Below are positions 1 to 64,000 of a DNA stretch of 64,000 nt, piece after piece (the stretch's first letter is position 1; each line of letters opens with the position of its first letter). The notes beneath the pieces are model-generated. The model was not told the origin of the DNA, did no database searches, and saw nothing but the letters and a program-made list of their open reading frames with translations. The position numbers and the translations under genes were made by a program. Source of the stretch: Luteimonas huabeiensis HB2 (lineage in GTDB: Bacteria; Pseudomonadota; Gammaproteobacteria; Xanthomonadales; Xanthomonadaceae); contig NZ_JAAN01000024.1 of assembly GCF_000559025.1 (NCBI RefSeq), forward strand, positions 124,001 through 188,000, written 5' to 3'.

Positions 1-975
1 GGGCCGCGACTCGATGCGGTTCATGCTGATGCCGGCGCGCGCCAGCGGCTCCAGGATCTTGTACAGCGCGCCGGGCTGGTCGCGGATGAACACCAGCAGT
101 GAGGTGCGGTCGTGGCCGGAGGGCGGGAACGAGGCGCGGCCGATGACCAGGAAGCGGGTGGTGTTGTCGTCGCGATCCTCGATCGGACCGGCCACCACCT
201 TCATGCCGTAGACGTGGGCGGCGTTCTCGCCGGCGATCGCCGCCGCGTCGTCGGCGTTGCGCGCGCGGCGCACGCCCTCGGCGTTGCTGGCCACGGCGGT
301 CTTCTCGGCGTTGGGCAGGTGCTGACGCAGCCAGTTGCGGCACTGCGCCAGCGAAAGCCCGTGCGAGTACACCCGCTCGACGTCGTCCAGCCGCCCGGTG
401 CGCGAGAGCAGGTACTGGTGCACGCGCAACTCGACCTCGCCGCAGATCATCAGCGGCGAGGTCAGGAACAGGTCGAGCGTGGACTGGATCGTGCCCTGCC
501 CGGAGTTCTCCACCGGCACCACGCCGAAATCGGCGGTGCCGCTGGCCACCTCGTCGAACACTTCCTCCACGCTGGCCAGCGGGATGCCGCGCGCGGAGTG
601 GCCGAAGTGCTTGTGCACCGCCTGCTGCGAGAAGGTGCCCTCGGGCCCCAGGTAGCCGATCTTCAGCGGCTCCTGCTGCGCAAGGCAGGCCGACATGATC
701 TCGCGGAACAGGCGCACCAGCACCTCGTCGGAGAGCGGGCCGTCGTTGCGGTCCACCACCCGGCGCAGCACCTGCGCCTCGCGCTCGGGGCGGTAATAGT
801 CCACCGCCGCGGCCAGCTTGCCCTTGGCCTTGCCGACCTGGCGCGCCCACAGCGCGCGCTCGGCGATCAGGGTCTGGATCTCGCGATCGATGCCGTCGAT
901 CTGCTCGCGCACCGCGGCCAGGTCGGGGGCCGCGGCCGGCTTCGCGGCGTTCTTCTTCTTCGGCTTGGCGGCCAT
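1..975 (-). CDS. pheA: Bifunctional chorismate mutase/prephenate dehydratase (P-protein), 3' end cut by window edge
   Basis: The visible 325 codons begin at ATG 973-975 with a Lys/Ala-rich leader (MAAKPKKKNAAKP), then a chorismate mutase domain (about residues 20-110: IDREIQTLIAERALWARQVG), then a periplasmic-binding-like prephenate dehydratase domain (GYLGPEGTFSQQA, VPVENSGQGTI) and the start of the regulatory ACT domain ending in the ESRP motif, which in this family contacts phenylalanine. The enzyme makes phenylpyruvate from chorismate in the cytoplasm. The open frame reaches base 1, so the last part of the ACT domain and the stop codon lie outside. serC is 55 bases upstream on the same strand, so the two probably share a transcript. 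Feedback inhibition by phenylalanine is expected from the ACT domain, not shown here. Confidence 0.95.
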   Translation of the reverse strand, partial: MAAKPKKKNAAKPAAAPDLAAVREQIDGIDREIQTLIAERALWARQVGKAKGKLAAAVDYYRPEREAQVLRRVVDRNDGPLSDEVLVRLFREIMSACLAQQEPLKIGYLGPEGTFSQQAVHKHFGHSARGIPLASVEEVFDEVASGTADFGVVPVENSGQGTIQSTLDLFLTSPLMICGEVELRVHQYLLSRTGRLDDVERVYSHGLSLAQCRNWLRQHLPNAEKTAVASNAEGVRRARNADDAAAIAGENAAHVYGMKVVAGPIEDRDDNTTRFLVIGRASFPPSGHDRTSLLVFIRDQPGALYKILEPLARAGISMNRIESRP

Positions 976-1030
976 CAAGGTCCTCTCGGTTCGGGTGCCG
1001 GGCGCGGCGGCGCGGCGGAACGCGCCGCGC

Positions 1031-2119
1031 TCATCCGCGGCGGCGCTGGAAGTCGCGCATGTAGGCGGCCAGCGCTTCCGCGCCGGCCACCGGCATCGCG
1101 TTGTAGATCGAGGCGCGCATGCCGCCCAGCACGCGATGACCCTTGAGACCGATCAGCCCCGCCTCGCGAGCGCCGGCCAGGAACTCCGCGTCCAGCGCCT
1201 CGTCGTGCAGGAAGAACGGCACGTTCATGCGCGAGCGCACCGCCGGCGCCACCTCGTTGCGGTAGAAGCCGCCGGAACCGTCGATGGCCTCGTAGAGCGC
1301 GCGCGCCTTGGCCTCGCTGCAGCGGGCGAACGCCTCCACCCCGCCCTCGTCGAGCATCCAGCGCACGGTCAGTCCCAGCAGGTACCAGTTCCAGCTCGGC
1401 GGCGTGTTGAGCATGGACTCGGCGGCCAGGTGCGCGCGGTAGTCGAAGATGTCGGCGCGCGGCTGGCCGGCGCGCTCGAGCAGCGCGCGGCGCACGATCA
1501 CCACGCCGATGCCGACCGGCCCCAGGTTCTTCTGCGCGCCGGCGTAGATCAGCCCGTAGCGCGAGACGTCCAGCGGCTCGGAGGCGATCGACGAGCTGAA
1601 GTCGGCGAACAGCGGCACCTCGCCGGTGTCCGGCGGCGCGCCGCGGAACTCCACGCCGTGGATGGTCTCGTTGGCGGTGATGTGCACGTAGGCCGCGTCG
1701 GCGGACAGACGCCAGGTCTCGCGCGCGGGGATGTCGCGGAAGCCGTCGGCCTCGCTGCTGGCGGCGATGCGCAGGTCCACGTAGGGCCGCGCCTGCTTCA
1801 GCGCGGTGCGGCCCCAGTGGCCGGTCACCACGTAGTCGGCCGGCTGGCCGGGCGCGGCGAAGTTGAGCGCGATCAGCGCCTGCTGGGTGGTCGCGCCGCC
1901 GCCCAGGAACAGCACCGCGTAGTCGTCGGGGATGCCGATCAGCGCGCGCAGGTCGGCCTCGGTACGGCGGGCGATCTCCAGGAATTCCGGGCCGCGATGG
2001 CTCAGCTCCACGATCGAGGCGCCGGCGCCGGGGTATTCCAGCATCTCGGCCTGCGCCTGGCGCAGCACCGGCTCGGGCAGCGCGGCGGGGCCGGCGCTGA
2101 AGTTGTAAGCTCGCGACAT
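1031..2119 (-). CDS. serC: Phosphoserine aminotransferase SerC
   Basis: 362 residues, the usual SerC length, starting [16 protein letters not shown], the characteristic N-terminus of the class-V PLP aminotransferases that convert 3-phosphohydroxypyruvate to phosphoserine (and serve pyridoxal phosphate synthesis). The PLP lysine lies in [12 protein letters not shown], and [11 protein letters not shown] forms the cofactor-phosphate region. The ATG at 2117-2119 was chosen because homology begins there; the frame stays open far upstream only because of the high GC. A minus-strand CATACT at 2151-2156 is a plausible -10 that would give a short leader. The gene runs toward pheA, a serine/aromatic pairing familiar in Xanthomonadaceae, and diverges from msrP. 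Confidence 0.96.
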
Positions 2120-2251
2120 CGCGCGTGTCCGCTCGGCAGTCGGGCCGCCTAGTATGCCGCAGCGCAATAGGCGCCGTGCCGCGCGGGAACTTTCGCGTCC
2201 CGCCGACGCGATCAGCTGCACGCTCGGTCCGCCCCCGGCGAGACCCCCGCC

Positions 2252-3235
2252 ATGTCCCCGTCCCTCCGCTCCCTGCGCACCGCCCTGCGGATTCCCGCCA
2301 CCGAGATCGCCGACGAGGCCGTCTGGCGGCAGCGCCGCCGCCTGCTGGCCGGCCTGGGCGCCCTGCCCGCGCTGGGCCTGTCGGGCTGCGCCGAGGCCGA
2401 GCCGCCGCCGCCCGCGCGCGAACCGCCGGGCCGCGAGGAGGTGGCCGCCGGCTTCTCCACCGACGAGGCCCTCACCCGCGAGGCCGACGTCACCAGCTAC
2501 AACAATTTCTACGAGTTCGGCACCGGCAAGGCCGATCCCTCGCGCGCGGCGAAGACCCTGCGCACCTCGCCCTGGCACGTCGAGGTGTCCGGCGAATGCG
2601 CCAAACCCGGCCGGGTCTCCTTCGACGACCTGCTGCGCGGCTTCCTGCCCGAGGAACGCGTCTACCGCCTGCGCTGCGTCGAGGGCTGGTCGATGGTCAT
2701 CCCTTGGCTCGGGGTGCCGCTGGCGCAGGTGCTGCGCCGCTTCGAGCCGACCTCGAAGGCGAAGTTCGTCGCCTTCACCACCCTCGCCGACCGCGAGCAG
2801 ATGCCCGGCCTCCGCTACCGCTCGATCGACTGGCCCTACCGCGAAGGCCTGCGCATCGACGAGGCCATGCACCCGCTGACCCTGCTGGCCACCGGCCTGT
2901 ACGGCAAGCCGTTGCCGCAGCAGAACGGCGCCCCGCTGCGGCTGGTGGTGCCGTGGAAGTACGGCTTCAAGAGCATCAAGTCGATCGTGGCGATCCGCTT
3001 CGTCGAACGGATGCCGCCCACCGCGTGGAACGACCTGCAGCCGCGGGAATACGGCTTCTTCGCCAACGTCAATCCGGCCGTCGACCACCCGCGCTGGAGC
3101 CAGGCCAGCGAGCGCCGGATCAGCGGCAGCGAAGGCAGGCTGTTCGCCGACCGCATCCCCACCCGGCCGTTCAACGGCTACGCCGAGCAGGTCGCCGGGC
3201 TCTACGCCGGCATGGACCTGCGGCGCTGGTACTAG
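2252..3235 (+). CDS. msrP: Protein-methionine-sulfoxide reductase, molybdopterin subunit MsrP (YedY)
   Basis: 327 residues, normal for MsrP. A twin-arginine signal is visible near residues 29-48 ([19 protein letters not shown]), so the protein is exported folded to the periplasm, where it repairs oxidised methionines using electrons from MsrQ. The sulfite-oxidase-type fold is indicated by [11 protein letters not shown] and by [19 protein letters not shown], whose Cys is the expected molybdenum ligand, and by the [12 protein letters not shown] and [17 protein letters not shown] signatures of the family. It ends in TAG at 3233-3235; the msrQ frame follows immediately in the same phase. Cofactor and role are family knowledge; the motifs are seen directly. 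Confidence 0.95.
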
Positions 3236-3247
3236 CGGGGCCGGGCC

Positions 3248-3889
3248 ATCGCCCGTCGGACCGGTCCCGTCGCGCGCGCCCGGCGGGTCGCCGCCAAAGC
3301 GCTGGCGCATGCGCTGGCGCTGGCGCCGCTGACATGGCTGGCCTGGCGCGCGTGGCAGGTGCAGTCGGGCGCCGACATCGACGCGCTCGGCGCCGACCCG
3401 GTGGCGTCGATCGAGCACAGCCTGGGCCTGTGGGCGCTGCGCTTCCTGCTGCTGACGCTGGCGATCAGCCCGCTGCGGCAGCTCACCGGCCAGCCCGCGC
3501 TGCTGCGCTTGCGTCGCATGCTGGGCCTGTACGCCTTCGCCTACGCCTGCCTGCACTTCGCCGCGTGGCTAGTGCTCGACCTGCGCCTGGACTGGGCCGG
3601 CGTGGCCACCGAGATCGCGCGCCGGCCGTTCATTACCGTCGGCTTTCTCGCCTGGCTGCTGCTGGTGCCGCTGGCGATCACCTCCACCCGCGGCTGGATG
3701 CGGCGGCTGGCGCGCCACTGGCAGCGCCTGCATCGCCTGGTCTACCCCATCGCCGCGCTGGCGGTGCTGCACTTCTGGTGGGTGGTGAAGTCCGACATCC
3801 GCGAGCCGCTGCTCTATGCCGCGTTGCTCGCCGTGCTGCTGGGCTGGCGGCTGTGGCGACGGCTGCGGCCGGCGGCGCGTCGCGGCTGA
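3248..3889 (+). CDS. msrQ: Heme-binding membrane subunit MsrQ (YedZ), start codon unclear
   Basis: Integral membrane cytochrome b that passes electrons from the quinone pool to MsrP. Family features are the [11 protein letters not shown] segment after the first helix, several more hydrophobic helices, and histidines in [16 protein letters not shown] and AVLHFWW suitable as heme ligands. The first ATG/GTG/TTG in frame is GTG 3359-3361, which would remove transmembrane helix 1; coding-like sequence with that helix ([17 protein letters not shown]) continues up to the in-frame stop of msrP. Starting at ATC 3248-3250 gives 213 residues, close to the roughly 211 usual for MsrQ, so the feature is drawn from there. 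A conservative annotation would use 3359-3889. Identity is secure; the start is inference. Confidence 0.85.
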
Positions 3890-3959
3890 CGGCGGGCCCG
3901 AAGCAAGCGACGCACATCACGCAACGCAATACCATCCGTCGGCGGTCACGCGCGCGGCG

Positions 3960-3988
3960 TTGACATCGCGTGCCGAGCCACGTTAGAC
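3960..3988 (+). promoter_or_regulatory. Possible sigma-70 promoter upstream of the amidase gene
   Basis: TTGACA at 3960-3965 is followed after 17 bases by TTAGAC (3983-3988), a weak -10. It lies in the 367-base gap between msrQ and the amidase (3890-4256), which otherwise shows no gene, repeat or hairpin that I can support. The -35 match is perfect but the -10 is poor, so this is a tentative call. Confidence 0.3.
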
Positions 3989-4256
3989 CTGACCGCGGAC
4001 GCTCGCCGTCCGGATGAAAAGGAGTTCGTCGAGGTGCCTCTCGCACTTTCCGCCGCGGCCGGCTCGCGCCTGATCCGGCGCCTCGCCCGCTTGCACTCAG
4101 CCTCGACACGCTGCTCGGCGCACATTCGCTCGCGCACGAGCGTCCATCTGCGATCGCCGACGCGAATATTCTCGAACCCGAGAACCCGCCGACGCAGCGC
4201 CTCATGATCGAGCACCACGCACTACCGCGCATCCACCGACAAAAGGACCTCTTGTC

Positions 4257-5879
4257 ATGAAATCCCCAACACCTCTCCCGTCGCACCTTGGTGCGCGCCG
4301 TCTGATCCACGTATTTCTCGGTGCGATCCTGCTGATCGGCATGGGCCAATTGCACGCCCAGAACAACCCGCCACCGCCGATTACCGAGGCGAACATCCCC
4401 GAACTCGAAGCCATGCTGACGCAGGAACTCCAGCACTTCGTGGATCGGCAGCCTCGCTTGCCGGGCCAGGCCCGGAAAATCAACGTCAGAGTAAGCGTCG
4501 ACCTTTCTACAAGCGATATCCTGATAGATCTCGGAATCGGATACATCCCCCGAGGAGACTTCCGAATCACCGAAGAGTTGAACAACAAGCTTATAGGCGT
4601 ATCTCGCCAAGCAGACGACATATTATCCGGGATCGTAACTTATCGCATGCTGAGCATCCGATTTGATGGAAAAAGAATACAAGACATTTTCCCAGATGAT
4701 TTTTCACCAAGGCACTTAAAAGGCACAAGCCAACGGGCCGCACGGGACGATCTCGACCTTATCGTCGTTTCTCCCGGCCATGGCTACTATTACCACCACG
4801 GCAGTCAATCTTGGGTCTTGCAACGCCCTGACCCCTACGCCGGCACCGCCAACATATACGAGGACCTCGTAACTCCAGCGTATTCTGATACCTTGACCTC
4901 ACTATTGCTTGAACGCAGCCACGAAACTATCGCTGCGATCGCCAACACGCGCCGCACGACCGACAGCACGATTCATCCAGAAAGCGGCCACCCTTGGTGG
5001 ATGATGGGAGCCCGCTACATGCTGAAGGACCTCCATCCCGACAAACCAGAGCTTTGGAACATGTTCCCCAACGGCACCGAGCCTGGCCGCATTAATCTTC
5101 GGGAATACGACGAAGATATAAGATCGAGACCCGAGTACGCGAACTTCCTAGGTGCCCACCTATTGATCTCCCTTCATACCAATGCAGCACCCAGCAACCC
5201 TCAAACGCGTGGCGCCGACATCTTCATTGCGCCAGACGACGCAGAGAGCGCGACCATCGCGCGAAGCGTCGCCTGCCACATGAGAGAGCAGATTCAAGCA
5301 ACTCCGAGTTATAAAGATTACCAAGTAAACTTGGACCCCCTCCCTGGCCAACACGGAGAGAACACCCGCGCCAACATGCCCTCCATCCTCATCGAACTCG
5401 GTTTCGCGACCAACCTCCAGGACGCCATCGCGCTGCGGAGCCCAGCGTTTCGGGCCGCGGCAATGCGAGGAGTGGAGAAGGGCTACCGCTCGTATAAACA
5501 AGGCGAAGCCAGCTGCGAACAGTTCAGCATTACGGACATTCCGAATGCGACCGCTTCTCGCGAACAGCCCGCCCGAATTCCGATTTCTTTTTCTGGATAC
5601 CCCCAATTCCCCGTCAGGCAAACGATCCAAGCAGCAAGCTGCCCGAGCGGATGGATCTGCCGCGGCAACGAATTGATTCACCAGAACGGTCCTTCTCCGC
5701 TACATTTCACATCCACCTGCAACGTCGGGACGGCGGGCACCGTCAGATGGCGGACGACCCTGATCGATTCGGACGGCGTCAAAACGGAGCCATTCGAGTC
5801 CGAGGTTGTGTGCTTGCCCAGCTCAGGCTCAACAGCTTCCCAAGCTGCCGCCACCAACAGCGCCGAAATTACTTTGTAG
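4257..5879 (+). CDS. Secreted N-acetylmuramoyl-L-alanine amidase-like protein (Amidase_3) with C-terminal beta domain
   Basis: 540 residues. A signal peptide (hydrophobic FLGAILLIGMG, cleavage near LHAQ) is followed by about 130 residues of unknown fold, then an Amidase_3-type zinc hydrolase: VVSPGHGYYYHHG (first His), a glutamate in IYEDLVTPAYS, LLISLHTNAAP (second His) and ILIELGFATN (catalytic Glu). This family cuts the stem peptide from peptidoglycan MurNAc. The last 100 or so residues contain paired cysteines and look like a small Ig-like/beta domain. AAAAGGA precedes the ATG at a normal distance. Base composition and codon use are clearly more AT-rich than in neighbouring genes, suggesting transfer. 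It could be a predatory or self-lytic wall enzyme; substrate specificity is not established. Confidence 0.8.
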   Translation: MKSPTPLPSHLGARRLIHVFLGAILLIGMGQLHAQNNPPPPITEANIPELEAMLTQELQHFVDRQPRLPGQARKINVRVSVDLSTSDILIDLGIGYIPRGDFRITEELNNKLIGVSRQADDILSGIVTYRMLSIRFDGKRIQDIFPDDFSPRHLKGTSQRAARDDLDLIVVSPGHGYYYHHGSQSWVLQRPDPYAGTANIYEDLVTPAYSDTLTSLLLERSHETIAAIANTRRTTDSTIHPESGHPWWMMGARYMLKDLHPDKPELWNMFPNGTEPGRINLREYDEDIRSRPEYANFLGAHLLISLHTNAAPSNPQTRGADIFIAPDDAESATIARSVACHMREQIQATPSYKDYQVNLDPLPGQHGENTRANMPSILIELGFATNLQDAIALRSPAFRAAAMRGVEKGYRSYKQGEASCEQFSITDIPNATASREQPARIPISFSGYPQFPVRQTIQAASCPSGWICRGNELIHQNGPSPLHFTSTCNVGTAGTVRWRTTLIDSDGVKTEPFESEVVCLPSSGSTASQAAATNSAEITL

Positions 5880-6015
5880 CAACGGCCGTTCGTCAACGCT
5901 GCCGCATACGACTTGGCATGACGACTTGTGTCGAGAGATCGCGCTAATGCGCGACGGTTGGATGCCGGAGCGGTCGCGCGCGACCGCTACGGCGAGGGCG
6001 CGGCTCCCCCAGTCG

Positions 6016-6819
6016 TCAGCCCACCCCATACAGCAGCAGCAAGCTCAGCAGCCCGGCGATCGCGAGCGCGGCCAGCAGCAGCCAGGGCAGTCGCCAGGGG
6101 CGGCGTTGCGACGCGCCGTTCGCCGCCGGCGCGATCTCGATGTCGGGCAGTTCCGGCGCGCGCGCGGAGGCGCCGCGCGCCATCGGCGCCTCCACCACGA
6201 AGCGATGATGGGCGTCGAACACGATCTGGTCGCCGGGCTGCAGCAGCGCGTCGCGCACCGGTTCGCCGTTGACCACGCTGCCCTCGGCCGAGCCGAGGTC
6301 GCGCAGCAGCACGCGCTCGCCGCGCAGTTCCAGCCGCGCATGACGCTCGGCGAAGGCGGGATCGTCGATGCGGATGTCGGCCTCGGCGATGCTGCCGACC
6401 AGCCGTGGGCGATCGAGGGTGAAGCTGCGGCCGTGGTGGCGGCCGCCGATGCCGCGCAGCACCGTCTGCAGGCCGCGCTGGGCGTCGCCTTCGGCCGCGG
6501 GCGCGTCCGCGTCCGCGCTCGGCACGTCCACCGGCGCGTCGGCCAGCAGGCGCAGCTCGGCGCCTTCCAGGTGCAGCGTGTCGCCTCGGCGCAGCATCGC
6601 CAGGCGCTGCACCGCGCGCCCGTTGACGTGCACGCCGCGCCGGCCCTCGGCCACGCTCAGCCACACGCCGCGTCCGTCCACGCACAGCCGCGCCAGCGCG
6701 TCCTCGGCGCTCACCACGGCGATGCCGCCGTGCGGCGCGCGGCCGAGCCCGTGCACGCCCGCCTCCAGCGGAAGATCGGGCTGTTCGCCGTCGGAAAAGC
6801 GCAGTCTGAGGGTCTCCAT
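6016..6819 (-). CDS. FHA-domain protein with C-terminal membrane anchor
   Basis: 267 residues from ATG 6817-6819 (METLRLRFSD; an in-frame ATG 18 bases upstream is less likely). The N-terminal 90 residues resemble a degenerate FHA fold (GLGRAPHGGIAVV, GVHVNGRAVQ, RRGDTLHL). The second, better FHA domain spans roughly residues 110-190: GSIAEADIRIDD, ERHARLEL, LRDLGSAEGSVVNGEPV, QPGDQIVF. FHA domains bind phosphothreonine peptides. A basic stretch and one transmembrane helix (LPWLLLAALAIAGLLSLLLLYG) end the protein, placing the FHA domains in the cytoplasm. No kinase, phosphatase or secretion gene is adjacent, so the partner is unknown. Confidence 0.8.
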   Translation of the reverse strand: METLRLRFSDGEQPDLPLEAGVHGLGRAPHGGIAVVSAEDALARLCVDGRGVWLSVAEGRRGVHVNGRAVQRLAMLRRGDTLHLEGAELRLLADAPVDVPSADADAPAAEGDAQRGLQTVLRGIGGRHHGRSFTLDRPRLVGSIAEADIRIDDPAFAERHARLELRGERVLLRDLGSAEGSVVNGEPVRDALLQPGDQIVFDAHHRFVVEAPMARGASARAPELPDIEIAPAANGASQRRPWRLPWLLLAALAIAGLLSLLLLYGVG

Positions 6820-6911
6820 GCGCGGCGAATCTAGCACGCCCTCGGGCGCGGCTCGCCGGTGGCCGCGCGGCGGCCGCAGAATAGGGCCTTCCTTCCATCG
6901 CCAGGTGTCCC

Positions 6912-7190
6912 ATGTCCGAGATCGACATCCGCCACTCCCATTCGCTGCCGCTGCCGGAGGCGCGCGCGGCGATCGAAGACATCGCGGCCAAGCTGGTGGA
7001 GAAGTTCGACGTCAGCTGCGCCTGGAACGGCGACGTGCTGGACTTCAAGCGCTCCGGCGTGGACGGCGCGATCGCGCTGGGCGAGCGCGACGTGCGGGTG
7101 ACCGCGAAGCTGGGCTTCCTGCTCTCGGCCATGCGCGGACCGATCGAGAGCGAAATCCGGCGCGTGCTGGCCGAGCGCTTCGGCGCGTAG
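6912..7190 (+). CDS. Polyhydroxyalkanoic acid system family protein
   Basis: 92 residues matching the small PHA_gran_rgn-type family found beside phasin genes: it opens with IDIRHSHSLPLPEARAAIEDIAAKL, contains a central strand region (CAWNGDVLDFKRSGVDGAI) and ends FLLSAMRGPIESEIRRVLAERF. Members are associated with polyhydroxyalkanoate granules but their biochemical role is poorly known. It precedes the phasin gene by 101 bases, which supports the assignment. A CAGAAT hexamer at 6877-6882 could serve as its -10. Confidence 0.85.
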   Translation: MSEIDIRHSHSLPLPEARAAIEDIAAKLVEKFDVSCAWNGDVLDFKRSGVDGAIALGERDVRVTAKLGFLLSAMRGPIESEIRRVLAERFGA

Positions 7191-7291
7191 GCGCCGGCGG
7201 CCGAGGCCGCCGATGCCCGCGCCGTGCGGCGCCTCGACGCGGCGCTAATGCGCGCTGCGACAGCATGTGGCTTTCCTCCCAGGAGCGCACC

Positions 7292-7912
7292 ATGGCGATC
7301 TACAAGAAGCCCGCCGCCGCACGCCGCACGCGCACGCCGCCTCCCCCGCCGCCGGAGAGCGAGGCGTCCTTCACCCGCACGCTGGGCGAATCGGCGCAGC
7401 GGATCTGGCTGGCCGGCCTCGGCGCGCTCGGGCGCGCCCAGGAGGAAGGCGGGCGCCTGTTCGAGACCCTGGTTCGCGAGGGGCGCGAGGTCGACCGCGG
7501 CGCGCGCGAGCGCATCGACGCGCAGACCAGCGAACTGCGCGAGGGCGTCGGCGCCACCGTCGAACAGGCCTCCGCGGCCTGGGAACGGCTGGAGCGCGCG
7601 TTCGACGAGCGCCTGCAACGCACGCTCACCCGGCTCGGCGTCCCGACCCGGCGCGACGTGGTCGCGCTGGAGGCGCGCATCGACGCGCTGACCGCCGAAC
7701 TGCGGGCGCGCGATGCCGGCGCGGCCCCGGTGCGGCCCGGTCCGCCGCGCCGCCGCGTGGCGACGCCGGCGACCCATCCGCCCGTCGGTACCGGCGCGGT
7801 TACCCGCAAGTCCACCGCGACCGGCCGCAAGGCGGCGCCCGCACGCGGCGCGGCGGCGCGCGGGCCGTCTTCCCCGGGCCCGGGGACATCCGGCCCGTCC
7901 ACGCCGGGCTGA
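7292..7912 (+). CDS. Phasin family protein (PHA granule-associated)
   Basis: 206 residues from ATG 7292-7294, supported by AGGAG at 7281-7285. After a proline-rich start, residues 25-150 form an amphipathic helical coat domain (SFTRTLGESAQRIWLAGLGALGRAQEEGG, then long Glu/Arg-rich helices) with GVPTRRDVVALEARIDALTAELR, the helix-rich ending typical of poly(3-hydroxyalkanoate) granule-associated proteins. The last 55 residues are a low-complexity Ala/Pro/Lys/Arg tail of the sort that can bind DNA. Phasins coat storage granules in the cytoplasm. The preceding gene belongs to the same system. Confidence 0.85.
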   Translation: MAIYKKPAAARRTRTPPPPPPESEASFTRTLGESAQRIWLAGLGALGRAQEEGGRLFETLVREGREVDRGARERIDAQTSELREGVGATVEQASAAWERLERAFDERLQRTLTRLGVPTRRDVVALEARIDALTAELRARDAGAAPVRPGPPRRRVATPATHPPVGTGAVTRKSTATGRKAAPARGAAARGPSSPGPGTSGPSTPG

Positions 7913-8008
7913 TCGCGACACCCGGCCGCGGCGCTGCACGCCGCGGCGGGTTCGGTCTATGCTCCGCCACGCCGGCGCCGGGGTCCGGCGCGGACGGGGA
8001 GGCTGGGG

Positions 8009-8953
8009 GTGAACGCGATCTGGCAGTGGGCGATCGCCGCGACCGTCGCGCTCGCCCTCGGTGGCGCTGCCACCGCCTACCTGCAGCGGGTGCGCAGGCC
8101 GCGCGACGAAACCGCCGCCGGGATCCGCGCGCTGGCGGCGATGTCCTGGCGCGAGTTCATCCACCTGGTGCTGGACGCGATGGCGCGACGCGGCTTCGTG
8201 CGCGTCGTCGACCACGACCTGGCGCTGGGCGATCAGGATTACACCCTGGAACGCGAGGGCGGGCGCTGGCTGTTGTCGTGCAAGCACGGCAGCGCCTTCG
8301 TGATCGGCAGGCCGAGCGTGGACGAGCTGGCCGACGCGATGCGCCTGGCCCGCGCCGACGGCGGGTTCCTGCTGACGCAGGGCCGGATCGTCGATGAGGC
8401 CCGGGCGGCGGCCCGGGCGCAGCGCATCGAACTGCTCGACGGCCGCGCCCTGTGGCCGGAATTGCGCGACCTGGTGCGGCCGGAACTGCGCGAGGCGATC
8501 CGCCGTGGCGCCGCCGGTCGGGCCCGTACGCGCAGCCTGCTGGCCTGGCTGCTGGCGCTGCTGGCGGGCGTGGCGACCTTCCTTGTACTGACCGAGACCA
8601 CCGCGCCGCCGGCCGGCCCGCCCGCCCCCCGCGCCGGCGGTGTCGCGCCGCCCCCCGCCCCCGCCTCGCCGCAAGCGCAGGACGCAAGCGCCGGCGGCGA
8701 CGCCCCGCTCGCGGCCGAGGACCAGCGCCGGGCGGTCCTGCGCGCGCTCCGCGCGCTGCCGCGCGTGGGCGATGCCGCCTGGACCAGCCATTCCACGCTG
8801 GAGGTGCGCCTGACCGATGCCGGCGGCGACGCCTTCGACGAGCTCTGCCCGCTGATCGCCCGATACCCGGACGTCGCGACCTCGCGCATCCAGCTGACCC
8901 CACCGCCGGGCAGCGGCGTGCAGGTGCGCTTCCGGCAGTGCCGGAGCCACTGA
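8009..8953 (+). CDS. Membrane-anchored Mrr-like restriction-endonuclease-fold protein
   Basis: 314 residues from GTG 8009-8011. One N-terminal helix (WAIAATVALALGGAATAYL) precedes a domain at about residues 45-150 with the Mrr/PD-(D/E)xK pattern: MSWREFIHLVLDAMARRGF, GDQDYTLEREGGRWLLSCKHG (acidic residues 75/77 and Lys 92), then GGFLLTQGRIVDEARAAA and ELLDGRALWPEL. A second helix (LLAWLLALLAGVATFLVL) follows near residue 180, then a Pro/Ala linker and a C-terminal domain of about 80 residues with no recognisable family. The metal-binding pattern has Ser-Cys-Lys instead of Gln-x-Lys. The nuclease fold is inferred from motifs; activity and substrate are unknown. No methyltransferase lies nearby. 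Confidence 0.7.
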   Translation: MNAIWQWAIAATVALALGGAATAYLQRVRRPRDETAAGIRALAAMSWREFIHLVLDAMARRGFVRVVDHDLALGDQDYTLEREGGRWLLSCKHGSAFVIGRPSVDELADAMRLARADGGFLLTQGRIVDEARAAARAQRIELLDGRALWPELRDLVRPELREAIRRGAAGRARTRSLLAWLLALLAGVATFLVLTETTAPPAGPPAPRAGGVAPPPAPASPQAQDASAGGDAPLAAEDQRRAVLRALRALPRVGDAAWTSHSTLEVRLTDAGGDAFDELCPLIARYPDVATSRIQLTPPPGSGVQVRFRQCRSH

Positions 8954-9010
8954 AGGCATCGGCGCGGCGGCGTATCCGCACAGCACAGCCATGGGCGGCA
9001 ACCCCGACGC

Positions 9011-9028
9011 TGTCATGCCAGCGTCATC
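9011..9028 (+). promoter_or_regulatory. PHO-box-like site (upstream copy)
   Basis: CTGTCAT, four bases, then GCGTCAT: two heptamers 11 bp apart, the spacing PhoB dimers use on tandem PHO boxes (consensus heptamer CTGTCAT). The first repeat is perfect and the second matches 5 of 7. It lies about 300 bp before pstS and upstream of an intrinsic terminator, so it may drive a separate short transcript rather than pstS itself. PhoB binding is inferred. Confidence 0.55.
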
Positions 9029-9177
9029 CTCATGCAACCGGGCGATCATCCGGCGCGGCTTGAATGCATCGTCGGCGACAGGCCGCGCCCCCGGCGCAGC
9101 GCCCGGTCCGCCGCGAGGCGGCGCAGGGCTGCCGCTCCGGCATGGATCGCGTTCTCTCTCCTCAGCTCCCTCCCTTG

Positions 9178-9201
9178 CGGGCCTCCGGGCCCGTTTTTTT
9201 T
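9178..9201 (+). terminator. Intrinsic terminator between the two PHO-box clusters
   Basis: CGGGCC (9178-9183), loop TCCG, GGCCCG (9188-9193), then eight T residues (9194-9201). A perfect six-pair GC stem with a long T run is a strong Rho-independent terminator on the plus strand. It could end the nuclease gene transcript (225 bases downstream of its stop) or a short RNA starting after the upstream PHO box. Confidence 0.85.
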
Positions 9202-9249
9202 GCGCCTGCCGCCCCCCGTCCGCGGGCGTTCCCCAGGCCTTGCGGCCAC

Positions 9250-9278
9250 GTGTCATCACCCTGTCATAAAAACATCAT
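9250..9278 (+). promoter_or_regulatory. Triple PHO box of the pst promoter
   Basis: Three heptamers in 11-bp register: GTGTCAT (9250-9256), CTGTCAT (9261-9267) and ACATCAT (9272-9278). The middle copy is a perfect PhoB heptamer, the first differs at one base, the third keeps only the TCAT core. CATAGC at 9281-9286 could serve as the -10. The pstS ATG is 51 bases beyond the last repeat. This is the expected position for phosphate-starvation control of pstSCAB-phoU by PhoB; no phoB or phoR gene is in the window. Confidence 0.8.
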
Positions 9279-9328
9279 TCCATAGCGTCCATTGCCGGAT
9301 CGCCGGCCACACCCCGATTGGAGCGCGC

Positions 9329-10447
9329 ATGAACCTGCATCCCGCCCGCCTTGCCGCCCTGACCCTGGCCATCGGCCTCGGTCTCGGCCTCGCCGCCTGC
9401 CAGCCGGCCTCCGACGACGCGCAGGCCCCGGCCGCCGGCGCCGAGGGCGGCCAGTCCGCCGCACAGGGCGCCGGCGACCGCGTCGCTGCGGAGATCTCCG
9501 GCGCGGGCGCCTCCTTCATCTTCCCGCTGATCTCCAAGTGGTCGGCCGACTACAACGCCGCCACCGGCCACAAGGTCAACTACCAGTCGATCGGCTCCGG
9601 CGGCGGCATCGCCCAGATCAAGGCCGGTACCGTGGACTTCGGCTCATCCGACAAGCCGCTCGACAGCGCCGAACTCGAGTCCGCCGGCCTCGGCCAGTTC
9701 CCGTCGGCGATCGGCGGCGTGGTGCCGGTGGTCAACCTCGAAGGCATCGCCCCGGGCCAGCTGCGCCTGGACGGCGAGACCCTCGCGCGCATCTTCCTGG
9801 GCGAGATCCAGACCTGGAACGACCCGGCCATCGCCGGCCTCAACCCCGGCGTGAACCTGCCGGCCGGCAAGATCAGCATCGTCCACCGCTCCGACGGTTC
9901 GGGCACCACCTTCAACTTCACCAACTACCTGTCCAAGGTCAGCGAGGCGTGGAAGTCGAAGGTCGGCGAAGGCACCTCGGTGCAGTGGGCCAGCGGCGTG
10001 GGCGGCAAGGGCAACGAGGGCGTGGCGTCCTACGTGCAGCAGATCGCGGGCTCGATCGGCTATGTGGAGCTGGCCTACGCGCTGCAGAACGGCATGCCCT
10101 ACGCCTCGCTGCGCAACGCCGCCGGCAACTGGGTGGAGCCGAGCGAGGCCACCTTCGCCGCCGCCGCCGAGACCGCGGACTGGGCCAGCGCGCAGGATTT
10201 CAACCTGGTCATCACCAACGCCCCGGGCGAGAACGCTTGGCCGATCACCGCGACCAACTTCATCCTGATGCACAAGCAGCCGCGCGATGCGGCGCGCTCG
10301 CAGGCGACGCTGGCGTTCTTCAAGTGGGCGTTCGAACAGGGCCGCGGCCAGGCCAGCGAACTGCACTACGTGCCGCTGCCGGCGCCGCTGGTGCAGCAGA
10401 TCGAGGCCTACTGGCAGAGCGAGTTCGGCTTCCAGCCGCAGCCGTAA
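9329..10447 (+). CDS. pstS: Phosphate ABC transporter substrate-binding lipoprotein PstS
   Basis: 372 residues from ATG 9329-9331. A lipoprotein signal ends with lipobox LAAC (Cys 24). The mature protein shows the PstS phosphate-binding signatures: ISGAGASFIFPLISKW, VNYQSIGSGGGIAQI, VDFGSSDKPL, IVHRSDGSGTTFNFTNYL and GSIGYVELAYAL. It binds inorganic phosphate in the periplasm and delivers it to PstCA. First gene of pstS-pstC-pstA-pstB-phoU, 51 bases downstream of a triple PHO box, so expression in phosphate starvation is expected. Confidence 0.97.
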   Translation: MNLHPARLAALTLAIGLGLGLAACQPASDDAQAPAAGAEGGQSAAQGAGDRVAAEISGAGASFIFPLISKWSADYNAATGHKVNYQSIGSGGGIAQIKAGTVDFGSSDKPLDSAELESAGLGQFPSAIGGVVPVVNLEGIAPGQLRLDGETLARIFLGEIQTWNDPAIAGLNPGVNLPAGKISIVHRSDGSGTTFNFTNYLSKVSEAWKSKVGEGTSVQWASGVGGKGNEGVASYVQQIAGSIGYVELAYALQNGMPYASLRNAAGNWVEPSEATFAAAAETADWASAQDFNLVITNAPGENAWPITATNFILMHKQPRDAARSQATLAFFKWAFEQGRGQASELHYVPLPAPLVQQIEAYWQSEFGFQPQP

Positions 10448-10471
10448 GCGCCGCCGCCGGACGCCGCCCCG

Positions 10472-11443
10472 ATGAACGCGACCTCCGCCCACGCCGCGCC
10501 GGCCCCGACCGGCCGCGACGTCCGCGACGCGCGCGCCGACCGCCTGTTCCGCTGGGCGCTGACCGGCACCGTGGTCTTCGTGCTGGTCGCGCTCGCCAGC
10601 GCCGCCCTGTCGATGCTGTGGGGCGGCCGCGAGGTGCTGGCCGCCCAGGGCCTGAGCTTCTTCTACTCCGCCGACTGGAACCCGGTCGAGAACCGCTACG
10701 GGGCGCTGGTGCCGATCTACGGCACCCTGGTCACCGCGGTCATCGCCATGCTGATCGCGGTGCCGGTGAGCTTCGGCATCGCGTTCTTCCTGACCGAGGT
10801 GGCGCCGCGCTGGATGCGCGGGCCGGTGGGCACCGCGATCGAACTGCTGGCCGGCGTGCCGTCGATCATCTACGGCATGTGGGGCCTGTTCGTGCTGGTG
10901 CCGATGATGACCCGGTACGTCACCCCCTGGCTCAACGACCACCTCGGCACCATCCCCGGCCTGGGCGTGCTGTTCCGCGGGCCGCCGCTGGGCATCGGCA
11001 TGCTCACCGCCGGCTTCGTGCTGGCGATCATGGTCATCCCCTTCATCTCCTCGGTCATGCGCGAGGTGTTCCTGACCGTGCCCACGCGGCTGAAGGAATC
11101 GGCCTACGCGCTGGGCGCGACCAAGTGGGAGGTGAGCTGGGACATCGTGCTGCCCTACACCCGCTCGGCGGTGATCGGCGGCATCTTCCTCGGCCTGGGC
11201 CGCGCGCTCGGCGAGACCATGGCGGTCGCGTTCGTCATCGGCAATTCGGTGCGGCTGTCGCCCTCGCTGCTGGAGCCGGGCACCACCATCGCCGCGCTGA
11301 TCGCCAACGATTTCGGCGAGGCGACCGAGACCTATCGCTCGGCGCTGCTGCTGCTCGGCTTCGTGCTGTTCATCGTCACCTTCGTGGTGCTGGCGATCGC
11401 GCGGCTGATGCTGATGCAGCTCGCGCGCAGGGAGGGGACCTGA
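10472..11443 (+). CDS. pstC: Phosphate ABC transporter permease PstC
   Basis: 323 residues, a typical length. Six hydrophobic segments are visible, beginning with WALTGTVVFVLVALASAALSML; a BPD_transp_1 core carries LKESAYALGATKWEVSWDIVLP, the EAA loop that docks on PstB. The segment VPSIIYGMWGLFVLVPMM and the large periplasmic loop with PWLNDHLG are PstC-like. It forms the inner-membrane phosphate channel with PstA. The start is 24 bases after pstS, and the stop is one base from the pstA start, so translation is probably coupled. Confidence 0.97.
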   Translation: MNATSAHAAPAPTGRDVRDARADRLFRWALTGTVVFVLVALASAALSMLWGGREVLAAQGLSFFYSADWNPVENRYGALVPIYGTLVTAVIAMLIAVPVSFGIAFFLTEVAPRWMRGPVGTAIELLAGVPSIIYGMWGLFVLVPMMTRYVTPWLNDHLGTIPGLGVLFRGPPLGIGMLTAGFVLAIMVIPFISSVMREVFLTVPTRLKESAYALGATKWEVSWDIVLPYTRSAVIGGIFLGLGRALGETMAVAFVIGNSVRLSPSLLEPGTTIAALIANDFGEATETYRSALLLLGFVLFIVTFVVLAIARLMLMQLARREGT

Positions 11444-11444
11444 C

Positions 11445-12332
11445 ATGGGCGCCCACGCCATCGACGCCGGCGACACCGGCAACGCCGGCCTGTACGCGCG
11501 CCGCCGCATCCGCAACGTCGTCGCCATCGCGATGTCCTGCCTGACCGCGGGCTTCGGCCTGTTCTTCCTCGGCTGGATCCTGTGGACGCTGGTGACCAAG
11601 GCCATCGGCGGCATCGACCTGCAGCTGTTCACGCGGATGACGCCGCCGCCGATGGCCGAGGGCGGCCTGCTCAACGCCTTCTTCGGCAGCGCGGTGATGT
11701 GCGCGCTGGCGATCGCCATCGGCACCCCGCTGGGGGTGGCGGCCGGGACCTGGCTGGCCGAATACGGCCGCGCCCGCAAGGCCGGCACCGTGGTCCGCTT
11801 CGTCAACGACATCCTGCTCTCGGCGCCGTCGATCGTGCTGGGCCTGTTCGTGTACACGCTGTTCGTGATGCAGACCGGCGGCCGCTTCTCGGCGCTGGCC
11901 GGCGCCATCGCGCTGGCCTTCATCGTGCTGCCGGTGGTGGTGCGCACCACCGACGAGATGCTGCGCCTGGTCCCCACCCAGATGCGCGAGGCGGCGCTGT
12001 CGCTGGGCGTGCCGCAATGGAAGGTGATCGTGCAGGTGCTCTACCGCAGCGCCCGCGCCGGCATCGTCACCGGCATCCTGCTGGCGCTGGCGCGCATCAG
12101 CGGCGAGACCGCGCCGCTGCTGTTCACCGCCTTCGGCAACCAGTACTGGAACAGCGACATCATGCGGCCGATGGCCAGCGTGCCGCTGGTGATGTACCAG
12201 TACGCCGGCAGCCCCTACGAATCCTGGCAGCAGCTCGCCTGGGCCGGCGCCCTCGTGCTCACCGCGTTCGTGCTGCTGGTCAGCCTGATCGCGCGCGCCC
12301 TGCTGCTGCGCAACCGCGTGGCCAACGACTGA
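11445..12332 (+). CDS. pstA: Phosphate ABC transporter permease PstA
   Basis: 295 residues with six transmembrane helices; the first is [21 protein letters not shown]. The EAA loop [24 protein letters not shown] and the typical PstA pattern [18 protein letters not shown] plus [21 protein letters not shown] identify it. It pairs with PstC to form the phosphate channel. A GGAGGGGA Shine-Dalgarno lies inside the end of pstC, immediately before the ATG. The stop codon precedes pstB by about 35 bases. Confidence 0.97.
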
Positions 12333-12367
12333 CCGCCGCCATGACCCGACTCGCCCCGGACGTGCCC

Positions 12368-13198
12368 ATGAACGATCCCTCCTCCCGCGCGCCCCACCAG
12401 CGGATCCAGCTGGCGACGCAATCGCGCGACGCGCTGCCGCCGGCGCCGGTCAAGATCGCGGCGCGCGGCCTCGACTTCTACTACGGCAAGTTCCACGCGC
12501 TCAAGGGCATCGACCTGGAGATTCCGGAGAAGCGCGTGACCGCGCTGATCGGGCCCTCGGGCTGCGGCAAGTCCACCCTGCTGCGGGTGTTCAACCGCAT
12601 CTACGCGCTCTACCCGGGCATGCGCGCCAGCGGCGAGGTGCTGCTGGACGGCGAGAACGTACTGGCGCCCAAGTACCCCCTCAACCGCCTGCGCAGCAAG
12701 GTCGGCATGGTGTTCCAGAAGCCGGTGCCGTTCCCGATGACGATCCACGAGAACGTCGCCTACGCCATCCGCCACCACGAGAAGCTCTCGCGCCGCCAGC
12801 TCGACGAACGCGTCGAACTGGCGCTGACCCAGGCCGCGCTGTGGGACGAGGTCAAGGACAAGCTGGGGCAGAACGCGCTCGGGCTGTCGGGCGGCCAGCA
12901 GCAGCGCCTGTGCATCGCCCGCGCGGTCGCCCTGCGCCCGGACGTGCTGCTGCTCGACGAGCCGACCTCGGCGCTGGACCCGATCTCGACCAGCCGCATC
13001 GAACAGCTGGTCGAGGAACTCAAGCGCGACTACACCATCGTCATCGTCACCCACAACATGCAGCAGGCCGCCCGCGTGTCGGACTACACCGCCTTCATGT
13101 ACCTGGGCGACCTGATCGAGCACGACACCACCCAGACGATCTTCTCCAACCCGTCCAAGCAGCAGACCGAGGACTACATCACCGGTCGGTTCGGGTGA
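12368..13198 (+). CDS. pstB: Phosphate ABC transporter ATP-binding protein PstB
   Basis: 276 residues from ATG 12368-12370 (an in-frame ATG at 12341 would add nine residues; neither has a clear ribosome site). Walker [11 protein letters not shown]-loop [13 protein letters not shown] signature LSGGQQQRL, Walker [14 protein letters not shown] and the switch histidine in [11 protein letters not shown] are all intact. The start of the conserved domain, [20 protein letters not shown], is diagnostic of PstB. It powers the PstSCA importer and also takes part in PhoR signalling through PhoU. Confidence 0.97.
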
Positions 13199-13350
13199 GG
13201 CCACGCGCCCGGCCGATGCCCGATCGGCATCGGCTGCGGCGCCGAACGCCCGGCCATGGACGGCCGAGCCGAACTTCACGGAGCCCGCGAGGCTCCGCCA
13301 TGGACGGCAACCACGACACTCCGACCCGACACGTCCCCAGGACCCCCCTC

Positions 13351-14055
13351 ATGACCACCCAGCCCCACGACCACATCGTCAAGAGCTACGACGAAGAGCG
13401 CCGGCGCCTGCTGGGCGAGATCCTGCGCATGGGCGAGATGGCCGCCGCGCAGCTGGAGGCCGCGCTCGACGTGATCGAGCGCCGCGACGACCACGCCGCG
13501 GCGCGCATCGTCGCCAACGACGACGCGATCGACGCGCTGGAAAAGGAAATCAGCCAGGACGTGATGAAACTCGCGCTGCGCGGGCCGCTGGCGCGCGACC
13601 TGCGCGAGATCCTGGCCGCGCTGCGGGTCTCCTCCGACATCGAGCGCATCGGCGACTACGCCGCCAACGCCGCCAAGCGCTCCACCGCGCTCAACCAGTC
13701 GCCGCCGCTGCCGCACACCCGCGGCCTAGCCGTGATCGGCCAACTGGCGGTCCGCCAGCTGCGCGACGTGCTGGTGGCCTACCGCGACAGCGACGCGGAC
13801 GCCGCCCAGCGCGTGCGCGACCGCGACGCCGAGCTGGACGCGCTCTACACCGGGCTGTTCCGCGAGCTGCTGACCTACATGATGGAGGACGCGCGCGCGA
13901 TCACCCCCTGCACCCACCTGCTGTTCATCGCCAAGAACATCGAGCGCATCGGCGACCACGCCACCAACATCGCCGAGAACATCTGGTTCCTGGTCCACGG
14001 CGAGGACAGCCTGCCGCCGCGCGAGAAGCGCGACGACACCAACACCGTCGGCTGA
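13351..14055 (+). CDS. phoU: Phosphate signalling regulator PhoU
   Basis: 234 residues from ATG 13351-13353, with AGGA upstream. Two tandem three-helix PhoU repeats are visible, each with the family metal-binding signature: SSDIERIGDYAANAAKR in the first and AKNIERIGDHATNIAENI in the second. PhoU links the Pst transporter to the PhoR kinase, keeping the Pho regulon off when phosphate is plentiful. Last gene of the pst operon, 152 bases after pstB. No clear terminator follows; the next gene lies on the opposite strand. Confidence 0.97.
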   Translation: MTTQPHDHIVKSYDEERRRLLGEILRMGEMAAAQLEAALDVIERRDDHAAARIVANDDAIDALEKEISQDVMKLALRGPLARDLREILAALRVSSDIERIGDYAANAAKRSTALNQSPPLPHTRGLAVIGQLAVRQLRDVLVAYRDSDADAAQRVRDRDAELDALYTGLFRELLTYMMEDARAITPCTHLLFIAKNIERIGDHATNIAENIWFLVHGEDSLPPREKRDDTNTVG

Positions 14056-14284
14056 GCGCGCCGGCGCGCGCGCGTCCACGCCGAGGACTGGCCGCCGGCG
14101 GCGCCGCAGCATCCGCGCGGGCCGCGTCCGCCCCGCCCGGCCCCGCGCGCCGACCCACGCACGACGCGCGCCCGACCGCCGGCCCGGCCGCCGCATCGCG
14201 GGGGGTGGTCACGAAATCGCCACATCGTCGAAGAGCCCCAAGCCATGCGGCTGCCGCACGCATGTCCCGCGCGCTTCCACAATG

Positions 14285-14307
14285 TTGTCCACAGCTTGCG
14301 TGGATAA
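14285..14307. other. Two inverted DnaA-box-like 9-mers
   Basis: TTGTCCACA (14285-14293) and, in the opposite orientation, CGTGGATAA (14299-14307) each differ from the DnaA box (TTATCCACA or its complement) by one base. The two face each other across five bases, so the site is also an imperfect hairpin. It lies in the 725-base non-coding gap between phoU and hisIE, far from any dnaA gene in this window. It may be a DnaA-titrating or unrelated palindromic site; function is not shown. Confidence 0.4.
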
Positions 14308-14402
14308 CTCGGCGCCCCCGATGGCGCAGGTTTCGCCAGCGGCTTGACAGCCGGCCCGTCGCGGGGTCCTGCGGTGGTCTCGGCGTTCGACCTGCCGCGC
14401 CG

Positions 14403-14690
14403 AAGCAGCCCCTCTCCCGCAAGCATGTCGTTCCGCAAGCGGGCGCATGTCGTTCCTTCTCCCGCAAGCGGGCGCATGTCGTTCCTTCTCCCGCAAGCGG
14501 GCGCATGTCGTTCCTTCTCCCGCAAGCGGGCTCATGTCGTCCCTTCTCCCGCAAGCGCGCCGGATGAGGGCCGCTTTTTGCACGCCTGCGGCGTGCCCCC
14601 CATCCGCCTTCGGCACCGTCCCCCGCTTGCGGGGGAAGGAAAAAACAAAGTGCTCCCCACTTGCGGGGAAGGGAAAACGACGTCGATCCC
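14403..14690. repeat. Composite palindromic repeat element, copy A
   Basis: The left part is a tandem array with a 29-bp period (clear units from 14455, 14484 and 14513) centred on CCCGCAAGCGGG. A middle module follows (GGATGAGGG ... CCCCCCATCC, near 14563-14604), then units in the opposite sense, with CCCCCGCTTGCGGGGG (14620-14635) and a shorter variant near 14654. The same modules in the same order occur at 42887-43167 and, abbreviated, at 30030-30112. No credible gene lies inside; the rest of the 14056-14780 gap shows only the DnaA-box pair. Confidence 0.75.
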
Positions 14691-14780
14691 CGCATGCCGC
14701 ACCGAGGTCCTCGCCCGCATCGGCGACGCCCGGCGACGGCGGCACGGCCATCCGCGCGCCGCATGCGGCGCACGGGCGCT

Positions 14781-15425
14781 TCACCCCCCGGCGCGCCGTT
14801 CCAGCACCTCGCACACCTGCGGCCACCCCAGTCCGCGCGCGCGCAGCAGTACCGCCAGGTGGTACACGAGGTCGGCCGCCTCGCCCAGCAGCGCCTCGTC
14901 GTCCTGGGCGACGCCGGCCAGGGCGGTCTCCACGCCTTCCTCGCCGACCTTCTGCGCGATCCGGCGCACGCCCGATCCGAACAGGCGCGCGGTGTAGCTG
15001 TCCGCCTGCGGCGACGCCGCGCGCGATGCGATCACCGCATCCAGCGCGGCGACCGCGTCGCGCGGGGCGCCGGCGAAGCAGCTCGGCCGCTGCAGATGGC
15101 AGGTCGGCCCGCGCGGCCGCGCCAGCACCAGCAGCGCGTCGGCATCGCAGTCGGCTTCCATCGACACCAGCTCCAGCACGTGGCCGGAGCTCTCGCCCTT
15201 GGTCCACAGCCGGCCCTTGCTGCGGCTGAAGAAGGTCACCAGCCCGCGCTCGCGGGTGGCCGCCAGCGCCGCGCGGTCCATGTAGCCCAGCATCAGCACG
15301 CGCAGGGTCTGCGCGTCCTGCACGATCGCCGGCAACAGTCCGCCGGCCTTGTCCCAGGCCAGCGCCTCGGGATCGAATGTCGCCTCGTTCATGGTGCCGG
15401 GCCGCTCCGGATGATGTTCAGGCAT
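14781..15425 (-). CDS. hisI: Bifunctional phosphoribosyl-AMP cyclohydrolase/phosphoribosyl-ATP pyrophosphatase HisIE
   Basis: 214 residues. The N-terminal HisI domain shows [31 protein letters not shown] and the metal-binding DCDADALL and PTCH segments; the C-terminal HisE domain carries the MazG-like [10 protein letters not shown] and [13 protein letters not shown]. It catalyses steps 2 and 3 of histidine synthesis. ATG 15423-15425 was chosen because GGAGGTG lies six bases upstream inside hisF; a second in-frame ATG exists at 15392. It overlaps hisF by eight bases and is the last gene of the operon. Confidence 0.96.
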
Positions 15426-16191
15426 CGCGCACCTCCACGCCCTCGCCGCGCAGGTAGCGCTTCAGCGCCGGGATCTCGATGGTGCCGGCATGGAACACGC
15501 TGGCCGCCAGCGCGGCGTCCACGTCGGCCTCGCGGAAGACCTCGGCGAAGTGTTCCGGCGTGCCGGCGCCGCCGGAGGCCACCAGCGGCACCCGGCACAC
15601 CGCGCGCGCGGCGCGCAGTTGCGCCAGATCGTAGCCGCCGCGCACGCCGTCGCTGGCGATGCAGTTGAGCACGATCTCGCCGGCGCCCAGCCGCTGCGCC
15701 TCGGCCAGCCACTCCAGGGTCAGCCGGCCCGGCGCGCGCGTGCGCGCCGGGTCGCCGGTATGGCTGCGCACGCGCCACTGGCCGTCGTCCTCGCGCACGG
15801 AATCGATGCCGACCACCACGCACTGCACGCCGAATTCCGCCGCCAGCTCGGCGATCAGCGCCGGCCGTTCCAGCGCCGGGGTGTTGATCGAGATCTTGTC
15901 GGCGCCGGCGTGCAGCACCGCGCGCGCGGTGGCGACGTCGCGGATGCCGCCGGCCACGCAGAACGGGATGTCGAGCAGGCGCGAGACGCGCTCGATCCAG
16001 CCGCGATCGACCGAGCGGCCCTCCGGGCTGGCGGCGATGTCGTAGAACACCAGTTCGTCGGCGCCGGCGTCGCGGTAGCGCAGCGCCAGCTCGGCGATGT
16101 CGCCCATGTCCACGTGGTCGCGGAAGCGCACGCCCTTGACCACGCGGCCGTCGCGCACGTCCAGGCAGGGAATGATGCGGCGGCTCAGCAT
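15418..16191 (-). CDS. hisF: Imidazole glycerol phosphate synthase cyclase subunit HisF
   Basis: 257 residues, the standard length. The TIM barrel opens [20 protein letters not shown] with the catalytic Asp in CLDV; the second catalytic Asp lies in VVVGIDSV, and phosphate-binding glycines are seen in FCVAGGIRD and PLVASGGAG. It forms the IGPS complex with HisH, using ammonia to make imidazole glycerol phosphate and AICAR. It overlaps hisA by seven bases and hisIE by eight. Confidence 0.98.
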
Positions 16192-16940
16192 CGCGCCGCC
16201 TCCAGCGCCTCGGCCAGGGTGAAGCGGCCCTCCAGCAGCGCGCGCCCCAGCACGATGCCGGCGCAGCCCCGCGCGCGCGCCTCGCGCACGTCGGCGGCCT
16301 CGCGCACGCCGCCCGAGGCCTGCACCGCAAGTTCCGGCGCGAGCGCGCGCAGGTGCGCGTACAGGGCGAAGTTGGGGCCGCGCAGCATGCCGTCGCGCTC
16401 GATGTCGGTGCTCAGCAGGTGGACCAGCCCGGCGCGCGCGTAGCGCTCGGCCAGCGGGTCCAGCGCCTCGGCGCCGGTCTCGGTCCAGCCGTGCACCGGC
16501 AGCAGCCAGGCGCCGGCGGTGTCGCGGCGGGTGTCGAGCGCGACGGTGATCCGCTCCGGGCCGAACTCGCCCAGCCACGCCTCGACCCGCGCCGGCTCGC
16601 GCACCGCCACCGAGCCCACCACCACCCGCGCCGCGCCGGCGTCGAGCAGCGCGGCGACGTCGTCGCGCGTGCGCACGCCGCCGCCGGTCTGGACGTTCAG
16701 CGCGGTCTCCCCGGCGATCCGGCGCAACAGCGCGTGCAGGGTGTAGCCGCCGGCGCGCGCGGCGTCCAGGTCCACCAGGTGCAGCCAGGCCGCGCCCTGC
16801 GCGGCGTAGTCGGCCGCCACCGCCAGCGGATCGTCGGCGTAGCGGGTCTCCTGCGCGTAGTCGCCCTGGCGCAGGCGCACCACCCGGCCCTCGCGCACGT
16901 CGATCGCCGGGTACAGGACGAAGCCCTCGGCAGCGCTCAT
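16185..16940 (-). CDS. hisA: ProFAR isomerase HisA
   Basis: 251 residues, from ATG 16938-16940. The TIM barrel has the general-base Asp in [19 protein letters not shown], the second acidic residue in [10 protein letters not shown], and phosphate loops [10 protein letters not shown] and [10 protein letters not shown]. It isomerises the aminoaldose ProFAR to the ketose PRFAR, the substrate of HisHF. The 4-base overlap with hisH upstream and 7-base overlap with hisF downstream indicate translational coupling. Confidence 0.97.
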
Positions 16941-17533
16941 GCCTGCATCTCCAGGAAATTGCGCAACACCCGCGCGCCCACCGCGGCCGAGCGCTCGGGG
17001 TGGAACTGCACGCCGGCGACATGGCCGCGCTGCACCGCCGCGGCGAAGCGGCGCCCGTGCGTGCAGGCCAGCACGCAGTCGGCGGTCACCGGCGCGGCGT
17101 AGCTGTGCACGAAGTAGGCGCGCTCGCCGGCGCCGATGCCCTCGGCCAGCGGCGCCGCGCTCAGCGGTTCCAGCGTGTTCCAGCCCATGTGCGGCACGCG
17201 CACGCCCGGCGCCTCGGCCAGCCGCGCCACCCGGCCCGGCAGCAGGCCGAGGCACGGCGTGTCGTCCTCCTCGGAATGCTCGAACAGCAGTTGCATCCCG
17301 ACGCACACGCCCAGCAGCGGCACGCGCAGCTCGCGCAGCGTCTCGACCAGATCCAGCGCGCGCAGCCGGCGCATCACCGTGGCCGCGGTGCTCACCCCGG
17401 GCAGCACCACGCGATCGGCCGCGCGCAGCGCCCGCGCGCTGGCGGTGATCTCGGGCGCGATGCCCAGCCGCTGCAGCGCATAGGCCACCGAGCCCAGGTT
17501 GGCGCCGCCGGCATCGACCACTGCCACCCGCAT
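16937..17533 (-). CDS. hisH: Imidazole glycerol phosphate synthase glutaminase subunit HisH
   Basis: 198 residues. A class-I glutamine amidotransferase with nucleophile Cys 77 in [11 protein letters not shown] and the His 178/Glu 180 dyad in GVQFHPERS, so the triad is intact. It releases ammonia from glutamine for HisF. The oxyanion-strand motif usually written PGVG reads PGVS here (residues 45-48). The ATG shares one base with the hisB stop (TGATG). The neighbouring his genes make the assignment certain. Confidence 0.96.
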
Positions 17534-18651
17534 CACAAGGTCCCCTTGGTGCTGGGCAGCTCCGCGCCCCGGCGGCGCAGCGCCTGCCGCAGCGCGCGCG
17601 CCAGCGCCTTGAACAGCGCCTCGATCTGGTGGTGATCGTTCTCGCCGCGCACGCGCAGGTGCAGGTTCAGGCCGGCGGCGTCGCACAGCGAGCGGAAGAA
17701 GTGCGGCACCAGTTCGGTCGGCAGGTCGCCCACGCGCTCGCGGCGGAAAGCGCCGTCGAAGACCAGGTAGGGGCGCCCGCCGAAATCGAGCGCGGCGCGG
17801 GCCAGGGTCTCGTCCATCGGCAGGGTCACGTCGGCGCGCCCGCTGGCCTCGTCGTCGGCAGCGCCGTCGAAGCCGTAGCGGCCGATGCCGCGCTTGTCGC
17901 CCAGCGCCTCGCGCAGCGCCTGCCCGAGCGCCAGCGCGGTGTCCTCGACGGTGTGGTGCTCGTCGATGTGCAGGTCGCCTTCGGCCTGGATCGCCAGCGC
18001 GAAGCCGCCGTGCTTGCCGATCTGCTCCAGCATGTGGTCGAAGAAGGCCAGACCGGTGGCGATGCGCGGCTCCGCGGCGCGGTCGAGATCCACCTCCACC
18101 CGGATCGAGGTCTCGCGCGTGGTGCGCTGCACCCGCGCCTGCCGCGGCGCGTCCGCCAGCGCGTGGGCGATGCCGGGCCAGTCCCACTCGCCGCCGAACT
18201 GTTCGGTGCGCAACTGGAAGCCGCGCACGCCCAGGTTGGCGGCGAACTGCAGGTCGGTCTCGCGGTCGCCGACCATCGCCGAGCGCGCCAGGTCGATGCT
18301 GCGGTCGCGCAGGTAGTGCAGCGCCAGGCCGATGCCGGGCTTGCGCGTGGGCAGGCCCTCGGCGGCGAAGCTGCGATCGATCAGCACCTCGCGGAAGACG
18401 ATGCCCTGGCTCTCGAACACCTGCAGCATCAGCGCGTGCGGGCCGGCGAAGGCGGCCTCCGGATAGGCCTCGGTGCCCAGCCCGTCCTGGTTGGTGACCA
18501 TGACGAACTCCCAGCCGGCGTCGCGCAGCCGCAGCATCGCCGGGATCACGTCGCGCACGAAACGCAGCTTCTCGTAGGCATCGATCTGGAAGTCGTCCGG
18601 CTCCTCGATCAGGGTGCCGTCGCGGTCGACGAAGAGGATGGGCGTGCTCAT
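17533..18651 (-). CDS. hisB: Bifunctional histidinol-phosphatase/imidazoleglycerol-phosphate dehydratase HisB
   Basis: 372 residues. The HAD phosphatase domain (1-165) has nucleophile Asp 9 and Asp 11 in FVDRDGTLI and the GDRETD motif; the loop that carries four zinc ligands in E. coli HisB has no cysteine here ([15 protein letters not shown]), as I recall for xanthomonad homologues. The dehydratase domain (about 175-372) has [23 protein letters not shown] and ENDHHQIEA metal-binding histidines. A 14-residue acidic insertion (262-275) interrupts the otherwise conserved GRYGF-TLPMDE junction. The enzyme performs steps 6 and 8 of histidine synthesis. It overlaps hisC by four bases. Confidence 0.96.
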
Positions 18652-19763
18652 GGGGTCTCCACCGCGGCGCCACGCGCCGTCGCTGCCCGAATGCCGGCGC
18701 CGGCGAGCGCGGCCAGCACGCGGTCGTTCTGTTCGGGCGTGCCGATGCTGATGCGCAGCGCGTCGCCGAGCTGCGGCGCCGCGCGCTGGTCGCGCACCAC
18801 GATGCCGGCATCGAGCAGCGCGGAGAACGCCGCCTCGGCATCGTCGAAACGCGCCAGCACGAAGTTGCCGTCGGAACGGTAGGCCCGGCGCACGCCGGGC
18901 AGCGCCTGCAGGCCGGCGGTGAGGCGCTCGCGCTCGGCGCGCACCTGCGCGACGCGCTCGCGGGTTTGCGCCAGCGCCGCGTCCGAGAGCGCGGCGCAGG
19001 CCAGCTCGGCGCAGGGCGCCGGCACCGGGTACGGCGCCTGGCAGCGCCTCAGCACCGCGATCAGGTCGGCGCTTCCGATCGCCACGCCGATGCGCGCGGC
19101 CGCCAGCGCATGCGCCTTCGATAGCGTGCGCAGCACCACCAGGTTGTCGTGCGCATCGAGCAGGCCGAGCGCGGACGGCATGGCGGAGAACTCCGCGTAG
19201 GCCTCGTCCACGACCACCAGCGCGCGATCGCGCAGCGCCGCGGCGAGCCGGGCGACGTCCGCGGACGCGATGGCCGCGCCGGTCGGGTTGCCCGGCGAGC
19301 ACAGGAACACGATGCGCGCGCCGCCGTCGCGCGCCGCGCGCTCGATGCCGGCGAAGTCCGGCGCGAAGCCGTCGTCGCCCTCGACCAGCGGCACCTCCAG
19401 CAACGGCGCGCCCTGCAACCGGGCCGAGACCGCGTACATGCCGAACACCGGCGGCGCGACCAGCACCGCGTCGCGGCCCGGCCGGCAGGCCGCGCGCACC
19501 AGCAGGTCGATCGCCTCGTCGCTGCCGCGCCCGACCAGCAGGCGTTCCGGCGCCACCGCGTACAGCCGCGCCAGCGCGGCGACCAGCGCCGGCGGCTGCG
19601 GCTCCGGGTAGCGGCGGTTGTCGCCGCCGGCATCGGCCGGGTTCGGCCACGGCGCCTCGTTGGCATTGAGCCAGTCGCGACCGCTCAGCCGCGCGCTGCG
19701 CGCGGAGGCGTAGCCGGCGAAATCGCGCAGGTCCTCGCGCAGCAGGGCGAGCGCGCCGCTCAC
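18648..19763 (-). CDS. hisC: Histidinol-phosphate aminotransferase HisC
   Basis: 371 residues from GTG 19761-19763, which overlaps the hisD stop in GTGA. A class-I/II PLP aminotransferase: [11 protein letters not shown] at the N-terminus, [19 protein letters not shown], the PLP lysine in [14 protein letters not shown], and GNFVLARF near the end. It transfers an amino group from glutamate to imidazole acetol phosphate. The position between hisD and hisB agrees with the usual proteobacterial his order. Confidence 0.96.
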
Positions 19764-21097
19764 CCGCGCGCCCCGCGCAGGCGCAGGCGCACGGCGTTGG
19801 CGTGCGCCTCCAGGCCCTCGGCCTCGGCCAGGGTCACCGCGTCGGGGCCGATCGCGCGGATGCCGGCCGGCGTGGCCGCCTGCACGCTGATCGCCTTCTG
19901 GAACGCCGACACCCCCACCCCGCTCCAGGCGCGTGCGGCGCCGTCGGTGGGCAGCACGTGGTTGGTGCCGCTGCAGTAGTCGCCCAGCGCTTCGGGGGTG
20001 TCGTCGCCGAGGAACACCGAGCCGGCCGATTCCACCCGGCCGAGCCAGTCGCGCGGCGAGCGCAGGGCCAGGATCAGGTGCTCCGGCGCGTAGGCGTTGG
20101 ACAGCGCGAACGCGTCCTCCAGCGTCTCCACCTCGATCAGGCGTGAGCGCGCCAGCGCCTGCGCGGCGATCGCCGCGCGCGGCAGCGCGGCGAGCTGGCG
20201 CGCCAGCGCGGCCTCCACCGCATCGAGCAGCGCCGCGGAATCGGAGACCAGCAGCGCCTGCGAATCCGGGCCGTGCTCGGCCTGCGACAGCAGGTCCGCG
20301 GCCACGTACTCCGGCGACGCGCCGGCATCGGCGATCACCAGCACCTCCGACGGCCCGGCCGGCAGGTCGATCGCGATCGCGCCGGACTGCGCGAGCTGCT
20401 GCTTGGCCTCGGTCACCCAGGCGTTGCCGGGGCCGAACACCTTGTCGCAGGCGGGCACGCGCTCGGTGCCGAAGGCCATCGCCGCGATCGCCTGCGCGCC
20501 GCCGAGCTTGAACACGCGGTGCACCCCGGTCATGCGCGCGGCCGCCAGCACCGCCGGATCGGCGCGGCCGTCGCGGCGCGGCGGCGTGCACAGCACCACC
20601 TGCGCGCAACCCGCCAGCCGCGCCGGCACGCCCAGCATCAGCGCGGTGGAGGGCAACGGCGCGCTGCCGGCCGGCACGTACAGCCCCACCCGCGCGATCG
20701 GGCGCACGATGCGCTCGCAGGTCACCCCGCGCGCGGTGTCCACCGCGTAGGGCTTGAGCGCGCCGGGGGCGTGGAAGGCTTCGATGCGCGCCGCGGCCTG
20801 CGCCATCGCGCGACGCAGCGCCGGCGCCAGCGCGGCCTCGGCGGCGGCGAACTCGTCCTCGCCGACCTCGAAATCGTCCAGCGCCACCCCGTCCAGGCGC
20901 GCGCCGATCTCGCGCAGCGCGGCGTCGCCGCCGCTGCGCACCTGATCGACCAGCGCGGCGACCGTGCGCCGCACCGTATCCGCGCGCTCCTGCACCGGGC
21001 GCGCCAGCGCGCGCGCGCGCTGCGCGGCATCCAGCGCCGACCAGCGCAGGCGCAGCGGGGAGGCCGCCGCCGGAGCGCTCGCGTCCAGCGCGCTCAT
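19760..21097 (-). CDS. hisD: Histidinol dehydrogenase HisD
   Basis: 445 residues. Signatures include [44 protein letters not shown], the zinc-site segment [11 protein letters not shown] and SGTNHVLPT. It oxidises histidinol to histidine with two NAD in the last two steps of the pathway. From ATG 21095-21097 it overlaps the hisG stop by four bases, so hisG and hisD are translationally coupled. Confidence 0.97.
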
Positions 21098-22008
21098 GCC
21101 AGCGTCCTCTCGACCGGCACCACCATCAGCCCGCGCGCGCCGGCGTGGCGCAGCTCCTCCAGCCGCTGCCAGGTCACCGCGCCGTGGCACAGCGCCTGCA
21201 GCGCGAGCATGTCCTCGCCGTCCAGGCGCATCACCGTGGGCGGCTCGGCATCGGGCAGCAGCTCGATCAGCGCGGGCACCGCCTCGCGGGCGGCCTGGAA
21301 CAGCAGCAGGCGGCTGTCCTTGAGCCGCAGCACGCCGTCCATGCGCCGCAGCAGCAGCGATGCCCACTGCCCGCGCGCGTCGGCGAACTCGCGCACCGGC
21401 CCGGCCAGCACCGCCTCGCTCTGCAGCAGGGTCTGCACCGGCTTGAGCTGGTTGGCGGCCAGGGTCGCGCCGCTGGAGACGAGATCGCAGATCAGGTCCG
21501 CCTGTCCCAGGCGCGGTGCGATCTCCACCGAGCCCGACAGCAGCACCACCTCGGCGGCGATGCCCTGCTCCGCCAGCCACGCGCGCACCAGCGCCGGGTA
21601 GCTGGTGGCGATGCGCTTGCCGGCGAGCTGCGCCGCGCCCTGCCAGTCCCAGCTCTCCGGCACCGCCAGGTCGAGCCGGCAGGCGCCGAAACCCAGCGCG
21701 CGCCACTCGCGCGCCACCTCGGGCTTGCCGGCCGCGCGGCGCTCGGCGGACTGCTCGGCCAGCACGTTGCGGCCGACGATGCCGAGGTCGCACACGCCGT
21801 CGGCCAGCAGACCGGGGATGTCGTCGTCGCGCACCAGCAGCAGGTCGATGGGCAGCGATTCGCCGTAGCAGAACAGGCGGTCGCGGCTTTCGCGGAACTC
21901 GAGGCCGCAGGCGGTCAGCAGCGCGCGCGACGGCTCGCCGAGGCGTCCGCTTTTCTGGATGGCGATGCGCAGGCGGTCGCGCACCGCGGCGGCGGCGGGT
22001 GGGCTCAT
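21094..22008 (-). CDS. hisG: ATP phosphoribosyltransferase HisG, long form
   Basis: 304 residues, the length of long-form HisG. The catalytic part has [38 protein letters not shown] and [17 protein letters not shown]; the last 75 residues form the ACT-like regulatory domain ([21 protein letters not shown]) that lets histidine inhibit the enzyme. It commits ATP and PRPP to histidine synthesis. It starts 12 bases after the TrpR-like gene, so that regulator and the his genes share a transcript. Confidence 0.97.
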
Positions 22009-22019
22009 GGCGGTCCGGG

Positions 22020-22355
22020 TCAGTGGGAGGGGACGAGGTGCGGGAACTGCAGGCGCGCGGCGGCGGCGTAGCCGCCCTCGCCGTGGCTGAGCGTGCGGGC
22101 GACGCGGCCGACGGTGGTCACGCTGACCCGGGTGCGCTCGTGGATCTCGCGGTAGGGCACGCCTTCGAGCAGCAGCGGCACCACCTTCCAGCGATCCGAC
22201 AGCGCTTCCAGCTCGGCCGGGGTGCACAGGTCGCGCAGGAAGGCGACCACGTCCTCGGGCCGCTCGAGCGCGGCGAGCGCGCGCGCCAGCCCGTCGAGGG
22301 CGGCCTCGGCATCGCGGCGGGGAACGGGATCGGGACGCTGCTTCACGGGGTCCAA
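22020..22355 (-). CDS. TrpR-like DNA-binding regulator (YerC/YecD family) heading the his operon
   Basis: Up to 111 residues. Drawn from TTG 22353-22355; GTG 22344-22346, three codons later, is an alternative. The fold resembles TrpR: helical [45 protein letters not shown], then a helix-turn-helix [23 protein letters not shown]. The ending YAAAARLQ is typical of YerC-type proteins. Family members often precede hisG, but their ligand and target are not well established. Either start codon gives a very short leader from the promoter at 22375-22402, and a 24-bp palindrome covers the start region, consistent with autoregulation of the whole his operon. Confidence 0.85.
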
Positions 22356-22377
22356 TGTATTAACGCGTTAGTGCATT
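22354..22377. promoter_or_regulatory. 24-bp near-palindromic operator at the his promoter
   Basis: AATGTATTAACG (22354-22365) faces CGTTAGTGCATT (22366-22377); 10 of 12 positions are symmetric, and the perfect core is TAACGCGTTA. It overlaps the -10 by three bases and covers the expected transcription start and the first codon of the TrpR-like gene. TrpR-family proteins bind palindromes as dimers, so this is the natural candidate site for the gene it controls. Binding is inferred. Confidence 0.65.
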
Positions 22378-22402
22378 ATGCCGCGCGCGATCGCGCTGTC
22401 AA
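22375..22402 (-). promoter_or_regulatory. Sigma-70 promoter of the his operon
   Basis: On the minus strand a perfect TTGACA (22402-22397), 16-bp spacer and CATAAT (22380-22375). Transcription would start near 22368, about 13 bases before TTG 22355. No leader peptide with His codons and no attenuator hairpin lies between promoter and hisG, so control by the palindrome is the likelier mode. Confidence 0.75.
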
Positions 22403-22778
22403 CCGGCGATCGCGGATGGCGCCGGGCCGAGGTTCCCAAGGATGCGCGCGGCTGCCGCTCCGGCGAGCGCCGCCGTGGCAGCCACCCGGGGCTTCTTTGC
22501 TGTCGGGGAAAGCGTCGGACAGGAAACTCCTGAACGAGGTTCAGAAGCTCTGCAAACCGGAGGGCTTGCCCGCAGTCAATCGCGCAAGTGATCGATCTGC
22601 GTGAGCCAGTCCGGACATGTGCCGGACCGGCGGCGTCCGAACAAGGCCATGGACGGACTTGTTCAGACCGTCCATAGCGCAGCGCGCGCGTCCCCGCAGC
22701 GCCCTGCGCCGCGAGGCGCGACGGAAGAAGACGGCACTGGCGAAAACCCGGGCCCGCGCCGCCGGCGAAAGCGACGCG
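22403..22778. other. Non-coding gap between his promoter and hisS-side genes
   Basis: About 375 bases without a gene I can support on either strand. I see no tandem repeat, strong hairpin with a T run, or copy of the repeat families found elsewhere in the window. Confidence 0.5.
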
Positions 22779-23150
22779 TCAGGCGTCCGGGCCGGCGCCG
22801 CCGCGGCGATGCGCGATCGCCCAGCCCAGCGCCACGCCGGCCACCGCGCCGGCGATCTCCATCAGCACCCGCGTGCCGAGGCCGTTGGGATCGTGGATGC
22901 GCTGCAGCGCGATGCGCGCGTAGACCGGCGATTCCAGCCTCACCACGCCCAGGTAGAACAGGTTCCAGATGTCGAGGCCAGCGGCGATCGCCACCGCCGC
23001 CAGGCAGGCCCAGCCGATCGAGTGGCCCGGGTTCCAGCGCAGCCGCACCGACAGCGCATGGAACGCGGCGAACGCCAGCAGGCCGACGACGAACGCGATC
23101 AGCCCCGCCTCCAGCGCGCCCAGCACGCCGAAGTGCAGCGGCAGGTTCAT
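22779..23150 (-). CDS. Small hypothetical membrane protein
   Basis: 123 residues with about four hydrophobic helices: GVLGALEAGLIAFVVGLLAF, IGWACLAAVAIAAGL, a stretch around NLFYLGVVRL, and EIAGAVAGVALGWAIA. No catalytic motif is recognised. It starts 28 bases after the hisS stop on the same strand and is probably cotranscribed with it. The absence of charged repeats and the short loops suggest a small integral inner-membrane protein of unknown role. Confidence 0.75.
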   Translation of the reverse strand: MNLPLHFGVLGALEAGLIAFVVGLLAFAAFHALSVRLRWNPGHSIGWACLAAVAIAAGLDIWNLFYLGVVRLESPVYARIALQRIHDPNGLGTRVLMEIAGAVAGVALGWAIAHRRGGAGPDA

Positions 23151-23178
23151 CCGCGCCCCGCCCGGGCCGGCGCTGCGC

Positions 23179-24549
23179 TCACCGCATCGTCCTCGCCTGC
23201 TCGCGCTCGACCTTCAGCGTCTCGGCGAGTTCGTCCTCGGCCACCTCGAACTGCTCGCCGCGCCGGAGGTCCTTGACCGCGACCGCGCCGCGCGCGGCCT
23301 CGTCCTCGCCGCGGATCACCACGAAACGGATGCCGGCGCGATCGGCGTACTGCAGCTGGCGCGCCAGCTTGCGCGGCTCCAGCTGGGTCTCCACGTTGAG
23401 CCCGGCCATGCGCAGGCGCTGCGAGATCGACAGCGCGCGGTCCAGGCCGGCGTCGTCCATCAGCGCGACCAGCACGTCCACCGAGCTCTCGGCGGTGTCG
23501 ATCAGACCGGCCTCGCGCAGTTGCCAGAACAGCCGGGTCAGGCCGATCGAAATGCCCACGCCGGGCAGCTTCGACTTGGTGTAGTGGCCGGCCAGGTCGT
23601 CGTAGCGGCCGCCCGAGCAGATCGAGCCGATCTGCGGGTGCGCGTCCAGCGTGGTCTCGTAGACCATGCCGGTGTAGTAGTCCAGGCCGCGCGCGATCGA
23701 GAGGTTGATCGCGTAATCGGTCTCGGGCACGCCCAGCGCGCGCAGGCGCTGCAGCGCCTCGCGCAGCTCGCTGCGCCCCTGCTCGAACAGCGCCCCGCCC
23801 TCGCCCAGCGCGGCGAGCTTGGCCAGCGCATCGTCGTGGCCCTGCGAGCGCACCTGCGAGAACGCCAGCACCCGGTCCACGACCTCGGCCGACAGCGCGA
23901 AGTCCTCGCCCTGGAGCGTCGCGCGCACCGCCTCCGCGCCGCGCTTGTCCAGCTTGTCCAGCTCGCGCAGCACCGCCATCTGCCGCGCGTCGGCGATGCC
24001 CAGGCCCTCGAAGAAACCGCGCAGCAGCTTGCGGTGGTTGAGCTGGATGGTGAACGCGCCCAGGCCCAGGGCGCGGAACACGGCGTGGACGACCGCCGGG
24101 ATCTCGGCGTCGTAGCGCGGCGACAGCGCGTCCTTGCCGATGATGTCGATGTCGCACTGGTAGAACTCGCGGAAACGCCCGCGCTGCGCGCGCTCGCCGC
24201 GGTAGACGCGCTGCATCTGGTAGCGGCGGAACGGGAACGCGAGATCGTGCTCGTGCTCGGCCACGTAGCGCGCCAGCGGCACGGTGAGGTCGAAGCGCAG
24301 CGCCAGCTCCGGCAGGCCCTCGCCCTCCTTGGCCAGCGCGCCGGTGGACTGCACGAAGTACACCTGCCGCTCGGTCTCGCCGCCGGACTTGGTCAACAGC
24401 ACCTCGGACAGTTCGAACACCGGCGTCTCCACCGGCAGGAAACCGAAGCCCTCGAAGATGCGGCGGATGGTGTCGAGCATGCGCTGGAAGGCGATCTGGT
24501 CGCGCGGCAGCAGCTCCATCACCCCGGGCGGGGTACGCGGCTTGATCAA
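23179..24549 (-). CDS. hisS: Histidyl-tRNA synthetase HisS
   Basis: 456 residues from TTG 24547-24549; the sequence [15 protein letters not shown] matches the known N-terminus of xanthomonad enzymes, so the rare start is credible. Class II motifs are present: motif 2 [24 protein letters not shown], the histidine-binding [21 protein letters not shown], and motif 3 [11 protein letters not shown], then a C-terminal anticodon-binding domain (about 350-456). It charges tRNA-His in the cytoplasm. A minus-strand TAGACT at 24585-24590 is a candidate -10. It lies beside the his operon but has its own promoter region. Confidence 0.97.
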
Positions 24550-24641
24550 GTGACGGCTCCGGTGACGTGGGGAAATCGGCGTAGAGTCTAACGGTTCGGC
24601 CCGCCGGCCCGACCGCCCCGCATGCGTCGTCGCGCCCCCAC

Positions 24642-24670
24642 TTGCCGCTGGCCCGTCGCCTGCCTAGAAT
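24642..24670 (+). promoter_or_regulatory. Promoter of tRNA-Pro
   Basis: TTGCCG (24642-24647), 17-bp spacer, TAGAAT (24665-24670), followed by a GC-rich discriminator. The predicted start near 24677 leaves an 11-base leader before the mature tRNA. Confidence 0.7.
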
Positions 24671-24687
24671 ACGCGGCTCGCCCAAGT

Positions 24688-24764
<77 letters not shown>

Positions 24765-24783
24765 ATCGATGGCACGGCAAAGG

Positions 24784-24819
24784 CCCTGGAACCCGTGAAG
24801 AACGGTTCCGGGGTTTTTT
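24784..24819 (+). terminator. Intrinsic terminator of tRNA-Pro
   Basis: CCCTGGAACC (24784-24793) pairs with GGTTCCGGGG (24804-24813), one G-U pair in ten, followed by six T residues. It lies 19 bases after the CCA end. The remaining 24820-25098 stretch holds only a possible -10 for the next gene. Confidence 0.92.
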
Positions 24820-24973
24820 GTGCGCGCCGCTGCCGGGCGGCGGCGCACCCGAGGCGTGGCGGCCGCGTAAGGACGCTCGATCCGCCCGCCGCGCGCGCCG
24901 GCGCCCATGCGTCCTGCCGCGCCCCGGGCCCGCCGGGGTCCGGCGGCCCGCTCGCGGCTGCGCGCCGGCCGCT

Positions 24974-24979
24974 TATAAT
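24974..24979 (+). promoter_or_regulatory. Possible -10 element for the histidine kinase gene
   Basis: A perfect TATAAT in a very GC-rich surrounding, 120 bases before the kinase ATG. No good -35 is seen 16-18 bases upstream (CTCGCG), so the call is weak. Confidence 0.35.
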
Positions 24980-25098
24980 CGCCCGCCCCATCGCGGAGGG
25001 CCGAAAGTGGGCAAGCCGCCACGCAACGCGCCGGTCCACGGGCTCGCCTCGCCCGGGGTGCCCGCGCGCGCCCCGGGCGCCTCGGCGCGGTTCGCGCC

Positions 25099-26469
25099 AT
25101 GAAGGCCGTGCTGCGCTGGCTCGGGAGCGCGCCGATCGGCGACCCGGTGGACCGGCGCAATGCGCCGTTCCTGCAGTCGCTGCTGCTGTTCTTCGGCATC
25201 TTCGTGCCGATCAACAAGGCGATCTTCCTGTACGCGGTCGTCGGCGGGCACGTGCCGCGGCCGGACACCCTGAGGCTGTCGGCCGACCTGGCCACCGATG
25301 TCCTGCTCGTGGCCTCGGCCTGGATCGCGCTGTGGTGGATCCGCCGCGGGCGCTTTCGGCAGGGCGTCGCGCTGTTCCTGTCCGTCGCGGCCGCATGCGT
25401 CGGCATCGCCTATGCCAGCGTCGGGCTGGCGCAGGTGGGCCTCGATCCGATCCCGCTGGTGTTGCTGTCGCTCGCCGCCCTGGTGCTGGGCCGGCGGGCG
25501 CTGGGACTCATGCTCGCGGCGCTGACGGCGATGCTGCTGGGCTGTCTGGCGCTGGACATGCTCCGCGCCGCCTCGCCGCCGGCCGTCGCGATCGGCAAGG
25601 CCGTCTCCATCGGCGGGATCTGGCTGCTCATCTCGCTGGTGCTCGATCGCACCGTGGCCGCGCTGCGCCGGAGCCTGGAGGAGTCCGAGCAACGGCGCAG
25701 GGACCTGGAAGCGGCCCACCTGCGGCTGCAGGAGGAAACCGCCGAACGCGAGCGCACCCGCGAGCAGCTGATCCATTCGCAGAAGCTCGACGTGGCCGGG
25801 CGGCTCGCCAGCGGCCTCTCGCACGACTTCAACAACCTGCTGGCCATCACCCTGGGATACGCGCAGCAGCGCAACCAGCTGGCCGCGCAGGGCGGAGAAC
25901 CCGCGCTCGTCGCGGCGCTGGAGCGCGTGGAACAGACCACCCGCCGGGCCATGGCGGTCAGCCACAAGCTGCTCGACTTCAGCCGGCTCGAGATGTCGCA
26001 GCCGGAGACCTTCGATGCCGGCGCCGCGCTGCAGAACCTGCGGCCGATGCTCCGGCAACTGCTCGGCCCGCGCATCGAACTGCGGCTGGAGCGGCCGGAC
26101 GCCTCGCTGCCCGTCCGCATGGACCGGGGCAGCTTCGAACTGGCGGTCCTGAACGTCGCCGGCAACGCCCGGGACGCGCTCGCCGCGGCGGGCGCTGGGA
26201 CGTTCCGGATCGCCGTCACCCGAGACGCTGCCGGCGGCTCGCTCGTCCTGGACCTGAGCGACGACGGGCCAGGCATTCCCGAGCCGATCCGAAACCGCGT
26301 ATTCACGCCCTTCTTCACCACCAAGCCCAGGGGCGAAGGCACCGGACTCGGCCTGTCGGTGGTGCGCGACGTCATCGCCGGCGCGGGCGGCGACATCGCC
26401 ATCGAATGCCCGCCTTCCGGCGGCACGACGGTGCGCATCCTGCTGCCGCTGGCTTCGCAGACCGGGTGA
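25099..26469 (+). CDS. Orphan membrane sensor histidine kinase
   Basis: 456 residues. About six transmembrane helices occupy residues 24-183 with very short loops, so sensing is probably within or near the membrane. A helical linker (184-230) leads to the H-box [16 protein letters not shown] (His 242), N-box [12 protein letters not shown]1 box [10 protein letters not shown] box FTPFFTTK and G2 box [11 protein letters not shown]. The HDFNN type of H-box places it with the HATPase kinases often found in hybrid sensors, but no receiver domain and no adjacent response regulator are present. It follows tRNA-Pro and its terminator. Signal and partner are unknown. Confidence 0.9.
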
Positions 26470-26534
26470 CGGAACGCGCCGCGGCGGCGCGGCCGCCCTC
26501 CGGCGGGCCGTCGCCCGCGCCGAAGCCGCCCGGC

Positions 26535-27077
26535 CTACGCGCGCATCCGCAGCCGCGGCGTCAGCGCCACGCTGGCGCGATCGCTCATCAGTTGCAGTTC
26601 GCCATCCTCGATCATGGCGGTCAGGCGCATGCCGCGCGCCAGCAGCGCGGTCGCCGCCTCCACCTCGGCGGGGTCCAGGGCCAGCACGGTGAGGTTGCGC
26701 AGCCGCGACAGCCCGGCGCGGTTGCGCTCCCACCACAGGTCGGCGGCGTGGCCGCCGTAGTTGACCACCACCACCTGCGCGGCGCGCCCGCTGGCCTTGC
26801 GCACCCGGCTCTCGTCCGGCTGCCCGAGGTCGATCCACTGCTCGATGTCGCCGCCGTAGTCGTGCCGCCACAGGTCCGGCTCGTCCTCGCTGCCGAGCCC
26901 GCGCCCGAACGCCAGCCGCTCGTCGGCGTGCAGGACGAACGCGATCAGGCGGGCCATCAGCCGCAGCGGGGTCTCGGAGGGGTGCTGGGCCAGGGTCAGG
27001 TTGTGCTCGGCGTAGTAGTGCCGGTCCATGTCGCTGACCTGCAGCTCGAGCCGGTAGATGGTGGCGTTGGGGGCCAT
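26535..27077 (-). CDS. yaeQ: YaeQ family protein
   Basis: 180 residues, the usual length. Conserved YaeQ segments are TIYRLELQVSDMDRHYYAEHNLTLAQHPSET split around the start, RLMARLIAFVLHA, LWRHDYGGDIEQWIDLGQPDE and a late IEDGELQLMSD. The family has a PD-(D/E)xK nuclease-like fold; E. coli YaeQ was linked to suppression of RfaH loss, but a biochemical role is not established. It lies 68 bases from the RIO kinase gene on the same strand and may share its transcript. Confidence 0.92.
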   Translation of the reverse strand: MAPNATIYRLELQVSDMDRHYYAEHNLTLAQHPSETPLRLMARLIAFVLHADERLAFGRGLGSEDEPDLWRHDYGGDIEQWIDLGQPDESRVRKASGRAAQVVVVNYGGHAADLWWERNRAGLSRLRNLTVLALDPAEVEAATALLARGMRLTAMIEDGELQLMSDRASVALTPRLRMRA

Positions 27078-27145
27078 CGGTGCGCCGGAAAGGAAGGAGG
27101 CGCGATTGTAGGCGCTCGCGCGGACGGGGCCCGCGCGGCCCGCGC

Positions 27146-28003
27146 TCAATCCCGCCCTTCGGCTTCCTCGCGCCCCTGCTGGCGGATGATCGCCTCCTGC
27201 CGGGCGTCCTCGATCGAGCGCAGCACCGCGCGGGTGTCGGCGCGGCGGGTGTCGAAGGCGAAGCGCCCGCTCAGCACGCTGTCGGGCCGCAATTCGCCGC
27301 GCTCGAACAGCGCCCACATCTCCTCGCCGTGATGGGTGGCGGCCAGCTCCGGTGCGAAGCGGGCCAGGGTGTCGCGGATGTTGTGCACGTCGCGCAGCAG
27401 CATGGCGCGCGCGGCGTTGTTGCCGGCCGCGCTCACCACCTGCGGGAAGTCGATGATCACCGGGCTGTCCGGCGCCACCAGGACGTTGTATTCGGACAAA
27501 TCGCCGTGGACCAGGCCCAGGCAGAGCATGCGCGCGACGTCGGCCACCAGCGCCCGGTGGAAGGCCCGCGCGCGCTCCGCGTCGAGCGTGGCCTCGGCCA
27601 GGCGCGGCGCGCTGCGGCCGTCCTCGTCGACCACCAGTTCCATCAGCAGCACGCCGTGGAAGAAACCGTACGGGCGCGGCACGCGCACGCCGGCGTCCGC
27701 CAGCCGGTAGAGCGCATCGGCCTCGGCGTGCTTCCACGCCGCTTCCTGTTCCCGGCGGCCGAAGCGGCTGGCCTTGCCGATCGCGCGCTGCTGGCGGCTG
27801 CCGCGCACGCGGCGCCCTTCCTGGTACTGCGCGCGCGCCTGGAAGCTGCGCTGGGCCATGTCCTTGTAGACCTTGGCGCAGCGCACCTCGGCGCCGGCGC
27901 GCACCACGTACACCGAGGCCTCCTTGCCGCTCTTGAGCGGCCTCACGACGGCGTCGATCAGGCCGTCGTCGATCAGCGGCTGCAAGCCGGCGGGCGTCTT
28001 CAT
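27146..28003 (-). CDS. RIO1-type serine protein kinase
   Basis: 285 residues. Small atypical kinase: nucleotide lysine in EVRCAKVYKDM (Lys 44), a flexible loop rich in Arg/Gln after residue 60, catalytic LVHGDLSEYNVLV (Asp 169, Asn 173) and metal-binding VIIDFPQ (Asp 185). This matches RIO1 rather than RIO2. Eukaryotic and archaeal RIO kinases act in ribosome maturation; the bacterial role is unclear. Neighbours give no substrate. Confidence 0.88.
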   Translation of the reverse strand: MKTPAGLQPLIDDGLIDAVVRPLKSGKEASVYVVRAGAEVRCAKVYKDMAQRSFQARAQYQEGRRVRGSRQQRAIGKASRFGRREQEAAWKHAEADALYRLADAGVRVPRPYGFFHGVLLMELVVDEDGRSAPRLAEATLDAERARAFHRALVADVARMLCLGLVHGDLSEYNVLVAPDSPVIIDFPQVVSAAGNNAARAMLLRDVHNIRDTLARFAPELAATHHGEEMWALFERGELRPDSVLSGRFAFDTRRADTRAVLRSIEDARQEAIIRQQGREEAEGRD

Positions 28004-28088
28004 GTCGTGTCGGCACTCCGGCGTGGGCGGCGCCCATTGTGGGCCGAAACCGCCGATCGCGGCAGGATCGACACGGGCACCCGCCCCT

Positions 28089-28622
28089 TCAGAGCGTGGC
28101 GATGGTCTCGCCGCCGCGCGCGGCCAGCGCCTCCCGGGCGCGATCGCGCTCCTCGGTGCTGAAGGCGTGCACCACCACCGCCGACCGGCCCGCCTTGAGC
28201 GCGCCGCGGACCTTCAGCAGGTAGGGATCGTGATCCGGGCGCAGCGAGACCAGGCCGCCGGCCATCAGCCCGAACACGCCGCCGTAGCCGACGATCAGGC
28301 CGCCGGCGAGCCACGGCGAATTCGCCACCGCCTCGATGCCCATCGCCCACAGCGCGGCGAAGACCAGCGCGCCCACGATCAGCCCGACGATGCCGAGCTT
28401 GTAGTGGGCGATCAGGATCGTACGGAAGATGCCCCGCCCCTCGGGCTCCAGCTTGCGGCCCGGATAGCGGTCGTGGGGCGTGACCACCTGCACCTGCGAA
28501 TCCTGCAACCCCAGCGCGGAGCGGATCTCGGCGGCGGCCGCGCGCGCGGCCGCTTCGCTGTCGAACACCGCGGCCACCTTGCTGTCGGACGTTTCGCCGG
28601 TGACGGAGGAAAGCGTGCTCAT
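28089..28622 (-). CDS. Hypothetical inner-membrane protein with glycine-rich helices
   Basis: 177 residues. An N-terminal soluble part (SKVAAVFDSEAAARAAAAEIR ending near residue 40) resembles small alpha/beta domains of general-stress membrane proteins. Two glycine-rich transmembrane helices follow (LGIVGLIVGALVFAALWAMG and LAGGLIVGYGGVFGLMAGGL). The C-terminus SAVVVHAFSTEERDRAREAL repeats the flavour of the first part. Xanthomonad relatives are sometimes labelled RibA, which the sequence does not support. Function unknown. Confidence 0.75.
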   Translation of the reverse strand: MSTLSSVTGETSDSKVAAVFDSEAAARAAAAEIRSALGLQDSQVQVVTPHDRYPGRKLEPEGRGIFRTILIAHYKLGIVGLIVGALVFAALWAMGIEAVANSPWLAGGLIVGYGGVFGLMAGGLVSLRPDHDPYLLKVRGALKAGRSAVVVHAFSTEERDRAREALAARGGETIATL

Positions 28623-28921
28623 CGCGTGGCGCTCCGGGGACGATGGGCCGAGGCTAGGCGCGGTGCGATCAACGGTGCGTGACCCCGGCGGCGGCGCGCC
28701 CGGACGGCGCGCGTGCTAGCATGGCGACTCGAGTCCCGCTCGATCCGCGCGTCACGCGCGACCTGACCGTCGCCCGCTTCGCTTCCACCCACGCGTCATC
28801 GCCCGCCGTCCGGGGCGACGCCTCAAGGAAGCGCCATGCCCGCTCCCGCCCATCGCCAAGCCCGTTCCCGGTCCGGCCGGGACGGCGGGCGGTCGCGTTC
28901 GCGCCGCAACGGCGGCGCGGC

Positions 28922-29221
28922 ATGAGCGCCGCCCCCCACTGCTCCGCCTGCGATGCGGTGTGCTGCCGCCTCACGGTCGTCCTGCAGCCCGAGGACCGCA
29001 TTCCCGAACGCTTCACCGCGCGCCAGGGCGGCCTGCGGGTGATGGCGCGCGACGAACAGGGCTGGTGCGTGGCCATCGACGGCGCGCGCATGTGCTGCTC
29101 GATCTATGACACCCGCCCGGGCGTCTGCCGGCGCTTCGCCATGGCCGGCCCCCATTGCCGCGCGTCTCGCGCCGAGTATTCGGCACAGGCCGCGCGCGGC
29201 TTTTCCACACCCCCAGAGTGA
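28922..29221 (+). CDS. YkgJ family cysteine cluster protein
   Basis: 99 residues from ATG 28922-28924. Cysteines are arranged as HCSACDAVCC at the N-terminus and MCCSIYDTRPGVCRRF plus PHC later, the pattern of the YkgJ/UPF0153 zinc- or iron-binding family (CxxC ... CSIYxxRPxxCRxF). Function in bacteria is not established. It ends in a TGA 12 bases before the next small gene, whose ribosome site lies in the gap. Confidence 0.85.
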   Translation: MSAAPHCSACDAVCCRLTVVLQPEDRIPERFTARQGGLRVMARDEQGWCVAIDGARMCCSIYDTRPGVCRRFAMAGPHCRASRAEYSAQAARGFSTPPE

Positions 29222-29235
29222 ACGGAGAACTCCCC

Positions 29236-29496
29236 ATGTCGCGTACCGGCAAACCCAGCCCCGCCCCCGCCAGCGCCAGCCACCTGTTCGGTGGCCGCAA
29301 GGCCAACGACCGCGGGGCGACCGTCACCCGCGCCCGCATCGAGGCCGACCTGGCCGCGTTCCGCAAGGCCGGCGGCCGCATCGAGGTGCTGGGCGTGACC
29401 CGCTCGCTGACCCGCATCGACCCCGACGCCGATGCCGCGGCGAAGACGGACGCCGCCGCCGCGCCGAAGCCGGCCGCGCGCGGCGGTCGCCGCTAG
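29236..29496 (+). CDS. Small basic hypothetical protein
   Basis: 86 residues with GGAGA before the ATG. The core HLFGGRKANDRGATVTRARI, FRKAGGRIEVLGVT looks structured and is followed by an Asp/Ala/Lys-rich tail ending RGGRR. No known domain is recognised. Tight coupling to the YkgJ-type gene suggests cotranscription. Confidence 0.6.
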   Translation: MSRTGKPSPAPASASHLFGGRKANDRGATVTRARIEADLAAFRKAGGRIEVLGVTRSLTRIDPDADAAAKTDAAAAPKPAARGGRR

Positions 29497-29572
29497 CCCG
29501 CGTGCATGCCCGCCGCGCGACCGGCCGCGCGGCGATCGGCTAGATTGGCGCGATCCACCGCAGGATCCGCCG

Positions 29573-29986
29573 ATGCCGCGACCGTACCGCCCGCTCCTCC
29601 TCGCCCTGGCCTTGCTGCCGGCCTGGCCGTGCGGCAGCGCCGGCGCCCAGGACGGCCGCTGGCTTTACGTCACCAGCACGCCGGAGGACACCGTGGTCGA
29701 GATCGACCGCCATGCCATCACCGCCGTGGGCGAGCGGGTGCAGGTCCGCGTGCGCTACCTGTTCGGCCCGGGCGGCCGGCGGATCCTCGGCCGCACCGCG
29801 CACCAGGCGGTGATGCTGAGCGCGATCGACTGCACGGCCGGGACCGCGGCGGTGCTGGAATCGAGCTACCACGACGAACGCGGCCGCACGGTGTCGCGGC
29901 AGCGCTACCTGGCGCCGCCGTCGGACCCCATCCGCGAAGGCAGCACCATGGAAGCCGTGGCCGAGCAGGTCTGCGACGCCGGCTGA
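29573..29986 (+). CDS. Small secreted protein resembling surface-adhesin protein E
   Basis: 137 residues. A signal peptide (LLLALALLPAWPCGSAGA, cleaved before QDG) is followed by a domain with WLYVTSTPEDTVVEIDRHAI, VQVRVRYLF, SAIDCTAGTAAVLESSY and VAEQVCDA. The W..Y...VEIDR start, a central DC and a terminal C are the pattern of the Adhesin_E family of small secreted proteins. Two mature cysteines could form a disulfide. A TAGATT hexamer at 29541-29546 is a candidate -10. Despite the family name an adhesive role is not shown. Confidence 0.65.
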   Translation: MPRPYRPLLLALALLPAWPCGSAGAQDGRWLYVTSTPEDTVVEIDRHAITAVGERVQVRVRYLFGPGGRRILGRTAHQAVMLSAIDCTAGTAAVLESSYHDERGRTVSRQRYLAPPSDPIREGSTMEAVAEQVCDAG

Positions 29987-30029
29987 GCGCCCGCGCGCGG
30001 AGCGGCGGAGCCGACCGCGTCTCGGGCCG

Positions 30030-30112
30030 GGCTGTTTTCCTCCCGCAAGCGGGATCATCCTGTTTTCCCTTCTCCCGCTTGCGGGAGAAGGAAAAAAACG
30101 TCGATTCCGCCT
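30030..30112. repeat. Composite palindromic repeat element, copy B (short)
   Basis: Contains TCCCGCAAGCGGGA (30041-30054) and a 24-bp perfect palindrome CCTTCTCCCGC-TT-GCGGGAGAAGG (30068-30091), then AAAAAAACGTCGATTCCGCC. The terminal CGTCGATTCCGCCTAG is almost identical to the right end of the copy at 42887-43167. The element reaches the proB stop codon (30111-30113). Confidence 0.7.
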
Positions 30113-31259
30113 AGATCAGCGCCATGTCGTCGCGGTGGATGACGTTCTCGCCGTAGTTGTAGCCGAGGATGGCGTCGATCTCGCGCGAGTGGCGGCGCAG
30201 GATGCGGCGCATGTCGTCGGCGGAGTACTGGACCACGCCGCGGGCCACGCGCGCTTCGCGGTCGCCGTCGCGGCGCAGCACCTCGACCATGTCGCCGCGG
30301 CGGAAATCGCCGCGCACGGCGAGGATGCCGCCGGGCAGCAGCGAGGCGCCCTTCTCGACCAGCGCATCGGCGGCGCCGTCGTCGATCAGGATGCCGCCGC
30401 GCTCGGCCGGGGCGTTGCCCAGCCAGTGCTTGCGCGCGGCGACGCGGCTGCGCGCGGCGTGCACGCGGGTGCCGCGCAGGCGGTCGCGGGCGAGGCCCTC
30501 GATCACGTCCTCGCGGGTGCCGTTGAACAGCACGGTGGCGATGCCCGCGGCGGCGGCGCGCTGCGCGGCCTCCAGCTTGGTGACCATGCCGCCGGTGCCG
30601 ACCGCGCTGCCGGCGCCGCCGGCCATCGAGAGCATGTCCGCGCCCAGCCGCGAGACCACCTCCACCGGGCGCGCATCGCGGCGGGTGCGCGGGTCGGCGT
30701 CGTACAGGCCGTCGATGTCGGTGGCGATGAACAGCACCTCGGCGTCCACCAGCGCGGCGACGATCGCGGCCAGGGTGTCGTTGTCGCCGAGCTTCAGCTC
30801 GTCGACGGAGACGGTGTCGTTCTCGTTGACGATCGGCAGCGCGCGCTGGCGCAGCAGCGCGCCGAGGGTGGCCTTGGCGTTGAGGTAGCGGCGGCGGTTG
30901 CGCAGGTCGTCGTGGGTCAGCAGCACCTGCGCCACCGGGCGCTCGAAGAAGGACTGCCAGAAGCCCATCAGCTGCGCCTGCCCGAGCGCGGCCAGCGCCT
31001 GGCGCTCGGAAATCGGCGCACCGGCCGCGGCATCGCGGTGCACGATGGCGCGCCCGGCGGCCACCGCGCCCGAGGACACCAGCACCAGCTCGCGGCCGCC
31101 GGCGATCGCGGCCGACACGAAGCGCGCCAGGTGCTGCGCGTGCCGCGGCGAGAGCCCGCCGCCGTCGGCGGCCAGCAGGCTGCTGCCGACCTTCAGCACC
31201 GCGCGCCGCCAGGGCGGCAGCTGCTGCTCGGAGAACGCGTGGTGCGGGGCTTCGGTCAT
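30111..31259 (-). CDS. proB: Glutamate 5-kinase ProB
   Basis: 382 residues from ATG 31257-31259. Amino-acid kinase domain: AVLKVGSSLLAADG, VSSGAVAAGRA, LPIVNENDTVSVDELKLGDND, GTGGMVTKLEAA; then a C-terminal PUA domain (about 285-382; GILIDDGAADALVEKGASLLPGGI). It phosphorylates glutamate at the head of proline synthesis. It is the last gene after argH, so proline and arginine synthesis, both from glutamate, are linked here. Its stop codon lies at the edge of repeat copy B. Confidence 0.97.
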   Translation of the reverse strand: MTEAPHHAFSEQQLPPWRRAVLKVGSSLLAADGGGLSPRHAQHLARFVSAAIAGGRELVLVSSGAVAAGRAIVHRDAAAGAPISERQALAALGQAQLMGFWQSFFERPVAQVLLTHDDLRNRRRYLNAKATLGALLRQRALPIVNENDTVSVDELKLGDNDTLAAIVAALVDAEVLFIATDIDGLYDADPRTRRDARPVEVVSRLGADMLSMAGGAGSAVGTGGMVTKLEAAQRAAAAGIATVLFNGTREDVIEGLARDRLRGTRVHAARSRVAARKHWLGNAPAERGGILIDDGAADALVEKGASLLPGGILAVRGDFRRGDMVEVLRRDGDREARVARGVVQYSADDMRRILRRHSREIDAILGYNYGENVIHRDDMALI

Positions 31260-31303
31260 CTCGTTCGGACGCGCGTCGCGCAGCGGTCGGTCGCCGTTCC
31301 AGC

Positions 31304-32596
31304 CTACAGCGCGGCCAGCCGCGCCTGCAGCAGGTCCAGCCGCAGGTCGGCGGCGGCGCCGGGCGAGACCCGCGCGCGCAGGCTGCCCTCCGGGGTACGG
31401 CCGTCGCCGGCGCGGTCCACCGATTCGGCGGCGGCACGGTAGGCGTCGCGGAACGGTACCCCGGCGGCGGCCTGCTCCACCGCCACGTCGGTGGCGTACA
31501 TGCCGGCATCGACCGCCGCGCGCATGCGCTCCGGGCGCCATTCCAGGTTGCCCAGCAGCGCCGGCAGCAGTTCCAGCGCGGCCAGGCCGCGGCCGAAGCC
31601 GTGGACGATCGCGCCCTTGCTGGCCTGCAGGTCGCGGTGGTAGCCCGAGGGCAGCGACAGCAGCTGCTCGATCTCGGTGCGCGCGGCGGCCACGCTGGCG
31701 TGGGTGGCGCGCATCAGCTCCACCACGTCCGGGTTGCGCTTGTTGGGCATGATGGAGCTGCCGGTGGTGTACTGCGCCGGCAGCGCGACGAAGCCGTACT
31801 CGGCGCTGGTGAACAGCGACAGGTCCCAGGCCAGCCGGCGCAGGTCGAGGGTGGCCGAGCCCAGCGCCTCCAGCGCGGCCAGTTCGAACTTGCCGCGCGA
31901 GAGCTGGGCGTAGACCGGCCCCACCTGCAGCCGCGCGAAACCGAGCGCCTGGGTGGTGTGCGCGCGGTCCAGCGGCAGGTTGACCCCGTAGCCGGCGGCG
32001 GAGCCGAGCGGGTTGGCGTCGATCAGCGCCAGGGTGTCCAGCGCGCGGCGCGCGTCGTCGATGAAGGCCTCGGCCCAGCCGGCCCACCACATGCCGGCCG
32101 AGGACACCACCGCGCGCTGCAGGTGGGTGTAGCCGGGCAGCGGCAGCTCGCGCTCGGCGGCGGCGCGCTCGAGCGCCAGGCCGGCGCATTCGCGCGACAG
32201 CGCCGCCAGCCGGGCCAGCTTCTCCTTCAGCCACAGCCGGGTCGCGACCAGCACCTGGTCGTTGCGGCTGCGGCCGGTGTGGATCTTCTTGCCGGCATCG
32301 CCCAGGCGCTCGACCAGCCGCGCCTCGATCGCCGAGTGGCCGTCCTCGTAGCGCGCGTCGAGCACGAAGGCGCCGTTGCGGAAATCCTCCGCCAGCGCGT
32401 CGAGCTCGGCCTCCAGCGTCTGCAGCTCGGCGGCGGACAGGATGCCGATGCGCTCGAGGCCCTGCGCATGCGCGCGGCTGGCGGCGATGTCGTGCAGGAA
32501 GAACTCGCGGTCGAGGATCACGTCGTCGCCGGCCAGGAAGGCCTGGATCTGCGCGTCGACGGCGACGCCGGGCTTTTGCCAGAGGAGAGCGGTCAT
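31304..32596 (-). CDS. argH: Argininosuccinate lyase ArgH
   Basis: 430 residues. Fumarase-superfamily signatures: [29 protein letters not shown] (broken here only in description), the [13 protein letters not shown] catalytic-serine loop, and GYTHLQRAV. It splits argininosuccinate into arginine and fumarate, the last step of the pathway. It starts at ATG 32594-32596 after a GGAGAG stretch; the 181 bases to argC upstream hold a heptamer repeat element. Confidence 0.97.
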
Positions 32597-32617
32597 GGGG
32601 AAAGCGCCTTGGAAGCC

Positions 32618-32765
32618 GGGACTCGGGACTCGGGACTCGGAACTCGGAAAAGCAAACGCGACAGCTTGCGCCGCACGCCCCAAGGTCCCGGTGGAACGAC
32701 GAACGATCGGAAAGGCCGCCACCCCGCTCTTCCCGGGTCCCGAGTCCCGGGTCCCGGGTCCCGTC
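32618..32765. repeat. Heptamer-bounded inverted element 1 (argH-argC gap)
   Basis: Left arm: GGGACTC repeated in 7-base steps from 32618 to about 32645 (three perfect units, one with A for G). Right arm: TCCCGGG, TCCCGAG, TCCCGGG, TCCCGGG, TCCCGTC from 32731 to 32765, the inverse orientation of the same motif. About 85 unique bases separate the arms. Similar arm arrangements occur at 36251-36346, 37531-37670 and 58917-59050. Confidence 0.75.
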
Positions 32766-32777
32766 CCAACGCCATGC

Positions 32778-33746
32778 TCATGCCCCGTCCTCCCACGCAA
32801 TGCCCGTCAGCTCGTCGAAACCCAGCGCCGTATTGAGATTCTGCATCGCCTGGGTGGCCGCGCCCTTGAGCAGGTTGTCGAGCGTGGCCACCACCACCGC
32901 GCGGCGGCCGTCGGGCGCGACGGCGAAGCCGCCGACCTCGGCGCCGTGGCGGCCGGCGATCCGGCTCACCCAGGGCGCCTCGTCGGTCACCGCCACCAGC
33001 GGCTCGGCCGCGTAGCGCGCGCGGTAGCGGCCGGCGATCGCCTCGGCGTCGAAGGCCTCGCGCAGGTGCAGGTTCGCGGTCAGGGTGATGCCGCGGAAAT
33101 GCGGCGCCACGTGCGGCATGAACTCGACCGGGGCGCCCAGGTGCAGGCTCACCTCGCGCTCGTGCACGTGGCCCACCAGCGCGTAGGGCATGAGGTTGTC
33201 GCGCAGCAGCGCGGGGTCGTTGCGCTGCGAGGGCGTGGTGCCGGCGCCGGAATAGCCCGACACGCCGAACGCCTGGACCGGGCCCGCCAGCGCGTCCAGC
33301 AGCGGCGCGATCGCCAGTTGCATCGCGGTGGCGTAGCAGCCGGGATTGCTGATCCGCCGCTGGCCGGCGTAGCGCGCGCGGGTCAGCTCGGGCAGGCCGT
33401 AGTACCAGTCCGGGTCGAAGCGGTAGTCGGCCGACAGGTCCACCACCACGGTGGCTGGCGCGGCGCGGTCGATCGCCGCCACATAGGGCGCGGCCTTGCC
33501 GTTGGGCAGCGCCAGCACCACCGCGTCCGCGCCCTGGGCGGCGGCGGCCTCGGGGCCGTAGTTGCCGTAGCGCAGGTCGCCGGCAAAGCCGTCGATGTGC
33601 GCGTCCACGCGCTCGCCGTCCAGCTCGCGCGAGGACACGAAGGCCAGCCGCAGCGCCGGGTGCCCGGCGATCAGCCGGATCAGCTCCGCGCCGGTGTGGC
33701 CGCGCGCGCCGACGATGCCGACCGTGCGCACGCCCGGCGCGCTCAT
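32778..33746 (-). CDS. argC: N-acetyl-gamma-glutamyl-phosphate reductase ArgC
   Basis: 322 residues. NADP-binding [17 protein letters not shown] at the N-terminus and catalytic Cys in [14 protein letters not shown], with [12 protein letters not shown] and [17 protein letters not shown] typical of the short ArgC type. It reduces acetylglutamyl phosphate to the semialdehyde. The ATG overlaps the stop of the upstream kinase/synthase gene by four bases, so the two are translationally coupled. Confidence 0.96.
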
Positions 33747-35083
33747 GCCGCGGCCTCCTGCGCGGGCGGATCGATCAGCGTCGGCCGGTGCCGCGCGCAG
33801 TGCTCGGCGAAGAAGCGGATCTCGTCGAAGTCGCCGGTGCCGTACCAGAACACCTTCCACCGCTCCTGCTTGTAGCAGCCGTCGGACTCGGCGTAGTAGA
33901 AGATGTTGATCTGGTTGTCGTGGCGCGAGCGCCAGAACAGCTGCGGGGTCTCCTCGCGCATCACCTGCCACACCGCGCGCCCCAGGCCCTCGCCCTGCGC
34001 GTCCTCGAGCACCGCGAACTTGTCCAGGTAGACCCGGCCGTCGGCATCGGTCAGCAGCACCGCGGCGCGGTAGTTCTCGCTGACGTAGGCGCGCAGCAGC
34101 GGCGTGCGCTCGAAGTAGTCCGGGGCCAGCGCGCGGCCGAAGCTGGACTCGATCAGCGTGCGCAGGCGCGGCAGGTCCAGCGCGTCCCACGAGGCCGCGC
34201 GCAGCACGCGCTCGCCGCGGCGCACCAGGGTGCCGGAACCGCGGTGGGTGAACAGCTCCTTGGCCAGGTCGTCGGGCCGGGTGATCGAGACCGACGAGGT
34301 CAGCGGCAGCCCGTCGAGCAGTTCCTTGATCTGCTGGATCTTCAGCCGCATGCCGCCGTTGATCCAGGGCTGCGCCATCAGGTGGTCGTACTCGGTCGAG
34401 AGGTTGATCGAATCGATCACCTTGCCATCGGCGTCGAGCAGGCCGCCGGTGCCGGTGAGGAAGATGATCTTGTAGGGCTGCAGCACCCGCACCAGCTCGT
34501 TGGCGGAGACGTCGGCGTTGACGTTGAGGATCTGCCCGGACCGGGTCTCGCCGAGGCTGGCGATCACCGGGATCGAGCCCGCCTGCAGGCTGGCCTCGAT
34601 CGGCGCGAGGTTGACCGCGCGGACCTGCCCGACCAGCCCGTAGGTGTCCGCGTCCAGGTAGTCGGCCTCGAACACCCCGCCGGTGATCGAGGTCGCGCGC
34701 GCCCCGCCCTGCTGCAGCGCCTCCACCAGCGCCAGGTTGGAGGCCTGGAACACGCGACGTACGATCGCCAGCGCCTCCGGCGTGGTCACCCGCAGCCCGT
34801 CCACGGTGCGCTTCTCGATGCCCGCCGCGGCCAGTTCGGCATCGAGCTGCGGGCCGGCGCCGTGGACCACGATCGGGGTCAGCCCGACCTGCTGCAGGAA
34901 CGACAGCGACGAGGTCAGCGCGTCGAGATCGTCGCGCAGCACCGCGCCGCCGACCTTCACCACGGCGAAGCGCTTGGCGTCGAGCTGCGAGAAGCGCTTG
35001 AGGTACTGGCTGATCTCGCGCGCGCTGGCCATCGACGACAGCAGGCGGACGATGGTCTGGCGGGTCTGTTGGTGGGTCTGCAT
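33743..35083 (-). CDS. argB: Bifunctional N-acetylglutamate kinase/synthase
   Basis: 446 residues, longer than a stand-alone ArgB (about 300). Residues 30-290 are an amino-acid kinase domain ([53 protein letters not shown]); residues 295-440 are a GNAT acetyltransferase of the vertebrate-like NAGS type ([56 protein letters not shown]). Fused enzymes of this kind are known in Xanthomonas and catalyse the first two arginine steps. The gene follows argE and overlaps argC by four bases. A separate argA is not in the window. Confidence 0.95.
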
Positions 35084-35152
35084 GGTGCGGTGTGTGTCCG
35101 TGGGAGCGCGCTCGCGCGCGCGGTCGAGCGATGGCGATGGCGTCGGCGGCCG

Positions 35153-36238
35153 CTAGCCGCCGAGGATCCTGTGGACCGACTCGGCATAGGTGCGCAGTTG
35201 CGCCAGCGACACCCATTCGTCGGCGGTGTGGGCCTGGGCGATGTCGCCCGGGCCGTAGACCAGCGCGGTGTGGCCCGCGGCCGAGAACAGCGAGGCCTCG
35301 GTCCAGAAGTCCACCGCGTTGCCGATCGGCAGCCCGAGTTCGTCGGCGACGTCGCGCGCGGCCAGCCGGCGTTCCTCCGCGCGCGCGACGTCGCCGGACG
35401 GCAGGCTCGGCCCGCGGAAGGTCTCCTCGAACTGCGCCGCGGCCGGCTCGGCGAGGCCGGCGAAGTCCGCCAGCAGCGCGTCCGGATCCATCGACGGCAG
35501 CGGGCGGAAGCCGAAGCGCAGTTCGGCCGCCGGCGCGATCATGTTGGCCTTGATGCCGCCTTCGATGCGGCCGATGTTGAAGCGCAGCCCGGTCAGGCCG
35601 CCGAAGCGCGCGTGCGCCAGCGACTCGACGCGGTCCAGCGCGCGCGCGCCCCAGCGCACCGCCTGGTGCAGCGCGCTGGCGGATGCGTCCTGCCGGCCCG
35701 AGGCGTGCCCGGCGGTGCCGGCGAAGCGCATCAGCACCGAGCTGATGCCGCGATGGGCCAGCACCGCCTCGCAGCGCGTGGGCTCGGCGACCAGCACCGC
35801 CTCGAAGGACAGGCCGCGCGCCAGGAAGGCGGCGATGCAGCGCGGATCGTTGGCCTCCTCGTCGGAGGAGAACAGGAACGCCGCGTCGCCCTGGCTGGCG
35901 TTGGCGGCCGCGATCAGCGCCGCCGCCGCGCCCTTGATGTCGCACACGCCCAGCCCGACCACGCGGTCGTCCAGCCGCCGCATGACGTGCGGGTCCGCGC
36001 TCCAGTGCGGCGAGTCCGGCACCGTGTCCAGGTGCACGTTGAACAGGTACTTCGGCCGCCCGCGCACCGCGTACAGGCTCACCGCGCCGGCGCCGTGGTC
36101 GGTCACCTCGACCTCGAACCCCGGCAGCTGCGCGCGGATGTAGTCGAAGATCCCGCCCTCGGCCGCGATCGCGCGCGGCGGATTGCGGGTGTCGAAGGAC
36201 ACCAGGGCTTCGAGGTGCTGGAGGGTGGCGTCAAGCAT
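35153..36238 (-). CDS. argE: N-acetylcitrulline/acetylornithine deacetylase (ArgE')
   Basis: 361 residues of the M20 metallopeptidase family: [14 protein letters not shown] (metal His/Asp), [11 protein letters not shown] (catalytic Glu and metal ligand), [13 protein letters not shown] and a dimerisation domain in the middle ([15 protein letters not shown]). In Xanthomonas the equivalent enzyme removes acetyl from N-acetylcitrulline, because the carbamoyltransferase acts before deacetylation. The same preference is inferred here from the neighbouring argF'. It lies between argG and the kinase/synthase, and heptamer element 2 begins 12 bases before its ATG. Confidence 0.93.
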
Positions 36239-36250
36239 GCGGGGAGCAGA

Positions 36251-36346
36251 GGTCAGGGGCCGGGGGTCAGGGGGAAAGCAGGAGCCAGGTCAGACATCAG
36301 CGTCTCCCTGGCCCCTGGCCTCCGACCCCTGGCCCCTGGCCCCGCC
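36251..36346. repeat. Heptamer-bounded inverted element 2 (argE-argG junction)
   Basis: Left arm in 7-base steps from 36251: GGTCAGG, GGCCGGG, GGTCAGG, GGGAAAG. Right arm from 36306: CCCTGGC, CCCTGGC, CTCCGAC, CCCTGGC, CCCTGGC, CCCCGCC-like, in the opposite sense. The right arm lies inside the argG reading frame and encodes its last residues. The core between the arms is only about 27 bases. Confidence 0.75.
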
Positions 36347-37576
36347 GTTCACCTGCGCATACAGCGTGGAGCTCATGCCGAACAGCTTGATGAACCCCTC
36401 GGCCTCCTCGACGCCCCAGTCGGCGGACTGGGCGTAGGTGGCGTTGCCGGATTCCAGCAGGTGCGGCGAGGACACCGCGACGGCATCGACGCGGCCGCCG
36501 CGGGTCTCCAGCGTCACCTCGCCGGTCACCTTGGCCTGCGACGAGGCCAGGAACGCCTCCAGGTCGGTCTTCAGCGGATCGTGGAAGAAGCCCTCGTACA
36601 CCAGCTCCACCCACTTGCGCGCGACCTCCGGCTTGAAGCGGTTCTGCTGCTTGGTCAGCACCGCCTCCTCCAGCGCGCGGTGCGCGGCAAGCAGCGAGAC
36701 CAGGCCCGGGGCTTCGTAGACGATGCGGCCCTTGAGGCCGATGACGGTGTCGCCGGTGTACAGGCCGCGGCCGACGCCGTAGGGCGCGAACAGGGTGTTG
36801 AGCCGGGCCAGGATCTGCGCGCCCGGCAGCGGCTTGCCGTCGAGCTCCACCGCCTCGCCGCCGACGAACTTCAGCTTGACCGTCAGCGGCTCCGACGGCC
36901 ACGCGCTGCGCGGCGCGCACCAGCCGCGGGCGCCGTCGCCCGGCGCCTCCCAGCGGTCGATCTCGCCGCCGGACATGGTCACGCCCAGCAGGTTCTCGTT
37001 GATGGTGTACGCCTTCTGCTTGGCGCGCACGCCGAAGCCGCGCTCCTCCAGGTACTTCTGCTCGTAGGCGCGGGTCTGGGTGTGCTCCTTCTGGATCTCG
37101 CGGATCGGGGCGACGATCTGGTAGTCGCCCTGCGCCTTGATCGCCAGGTCGAAGCGCACCTGGTCGTTGCCCATGCCGGTGCAGCCGTGGGCGATGGCGC
37201 GGGTGCCCAGCTCCGCGGCGCGCGCGATCGCGGCATCGACGATCAGGTAGCGGTCGGAGACCAGCAGCGGGTACTGGCCCTGGTAGCCTTCGCCCGCCCA
37301 CACGAACGGCTTGACGAAGCTCTCCCAGATCGCCGGTCCGCCATCGACGGTGACGTGGCTGGCCACGCCCAGCTCCTCGGCGCGCTTCTCGATGAAGGCG
37401 CGCTCGTCGGCATCCACGCCGCCGGTGTCGGCGAACACCGTGTGCACCGTCCAGCCGCGCTCCTGCAGGTAGGGCACGCAGAAGCTGGTGTCGAGGCCGC
37501 CGGAGAAGGCGAGGACGATGTCCTTGGAGGGGCCAGAGGCCAGAGGCCGGGGGGCGGGGGATGATGACGTCGACAC
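36290..37576 (-). CDS. argG: Argininosuccinate synthase ArgG, with repeat-encoded ends
   Basis: 428 residues. ATP-pyrophosphatase motif [13 protein letters not shown] and the family segments [30 protein letters not shown] and [18 protein letters not shown]. It joins citrulline and aspartate. GTG 37574-37576 is supported by AGGAG eight bases upstream, which makes the N-terminus [20 protein letters not shown]; most homologues start near the [10 protein letters not shown] point. Residues 5-16 are encoded by the left arm of heptamer element 3, and the last 15 or so ([17 protein letters not shown]) by the right arm of element 2. Both tails look acquired rather than functional. Confidence 0.95.
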
Positions 37577-37670
37577 GTGGAGACTCCTGACGGAAAAAGA
37601 AAGAGTGTGGGTGGCGGACGAGTGCTCGGCGTCAGCCCTGGCCCCTGGCCCCTGGGCCCTGGGCTCCGAT
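37531..37670. repeat. Heptamer-bounded inverted element 3 (argG-argF' junction)
   Basis: Left arm from 37531: GGCCAGA, GGCCAGA, GGCCGGG, GGGCGGG, inside the argG 5' coding end. Right arm from 37636: CCCTGGC, CCCTGGC, CCCTGGG, CCCTGGG, CTCCGAT, inside the argF' 3' coding end. The core contains the argG start codon and ribosome-binding site. Confidence 0.75.
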
Positions 37671-38669
37671 CAGCGCCGCCATCACCGCCTTCTGCACGTG
37701 CAGCCGGTTCTCGGCCTCGTCGATGGCGATGCAGTTGGGGGAGTCCATCACCGCGTCGGTCGCCTTGACGTTGCGCCGCAGCGGCAGGCAGTGCGAGAAG
37801 ACGCCGTTGCGGGTCAGCGCCATCTTGGCCTCGTCGACGATGAAGTGCTTGTACTGGTCGCGGATGGGCTTTTCGGGCGCCCAGTCGCCGAAGTACGGCA
37901 GCGCGCCCCAGCTCTTGGCGTAGACCACGTCGGCGCCGGCGTAGGCGCTTTCGATGTCGTGGCTGACCGTCAGCGAGCCGCCGCTTTCGGCCACGTTCTG
38001 CTCGGCCCAGCCCATGTAGCGCTCGTCGAGGATGTAGTCGGGCGTGGGGCACAGCAGGGTCACGTCCATGCCCAGCCGGGTGGCGATGGTCAGCGCGGAA
38101 TTGGCCACCGCCGTATTGAGCGGCCTGGGGTGGTAGGTCCAGGTCAGCACGTACTTCTTGCCGCGCAGGTCGGTGGTGCCGAAGCGCTCCTGCAGGGCCA
38201 GCGCGTGCGCCAGCTCCTGGCAGGGATGGGTGATGGTCTCCATGTTGATCACCGGCACCGGCGAATACTTCGCGAACGACTTCAGCACGATGTCCTGGCG
38301 GTCGTACTGCCAGTCCACGAACTTCGGGAACGCGCGCACGCCGATCAGGTCGACGTAGCGGCCCAGCACCCGCGCGACCTCGGCGATGTGCTCCTCGGTG
38401 TCGCCGTCCATCGCCGTGCCCAGGTCGAATTCGATCGGCCACGCGTCCTTGCCCGGCTGCAGCACGATGGCGTGGCCGCCGAGCTGGAACGCGCCCAGCT
38501 CGAAGCTGGTGCGGGTGCGCATGGACGGGTTGAAGAACACCAGCGCGATCGAGCGGCCCTTGAGCGCATCGCCGAGCTTCTCGCGCTTGTAGCGCGCGGC
38601 CTCGGCCAGCAGCGCGTCGAGCCCGGCGCGGCTCCAGTCCTGGGTGTTGAGGAAGTGGGTGATCGGCAT
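37632..38669 (-). CDS. argF': N-acetylornithine carbamoyltransferase (AOTCase, ArgF')
   Basis: 345 residues from ATG 38667-38669 (an upstream in-frame ATG at 38726 lacks homology). Carbamoyl phosphate binding [15 protein letters not shown]; Trp 77 in KDAWPIEFD and Lys 302 in [13 protein letters not shown], both reported as hallmarks of the Xanthomonas campestris acetylornithine enzyme (Lys 302 carboxylated), are at the same positions. Ordinary OTCases lack them. It converts acetylornithine to acetylcitrulline. The last eight or nine residues (QGPGARGQG) are encoded by the right arm of heptamer element 3. First gene of the arginine cluster. Confidence 0.95.
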
Positions 38670-38759
38670 CGTGGGTCCTGCGTGTGGGTCGGGCCTGGCC
38701 GCACGGGCGGGTGCGGGACGGTGCATGGCGTATAGCGGGTGGACGTGACGCAGAAACGA

Positions 38760-38787
38760 AAGAACCCAGCGCGGCGGCTGGGTTCTT
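38760..38787 (-). terminator. Hairpin between the secreted-protein gene and argF'
   Basis: AAGAACCCAGC (38760-38770) pairs perfectly with GCTGGGTTCTT (38777-38787) across a six-base loop; on the minus strand TTCTTTCGTTTC follows. It probably terminates the transcript of the 38981-39511 gene before argF'. In the rest of the 38670-38980 gap, TATACG near 38728 on the minus strand is the only -10-like sequence for argF'. Confidence 0.7.
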
Positions 38788-38980
38788 CGTCTGAAACTCT
38801 GGAATGCGACGAGTTCCGGCTACCCAGCGAGGATGCGGGGGTCCGGTCGGCGCGCGCGCGAGGTCATCCCGGACGCCATGCGGGCGGAGGTGAGGATGTC
38901 GGCGTCGGCGCGGGTCGCGTTCATGGGCGCGGAATCCTCGCACGGCGCGGGGCGCGCCGCAAGCCCCGGGACGGGCCGGC

Positions 38981-39511
38981 TCACTCGCCGCTGGTACTCA
39001 CCACCGGGGTCACCGAGACCCGCACGCGCACCCGGTTGCCCGGGTCGTAGGGCAGCCGCGAACGGTACTTGACGCCCTTGTGCACGTAGTCGACCTCGTA
39101 GCCGATCGGGCGCCGGAACTCGCGCTCCACCGGCACCATCCGGCACTCGCCCGCGGCCGCCGGGGGCGCCTCCTCCGCCTGCTCGCCCGAGGCGAGCGCC
39201 TCGCGCACCGCCCCGACCACGCGCGACAGGCCGCGGCGCCCTTCCTGCGGCTGGCCGGTCACCGGGCTGGCGGCGTCGCAGCGCTCGACCATGCTGGTGG
39301 CGCGCAGCACCTGGTAGACCGGCTCGGCGCTAAGCACGCGGGCGTACTCGATGCGCACGTTCTCCTGCGGCGGCGCGGCCTGCAGCGCCGCGCGCTGGGC
39401 GCGCTGGTCGGCATGGATGCGCTGCGCCCGGGCCGGGATCGCCGTCGCGCCCGCCGCCAGCGCGGCGATCAGGACGAACGGCAGTGGGGCCTTCCGGCAG
39501 GGTGACGGCAT
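38981..39511 (-). CDS. Secreted protein related to glycine-zipper 17-kDa family, without the zipper
   Basis: 176 residues. Signal peptide (LPFVLIAALAAGATAIPARA, cut before QRI). The mature part has VRIEYARVLSAEPVYQVLRA near residue 55 and ends GYEVDYVHKGVKYRSRLPYDPGNRVRVRVSVTPV, split pieces that resemble the first and last parts of glycine-zipper 2TM outer-membrane proteins of xanthomonads. The glycine-zipper helices expected between them are replaced by an Ala/Glu-rich linker (GAVREALASGEQAEEAPPAAAGE). Two cysteines flank the linker. Function unknown; it is probably periplasmic. Confidence 0.65.
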   Translation of the reverse strand: MPSPCRKAPLPFVLIAALAAGATAIPARAQRIHADQRAQRAALQAAPPQENVRIEYARVLSAEPVYQVLRATSMVERCDAASPVTGQPQEGRRGLSRVVGAVREALASGEQAEEAPPAAAGECRMVPVEREFRRPIGYEVDYVHKGVKYRSRLPYDPGNRVRVRVSVTPVVSTSGE

Positions 39512-39634
39512 CTCGGACCATTCGGCGGTTAGCCGGATGAGTGTAGGCGTTCGGCGCGCGCACGGCCTGAATCCTCGCTGTCGTGGCCGGACCGGGGCCG
39601 GTAGAATCCCCGGGTTCGCCGCCATGTCCCGCCG

Positions 39635-41011
39635 ATGAGCCTGCGCCTCTACAACAGCCTGACCCGCCGCGTCGAGCCCTTCGCCCCGCGCGACCCCGCG
39701 TGCCCGACGATGTACGTCTGCGGGCCCACGGTCTACAACTACGTGCACATCGGCAACGCCCGCGGCCCGGTGGTGTTCGGCGTGCTCGCCGCGCTGCTGC
39801 GCCGCCGCCACGGCGCGTTGCGCTACGCGCGCAACATCACCGACGTCGACGACAAGATCAACGCCGCCGCGCGCGAACAGGGCGTGCCGATCTTGGCGAT
39901 CGCCGAGCGCTTCGCCGCCGCCTATCGCCAGGACATGGCCGCGCTCGGCGTGGCCCCGCCCGACATCGAGCCGGAAGCCACCGCCCACATCCCGCAGATC
40001 GTGGCGATGATCGAGCGCCTGGTGGAACGCGGCCACGCCTATGCCGCCGAGGGCCACGTGCTCTTCAGCGTCGAGAGCTTCCCCGCCTACGGCAAGCTCT
40101 CGCGCCGCGACCCCGACGAGATGCGCGCCGGCGCACGCGTGGAGGTGGCGCCCTACAAGCGCGATCCGGGCGATTTCGTGCTGTGGAAGCCCTCCGACGG
40201 CGACCTGCCCGGCTGGGACTCGCCCTGGGGCCGCGGCCGGCCGGGCTGGCACATCGAGTGCTCGGCGATGGCCGCCGCGCACCTGGGCGAGACCATCGAC
40301 ATCCACGCCGGCGGCGTCGACCTGCAGTTCCCGCACCACGAGAACGAGATCGCGCAGAGCGAATGCGCCCACGGCGGCGCCACCTTCGCCCGCTTCTGGC
40401 TGCACAACGGCATGCTCACGCTGTCCGGCGCGAAGATGTCCAAGTCGCTGGGCAACATCGAGAAGGTGCACGACCTGCTGCAGCGCCACCCGGCCGAGGC
40501 GCTGCGCTACGCGCTGCTGTCGGCGCACTACCGGCAGCCGCTGGACTGGTCGGACGGCCTGATCGAGCAGTCGGCGCGGACCCTGGACCGCCTCTACGGC
40601 ACCCTGCGCGACCTCGGCGACGTGGAGGCGGCGCCGGAAATCCCGGAGGCGATCGAGGTCGCGCTCGACGACGATCTCAACACCCCGCAGGCGCTGGCCG
40701 AGCTGGCCCGGATCGCCGGCGAGGCGCGCAAGGCCGAGGGCGCGGAGCGCGGCGCGCACAAGGCCCGGCTGCTCGGCGCCGGCCTCGCGCTGGGGCTGCT
40801 GCAGCAGGCCCCCGAGGCCTGGTTCGGCCGCGGCGGCGCGGACGACGGCGGCGACGAGGCGCGCATCCAGGCGCTGGTGGACGAGCGCAGCGAAGCCAAG
40901 CGCGTCCGCGACTTCGCCCGCGCCGACGCCATCCGCGACCGGCTCGCCGCCGAAGGCGTCGTGCTGGAGGACACGCCGCAGGGCGTACGCTGGGCCAGGA
41001 AGCGCGCCTAG
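39635..41011 (+). CDS. cysS: Cysteinyl-tRNA synthetase CysS
   Basis: 458 residues. Class I motifs: zinc Cys and HIGH-like signature in [19 protein letters not shown], further zinc ligands in WHIECSAMA and [12 protein letters not shown], and KMSKSLGN for ATP. It charges tRNA-Cys in the cytoplasm. TAGAAT at 39602-39607 is a candidate -10, leaving a leader of about 20 bases without a strong Shine-Dalgarno. It is divergent from the secreted-protein gene and upstream of sufE. Confidence 0.97.
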
Positions 41012-41166
41012 GCGACCGGCAGCGCGCCCTTGGCGGCCGGCCCGTCAGGGCCGCCTCGATGGCGGACGCGCTGCCGGCGTCCGCCGCTTCCGACGACCGC
41101 CCCGCCGGGCGGCCGCAGCCGCTCGCCGCGATGCGGGCGGCATCGACGACCCATGATAGAGACGAC

Positions 41167-41607
41167 GTGACCGATTCCCCCTTCCCCCTCGAACCCACCG
41201 CCGCGCAGGCGCAGGCCGCGATCCGCGACGAGTTCGCCTTCTTCGGCGACTGGTCGGAACGCTACCAGTACCTGATCGACCTCGGCCGCAAGCTGCCGCC
41301 GCTGCCCGAAGAAGCCCGGACCGAGGCCAACCGCCTGCACGGCTGCCAGTCGATGGTCTGGATCGTCGCCTCCGGCGACGCCTCCCGGCTCGATTTCGCC
41401 GCGGCCAGCGATTCGGCCATCGTCTCCGGCCTGATCTACCTCGCGCTGCGCGTCTATTCCGGCCGCAGCGCGCGCGAGATCGTCGACACCGAGCCCGACT
41501 ACATCGCCGCCATCGGCCTGTCCAAGCACCTCTCGCCCACGCGCAGCAACGGCCTGGCCGCCCTGCTCGCCGAGATCCGCGACACCGCGCGCCGCGCACT
41601 GGCTTGA
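41167..41607 (+). CDS. sufE: Cysteine desulfuration protein SufE
   Basis: 146 residues from GTG 41167-41169. The SufE fold is shown by YQYLIDLGRKLPPLPE, NRLHGCQSMVWI with the sulfur-accepting Cys, and SGLIYLALRVYSGRSAREI, AAIGLSKHLSPTRSNGL. It takes sulfur from a SufS-type desulfurase and passes it to the Fe-S scaffold. A suf operon is not in the window. Its stop overlaps the TTG start of the MFS gene, so the two are translationally coupled. Confidence 0.94.
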   Translation: MTDSPFPLEPTAAQAQAAIRDEFAFFGDWSERYQYLIDLGRKLPPLPEEARTEANRLHGCQSMVWIVASGDASRLDFAAASDSAIVSGLIYLALRVYSGRSAREIVDTEPDYIAAIGLSKHLSPTRSNGLAALLAEIRDTARRALA

Positions 41608-42881
41608 ACCGCGAGCGCGCCCCCGCCTCCCCCGACAGCCGCGCCGCGCCGCTGCGCAGCCCGGGCTTCCGCGCGCTGCTGGTCTACCGGATCTGCTCGA
41701 TCCTGTCCTACCAGATCGTCGCGGTCACCGTCGGCTGGCACGTCTACGAACTGACCCGCGACCCGTGGATGCTGGGCCTGATCGGGTTGGCCGAGGTGCT
41801 GCCCTACTTCTGCGTCGCGCCGTTCGCCGGCTACCTGGTCGATCACCTGCCGCGGCGCCGGCTCGGCATGGCCGCGGGACTGGGGCTGTCGCTGACGCCG
41901 CTGCTGCTGGCGGCGATCGCCTCCGGCCTGTTCGACGGCGGGGTCTGGCCGATCTACGCCGCGATCGTGCTGACCGGCATGGTGCGCGCGTTCCTGGGGC
42001 CGATCTACAACGCGCTGTTCGCGCGGGTGCTGCCGCGCGAGCAGTTCGTGCGCGGCGCCAGCCTGGGCAGCATCGTGTTCCAGTCGGCACTGGTGCTGGG
42101 CCCGGCCCTGGGCGGCGCGCTGGTGGCCGCGGCCGGCAAGCCCGCCGCCTACCTGGCCGCGGCCGCGTGCGCGCTGGGCGTGGTCGCCGCGCTGGCCTGG
42201 ATGCGGGTGGAGGAACCGCCGCGGACGGACGCCCGCGCGCCGATCTTCGCCAGCATCGCCGAGGGCGCGCGCTTCGTGTTCGGCCACCAGATCCTGCTGG
42301 GCGCGCTGGCGCTGGACATGTTCGCGGTGCTGTTCGGCGGCGCGATCTCGCTGGCGCCGGCGTTCATCCACGACATCCTGCACTACGGCCCGGAGGGGCT
42401 CGGCATCCTGCGCGGCGCCCCGGCGCTGGGCGCGGTGGCGGTCGGCGTGTGGCTGGCGCGGCATCCCGTGCAGCGCAACGCCGGGCGCATCCTGCTGCTG
42501 GCGGTGGCCGGCTTCGGCCTGTGCATCATCGGCTTCGGGCTGTCGAAGCTGTTCTGGCTGTCGGCGTGCTTCCTGCTGCTGTCGGGCATGTGCGACGGCG
42601 TATCGGTGGTGATGCGCTCCACGATCCTGCAGCTCGCCACGCCGGACGAGATGCGCGGGCGGGTGTCCTCGATCAACGGGCTGTTCGTCGGCTCCTCCAA
42701 CGAACTGGGCGCGTTCTACGCCGGCTCGATGGCGCGGCTGCTGGGGCTGGTGCCGGCGGTGGTGCTGGGCGGCTGCGTGACCATCTCGGTGGCGCTGGCC
42801 ACCGCCTGGCGCGCGCCGCGGCTGCGCCGGCTGGACCTGCGGGAACTGCAGGAGGCGCCGATCGCGCCCGCGCGGCGCTAG
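41604..42881 (+). CDS. MFS exporter, EntS-like (MFS_3)
   Basis: 425 residues from TTG 41604-41606, overlapping the sufE stop. Twelve hydrophobic segments are apparent, with an MFS loop LVDHLPRRRLGMAAGLGLSL after helix 2 and the conserved PIYNALFARVLPREQFVRGASLGSIVFQSALVLGPALGG region (quoted in parts: NALFARVLPRE, LGPALGGALV), plus DEMRGRVSSINGLFVG in the second half. This layout fits enterobactin-exporter-like drug/siderophore efflux pumps. The substrate cannot be read from the sequence. Confidence 0.9.
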   Translation: MNRERAPASPDSRAAPLRSPGFRALLVYRICSILSYQIVAVTVGWHVYELTRDPWMLGLIGLAEVLPYFCVAPFAGYLVDHLPRRRLGMAAGLGLSLTPLLLAAIASGLFDGGVWPIYAAIVLTGMVRAFLGPIYNALFARVLPREQFVRGASLGSIVFQSALVLGPALGGALVAAAGKPAAYLAAAACALGVVAALAWMRVEEPPRTDARAPIFASIAEGARFVFGHQILLGALALDMFAVLFGGAISLAPAFIHDILHYGPEGLGILRGAPALGAVAVGVWLARHPVQRNAGRILLLAVAGFGLCIIGFGLSKLFWLSACFLLLSGMCDGVSVVMRSTILQLATPDEMRGRVSSINGLFVGSSNELGAFYAGSMARLLGLVPAVVLGGCVTISVALATAWRAPRLRRLDLRELQEAPIAPARR

Positions 42882-42886
42882 GGTGT

Positions 42887-43167
42887 ATCGACATTCGACC
42901 TGCAGCGTCGGGCGGTTCCTTTTCCCGCAAGCAGGACCATCTTGTTCCTTCTCCCGCAAGCGGGACCATCTTGTTCCTTCTCCCGCAAGCGCAGCGCCGG
43001 ATGAGGGCGGCTTTTGCACGCCCACGGCCTGCCCCCCATCCGCCTTCGGCACCTTCCCCCGCAAGCGGGGGAAGGGAAAAACAAAGTGCTCCCCGCTTGC
43101 GGGGGAAGGGAAAAACAGAGTGCCCCCCGCTTGCTGGGAAGGCGCCTTGCGCACGCTGAATGTCGAT
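42887..43167. repeat. Composite palindromic repeat element, copy C, with 10-bp terminal inverted repeats
   Basis: Ends are ATCGACATTC (42887-42896) and GAATGTCGAT (43158-43167), exact inverse complements. Inside are left units with CCCGCAAGCAGG/CCCGCAAGCGGG spaced about 29 bp, the GGATGAGGG ... CCCCCCATCC centre, and right units with CCCCCGCAAGCGGGGG, CCCCGCTTGCGGGGG and a decayed copy. Copies A (14403-14690) and B (30030-30112) share the modules. Small open frames inside are judged spurious. It fills most of the 42882-43268 gap. Confidence 0.75.
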
Positions 43168-43268
43168 TCCGCCTAGGCGCCGCGTCGGCGGCTTCGCGCC
43201 CCGCGCATCGGCCGCGTCCTATCATGCGCGCCACGCGCGCCCCCATCCGCAGCAGGCCCCCTCTCCGC

Positions 43269-44264
43269 ATGCAGGACACCCCTCCCCTTCCGGCGCGGAT
43301 GCGCGCCGAACTCCAGCTCGCCCGCCTGGCCAGGCGCTGGCGCCGCCGCAGCCCGCGCGCGCTCGAGCCCGCGCCGGAGCAGGCCTTCGAGCGTCACGAG
43401 ATCCCGCCCGCCGACGCCGTACCGCCCGCGCCGGCGGACGCGGGCACGGGCGGCATCCCGCGCATCCTCTGGACCTACTGGAACAGCGAACGCCCGCCGG
43501 CGATGATCCGCGCCTGCTTCGAGAACTGGCGCCGCCACGCCGAAGGCTTCGAGCTGCGCATCCTCGACGACCGCAGCCTGTCGCGCTGGGCGCCCGAGCG
43601 CCCGCCCGGGCTGGCCGGCGCGGGCGCGGTGAAGACCGCCGACTGGCTGCGCCTGGAACTGCTGCGCCGCTACGGCGGCATCTGGCTCGACGCCAGCAGC
43701 CTGCTGACCCGCTCGCCGGCGTGGGCGCTGGCCGAGCAGGCGCGCAGCGGCAGCGAGTTCGTCGGCTACTGGCTGAAGCGCTACACCACGCGGCCGCGCT
43801 ACCCGGTGGTCGAGAACTGGTTCATGGCCGCGCCGGCCGGCAGCCGCTTCGTCGCCGACCTGCAGCGGGAGTTCACCGAGCGCGTGGTGGCGGCCAGCAA
43901 CGAGGACTACATCCGCCACCTGACCGCCGCCGGCCTGTACGAGCGCGTGCGCCAGGGCATCGACATCCCCCACTACCTCAGCATGCACCTGGCCGCGCAG
44001 GTGGTGATGCAGACGCGCGGCGGCTACCGGCTGTCGCTGTGCGCGGCCGAGTACGGGCCGTTCTTCTACCACCAAGCCAGCGGCTGGAACCGCAACCGGC
44101 TGCGCGCGCGCCTGCTGCTGTGGCAGGCCGACGCCCCGGTCCCGGCGCTGGTCAAGCTGCGCAAGCCGGACCGGCGCCGGCTCGACACCTACCTCGCCCA
44201 CGGCATCGCCTTGCCCGGCAGCTTCCTGCACCGCTACCTGCCGGGCACCGACGCGCCGGACTGA
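43269..44264 (+). CDS. Capsular polysaccharide synthesis-type glycosyltransferase
   Basis: 331 residues from ATG 43269-43271 (ATG 43224 in frame would add 15 residues). The family pattern is clear: IPRILWTYWNSERPPAMIRACFENWRR in the first third, then KTADWLRLELLRRYGGIWLDAS, where the last Asp belongs to the nucleotide-sugar site, and NWFMAAPAGSRF. This is the sugar-binding-region/DXD or Caps_synth type of glycosyltransferase found in capsule and LPS loci. No other polysaccharide gene is nearby, so the acceptor is unknown. No signal peptide. Confidence 0.85.
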   Translation: MQDTPPLPARMRAELQLARLARRWRRRSPRALEPAPEQAFERHEIPPADAVPPAPADAGTGGIPRILWTYWNSERPPAMIRACFENWRRHAEGFELRILDDRSLSRWAPERPPGLAGAGAVKTADWLRLELLRRYGGIWLDASSLLTRSPAWALAEQARSGSEFVGYWLKRYTTRPRYPVVENWFMAAPAGSRFVADLQREFTERVVAASNEDYIRHLTAAGLYERVRQGIDIPHYLSMHLAAQVVMQTRGGYRLSLCAAEYGPFFYHQASGWNRNRLRARLLLWQADAPVPALVKLRKPDRRRLDTYLAHGIALPGSFLHRYLPGTDAPD

Positions 44265-44271
44265 GCGGCGG

Positions 44272-45858
44272 CTACGGCCGTTCGAGCCGCTCGCCGCGCA
44301 GCACGGCGCGCACGACCGCGGCCACGTCGGTGTTGTCGATGTAACGGCCATCGTTGAGGCCGACGTGGCGGGCATAGCCTTCGTCGCGCCCGCGCACCCG
44401 CGCGGCGAAGTGGTCCGCGCCCACGCCCCTGGCCCACAGCGGCACCAGCGCGTTGGAATGGTCTCCGGTCGGGCGGAAGCTGAAACCCGGCATCCGGCCC
44501 CGGCCGCGGTTGTCCACCGGCTCGAACGCCCGGGCCTGCGCGTCGGGGCCCATCGGCATGCTGTTGTCGTGGTCGGTGGTCACGATCAGCAGGGTCTCGT
44601 CCCAGCTGCTGTGGGTCTCGACCCATTCGACTACCGCCGCCACGGCATCGTTGAAATCCACGGTTTCCTCGATCAGCCGGCCGTACTCGGGCTCAGAGGT
44701 ACAGGTCCCGTAGTGCCACTGCGTACCGCAGCGGCTGGTGTGCCCGGCCCAGTCGGTGGCGCCGCCCTCGATCATCAGGAAGAAACCGTCGTCCGAGCGC
44801 GCCGCCAGATGGCGCAGCGCGCCGCGCGCCATCGTCCGCAGCGTCGGCACGGTCTCGACGTAGGCCGCGCCGGAGGGGTTGCGGCGGTCGCGGCCGACGA
44901 GGTCCGCCTGGCGCGCCTGCTGCAGGGTCTTGGCGATCCGCGGCAGGCCCAGGACCGGGCCGTCGATCGCCAGCGTGCCGTCGGCCAGCGCCGCGAACTC
45001 GGCCTTGTCGCGCAGCACCCGCCATGCCGCCTCGCCGCCCTCGGGCACGTAGCGGCCCGCCTGCAGCCGCTGCCAGTCCTCGGCGGCGAGGAATTCATCG
45101 GCATCGTCGCAGCCCGATCGCGATTCGTCCCCGCGCAGGCGCTCGCAGGGCGTGCCGTTGACGTTGTAGCCGGGCGCGCCGGTGCCCATGATCAGGTCGA
45201 GGTGACCGCCGGACAGCATCTGCCGGGCGATCTCGTGGTAGTGGGTGCGCGAGCGGTTCTGCGCGCCGAACGCCGCCGGCGTGGCGTGCGAGAACGGCAC
45301 GCTGGTCACCACGCCGGTCGCCTTGCCCTCGGCCTTGGCCACCAGCGTCGCGTAGGGCAGCGGGCGGCCTTGGTTGTCGTAGTTGATCGCGTTGTTGTAG
45401 GTCTTGACCCCGGAGGACAGCGCGGTGCCGGCGGCGGCGCTGTCGGTCGGCATCGCCGACAGGTAGCGATAGCCCGCGAACGGAAGCGCCTGGTCGCCGG
45501 TCGGCGTGGCGTCCCAGGCCCGGTGCGGATCGTAGCCGGTGGCCGGCGACGCGTCGTAGGTGGGCTGCTTGCCCACGTGCAGCGGAAACGTGGTCATGCC
45601 GTAGCGCGCCGGGAAGTCGAAGTACGGCATGCCCTCGCGTCCTCCGTACTGCCAGTACGCGGCGGCATCCCACGCGCCCCACCCCGCGCCGTCGTTGATC
45701 ATGACGATCACGTGCCGGGCCCGGGGAGACGCCTGCTGGGACTGGACCGGAAGCTGGCTGCACGCGGAGGCCAGCAACAGCCCGGCGCAGGCGACCATCG
45801 CGCCCAGGCCCCTTCGCGCGCGGCCGGAGACGGGGGCGCGGCGGTCGAACGACATCAT
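44272..45858 (-). CDS. Alkaline phosphatase (PhoA superfamily), probable lipoprotein
   Basis: 528 residues. The N-terminus has a hydrophobic stretch with Cys 33 in LLASACSQ, suggesting lipid anchoring. Alkaline phosphatase features: metal-binding VIVMINDGAGWG, nucleophile Ser 140 in MPTDSAAAGTALSSG, FLMIEGGATDWAGH and IVTTDHDNS. Several extra cysteines lie between residues 235 and 350. It should release phosphate from organic esters outside the inner membrane, functionally related to the pst operon. A single CTGTCAT heptamer 107 bases upstream is not enough for a PHO box. Confidence 0.9.
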   Translation of the reverse strand: MMSFDRRAPVSGRARRGLGAMVACAGLLLASACSQLPVQSQQASPRARHVIVMINDGAGWGAWDAAAYWQYGGREGMPYFDFPARYGMTTFPLHVGKQPTYDASPATGYDPHRAWDATPTGDQALPFAGYRYLSAMPTDSAAAGTALSSGVKTYNNAINYDNQGRPLPYATLVAKAEGKATGVVTSVPFSHATPAAFGAQNRSRTHYHEIARQMLSGGHLDLIMGTGAPGYNVNGTPCERLRGDESRSGCDDADEFLAAEDWQRLQAGRYVPEGGEAAWRVLRDKAEFAALADGTLAIDGPVLGLPRIAKTLQQARQADLVGRDRRNPSGAAYVETVPTLRTMARGALRHLAARSDDGFFLMIEGGATDWAGHTSRCGTQWHYGTCTSEPEYGRLIEETVDFNDAVAAVVEWVETHSSWDETLLIVTTDHDNSMPMGPDAQARAFEPVDNRGRGRMPGFSFRPTGDHSNALVPLWARGVGADHFAARVRGRDEGYARHVGLNDGRYIDNTDVAAVVRAVLRGERLERP

Positions 45859-46038
45859 CTGGATTCCTCAGCCTCGGTAGTACCGCTCGGGGCGATGCCA
45901 ACGCGAACGGCGCAAGGGCCTCGGCACCGCCCCGCGGACGAAGGCGCGATGATGCCGGGCGTTCATGACAGATCGGGGACTTGCCGCGGCCCGGCGCAGC
46001 GCCTGGGCACGCACGCCGCAGCACCACGGCGAGATACG

Positions 46039-46074
46039 AAAACGCCCGTGCCGCGCGAACGCACGGCACGGGCG
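46039..46074 (-). terminator. Intrinsic terminator of dksA
   Basis: CGCCCGTGCCG (46043-46053) pairs perfectly with CGGCACGGGCG (46064-46074) around a ten-base loop; on the minus strand TTTT (46042-46039) follows directly. It lies 77 bases after the dksA stop. The rest of 45859-46150 shows nothing else. Confidence 0.88.
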
Positions 46075-46150
46075 ATCCTTCGGGCAGCGCACGGCGGATA
46101 CCGCACCGCCCGCACGATCCCCGCGTGCGCGGGAACCGATGGCCGCGAAA

Positions 46151-47113
46151 TCAGTCGCCCATCTGCTTCTGCAGATGCTCCCAGCGTTCCTGCTCGTCGA
46201 TGGTGCGCTCGGCGGTGAGCCGGGCCTCCAGGCGGTCCAGGCCGATCTCCTCGCCGGAATCCACGCTGTAGCCGTATTCGCCCGAATCCACGCGCTTGAG
46301 CGTGCTGTCGATCTTGGCGATCAGCTTGCGGTAGCGGTCGCGGGTGCGCAGTTCCAGCGAGTTCTCGGTCTCGCGGGTGGCGCGCTCGGCCTCGTCGCCG
46401 ACGTCGCGCACCTCTTCCTTGAGGTTCTCGATGGTCTGCTTGGACTCCTCGACCAGGTCCGCGCGCCACTGCAGCAGGCGCTGGCGGAAGTACTCGAGCT
46501 GCAGCGGGCTCATGTACTCCTCGTCGTGCGAAGGCTTGTAGCCCTCCGGCACGATCGGGCGGCCGGTTTCGGGATCGACGCTGTATTCCACGACCTTGTA
46601 CTTCGTCTTGGGGGCCGGCTTCGTCGGCCGCGCGGTGACCGCCACCGCGACCTTGCCCGCCGGGCGCGGGCCCTTGGCCGGCGCCGCGTCGGACGCCTGC
46701 CTGGCCGCCTGCGCCTTGGCCGTGGCCTGGGACGTCTCGTCCTGGCCGGCCGGCACCGATGGGGCGACCTTCTTCGCCACGCTGGCCGCCTTGGCGACCG
46801 GCTTCTTCGAGACCGGCCGCGCGGGCGCGGCGGCCTTGGCCGGGGCGGCAGCCTTCTTCGCCGGCGCCTTCGCGGCCGCGACCGGCTTGCCGGCCGGGGC
46901 CTTCTTCGCCGGAGCCTTCTTCGCGGGCGCCGGCTTCGGCGCGGCCTTCGCCGGGGCCGGCTTCGCTGCCGTCTTCTTCGGCGTGGCCTTCTTCGCCGGG
47001 GCCTTGGCGACGGCCGGCTTCTTCGCCGGAGCCTTCTTCGCCGGAGCCTTCTTCGCCGGGGCCTTCTTCGCCGCCGTCTTGGCGGACTTCTGAGCGGTTT
47101 TCTTCACTGCCAC
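46151..47113 (-). CDS. dksA: RNA polymerase-binding factor DksA with Lys/Ala/Pro-rich N-terminal extension and no zinc cysteines
   Basis: 320 residues from GTG 47111-47113, twice the usual size. Residues 1-170 are a basic [10 protein letters not shown]-type repeat resembling histone H1 tails. Residues 200-320 are the DksA core: [17 protein letters not shown], the coiled-coil tip DVGDEA (237-242, the DxxDxA residues needed for polymerase control), then the globular end. The four zinc cysteines of E. coli DksA correspond to Ser 283, Ser 286, Thr 304 and Glu 307. DksA acts with ppGpp at the secondary channel of RNA polymerase. A good terminator follows. The tail may bind nucleic acid; that is inference. 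Confidence 0.93.
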
Positions 47114-47221
47114 GTCGTTCCGTCCTCGATTCCCTTGGATGGGAAAGCGGGCTGTTATACCCTGCGGCGGCTGCAGCGGCAACCGCGCCCGACGCGCCCA
47201 CGTTCACGCCGCGCAGACATC

Positions 47222-47458
47222 GTGATCGATCGCCTGCTCATCGCCCTCCTGCGCCTGTACAAACGCCTGCTGAGCCCGCTGCTGGGACCGCGTTGCCGCT
47301 TCGTGCCCAGCTGTTCGGAATACGCGATGACCGCGATCGCCCGCTACGGCGCGTTCAAGGGCGGCTGGCTGGCGCTGCGCCGGCTCTCGCGCTGCCATCC
47401 CCTCCACCCAGGCGGGCACGATCCCGTGCCGATGCCCCACCCGGATCCGAAGCCATGA
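47222..47458 (+). CDS. yidD: Membrane protein insertion efficiency factor YidD
   Basis: 78 residues from GTG 47222-47224. Family signature: [31 protein letters not shown] and [24 protein letters not shown], here described in two parts, with the amphipathic N-terminal helix. It assists YidC-dependent insertion at the inner membrane. It usually sits in the rpmH-rnpA-yidD-yidC cluster; here it stands alone and overlaps the dihydroorotase start by four bases, an unusual setting. Confidence 0.93.
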
Positions 47459-48804
47459 CCGACACCCTCATCGTCAACGCCCGCCTGGTCAACGAGGGCC
47501 GGGTCGCCGAGGGCGACCTGCGCATCTCCGGCGGGCGCATCGCCGCCATCGGCTCCGGCCTGGAGGCGCGCGCCGGCGAGCGCGTGGTGGACGCCGCCGG
47601 GCGCTGGCTGCTGCCGGGGATGATCGACGACCAGGTCCACTTCCGCGAACCGGGCCTGGAATACAAGGCCGACATCGCCAGCGAGTCGGCGGCCGCGGTC
47701 GCCGGCGGCCTGACCAGCTTCATGGACATGCCCAACACCAGCCCGCCGACCCTCAACGCGGCCGCGCTGCAGGACAAGTACGACCGCGCCGCGGGGCGCG
47801 CGCACGCCAACTTCGGTTTCTACCTCGGCGCCAGCAACGACAACCTCGAGGCCGTGCGCACCCTGGACCCGAAGACGGCGCCCGGCGTCAAGGTGTTCAT
47901 GGGCGCCTCCACCGGCAACATGCTGGTCGACGATCCGCAGACGCTGGACGGCATCTTCCGCGAGACGCCGGTGCCGATCATCACCCACTGCGAGGACACG
48001 CCGACCATCGAGGCGCTGCTGGCGCAGTACCGCGAGCGCTACGGCGACGAGATCCCGGCCGAGTGCCATCCCGACATCCGCTCGCGCGAGGCCTGCCTGA
48101 AATCCACCCGGCTCGCGCTGGAGCTGGCGCGCCGCCACGGCACCCGCCTGCACGTGCTGCACATTTCCACCGCCGACGAGCTGGCGCTGTTCGAGCGCGG
48201 CCCGCTGGTGGACGCCGACGGCCGCGTGCGCAAGCGCATCACCGCCGAGACCTGCGTGCACTTCCTGCGCTTCGCCCGCCCCGACTACGGCCGGCTCGGC
48301 CACCAGATCAAGTGCAACCCGGCGATCAAGGACCCCGCCGATCGCGCCGCGCTGCAACAGGCGCTGGCCGACGACGTCATCGACGTGCTGGCCACCGACC
48401 ACGCGCCGCACACCTGGGAAGAGAAGCAGCAGGCCTACGTGCGCGCGCCCAGCGGCCTGCCGCTGGTGCAGTTCGCGCTGGTGGCGGCGCTGGAATGCGT
48501 GCACGAGGGCCACTTCGACATCGCCACCGTGGTGCGCAAGTTCGCGCATGCGCCCGCGCAGCTGTTCGACGTGCGCGAGCGCGGCTTCCTGCGCGAAGGC
48601 TACTGGGCCGACCTGGTGCTGGTGGAGGACACGCCGTTCACCGTGACCCGCGAGCAGGTGCTGTCGAAGTGCGGCTGGTCGCCGTTCGAGGGCACCACCT
48701 TCCGCAGCCGCATCGCCTCGACCTGGGTCAACGGCGCGCTGGCCTGGGACGGCGAGCGCCTGGTCGGCGCGGCCGGGGGCCGGCGGCTGGAGTTCGCGCG
48801 TTGA
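47455..48804 (+). CDS. pyrC: Dihydroorotase (class I-like amidohydrolase)
   Basis: 449 residues. Amidohydrolase barrel: [13 protein letters not shown] (metal His 62; the other His of the usual HxH is Gln 60), [12 protein letters not shown], the lysine in [36 protein letters not shown] and catalytic Asp in [11 protein letters not shown]. It interconverts carbamoyl aspartate and dihydroorotate in pyrimidine synthesis. The [10 protein letters not shown] variant is known to me from a subgroup still annotated as dihydroorotase, so activity is probable but not certain; allantoinase- or hydantoinase-like use is the alternative. It overlaps yidD and the M23 gene. Confidence 0.85.
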
Positions 48805-49640
48805 TCCGGCGCGCGGCGCTGCGGGCGCTGGCCGCGCTGGCCGCCACGCTGCTGCTGGGCGCGGCCGCGGCGCGGACGGCGCAGGACGACCGCGTGGTGT
48901 TTCCCGCCGCCGTGCAGCAGGGCGCGCTGGTGATCGGCAAGGTGCCGCCGGGCAGCCGCGTCGAGTACGCCGGCCGCACCCTGCGGGTGACCGGCTACGG
49001 CAGCGTGGCGCTGGGCATCGGGCGCGATGCGCAAGGCCCGGCACAGGTGACGGTGACCCGGCCCGACGGCCGCGCCGAGACCGTGTCCATCCGCATCGAT
49101 CCGCGCGACTGGCCGCTGCAGCGCGTGGATGGCGTGCCGCCGGCCACGGTGGACCCGCCGCCGGCCATCGCCGAGCGCATCCGCCGCGAGCAGGCGCAGG
49201 TCAGCGCCCAGCGCAGCCGGAACGACGACCGCGCCGACTTCGCCCAGCGCTTCATCCAGCCGGTGGAGGGCCGCATCAGCGGCCGCTTCGGCCGCGCCCG
49301 CGTCTACAACGGCCGGCCCGGCTCGCCGCATTCGGGCATGGACATCGCCGCGCCCGCCGGCACCCCGGTCAAGGCGCCGGCCGGCGGCATCGTGACCTTC
49401 GCCGCGCCCGATCTCTACCTCACCGGCGGCACCGTGCTGCTCGACCACGGCCACGGCATCAGCTCCAACTTCCTGCATCTGTCGCGGCTGGACGTGCGCG
49501 TCGGCGACCGCGTCGAGCAGGGCCAGGTCATCGGCGCGGTCGGCGCGACCGGGCGCGCGACCGGCCCGCATCTGCACTGGGGGATGAACTGGTTCGACGT
49601 GCGCATCGATCCGCAGCTGGTGCTGGAGCGGACGCCCTGA
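48801..49640 (+). CDS. M23 family metallopeptidase (LytM domain)
   Basis: 279 residues from TTG 48801-48803, overlapping the previous stop. Signal peptide (LRALAALAATLLLGAAAART), an N-terminal beta domain with a coiled linker (ERIRREQAQVSAQRSRNDD), then a C-terminal LytM/peptidase M23 domain: GRISGRFGRARVYNG, PHSGMDIAAPAGTPV (first zinc His and Asp), LLDHGHGISSNFLHLSRL and GRATGPHLHWGM (HxH). The zinc ligands are complete, so active cell-wall endopeptidase function in the periplasm is likely. Confidence 0.93.
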   Translation: MIRRAALRALAALAATLLLGAAAARTAQDDRVVFPAAVQQGALVIGKVPPGSRVEYAGRTLRVTGYGSVALGIGRDAQGPAQVTVTRPDGRAETVSIRIDPRDWPLQRVDGVPPATVDPPPAIAERIRREQAQVSAQRSRNDDRADFAQRFIQPVEGRISGRFGRARVYNGRPGSPHSGMDIAAPAGTPVKAPAGGIVTFAAPDLYLTGGTVLLDHGHGISSNFLHLSRLDVRVGDRVEQGQVIGAVGATGRATGPHLHWGMNWFDVRIDPQLVLERTP

Positions 49641-49701
49641 CCTGCGGCGCCGGCGGCGCGCGGCCGGCGGCCCCGAGCGCGAACGCGACGGAGCGGCGCG
49701 G

Positions 49702-50628
49702 CTAACCGCTGACGCGCGCCACGGCGTCGTGGGGATGCAGGCTCTCGAAGTGCGACACCCGCGCCTCGAAGCGGGCCACGCGCTCGTCGGCCGCCAGCAC
49801 CGCGGCGACCCGGCGCGCGGCGTCCTCGCAGAACATCAGGTTCTCGGCATTGAGGCGGGCGAAGGCCTGCTCGTCCTCGCGCTTGACCGCGGTCTGCACC
49901 GGCGTGCCGAGCCCGGCTTCCAGGGCGTCGACCAGCTCGGCCAGCGGCAGCTCGTCGAAGGCCGGCCGCAGTTCGACGCGCACCTCGGCGCGGCTGCGCT
50001 GGGCGTGCGGGGTGGCGGCCAGGCCGCGCTCGGACGCCAGCCAGTCCGTCACCGCCGGCGCCGACAGCGGCCTGGCGGCGGCGAAGTCCTCGGCGAAACG
50101 CGCCGCATTGAGCTGCCGCGACAGCGCCGCCGACGCCGGGCAGGTGCTCGAATACTCGACCGAGAACGCCAGCACCGCGCGGAAGTGCCCGTCGGCCAGG
50201 GTCGCCTCCAGTTCGACCGGATAGCGCTTCCAGCCGGCGTTGTCGCTGGCGAGCGCACGGCGCTTGAGCAGGTGGTCGTAGCGCAGGGTCAGCCGCGCCG
50301 CGCCGGACAGGCCGCGCTGCGATTCCACCAGGTCCTGCAGCACCCGGCGCAGGCCGGCGAGCGTGAGCGCCTCGCCGGCGAAGGCGTCCTGCAACCGCAG
50401 GTACAGGCGCGACATGTGGATGCCGCGCGCGTCCGGGTCGCGCAGGTCCACCGCCACGTCGACCTCGGCGGGCACCTGCAGCGCCGGCTCGCCGGCCGCG
50501 GCCGGCAGGCGCAGCGGCAGCGCGATCCGGTCCATGCCGACCCAGTCCAGCGCGCGCGCGGCGTAGGCGGCGTCGCCGGCGACGTCGGGCAGAGGATGGG
50601 ACGGAACGGGGGACAGGCGCTGCGTCAC
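49702..50628 (-). CDS. folE2: GTP cyclohydrolase FolE2 (GCYH-IB)
   Basis: 308 residues, typical for the type IB enzyme. Family features are RGIHMSRLYLRL near residue 70, VEYSSTCPASAALS with the metal-binding Cys 163, and AENLMFCEDAARRV; HFESLHPHDAVA closes the domain. It makes dihydroneopterin triphosphate for folate synthesis and in several bacteria replaces zinc-dependent FolE under zinc limitation. No zinc-uptake regulator site is evident in the 120 bases upstream. Confidence 0.94.
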   Translation of the reverse strand: MTQRLSPVPSHPLPDVAGDAAYAARALDWVGMDRIALPLRLPAAAGEPALQVPAEVDVAVDLRDPDARGIHMSRLYLRLQDAFAGEALTLAGLRRVLQDLVESQRGLSGAARLTLRYDHLLKRRALASDNAGWKRYPVELEATLADGHFRAVLAFSVEYSSTCPASAALSRQLNAARFAEDFAAARPLSAPAVTDWLASERGLAATPHAQRSRAEVRVELRPAFDELPLAELVDALEAGLGTPVQTAVKREDEQAFARLNAENLMFCEDAARRVAAVLAADERVARFEARVSHFESLHPHDAVARVSG

Positions 50629-50748
50629 AGGACACCGTGGGGGCGGCGGAAACGGGCGCCCAGTGTACCGGCAGCCGCCCGGACGCTCCCGAAACGCTGC
50701 GTTGTGGCGATTCCCGGCGCCTGTCGCGGCGATAGGCGCCGCGCCGCT

Positions 50749-51423
50749 TCAGCCGCGCGCGGCGCGCCAGGCCACCGGCAGCACCCGCCATGCCGGCAGC
50801 GGCGCGGGTTCGCGCCCGCGCGCCATGGCCTCCAGCCGGTACCGCAGCAGCGCGGCCTGGATCCTGCGCACGCGACGGCCGGCGCCGCGCGCCTGCGGCC
50901 AGGCGTCGAGCACGCGGCGGGCCTCGTCGCGGCCGCCTTGGCGCAGCGCCCGCTCGGCCAGCAGCGCGGCGCCCAGCAGGTCGGCGTCGGACGCGATCGC
51001 CGGGCCGGCATCCCCCGCGAGCGCCGCGTCGGCCGCGGCCAGGGCCTCGGCCAGCGGCTGCAGCGCGGCAAGCGCACGCGCGCCGTCGAGTTCGCGCGTG
51101 GCCGGCAGCACGTTGAGCGCGCGCCCCATCGCCACCCAGTCGACCGCCTGCGCGCGCAGCCGCTGCGCCAGCGGATGGCGCCGCGCGCCGCGGCTCCAGC
51201 CCTGCAGTTCGTCCTGCCACCAGGCCAGCTTGGCCAGGCCTGGCGCGGCCTCGGCGCCGGCCCAGGCCGCATCCGCGAACTCCTCGCCCAGCGCCAGCCA
51301 GGCTTGCGTAGCCGGGCGCCGCTCGGCGGGCACGAAGGCGATCGCCACCGTCCACTCCGGCCAGCGCGAGCGGAACTTGTCGATGAAGGCCTCCGGGGCT
51401 TCGCGGGCATCGGGAGCGGTCAT
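50749..51423 (-). CDS. Squalene/phytoene-synthase-like domain protein
   Basis: 224 residues. The segment LAKLAWWQDELQGWSRGARRHPLAQRL resembles the aspartate-rich helix of SQS/PSY enzymes (WWxDE followed by HPL), but the second DxxxD motif needed for prenyl diphosphate binding is not visible and the protein is shorter than the usual 280-300 residues. A basic, Ala/Arg-rich helical C-terminus follows. It starts 27 bases after the MupP-like gene and is probably the last gene of that operon. I regard it as a non-catalytic or divergent family member; function unknown. Confidence 0.55.
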   Translation of the reverse strand: MTAPDAREAPEAFIDKFRSRWPEWTVAIAFVPAERRPATQAWLALGEEFADAAWAGAEAAPGLAKLAWWQDELQGWSRGARRHPLAQRLRAQAVDWVAMGRALNVLPATRELDGARALAALQPLAEALAAADAALAGDAGPAIASDADLLGAALLAERALRQGGRDEARRVLDAWPQARGAGRRVRRIQAALLRYRLEAMARGREPAPLPAWRVLPVAWRAARG

Positions 51424-51450
51424 GCGCGGATCGCGGCGATGTGCCCGCGC

Positions 51451-52131
51451 TCAGGCGCGGCGCGCGGGCCAGCGCGCGGGATCGAGCAGTTCGCCCGGCC
51501 GATCCACCAGCACGTCGCCGCCCCAGTCCTGCGGCAGGTCGTCGCCCAGCCGGTAGCCCCACAGGGCGACCACCGAGGGCATGCCGGCCGCGCGCGCGGC
51601 CTGGATGTCGCGCTCGTCGTCGCCCACGTACACGCAAGCGCCTGGCTCGGCCTCCAGCGCGCGCGCGGCGTGCAGCAGCGGCAGCGGGTGTGGCTTGCGC
51701 TCGGCCAGCGAGTCGCCGCCCACCAGCACCTTGCAGCGAAACTGCCAGTCCAGCGCGCGCAGCACTTCGCTGGCGAGGTACTCGGGCTTGTTGGTCACCA
51801 CGCCCCACACCGCGCCGTCGTCCTCCAGCGCCTGCAACAGCGCCTCGACGTCCTCGAACGGACCGCCGTGGCGGCCGAGTTCCTCGCGGTAGATCGCCAG
51901 GAACTCCGGGATCATGTCCTGCCGCGCCGCCAGGTCGGCATCGGGGAAGGCCGCGGCCGACATCGCGCGGGCGCCCTTGGAAACGTGCGGGCGCAGCTCC
52001 TCCAGCCGCATCGGCGGCCGCGCGCGGCGCTCGCGCATGCGATTGACCGTGGCCAGCATGTCGGGCGCGCTGTCGAGCAGGGTGCCGTCGAGGTCGAACA
52101 GCACCGTGCGCGGGAAGCGGCCGCCGCTCAT
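51451..52131 (-). CDS. mupP: HAD phosphatase, MupP/Gph type
   Basis: 226 residues. HAD motifs: [28 protein letters not shown] in [10 protein letters not shown], and [19 protein letters not shown], with a helical cap between. General annotation would be phosphoglycolate phosphatase. In Pseudomonas the homologue beside ubiG and an MTA deaminase is MupP, the N-acetylmuramic acid 6-phosphate phosphatase of peptidoglycan recycling; the same three genes in the same order here favour that role. It overlaps ubiG by four bases. Confidence 0.8.
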
Positions 52132-52850
52132 GGCGCCGCTTCCGGCCTGAGCGCGCAGGCGAGATAGTTGACGTCGGTGCGCGAGACCAGGCGCGCGCTG
52201 CCGCGCCACGGCTCGTACATCAGCCCGGACACGTCCTCCAGCGCCAGGCCGGTCGCGCGCAGCCACGCGGCGAGCTCGGAGGGGCGGATGAAGTCCCGAT
52301 AGCGGTGGGTGCCGCGCGGCAGCAGGCGGGCGACGTATTCCGCGCCCACGATCGCCAGCGCGAACGCCGCCGGGGTGCGGTTGAGGGTGGACACGAACAG
52401 CCGCCCGCCGGGCTTGAGCAGCCGCGCGCAGGCGGCCAGGATGGCGCCGGGATCGGGCACGTGCTCGAGCATCTCCATGCAGGTGACCGCATCGAAGGCG
52501 CCGGGTTCGGCCTCGGCCAGCGCCTCGGCCGATTGCACGCGGTAGTCGATGTCCGCCCCGCTCTCGCGCGCGTGCAGGCGGGCGACGCGGATCAGGTCGG
52601 CGGCGAGGTCGATCGCGGTGACCTCGGCGCCGGCCAGGGCCATGGCCTCGCTCAGCAGGCCGGCGCCGCAGCCGACGTCGAGCACCCGCGCCCCGTCCAG
52701 CCGCACGCGCTCGGCCACGTACTCGAGCCGCGCGGGATTGAGCGCGTGCAGCGGCTTCTGCGGGCCGTCCGGGTCCCACCAGCGGTTGGCGAGGGCGGAG
52801 AACTTGTCCAGTTCTTCCTGGCGGTAGTTGTGGACGGTCTCGGCGGTCAT
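52128..52850 (-). CDS. ubiG: Ubiquinone biosynthesis O-methyltransferase UbiG
   Basis: 240 residues. [19 protein letters not shown] and [12 protein letters not shown] identify UbiG; SAM-binding motif I is [16 protein letters not shown], with AIDLAADLI and [11 protein letters not shown] following. It methylates both hydroxyl positions during ubiquinone formation. The stop overlaps the ATG of the phosphatase gene (ATGA), and mtaD lies 35 bases upstream on the same strand. Confidence 0.96.
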
Positions 52851-52885
52851 GGCGGACTCCCGGGGGATGGAGGGGGCGCCGGCGC

Positions 52886-54223
52886 TCAACGGCCCAGCGC
52901 GGCGATGCGCCCGCGCCACTCGCGGGCGTTGGCGACCAGCGCCTCCGGGTCCAGGCCGACCAGGACGCGGTCGCGCAGGCGCTCGCGGCCGGCGATCCAC
53001 ACGTCGGTCACCTGGTGGCGGCCGGTGGCGTAGACCAGTTGCGAGTGCACATGATGCAACGGCTGGGTCTCCAGCGCCGACAGGTCCACGCAGGCTAGGT
53101 CGGCCTGCTTGCCGGGCTCGATCGAGCCCACCAGGTGGTCCAGCCCGATCGCCCGCGCCCCGCCCAGGGTGGCGGCGCGCAGCGCCGAGGCGGCGTCCAG
53201 CGCGGCGGCGTCCTGCGCCACCGCCTTGGCGAGGATCGCCGCGGTGCGGGTCTCGCCAAACATGTCGAGGTCGTTGTTGCTGGCGCAGCCGTCGGTGCCG
53301 ATGGCCAGGTTGGCGCCGGCGCGCGCCAGCGCGCAGGCCGGGCAGAAGCCCGAGGCCAGCTTGAGGTTGGATTCCGGGCAGTGCACCACGCTCACCCCGC
53401 GCTCGGCGCACAGGCGGATCTCGGCCTCGGTCAGCTGGGTCATGTGCACCGCGATCAGGCGGTCGTTGAACAGGCCCAGCCGGTCCAGCCGCGCGATCGG
53501 GCGCTGCCCGTGCGCCTTCAGCGACTGCTCGACCTCCTGCGCGGTCTCGTGCAGGTGCAGGTGCACGGGCACGTCGAGCTGGTCGGCCAGCATCCGCACG
53601 CGCTCGAAGTTGGCGTCGTTGACGGTGTACGGCGCGTGCGGCGCGAACGCGGTCGAGATCAGCGGATCGTCGCGCCACTGGTCGTGGACCTCGCCGGCGC
53701 GATCGAAGTACTCGTCGTCGCTCCTGGCCCAGGCGGTCGGGAAGTCGATCACCGGCAGCCCGACCCGGGCGCGGAAGCCGTGGCGCTTGTAGGTCGCGGC
53801 CTGCACGTCGGGAAAGAAGTAGTTCTCGTTGACGCAGGTGGTGCCGCCGCGCAGCATCTCGGCGATCGCCAGGGTCACCCCGTCGGCGACGAACTCCGGG
53901 CCGATCACCGCGCCCTCGATCGGCCAGATGTGCTCCTGCAGCCAGACCATCAGCGGCAGGTCGTCGGCGACCCCGCGCAAGAGCGTCATCGGATTGTGGG
54001 TGTGGGCATTGACCAGCCCGGGGATCAGCGCCGCGTCCGGCCGCGACACCACCTCGGCGGCCCGGAAGCGCGCGCGCGCCTCGGCGCGCGGCAGCACCGC
54101 GACGATCGCGCCGTCGCGCACCGCCACCGCGTGGTCTTCCAGCACCACCGCGTGCGGCTCCACCGGCACCACGTGGCCGGCCTCGATCAGCAGGTCGCAG
54201 GTCTCGCTCGGGGTTGCGGTCAT
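52886..54223 (-). CDS. mtaD: 5'-methylthioadenosine/S-adenosylhomocysteine deaminase (TRZ/ATZ family)
   Basis: 445 residues from ATG 54221-54223, preceded by GAGGGA (a longer in-frame extension to 54280 is not supported). Amidohydrolase metal site: [51 protein letters not shown] and [14 protein letters not shown]. It deaminates MTA to methylthioinosine, clearing a by-product of polyamine and quorum-signal synthesis; the substrate is inferred from the Pseudomonas homologue in the same neighbourhood. It starts four bases after the preceding gene's stop. Confidence 0.9.
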
Positions 54224-54227
54224 TCCC

Positions 54228-55073
54228 TCAGCCACCTTTCTCGCTCCAGAAGAACAGATTATCGAACGGGTCCGTGGCATAGGCGTCGCCGTCGTAGCGC
54301 AGCACGCGGCGGACCCGGCGTTCGCGGGTTCCGACCGCTTCGCCGCGCTCGGCGGTCTCGCGCGACACGATCGCGGTCAGCGCCAGATCGGAGAACGCGC
54401 GCTCGCCCGGCGGCTGCACGGTGAGCACCGCGCGCGCGCGGTCGATCACGGTGCGCTGCGGCCCCCACGCGCAGGCGCTGCCCTCGACCATCGCCCAGCT
54501 GTCGAGCCAGGTGGAGAACACCGGGCGCAGCGCGTCGCCGTCGCGCACCATCAGGGTCAGTTCGCGGTCGAAGCCGCGCTCCGGGCAGCTGGGCCCGCGC
54601 GCCGCGTTCGACAGCACCACGCCGAAGGCGCGCACGCCGGGGGCGAGGTCGTAGCGGGCGGTGTCCAGCCGCAGGCCGCCGGGCCGCAGCGCGAATGCCG
54701 CGTCCTGCTCGAGCGTGCGCGCGTGCCGGGCCAGCACGCGCCCCGCGACCGGGTCCAGCATCGCGGTCAGCAGCCGCAGCGGCGCTTCGTCGGCGCCGTC
54801 GGCGCCGGCCTCGGCGAACACCGCCGCGGCCAGGCGGATCGCCGGATCGTAGGGCCAGTCGCGGCAGATCGTGTCGACCGGCGCCTGCGCCGCTCCGGCC
54901 GTCAGCAGGGCCACGCTCGCGGCGTCGCAGGCCGCCTGCTGCACCTGCGCGCCCGCCGGCAGCCACGCCGGCAGCCACGCCAGCAGCGCGATCGCGGCCA
55001 GCGCACCGCCCGCGCGCCGCGCCCTGCGGGCGCCGGCGCGCGCGAGGCGATGCGGTCGGCGCGTCGGCGGCAT
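54228..55073 (-). CDS. Hypothetical secreted protein
   Basis: 281 residues. A basic N-terminus and hydrophobic helix (GALAAIALLAWLPAWLPAGA) form a signal peptide. The mature protein has five or six cysteines (AACDAAS, TICRDWPYD, GPSCPERGF, GSACAWGPQ) and a VFSTWLDSWAMVEG segment, with a beta-rich C-terminus. I recognise no family. It is placed between efp and mtaD, four bases from the latter, and may be cotranscribed. Confidence 0.7.
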   Translation of the reverse strand: MPPTRRPHRLARAGARRARRAGGALAAIALLAWLPAWLPAGAQVQQAACDAASVALLTAGAAQAPVDTICRDWPYDPAIRLAAAVFAEAGADGADEAPLRLLTAMLDPVAGRVLARHARTLEQDAAFALRPGGLRLDTARYDLAPGVRAFGVVLSNAARGPSCPERGFDRELTLMVRDGDALRPVFSTWLDSWAMVEGSACAWGPQRTVIDRARAVLTVQPPGERAFSDLALTAIVSRETAERGEAVGTRERRVRRVLRYDGDAYATDPFDNLFFWSEKGG

Positions 55074-55080
55074 CGGACCG

Positions 55081-55647
55081 CTACTTGACCCGGCTGACGT
55101 ATTCGCCGGAGCGGGTGTCCACCTTGATGACCTCGTCCTGGCCCACGAACAGCGGCACCCGGACCACCGCGCCGGTCTCCAGCGTGGCCGGCTTGCCGCC
55201 GCCGCCGGAGGTGTCGCCGCGCACGCCGGGATCGGTCTCGACGATCTTCAGCTCCACGAAGTTGGGCGGGGTGACCTGGATCGGCGTGCCGTTCCACAGC
55301 GTCACCACGCAGTCCTCCTCGCCCTTGAGCCACTTCTCGGCGCCGCCCATGCCGGCCTTGTCGGCCTGCACCTGCTCGAAGGTCTCCTGCTGCATGAAGT
55401 GCCAGTACTCGCCGTCGGAGTACAGGTACTGCATGTCGGTGTCCACCACGTCGGCCGCCTCGACCGAGTCGGTGCTCTTCATGGTGATTTCCTGCACCCG
55501 GCCGGTGCGGATCTGGCGGTACTTGACCCGGGTGAAGGCCTGGCCCTTGCCCGGCTTGACGTATTCGGTGTCGGTGATGATCGCGGGCTCGCCGTTGACC
55601 AGGATCTTCATCCCGTTCTTGACGTCGTTCATGCCGTAGCTGGCCAT
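55081..55647 (-). CDS. efp: Elongation factor P
   Basis: 188 residues. EF-P domains: KOW-like N-terminus with the modifiable Lys 34 in [19 protein letters not shown], the central OB domain ([15 protein letters not shown]) and the C-terminal OB domain ([23 protein letters not shown]). It relieves ribosome stalling at proline runs. The lysine and its PGKGQAF setting fit beta-lysylation by EpmA with EpmB; epmB is the divergent neighbour. epmA is not in the window. Confidence 0.97.
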
Positions 55648-55726
55648 CGTTGCTCCTGCTGCCCGCCGCGGCGGGGATAGAATGTCGGATTCGCGCCCGG
55701 GGCCCGGGCGCACGCGATAGCCCGAC

Positions 55727-56734
55727 ATGATACCCGCAGCCCCCCTTCCCATGCAGCCGCGGCGCTGGCAGCAGGCCTGGCGCGAGGCCGTGCGCGATCC
55801 CCGCGAACTGCTGGCCCTGCTGGGGCTGGAGGCCCTGGCCGCACGGGTGCCCGCCGAGGCCGCGGCGCAGTTCCCGCTGCGGGTGCCGCGCGGCTTCGTG
55901 GCGCGCATGCGCCACGGCGATCCCGCCGACCCGCTGCTGCGCCAGGTGCTGCCGCTGGACGAGGAACTGCGGCCGGTTCCCGGCTTCGGCCTGGACGCGG
56001 TCGGCGACGGCGCCGCGCGCGCGGCGCCGGGGGTGATCCGCAAGTACCGCGGCCGCGCCCTGCTGGTGGCCACCGGCAGCTGCGCGGTGCACTGCCGCTA
56101 CTGCTTCCGTCGCCACTTCCCCTACGCCGAGGAGACCGCGGCCGCCGCCGGTTGGCGCGGCGCGGTCGAGGCCATCGCCGCCGATCCGGACCTCGACGAG
56201 GCAATCCTGTCCGGCGGCGACCCGCTGTCGCTGGCCACGCCCAAGCTCGCCGAGCTGACCGCCGCGCTGGCCCGGCAGGCGCCGCACCTGCGCCGCCTGC
56301 GCATCCATACCCGGCTGCCGGTGGTGCTGCCCGAGCGGGTGGACGCCGAACTGACCGGCTGGCTGGCCGCCTTGCCCTGGCCGGTGGCGGTGGTGGTGCA
56401 CGCCAACCACGCCAACGAGTTCGATCCCGCGGTCGATGCGGCGATGGCGCGCCTGCGCGCGGCGGGCGCGACGCTGCTCAACCAGGCCGTGCTGCTGCGC
56501 GGCGTGAACGATTCCGTCGAGGCGCTGGCCGCGCTGTCCGAGCGCGGCTTCGCCGGCGGCGTGCTGCCCTACTACCTGCACCAGCTCGACCGGGTGGCCG
56601 GCGCGGCCCATTTCGAGGTCGAGGACGCCCGCGCGCTGGCGCTGCACGCCGCGCTGCGCGAGCGCCTGTCGGGCTATCTGGTGCCGAAACTGGTGCGCGA
56701 GGTGGCCGGCGACGCGTCCAAGCGCCCGCTGTAG
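55727..56734 (+). CDS. epmB: EF-P beta-lysylation protein EpmB (lysine 2,3-aminomutase-like)
   Basis: 335 residues. Radical-SAM cluster [15 protein letters not shown] (Cys 119, 123, 126), preceded by LLVATGSCA, and the family segments [40 protein letters not shown] and [11 protein letters not shown] with the PLP region. It converts (S)-alpha- to (R)-beta-lysine, which EpmA attaches to EF-P. TAGAAT at 55678-55683 is a candidate -10 in the 79-base region shared with the divergent efp gene. Confidence 0.95.
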
Positions 56735-56837
56735 GCCCGCCCTTCGCCGTGGACGCCGCCGCGCGCCCGTGGCATAACGCCCGCCTCCGGGGCGCGTCGC
56801 GCGCCGCGGGGGCATGAACCGCTCCGGGGAGAGCCGC

Positions 56838-58913
56838 ATGGCGAAGCAGGACAACCCACTCCGGCTGGTGCTGGTGGACGACAGCGTCGAGGATGCCGAG
56901 GCCATCGTCAGCTGCCTGCGCAACGCCGGCATCGCGGTGCGGCCGCTGCGGCCGTCCGGGGCCGAGGAACTGGAGGCGCTGCTGGCCGGGCAGGCCATCG
57001 ACCTGGTGCTGGCCGCGCAGCGGCCGGGCGCGCTGCCGCTGGCGGAGGTCGCGCAGCGGGTCCAGGCCAGCGGCAAGGACATCCCGCTGATCGCCGTCAG
57101 CGATGCGGTGGACGAGGCGAGCTTCGTCGAGGCGCTGACCCTGGGCGCGCGCCACGTCGCCCCGCGCCAGCGCCCGCAACTGCTGCTGGCGCTGGTGCGC
57201 AGCGAATGGGGCGACCTGGAGGCGCGGCGCTCGCTGCGCCGGCTGGAAGCCCGCGTGCGCGAGACCGAGCGCCGCTGCGATGCGCTGATCGACTCCTCGC
57301 GCGACCCGATCGCCTACATCCACGAGGGCATGCACATCCGCGCCAACGCGGCCTACCTGGAGATGCTGGGGCTGTCGGACTTCGAGGACATCGAGGGCAT
57401 GTCGCTGCTGGACATGGTCGCGCCGCAGCAGCTGGACGACTTCAAGCAGCTGCTCAAGGAGCTCTCGCGCGGCCAGCCGCCGCCGCCGCGCTACGAGGTG
57501 CAGGCGCGCGACGCCGAGGGCAACCCGTTCCCGGCGACGATGGAGTTCACCGCCGCCCAGTACGAGGGCGAGCCCTGCCTGCAGGTGATCTTCCGCCGCG
57601 CCGAGGTGGATCCGGAACTGGCCCGCCAGGTCGAGGAACTGCGCAGGCGCGACCAGGTCACCGGCCTGCTCAACCGCCCCACCTTCCTGCGCGCGCTGGA
57701 GGACGCGGTCTCGGCCTCGGCCGCCGACAACCGCACCCACGGCCTGCTGCTGATCGAGCCGGACCACTACCAGCGCCTGCTGCAGGAGATCGGCCTGGAT
57801 TCCGCCGACGCCATGCTGGCGGCGCTGGCCGAGCGCCTGCGCGCGGCGATCGGCGAGGACGCGATCGCCGCGCGCTACGCCGAGCACCGGCTGGCGGTGC
57901 TGCTGCGCGACGCCGACTACGCCGCCACCGAAGCGTTGGCCGAACGGGTGCGGGCCGCCTTCGCCGGCGAGATGTTCCAGATCGGCGCGCACTCCAGCGT
58001 GGTCACCGCGAGCATCGGCGGCGTGCAGATCGGCGAGAAGATCGCCAGCGTCAGCCAGGTCCTGGCGCGCGCCGACGCCGGCGTGGCCTCGGCGCTGGGC
58101 GTGGGCGGCAACCGCTGCGAGATCTTCGACCCCGCCGCGGCCGACCGCGCCGAGGAGGAGCACGTGCAGGCCTGGGTGGATCGCCTGCGCGACGCCCTCG
58201 ACCGCGACGGCTTCGTCCTGCACTACCAGCCCGTGGTCAGCCTGCAGGGCGACACCGGCGCGATGTACGAGGCACTGCTGCGGCTGGACGCCGGCGACGG
58301 CGAGCTGGTGCAGCCGCTGACCTTCCTGCAGATCGCCGAGGAACACGGCCTGCTGTGGGAGATCGACCACCACGTGGTCGGCCAGGCCATCGCCCGCATC
58401 GGCGAGCGCATGCGCGCCGGCAGGCCGACCACCCTGCTGGTCAAGATCAGCCAGGCCTCGCTGCACGACGACAGTCTGGTGCGCTACATCGGCGAGCAGC
58501 TGGCCAAGCAGCAGGTGCCGGGCGAATACCTGGTGCTGGAACTGCCCGAGGCCAAGGTGTTCACCCACCTCAAGGCCACCCGGGACTTCGCCGAGGCGAT
58601 CGGCCGCTACGACTGCCGGCTGGCGCTGGAGCACTTCGGCATCGGGCTGGATTCGTTCCAGTTGCTGGCCCACCTGCAGCCGCACCTGCTCAAGCTCGAC
58701 CGCAGCTTCAGCGAGGACCTGCCGCAGAATCCCGACAACCAGCGCCGCATCGACGAGATCGTCGCCAGGGCCCGCGAGCTGGGCATCCGCACCATCGCCG
58801 ACGCGGTCCAGGACGCGGCCAGCATGTCGATCCTGTTCACCGCCGGCATCGACTACGTGCAAGGCAGGTTCCTGGCCGCGCCCGGTCCACGGATGGACTA
58901 CGACTTCGAGTGA
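56838..58913 (+). CDS. fimX: FimX-like REC-PAS-GGDEF-EAL protein with degenerate domains
   Basis: 691 residues from ATG 56838-56840, preceded by GGGGAGAG. Residues 8-120: receiver-like domain with DD at 14-15 but Ala at the usual phospho-Asp site (LVLAAQ). 150-255: PAS (LIDSSRDPIAYIHEG). 270-430: GGDEF fold in which the signature reads YAEHR. 445-690: EAL domain retaining EAL (478-480) but with VKISQAS, LALEHFGIG and DAVQD replacing the metal and catalytic residues. This combination fits FimX, a c-di-GMP receptor that controls type IV pilus function through PilZ/PilB. It is unlikely to make or cut c-di-GMP. Confidence 0.85.
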   Translation: MAKQDNPLRLVLVDDSVEDAEAIVSCLRNAGIAVRPLRPSGAEELEALLAGQAIDLVLAAQRPGALPLAEVAQRVQASGKDIPLIAVSDAVDEASFVEALTLGARHVAPRQRPQLLLALVRSEWGDLEARRSLRRLEARVRETERRCDALIDSSRDPIAYIHEGMHIRANAAYLEMLGLSDFEDIEGMSLLDMVAPQQLDDFKQLLKELSRGQPPPPRYEVQARDAEGNPFPATMEFTAAQYEGEPCLQVIFRRAEVDPELARQVEELRRRDQVTGLLNRPTFLRALEDAVSASAADNRTHGLLLIEPDHYQRLLQEIGLDSADAMLAALAERLRAAIGEDAIAARYAEHRLAVLLRDADYAATEALAERVRAAFAGEMFQIGAHSSVVTASIGGVQIGEKIASVSQVLARADAGVASALGVGGNRCEIFDPAAADRAEEEHVQAWVDRLRDALDRDGFVLHYQPVVSLQGDTGAMYEALLRLDAGDGELVQPLTFLQIAEEHGLLWEIDHHVVGQAIARIGERMRAGRPTTLLVKISQASLHDDSLVRYIGEQLAKQQVPGEYLVLELPEAKVFTHLKATRDFAEAIGRYDCRLALEHFGIGLDSFQLLAHLQPHLLKLDRSFSEDLPQNPDNQRRIDEIVARARELGIRTIADAVQDAASMSILFTAGIDYVQGRFLAAPGPRMDYDFE

Positions 58914-58916
58914 GGC

Positions 58917-59050
58917 GGGGGTCAGGGGCCAGGGCTCAGGGGCCAGGGGCAAAGAAGAAGCCCGCCTCGCGGCGGGCTCTTCGCATGCGGTCCGAAGGCA
59001 GGACTCGGCTTCTCCCTGGCCCCTGGCCTCCGATCCCTGGCCTCTGGGCC
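58917..59050. repeat. Heptamer-bounded inverted element 4 (fimX-htpX gap)
   Basis: Left arm in 7-base steps: GGGTCAG, GGGCCAG, GGCTCAG, GGGCCAG up to about 58950. Right arm, inverse sense, from about 59013: CCCTGGC, CCCTGGC, CTCCGAT, CCCTGGC, CTCTGGG. A bidirectional terminator hairpin sits in the core. Right-arm units, including CTCCGAT, match those of elements 2 and 3. Confidence 0.75.
58959..58978. terminator. Bidirectional terminator between fimX and htpX
   Basis: AGCCCGCC (58959-58966), loop TCGC, GGCGGGCT (58971-58978). On the minus strand TCTTCTTTG follows, on the plus strand CTTCGC, so it suits htpX better than fimX. The two genes converge on it. Confidence 0.7.
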
Positions 59051-59059
59051 CCCCGCCCG

Positions 59060-59953
59060 TCAGATCGCCCGCTGCCGGACGCCGCCCTCCTGCGCGAGCG
59101 GGGCGTCGCGCAGGGCCTGGATGCGCTCCTCCAGCGGCGGGTGGCTCATCAGCAGGCGCTTCAGGCCGTGGCCGACGCCGCCGCTGATGCCGAAGGCCGC
59201 GACCTGCTTGGGCAGGGTGTTGTGGCCGTAGGTCTGGCCCAGGCGCTCCAGCGCGGCGATCATCTTGTGACGGCCGGCCAGCTGCGCGCCGCCGATGTCG
59301 GCGCGGAACTCGCGGCGGCGCGAGAACCACATCGCGATCATGCTGGCGAACAGGCCGAAGACCATGTCCAGCACGAACACGATGCCGTAGTAGGCCAGCC
59401 CGCCGCCCTCGCGGCCGAGGTAGTTGCTGATCGCGCGGCCGACGATGCGGGCCAGGAAGATCACGAAGGTGTTGAGCACGCCCTGCAGCAGGGCCATGGT
59501 GACCATGTCGCCGTTGGCGATGTGGGCGACCTCGTGGCCGAGTACGGCTTCGGCCTCGTCGCGGTCCATCGCCCGCAGCAGGCCGGTGGACACCGCGACC
59601 AGCGCATTGTTGCGGTTGGCGCCGGTGGCGAAGGCATTGATCTCGGGCGCGTCGTAGATCGCGACCTCGGGCATGCCGATGCCGGCGGCTTCGGCCTGGC
59701 GGCGCACGGTCTCGACCAGCCAGCGCTCGGTCTCGTTGGCGGGCTGCTCGATGACGTGCGCGCCGGTGCCGCGCTTGGCGCTCCACTTCGACAGCGCCAG
59801 CGAGACGAAGGCGCCGCCGAAGCCGAAGATGGCGGCGAACATCAACAGGCCGGCGTTGGTCGCCGGGTCGATGCCGAAGATGGCCATGATGATGCTGACC
59901 AGCGCCAGCACGGCGAGGTTGGTGGCGAGGAACAGGGCGATTCGGCTGAACAT
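59060..59953 (-). CDS. htpX: Membrane zinc metalloprotease HtpX
   Basis: 297 residues. Two N-terminal helices ([20 protein letters not shown] and [19 protein letters not shown]), zinc site HEVAH in [15 protein letters not shown], and two further hydrophobic segments ([37 protein letters not shown]), with [12 protein letters not shown] near the end. It degrades damaged inner-membrane proteins with FtsH as part of envelope stress control. The gene converges on fimX with repeat element 4 and a terminator between them. Confidence 0.96.
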
Positions 59954-60073
59954 CGTGGGGGTGTCCGTCGTCGTGTGTCGCGGCGCGCGGCCGCAGGCGG
60001 TTCACCAGATAAGGGCTGGCGTTGTAAATTCAAGTGAAACCGCGCGCGCCTCGCCGCGCAAGCCCCCCGCCCG

Positions 60074-60988
60074 ATGCCCGTCCCCGCACCTCCCGCGCCG
60101 CGCCGCGGGCGCTTCGCCCCCTCGCCCACCGGGCCGCTGCATGCCGGCTCGCTGGTCGCCGCACTCGGCAGCTGGCTGATGGCGCGCCGCGCCGGCGGCG
60201 AGTGGCGGGTGCGCATCGAGGACATCGACCCGCCGCGCGAGGTGCCGGGCGCGGCGCAGGCGCAATTGGCCGCGCTCGACCGGCTGGGCCTGGTCCCGGA
60301 CGGCCCGGTGCTGCGGCAGAGCGCGCGCGGCGCGCACTACGCCGCGGCGCTGGCGCGACTGCTCGATGCCGGCCACGCCTTCGTCTGCCACTGCAGCCGC
60401 GCCGACCTGGCCGCGCGCGGGGGCCCGCACCACGCCTGCGCGCCCGGCGCGCGGCGGCCGGATCCGGCGATCCGGCTGCGCGTACCGCCCGGCTGCACGA
60501 TCGCCTTCGACGATGGCGTCCACGGCCGGGTCCGGCAGGACGTCCACGCCGAGGTCGGCGACTTCGTGCTGCGCCGCGCCGACGGCCTGTGGGCCTACCA
60601 ACTGGCGGTGGTCGTCGACGACGCGGACCAGGGGATCACCGATGTCGTCCGCGGCGCCGACCTGCTGGACTCCACGCCGCGGCAGATCCTGCTGCAGCGG
60701 CTGCTCGGCCTGCCGACGCCCGCCTACGCGCACCTGCCGCTGCGGCGCGACGGCGCCGGGCGCAAGCTCTCGAAGTCGCAGGGCGCCGCCCCCATCGAGG
60801 ACGCGCCCGTCGCCGCGCTCGAGGCCGCCTGGCGCTTCCTCGGCCAGGCGCCGCTGGCGAGCGCGCCGGCGGATCCGGCCGCGTGGCTGGCCGCGGCGCT
60901 TGCCGCGTTCCAGCCCGCCCGGATCCCGCGCGACACCCCCGATCCGCTCGCCGCAACGCACAACGCCCCGGCCGCGCGGGACGCCTAG
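60074..60988 (+). CDS. gluQ: Glutamyl-Q tRNA(Asp) synthetase
   Basis: 304 residues, lacking the anticodon domain of GluRS. FAPSPTGPLHAGSL is the HIGH region; VRIEDIDPPREVPGA, CHCSRADLA (zinc Cys pair; the usual Tyr ligand is replaced by a His in PHHAC), LDSTPRQILLQRLLG and the KMSKS-like RKLSKSQGA follow. It attaches glutamate to queuosine in the tRNA-Asp anticodon. The TAG stop overlaps a TAGAAT hexamer that may be the -10 of phaB. Confidence 0.94.
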   Translation: MPVPAPPAPRRGRFAPSPTGPLHAGSLVAALGSWLMARRAGGEWRVRIEDIDPPREVPGAAQAQLAALDRLGLVPDGPVLRQSARGAHYAAALARLLDAGHAFVCHCSRADLAARGGPHHACAPGARRPDPAIRLRVPPGCTIAFDDGVHGRVRQDVHAEVGDFVLRRADGLWAYQLAVVVDDADQGITDVVRGADLLDSTPRQILLQRLLGLPTPAYAHLPLRRDGAGRKLSKSQGAAPIEDAPVAALEAAWRFLGQAPLASAPADPAAWLAAALAAFQPARIPRDTPDPLAATHNAPAARDA

Positions 60989-61034
60989 AATCGGGACGAC
61001 CTCTTCCCGACAGCGCATCCCAGGAGACGCACAC

Positions 61035-61775
61035 ATGACCTCAAGAGTGGCCCTCGTCACGGGCGGCACCGGTGGCATCGGCACCGCGATCTGCAGGCGG
61101 CTGCATGCCGCCGGCCACCGCGTCGCCACCAACTACCGCGACGAGGCGCGCGCGCAGGCCTGGCTGCGGAAGATGCGCGAGAGCGGCTGCGAGGCGACCC
61201 TGGTCCCGGGCGACGTGTCCTCGCCGGAGGACGCCGAGCGCATGGTGCGCGACGTCGAGGCCGAGCTCGGGCCGGTCGAGATCCTGATCAACAATGCCGG
61301 CATCACCCGCGACACCACCTTCCACAAAATGACCGCGCAGCAGTGGCAGGAGGTCATCAACACCAACCTCAACTCGGTGTTCAACGTGACCCGGCCGGTG
61401 ATCGAGGGCATGCGCGAGCGCAAGTGGGGCCGCATCGTGCAGATCAGCTCGATCAACGGGCAGAAGGGCCAGTACGGCCAGGCCAACTACGCCGCCGCCA
61501 AGGCCGGCATGCACGGCTTCACCATCTCCCTGGCGCAGGAGAACGCGCGCTTCGGGATCACCGTCAACACCGTCTCCCCCGGCTACATCGGCACCGACAT
61601 GGTGATGGCGGTGCCCGAGCCGGTGCGCGAGAAGATCGTCGCCCAGATCCCGACCGGCCGCCTCGGCACGCCGGACGAGATCGCCTACGCGGTGGCCTTC
61701 TTCCTCCCCGACGAGGCGGCCTGGATCACCGGCGCCAACCTGTCGGCCAACGGCGGGCAGTACATGGGCTGGTAG
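61035..61775 (+). CDS. phaB: Acetoacetyl-CoA reductase PhaB (copy 1)
   Basis: 246 residues, SDR family. NADPH site VTGGTGGIGTAICRRL, NNAG in ILINNAGITRDTTF, catalytic Ser in VQISSINGQKGQYG and YxxxK in ANYAAAKAGMHGF. The GQxGQ-x-NYAAAKAG signature separates PhaB from FabG. It makes (R)-3-hydroxybutyryl-CoA for polyhydroxybutyrate. CAGGAG precedes the ATG; TAGAAT at 60986-60991 is the likely -10. phaR follows after 111 bases. Confidence 0.93.
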   Translation: MTSRVALVTGGTGGIGTAICRRLHAAGHRVATNYRDEARAQAWLRKMRESGCEATLVPGDVSSPEDAERMVRDVEAELGPVEILINNAGITRDTTFHKMTAQQWQEVINTNLNSVFNVTRPVIEGMRERKWGRIVQISSINGQKGQYGQANYAAAKAGMHGFTISLAQENARFGITVNTVSPGYIGTDMVMAVPEPVREKIVAQIPTGRLGTPDEIAYAVAFFLPDEAAWITGANLSANGGQYMGW

Positions 61776-61886
61776 CCGCCGGCGCCCGCGCTGAATGCGC
61801 GGGGCCGGCCCCCGGACGATGGTCCAAGTTGCGCCGGCTTCCGGCGTGGGCCATGCTGCGGGGCAATACGGCCAGGCCTTCGATTC

Positions 61887-62372
61887 ATGAGCGATCTGCG
61901 CATCATCAAGAAGTATCCCAACCGCCGCCTCTACGACACCGAGATCTCCAGCTACATCACCATCGAGGACGTGCGCCAGCTGATCCTGGACGGCGAGAAC
62001 TTCGAGGTACGCGACGCCAAGAGCGGCGACGACCTCACCCGCCAGGTGCTGCTGCAGATCATCGCCGAGCACGAGCAGGACGGGCAGCCGATGCTGTCGA
62101 CGCAGTTGCTGAGCCAGATCATCCGCTTCTACGGCGACTCGCTGCAGGGCTTCATGGCGACCTACCTCGAGCGCTCCATGCAGACCTTCCTCGACCAGCA
62201 GCAGCAGTTCCGCCAGCAGATGAGCGGGCTGCTGGGGCAGACGCCCTGGTCGATGATGAACAAGCTCACCGAGCGCAACCTGGAGCTGTGGCAGGAGTTC
62301 CAGCAGAACCTGATCGGCAGCGTGGGCCGCGCGCCCGGCACCGACAAGCCCGGCGACAAGCGCGGCCGCTGA
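61887..62372 (+). CDS. phaR: Polyhydroxyalkanoate synthesis repressor PhaR
   Basis: 161 residues. The N-terminal DNA- and PHA-binding domain is unmistakable: RIIKKYPNRRLYDTEISSYITIEDV and LILDGENFEVRDAKSGDDLTR, described here in two parts. Gln-rich helices (TFLDQQQQFRQQMSGLLGQ) follow. PhaR represses phasin and its own gene until PHA granules titrate it. It sits between two reductase genes. I could not identify its operator, though the phasin gene at 7292 is an expected target. Confidence 0.95.
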   Translation: MSDLRIIKKYPNRRLYDTEISSYITIEDVRQLILDGENFEVRDAKSGDDLTRQVLLQIIAEHEQDGQPMLSTQLLSQIIRFYGDSLQGFMATYLERSMQTFLDQQQQFRQQMSGLLGQTPWSMMNKLTERNLELWQEFQQNLIGSVGRAPGTDKPGDKRGR

Positions 62373-62514
62373 GCGCCCGCCCGGATCCGACACGCCGACC
62401 GGCGACGGCATCCGGGCAGGCCGAGCCCGCGCGAGCGGCCACGCCGGGCCCCCCGCACGGCGCCCGGCGCCGATTCGATCGTCGCCATCCCCTTCCGGCT
62501 TCCGGAGCATTCCC

Positions 62515-63255
62515 ATGAGCAAACGCATCGCCGTCGTCACCGGCGGACTCGGCGGGCTGGGCACCGCCATCTGCCGGCACCTGGCCCGCGCCGGCCACCG
62601 CGTGGTCGCCGCCGACCTCGACGGGCAGGCCGAACGCCTCGCCGCGTTCGAGACCGCCATGCACGGCCTGGAGGTGGAGTTCGCCGCGCTCGACGTGGCC
62701 GACTTCGACGCCTGCGGCCGCTTCGTGGCCGACGTGCAGGCGCGCCACGGCGCGCTGGACGTGCTGGTCAACAATGCCGGCATCACCCGCGACGTCACTC
62801 TGCGCAAGATGGACCGGGCGCAGTGGCAGGACGTCGTCGACGTCAACCTGGGCAGCGTGTTCAACCTGTGCCGGCACGCGGTTGGAGGCATGGTCGAGCG
62901 CGGCTTCGGCCGCATCGTCAACCTGTCCTCGGTCAACGGCCAGACCGGACAGTTCGGGCAGACCAACTACTCCGCCGCCAAGGCCGGCATGCACGGCTTC
63001 ACCATGGCGCTGGCGCGCGAGGTCGCGCGCAAGGGCGTGACCGTCAACACCGTCTCGCCGGGCTACTGCGAGACCGCGCTGGTCATGCGCATGCCCGAGG
63101 CGATCCGCGCCGGCATCGTCGAGCAGGTTCCGGTGGGCCGCCTCGGCCGCCCGGAGGAGATCGCGCGCGCCGTCGCCTTCCTCGTCGACGAGGAGGCCGG
63201 CTTCGTCACCGGCGCCAACCTGCCGGTCAACGGCGGCCTGTTCATGAGCTTCTGA
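62515..63255 (+). CDS. phaB: Acetoacetyl-CoA reductase PhaB (copy 2)
   Basis: 246 residues, exactly the length of copy 1 and clearly paralogous: VTGGLGGLGTAICRHL, VLVNNAGITRDVTL, VNLSSVNGQTGQFGQTNYSAAKAGMHG (shown in outline), VNTVSPGYCETALV. The catalytic Ser, Tyr and Lys are present. About half the residues differ from copy 1, so the duplication is old or one copy was acquired. GGAG precedes the ATG. One copy may have a different chain-length or cofactor preference. Confidence 0.9.
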   Translation: MSKRIAVVTGGLGGLGTAICRHLARAGHRVVAADLDGQAERLAAFETAMHGLEVEFAALDVADFDACGRFVADVQARHGALDVLVNNAGITRDVTLRKMDRAQWQDVVDVNLGSVFNLCRHAVGGMVERGFGRIVNLSSVNGQTGQFGQTNYSAAKAGMHGFTMALAREVARKGVTVNTVSPGYCETALVMRMPEAIRAGIVEQVPVGRLGRPEEIARAVAFLVDEEAGFVTGANLPVNGGLFMSF

Positions 63256-63385
63256 GCGCCGTCCGGATCCGTCGCCGCGCTCGGAACCGCGCTGGCGCGG
63301 TGCCCGCCGATCGCGTGCGCTGCGCGTGGCCGTACGCCCGGCCGGCTGCGCCCGCCACGGAGCGCGAACAGGCCCGCGCCGGCGC

Positions 63386-63883
63386 TCAGGGCGTCCCGGC
63401 GTGGCCGCCCTCGCCTTCGCCGATCTTGCTCTGCTGGTAGTTCTGCAGGCCGATCATGCGGATCAGCCGCAACTGCTGCTCCAGCCAGTAGGTGTGGTCT
63501 TCCTCGGTATCGGCGAGCTGCGCCACCAGCACCTGCCGGCTGACGAAGTCCTGGTGACGCTCGCACAGCGCCACGCCGCGGGCGAGATCGGCGCGCACCT
63601 TGTACTCGAGATCGAGATCCTTCTGCAGCATCTCCTCCACGGTGCGCCCGGGCTCGAACGCGTGCGGGCGCATGTCCGGATCGCCCTCCAGGAACAGGAT
63701 GCGCCGCAGCAGCGCGTCGGCGTGCTGGGTCTCCTCCTCCATCTCGTGGTGGATGCGCTCGTAGAGGCGGTGCAGGCCCAGGTCCTCGTAGCGGCGCGAA
63801 TGCAGGAAGTACTGATCGCGCGCGGCGAGTTCGCCGCGCAGCAGCTCCTTGAGGTAATCGACGACTTCGGGATGACCCTTCAT
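63386..63883 (-). CDS. bfr: Bacterioferritin family protein lacking the heme ligand (FtnA/BfrA-like)
   Basis: 165 residues, four-helix ferritin. Ferroxidase ligands Glu 18, Tyr 25, Glu 51, His 54, Glu 127 and His 130 are conserved. The residue at position 52, methionine in heme-binding bacterioferritins, is threonine (EETQHAD). The sequence resembles the Pseudomonas BfrA/FtnA subunit that stores iron without binding heme. A Gly/Glu/His-rich tail of about ten residues follows. The remaining 117 bases to the window end show no gene. Confidence 0.93.
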
Positions 63884-64000
63884 GGCGGTCTCGGCGCGGG
63901 GGAATGCGCGGCAGTATGCCCATCCGCGCGCGGCGATGATCGGATGCGAATCGGTCCGACTTGCATTCTCGCTGTCGCCGCACCGACCTACAATCGGTCG

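Follow-up and report, generated by a model that had tools for sequence, protein, structure and literature searches.

The four inverted elements analysed here in Luteimonas huabeiensis HB2 represent a variant form of a repeat type described in Xanthomonas, heptamer arrays in inverted pairs. What is new with respect to the Xanthomonas report is that the repeat word differs from one relative to another, whereas the layout is kept, as are many of the locations. The reading we favour, tentatively and with somewhat less than even confidence, is that the elements are intercistronic stem-loops evolving in concert, with a putative function.

We considered as the window the whole 64,000 nt stretch (contig NZ_JAAN01000024.1, positions 124,001 to 188,000), for which an initial annotation had reported four inverted heptamer elements at 32618-32765, 36251-36346, 37531-37670 and 58917-59050. 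All of them are present on reading the sequence, with the G-rich arm on the left and the C-rich arm on the right in 4/4, and Tandem Repeats Finder (TRF) returned 7-base rows at 8/8 arms (scores 33-59). A check of gene families and gene order confirmed the three arginine gene junctions, precisely argC/argH (element 1), argE'/argG (element 2) and argG/argF (element 3); element 4 lies between convergent genes, one for a GGDEF/EAL protein and the other htpX. The cores, given in the annotation as 27-100 bp, are short as stated, with a measured range of about 26-81 bp that varies with the chosen arm end. The unit CTCCGAT does recur between elements: two of the four occurrences of CTCCGAT/ATCGGAG in the window are at elements 3 and 4.

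The G-rich arm of element 1, (GGGACTC)n, is at 32617..32649 (+) on the side of argH (start 32596), with a TRF row at 32617-32647. Its inner box, GGAAAAGC (32646..32653, +), was assigned from sequence and motif enrichment, and an inverted near-copy, GCTCTTCC (32726..32733, +), was read from the sequence as the right inner box; the C-rich arm (TCCCGRG)n, at 32731..32763 (-), is 14 nt away from the argC stop (32778). In element 2, the G-rich arm GAGGTCA-GGGGCCG-GGGGTCA-GGGGGAAAGC, at 36249..36279 (+; TRF row 36247-36273), adjoins the argE' start (36238), and the C-rich arm (CCCTGGC)n, at 36306..36343 (-), overlaps the argG coding end. The G-rich arm of element 3, (GGCCAGA)n, at 37528..37560 (+; TRF row 37531-37548), is within the N-terminal codons of argG and comes after the called GTG start of this gene (37574-37576), and its C-rich arm (CCCTGGC)n, at 37636..37664 (-; TRF row 37636-37662), overlaps the coding end of argF. 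Element 4 has its G-rich arm at 58918..58950 (+), 4 nt past the stop of the GGDEF/EAL gene (56814-58913), a core at 58951..59013 (no strand) with inner boxes AAAGAAGAAGC and GGCTTCTCCC and an internal GC-rich hairpin sequence (GCCCGCC..GGCGGGC), and a C-rich arm (CCCTGGC)n at 59014..59051 (-), 8 nt away from the htpX stop end (59060). On visual inspection some cores, such as those of element 4 and of C21:58564, resemble bidirectional terminators, and many do not. A comparison of window positions 30000-60500 with Rfam gave a single match, the Xoo5 sRNA, and zero at the elements.

A period-7 autocorrelation scan of the window found six segments, 6/6 of which are element arms; the element 2 left arm and the element 4 right arm were below its threshold. 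The same six arms were found by a scored detector, vs 0-3 segments in each of 20 first-order Markov simulations, and at other periods this detector gave eight segments at period 6 and none at periods 5, 8, 10, 11 and 13. TRF at a threshold of 30 returned nine further period-7 rows in the window, with scores of 30-46. In 864 kb of the own genome, 56 period-7 arrays had a score of at least 11 and periods 4, 5, 8, 10, 11 and 13 had 4-7; the multiples of three mostly equalled or exceeded period 7 at this score (83, 68, 68 and 42 arrays for periods 6, 9, 12 and 15), many weak arrays at these periods being expected of coding DNA. At a score of at least 14, period 7 led all periods from 4 to 15 with 41 arrays, its double, period 14, had 26, periods 6, 9, 12 and 15 had 15, 16, 15 and 7, and the other non-multiples 0-1. 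Chance or low complexity is thus ruled out by the simulations and by the comparison of periods, although multiples of three, as noted, mostly match period 7 at weak scores.

The initial annotation had proposed that the elements belong to a defined class, marked by a strict step of 7 bases and by an inverted layout in constant orientation, to be sought across the genome, and elements of this kind do stand at many gene junctions genome-wide. The sample was 1.015 Mb of the 4.30 Mb genome, in contigs taken from the hit list and partly centred on hits, so that densities are not genome averages; genes were called by a home-made codon-usage caller, flanking genes were named within the window only, and arm orientation was assigned by purine fraction. 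We counted 49 elements, 42/49 outside called genes and 7/49 inside. Neighbouring arms were 28 GC (a G-arm, then a C-arm), 0 CG, 2 GG and 3 CC, hence the order was the same for all opposite-strand neighbours (28/28), and in the sample of a sister genome (G014) they were 8 GC, 0 CG and 1 CC. The 28 pairs were between co-directional genes in 22 cases, convergent genes in 2, divergent genes in 2 and within called genes in 2. Single-arm detections were 21/49, two of them at window elements 2 and 4, each with one arm below the threshold. In a genome of another family (G048) we observed mostly long single arrays, with 2 GC in 10 clusters. The suggestion that the elements tune single arginine genes is unsupported as a general account, given 49 elements in 1.0 Mb and the position of element 4 beside the GGDEF/EAL gene and htpX.

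Arms have a mode of 4-5 units (4 in 22/58 arms, 5 in 15/58). Adjacent units within arms were identical in 64/139 cases vs 38 when shuffled, which is a slippage signature. A polarity with old outer and new inner units was weak: non-dialect units were 13/77 inner vs 27/77 outer (p = 0.016), and we did not rely on this result because the order association had p = 0.053 and because the box sets the inner end.

The annotation knew of no named family that fits, which was mistaken: arrays of G-rich heptamers, among them 70-75 inverted pairs in convergent orientation in each genome, are known in Xanthomonas from Rehm et al. 2015 (PMC4692102). Those repeats (GGGAATC / GGGNATC) are intergenic, mostly between aligned genes, and their G-strand points away from the closest ORF; four units are preferred, length and sequence vary, and in a comparison of Xcc with Xac 83% of the repeats have kept their gene context (PMC4692102). 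The own arrays are likewise tandem G-rich heptamers at many loci (41 arrays with a score of at least 14), mostly intergenic (42/49), with solely convergent inverted pairs in both genomes sampled and a mode of four units. In contrast, the own dialect is GGGGCCA with a minor GGGACTC, relatives have GTGATTC without G-tracts, and the own units are not of the GGGNATC type with at least one GGGAATC; we therefore filed the elements as a variant and not as a member of the narrow class. The available portions of the description by Rehm et al. (PMC4692102), the sole report of such elements found in open-licence papers represented mainly by titles and abstract openings, mention neither a wholesale replacement of units between genomes, nor a dialect common to both arms, nor an inner box. 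Further from these, the available text of a SPADE survey (PMC6344855) also has intergenic prokaryote heptamer repeats in tandem. The cyanobacterial heptanucleotide repeats of this kind in spacers, cited for Calothrix in PMC4692102, are paired in just a few cases in Nostoc according to the same text, unlike in the own genome.

Many arms end on the inside with a box, GGGAAAAGC / AARAGC, in Xanthomonas and Pseudoxanthomonas as well as in Luteimonas-like genomes. This inner box was found in 25/54 own arms vs 3.4 shuffled (the motif was picked after viewing these arms) and, with the motif unchanged, in 16/23 vs 2.0 in G028 and 7/23 vs 1.1 in G014; in 29 Xanthomonas loci it was found in 23/39 vs 2.4, and in 11 Pseudoxanthomonas loci in 8/15 vs 0.6, both sets being orthologous and hence non-independent loci. 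An outer GCC near the array start was present in 11/23 arms of G028 (shuffled mean 2.2, maximum 8) and is not clear in G014 (7/23; mean 3.1, maximum 9). Recurring motifs, together with arms that share their dialect and a copy number that is patchy across the genus, are what a MITE- or REPIN-like element with heptamer arms would leave if moved by a transposase, in which case each dialect would be a subfamily with its own period of amplification. REPIN/BIME elements (REP doublets; Bertels and Rainey 2011, PMC3116915) are, in the text available, inverted doublets with a spacer, extragenic and with a predicted hairpin, features shared by the own elements, but the arms here are tandem heptamers and not REP palindromes, and no GTAG-tagged REP palindrome was seen by eye beside arms in the listed own and sister elements. 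We consider this origin quite unlikely, because the cores of different own elements (22/28 cores, of at least 20 nt) were no more alike than shuffled ones, which rules out whole-element copying, and because the own genome (99.97% complete) has 0 matches to PF01797 (Y1_Tnp, the sole transposase searched for), which 39/61 genomes have. With no match to PF00078 (RVT_1) either, RAYT mobility and a reverse-transcriptase writer were rejected and the dedicated enzyme of the annotation is unproven; other enzymes, other reverse-transcriptase families or past activity could still have contributed.

Genomes differ in repeat dialect, and some hold two or three; counts per genome rest on three unit patterns. 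The 343 own units counted include GGGGCCA (105), GAGGCCA (43), GGGGTCA (42), GGGGCCG (26) and GGGACTC (21). Arms within one element usually share the dialect: the own pairs were 22 CCA/CCA, 3 ACTC/ACTC and 0 CCA/ACTC, with 3 left arms unclassified, and at argF/argG the arm labels disagree in 8/31 spacers. Since cores are unlike between copies, the dialect is carried by the arms and not by whole elements. The flanks of the sister are about 95% identical to the own ones, yet its dialect is GGGAATC (28/83 units) instead of GGGGCCA. Matches to the GGGGCCA dialect were 158 in the own genome, 28 in the more distant G023 (argE' identity to own 88%, vs 94% for the sister) and 0 in the sister, and the own genome and G023 both vary at unit positions 2, 5 and 7, the sole positions free in the pattern. 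GGGAATC-type elements stand at argF/argG in many Xanthomonas loci. None of the three patterns was found in 15/36 other genomes of the genus, therefore the element is dispensable.

A dialect common to dispersed loci, different between genomes, carried by arms and distributed across the phylogeny in this way would fit a partner that acts in trans and recognises a specific sequence, in the simplest case a receptor for DNA uptake, with the arrays as multivalent uptake signals spread by transformation and pairs settling at gene ends. DNA uptake sequences (DUS) are single 10-12-mers, and the units here are tandem. The Neisseriaceae DUS do have dialects that vary between genomes and inverted pairs at gene ends, in Neisseria at terminators, but they are common inside genes too in the portion of the source available (PMC3630211), whereas 7/49 elements here are inside genes, as called by our home-made caller. 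We hold this account to be improbable. With the same low probability, the arrays may be that part of a recognition system which lies in the genome, its counterpart being an uptake receptor, a DNA- or RNA-binding factor or an array-writing factor that acts in trans and would set the 7-base word. A change of the specificity of this factor would rewrite both arms genome-wide with junctions and AARAGC box kept; the genome-wide difference in dialect between sister species would then be the trace left by such a change.

The modal 4-5 units would also suit G-quadruplexes as the functional form, with four G-tracts folding close to the ends of genes, in DNA or in RNA; Rehm et al. studied this possibility, and CD gives quadruplex signatures for Xanthomonas and Nostoc units (PMC4692102, as far as the available text goes). 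We regard it as very improbable. GTGATTC-dialect arrays without GGG stand at argF/argG of G031, G021 and G005 with the layout unchanged, and G016 has 14 GTGATT and 0 GGGRNTC matches; a three-tetrad quadruplex therefore cannot be the shared feature, and quadruplexes alone leave head-to-head pairing and the inner box unexplained. The name STRR is given to the cyanobacterial heptanucleotide repeats.

In predicted RNA folds the arms pair in 4/4 elements, with -95.4, -69.6, -63.9 and -99.2 kcal/mol and z = -5.6, -4.9, -3.0 and -5.8 for elements 1-4 (element 1 was folded as 148 nt; the fold of element 4 has two inner hairpins). At argF/argG, arm complementarity was 17.7 within the same spacer vs 11.3 permuted (0/2000 permutations), in 31/90 spacers with two arrays and on related sequences. 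Precisely at the three variable unit positions of the own genome, pairing with the true partner was 0.632, no better than the 0.672 for random arms, and sense-strand mismatches of the A.C type (59) exceeded G.U wobbles (18), whereas selection on a sense-RNA stem would lead to more wobbles than mismatches. Unit-level selection for sense-RNA pairing is hence unsupported and a strict RNA-hairpin reading is weakened; the intercistronic RNA structure proposed in the annotation may still form.

The sister also has an element at 7/12 own-element junctions vs 3/40 other junctions (Fisher p = 0.0005). Spacer identity between the two genomes was 0.59 where both have elements, 0.83 where neither has and 0.62 for unrelated spacers, so spacers turn over while junctions remain occupied. 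Orthologous cores were without detectable homology in 5/7 pairs (the other two at 0.05-0.07), therefore whole spacers turn over, and rewriting of arms in situ around a conserved core was rejected. Such turnover, the homogenisation within arms and the weak unit-level pairing would be expected if the elements had no function and arose by slippage and by template switching at hairpins, in spacers under weak constraint, and were tolerated at gene ends only. This is unlikely in our judgement: local slippage alone should not convert dispersed loci to one new unit, nor fix orientation and inner box in three genera, and the retention of junctions stands against it.

In these elements two arms, each with a mode of 4-5 units and often closed inside by AARAGC, face each other between neighbouring genes; they often take up the whole spacer from close to the stop codon up to close to the following start, and in some cases extend into coding ends. 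Under the intercistronic stem-loop reading that we favour, they would form hairpins in the cell and may affect expression as gene-boundary stem-loops, through mRNA 3'-end protection, processing or termination, or cistron insulation. At particular junctions the elements would be tolerated and are probably even favoured, and arms would lengthen and homogenise via 7-base slippage. One or few dialects are mostly common to the elements of a genome, and some process would spread them and could replace them genome-wide. The sister dialect differences at orthologous junctions make the concerted change of dispersed repeats testable. The selected property in question is pairing, quadruplex formation or recognition, and the GTGATTC dialects allow hairpin and quadruplex to be told apart in a natural test.

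All four elements in the window (32618-32765, 36251-36346, 37531-37670 and 58917-59050) have the inverted layout described by the initial annotation, with a G-rich array of 7-base units (G-arm) to the left of a core and a C-rich array (C-arm) to its right, and the two arms pair in each of them when folded as RNA. Three elements stand, as it also stated, at arginine gene junctions (argC/argH, argE'/argG and argG/argF), and the fourth lies between a GGDEF/EAL gene and htpX. Arms invade the coding ends of argF (C-terminus) and of argG (C-terminus, and N-terminus ahead of the conserved KDIVLAF). ArgG has a species-specific, repeat-encoded stretch, with an arm within its N-terminal codons (window 37528-37576); in several relatives with no element at argG, ArgG starts shortly before KDIVLAF. 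Upstream of argF there is a match to the Rfam family Xoo5, a Xanthomonadaceae sRNA (window 38813-38885, minus strand; 50.7 bits, threshold 50).

The view that no named family fits has to be given up, as the class is in Rehm et al. 2015 (PMC4692102). That paper already covers both the pair layout of heptamer arrays and their retention at junctions, and many of the Xanthomonas argF/argG elements considered here are of its type. What we add is the dialects, i.e. the prevailing 7-base units of the arms.

The window corresponds to G000:C24:124001-188000 in an assembly of 4.30 Mb, in which CCCTGGCCCCTGG, with at most one mismatch, gave 178 matches vs 33 for the reversed pattern. In 864 kb of this genome we counted, at a score of at least 11, 56 arrays of period 7, 4-7 for periods 4, 5, 8, 10, 11 and 13, and 42-83 for periods divisible by three, which are favoured in coding DNA. 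At a score of at least 14, period 7 came first among periods 4-15 with 41 arrays, followed by its double, period 14, with 26, and all others had at most 16. The search for a G-array, a core and a C-array, proposed in the initial annotation, returned pairs both in a 1.015 Mb sample of the own genome and in its sister genome G014. With arm orientation assigned by purine fraction, the G-then-C order was found in all opposite-strand neighbour pairs (18/18 in the 864 kb, 28/28 in the 1.015 Mb, 8/8 in G014); same-label neighbours were also present (2 GG and 3 CC in the own genome, 1 CC in G014). Four other genomes (G034, G032, G023 and G005) had at least 20 close opposite-strand GTGATT pairs among the matches listed, in identical order by eye. 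Arms mostly have 4 or 5 units (22/58 and 15/58, respectively).

Gene context was taken from a home-made gene caller. The 28 pairs were located between co-directional (22), convergent (2) or divergent (2) genes, or within called genes (2); adding 21 single arms, among them window elements 2 and 4, each with one arm under the detection threshold, 7 of 49 elements were within called genes. In the sample, 252 co-directional, 51 convergent and 104 divergent spacers measure at least 80 bp; the low number of elements at divergent sites is no more than suggestive (p = 0.056). In many cases an element takes up the spacer from at most a few bases off the stop codon to close to the following gene.

Many G-arms are directly followed by GGGAAAAGC or a close variant, with a mirrored copy ahead of the C-arm (inner box). 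We found it in 25/54 own arms (shuffles: mean 3.4, maximum 10; opposite strand 6; outer flank 3), from which the motif had been picked by inspection, so that other genomes are the better test. It was present there in 16/23 arms of the genome G028 (shuffled 2.0, outer flank 6/23), 7/23 of G014 (shuffled 1.1, opposite strand 4), 23/39 of Xanthomonas arg loci (shuffled 2.4, opposite strand 7) and 8/15 of Pseudoxanthomonas arg loci (shuffled 0.6). In the window, elements 1 and 4 have it on both sides (in 4 in a longer form) and element 2 on the left only, and it is absent from element 3.

Own units (n = 343) were chiefly GGGGCCA (105), GAGGCCA (43), GGGGTCA (42), GGGGCCG (26) and GGGACTC (21), and 28/83 units sampled in G014 were GGGAATC, along with related units. 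Counts of GGGRNTC, GTGATTS and GRGGYCR, in this order, were 32, 0 and 158 in the own genome, 67, 0 and 0 in G014, 8, 26 and 28 in G023, 166, 198 and 0 in G028, 45, 92 and 0 in G034, and 0, 14 and 0 in G016 (reversed-pattern controls: 0-6); hence two or three dialects coexist in some of the genomes. Among 36 further genomes of the genus, 15 had none of the three patterns and may have other dialects. The array at G048:C1:139181-139457, a single one with about 40 heptamers, switches unit blockwise along its length.

Partner arms mostly share their dialect. The 28 own pairs comprised 22 CCA/CCA and 3 ACTC/ACTC, none mixing the two, and 3 with an unclassified left arm; in 400 kb of G028, the 9 elements in which both arms could be read by eye were 6 GTG/GTG and 3 GGGAAT/GGGAAT, and one single arm had blocks of both. 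Across species, after removal of seven duplicate loci, 31/90 argF/argG spacers had two arrays, with a complementarity of 17.7 for true partners vs 11.3 for permuted ones; dialect labels agreed in 23/31 and disagreed in 8/31, four of these with a left arm mainly GTG and a right arm GGG. At variable unit positions in the own genome, true partners paired no better than random arms (0.632 vs 0.672), and the sense strand had 59 A.C mismatches vs 18 G.U, with 127 matched. The arms are thus common in dialect, not in unit order. GGGGTCA occurs preferentially in the sense 3' arm, the one that precedes the start of the next gene (34/99 units vs 2/90 in the other arm of own elements; at arm level, T at position 5 has p = 0.003, position 2 p = 0.063 and position 7 p = 0.030). 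There it reads TGACCCC on the sense strand, and, as a step of 7 is not divisible by 3, a run of three of these units has a stop codon in every frame.

We compared the own genome with G014 by eye in 19 rows, two of which are one locus. In 7, own arms of one dialect were opposite a G014 element with another dialect in each arm (argF/argG and own contig positions C14:317463, C13:25413, C13:41394, C13:52133, C13:53909 and C21:59410). Two rows had a single arm in G014 (argG/argE', C21:58564), one similar GGGATTC-type single arrays in both genomes (C14:315413) and one, C14:340451, GC-rich stretches that resemble each other; in 8, G014 had no heptamer element. Of 52 spacers counted separately, a few with weak arrays, 7 had arrays in both genomes, 5 in the own only, 3 in G014 only and 37 in neither (p = 0.0005 for association). 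Median spacer identity was 0.59 with arrays in both and 0.83 with arrays in neither, the flanks being about 95% and 92% identical; unrelated spacers gave 0.62. Orthologous cores showed no clear homology, and cores within the own genome were not copies of one another. Given the shared junctions, low spacer identity and unlike cores, the elements keep their layout and position as their sequence is replaced. By eye, half an element was recently duplicated in place at G000:C13:52133-52499, giving three tandem copies of core and C-arm.

Other repeats occur as well. Tandem 29- and 34-base arrays at window 14433-14557, 42915-42991 and 43056-43142 contain CCCGCAAGCGGG-type palindromes, a second extragenic palindrome family, and similar ones lie inside or beside some heptamer-element cores (C10:125010, C14:344743, C21:22024). 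Arg-cluster spacers with no heptamer element often have other inverted repeats (CCCTCTCC.., GTAGAGCC- or GTAGGAGC-like, CCCGCGCAGGCGGG; loci L053 and L101-L103, genomes G063, G035, G019, G030, G018 and G003), as if these junctions collected different extragenic palindromes. The record L077, titled Bacillus subtilis SK7B5 contig00037, has a xanthomonad-type arg cluster with an argE' 85% identical to that of the window, and is probably mislabelled or contaminated.

Adjacent identical units within own arms (64/139 vs 38 in shuffles) support within-arm slippage. Dialects common to many loci seem to need, in addition, a trans-acting factor or gene conversion between arms. In the own genome, mobility by a RAYT is unlikely, because there is no PF01797 match, unless the enzyme has been lost since; a writer with an RVT_1 reverse transcriptase is also unlikely, with the same proviso, and no RVT_1 was matched there. 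A three-tetrad quadruplex as the shared property is ruled out by GTGATTC arms, which have no G-tracts and keep layout, box and junctions. By analogy with DNA uptake sequences, the arrays might themselves be uptake sequences, which would account for both dialects and inverted pairs (PMC3630211). Judging from sequence, our own reading, held tentatively and at a little under even confidence, is that the elements would be stem-loops at gene boundaries that evolve in concert.
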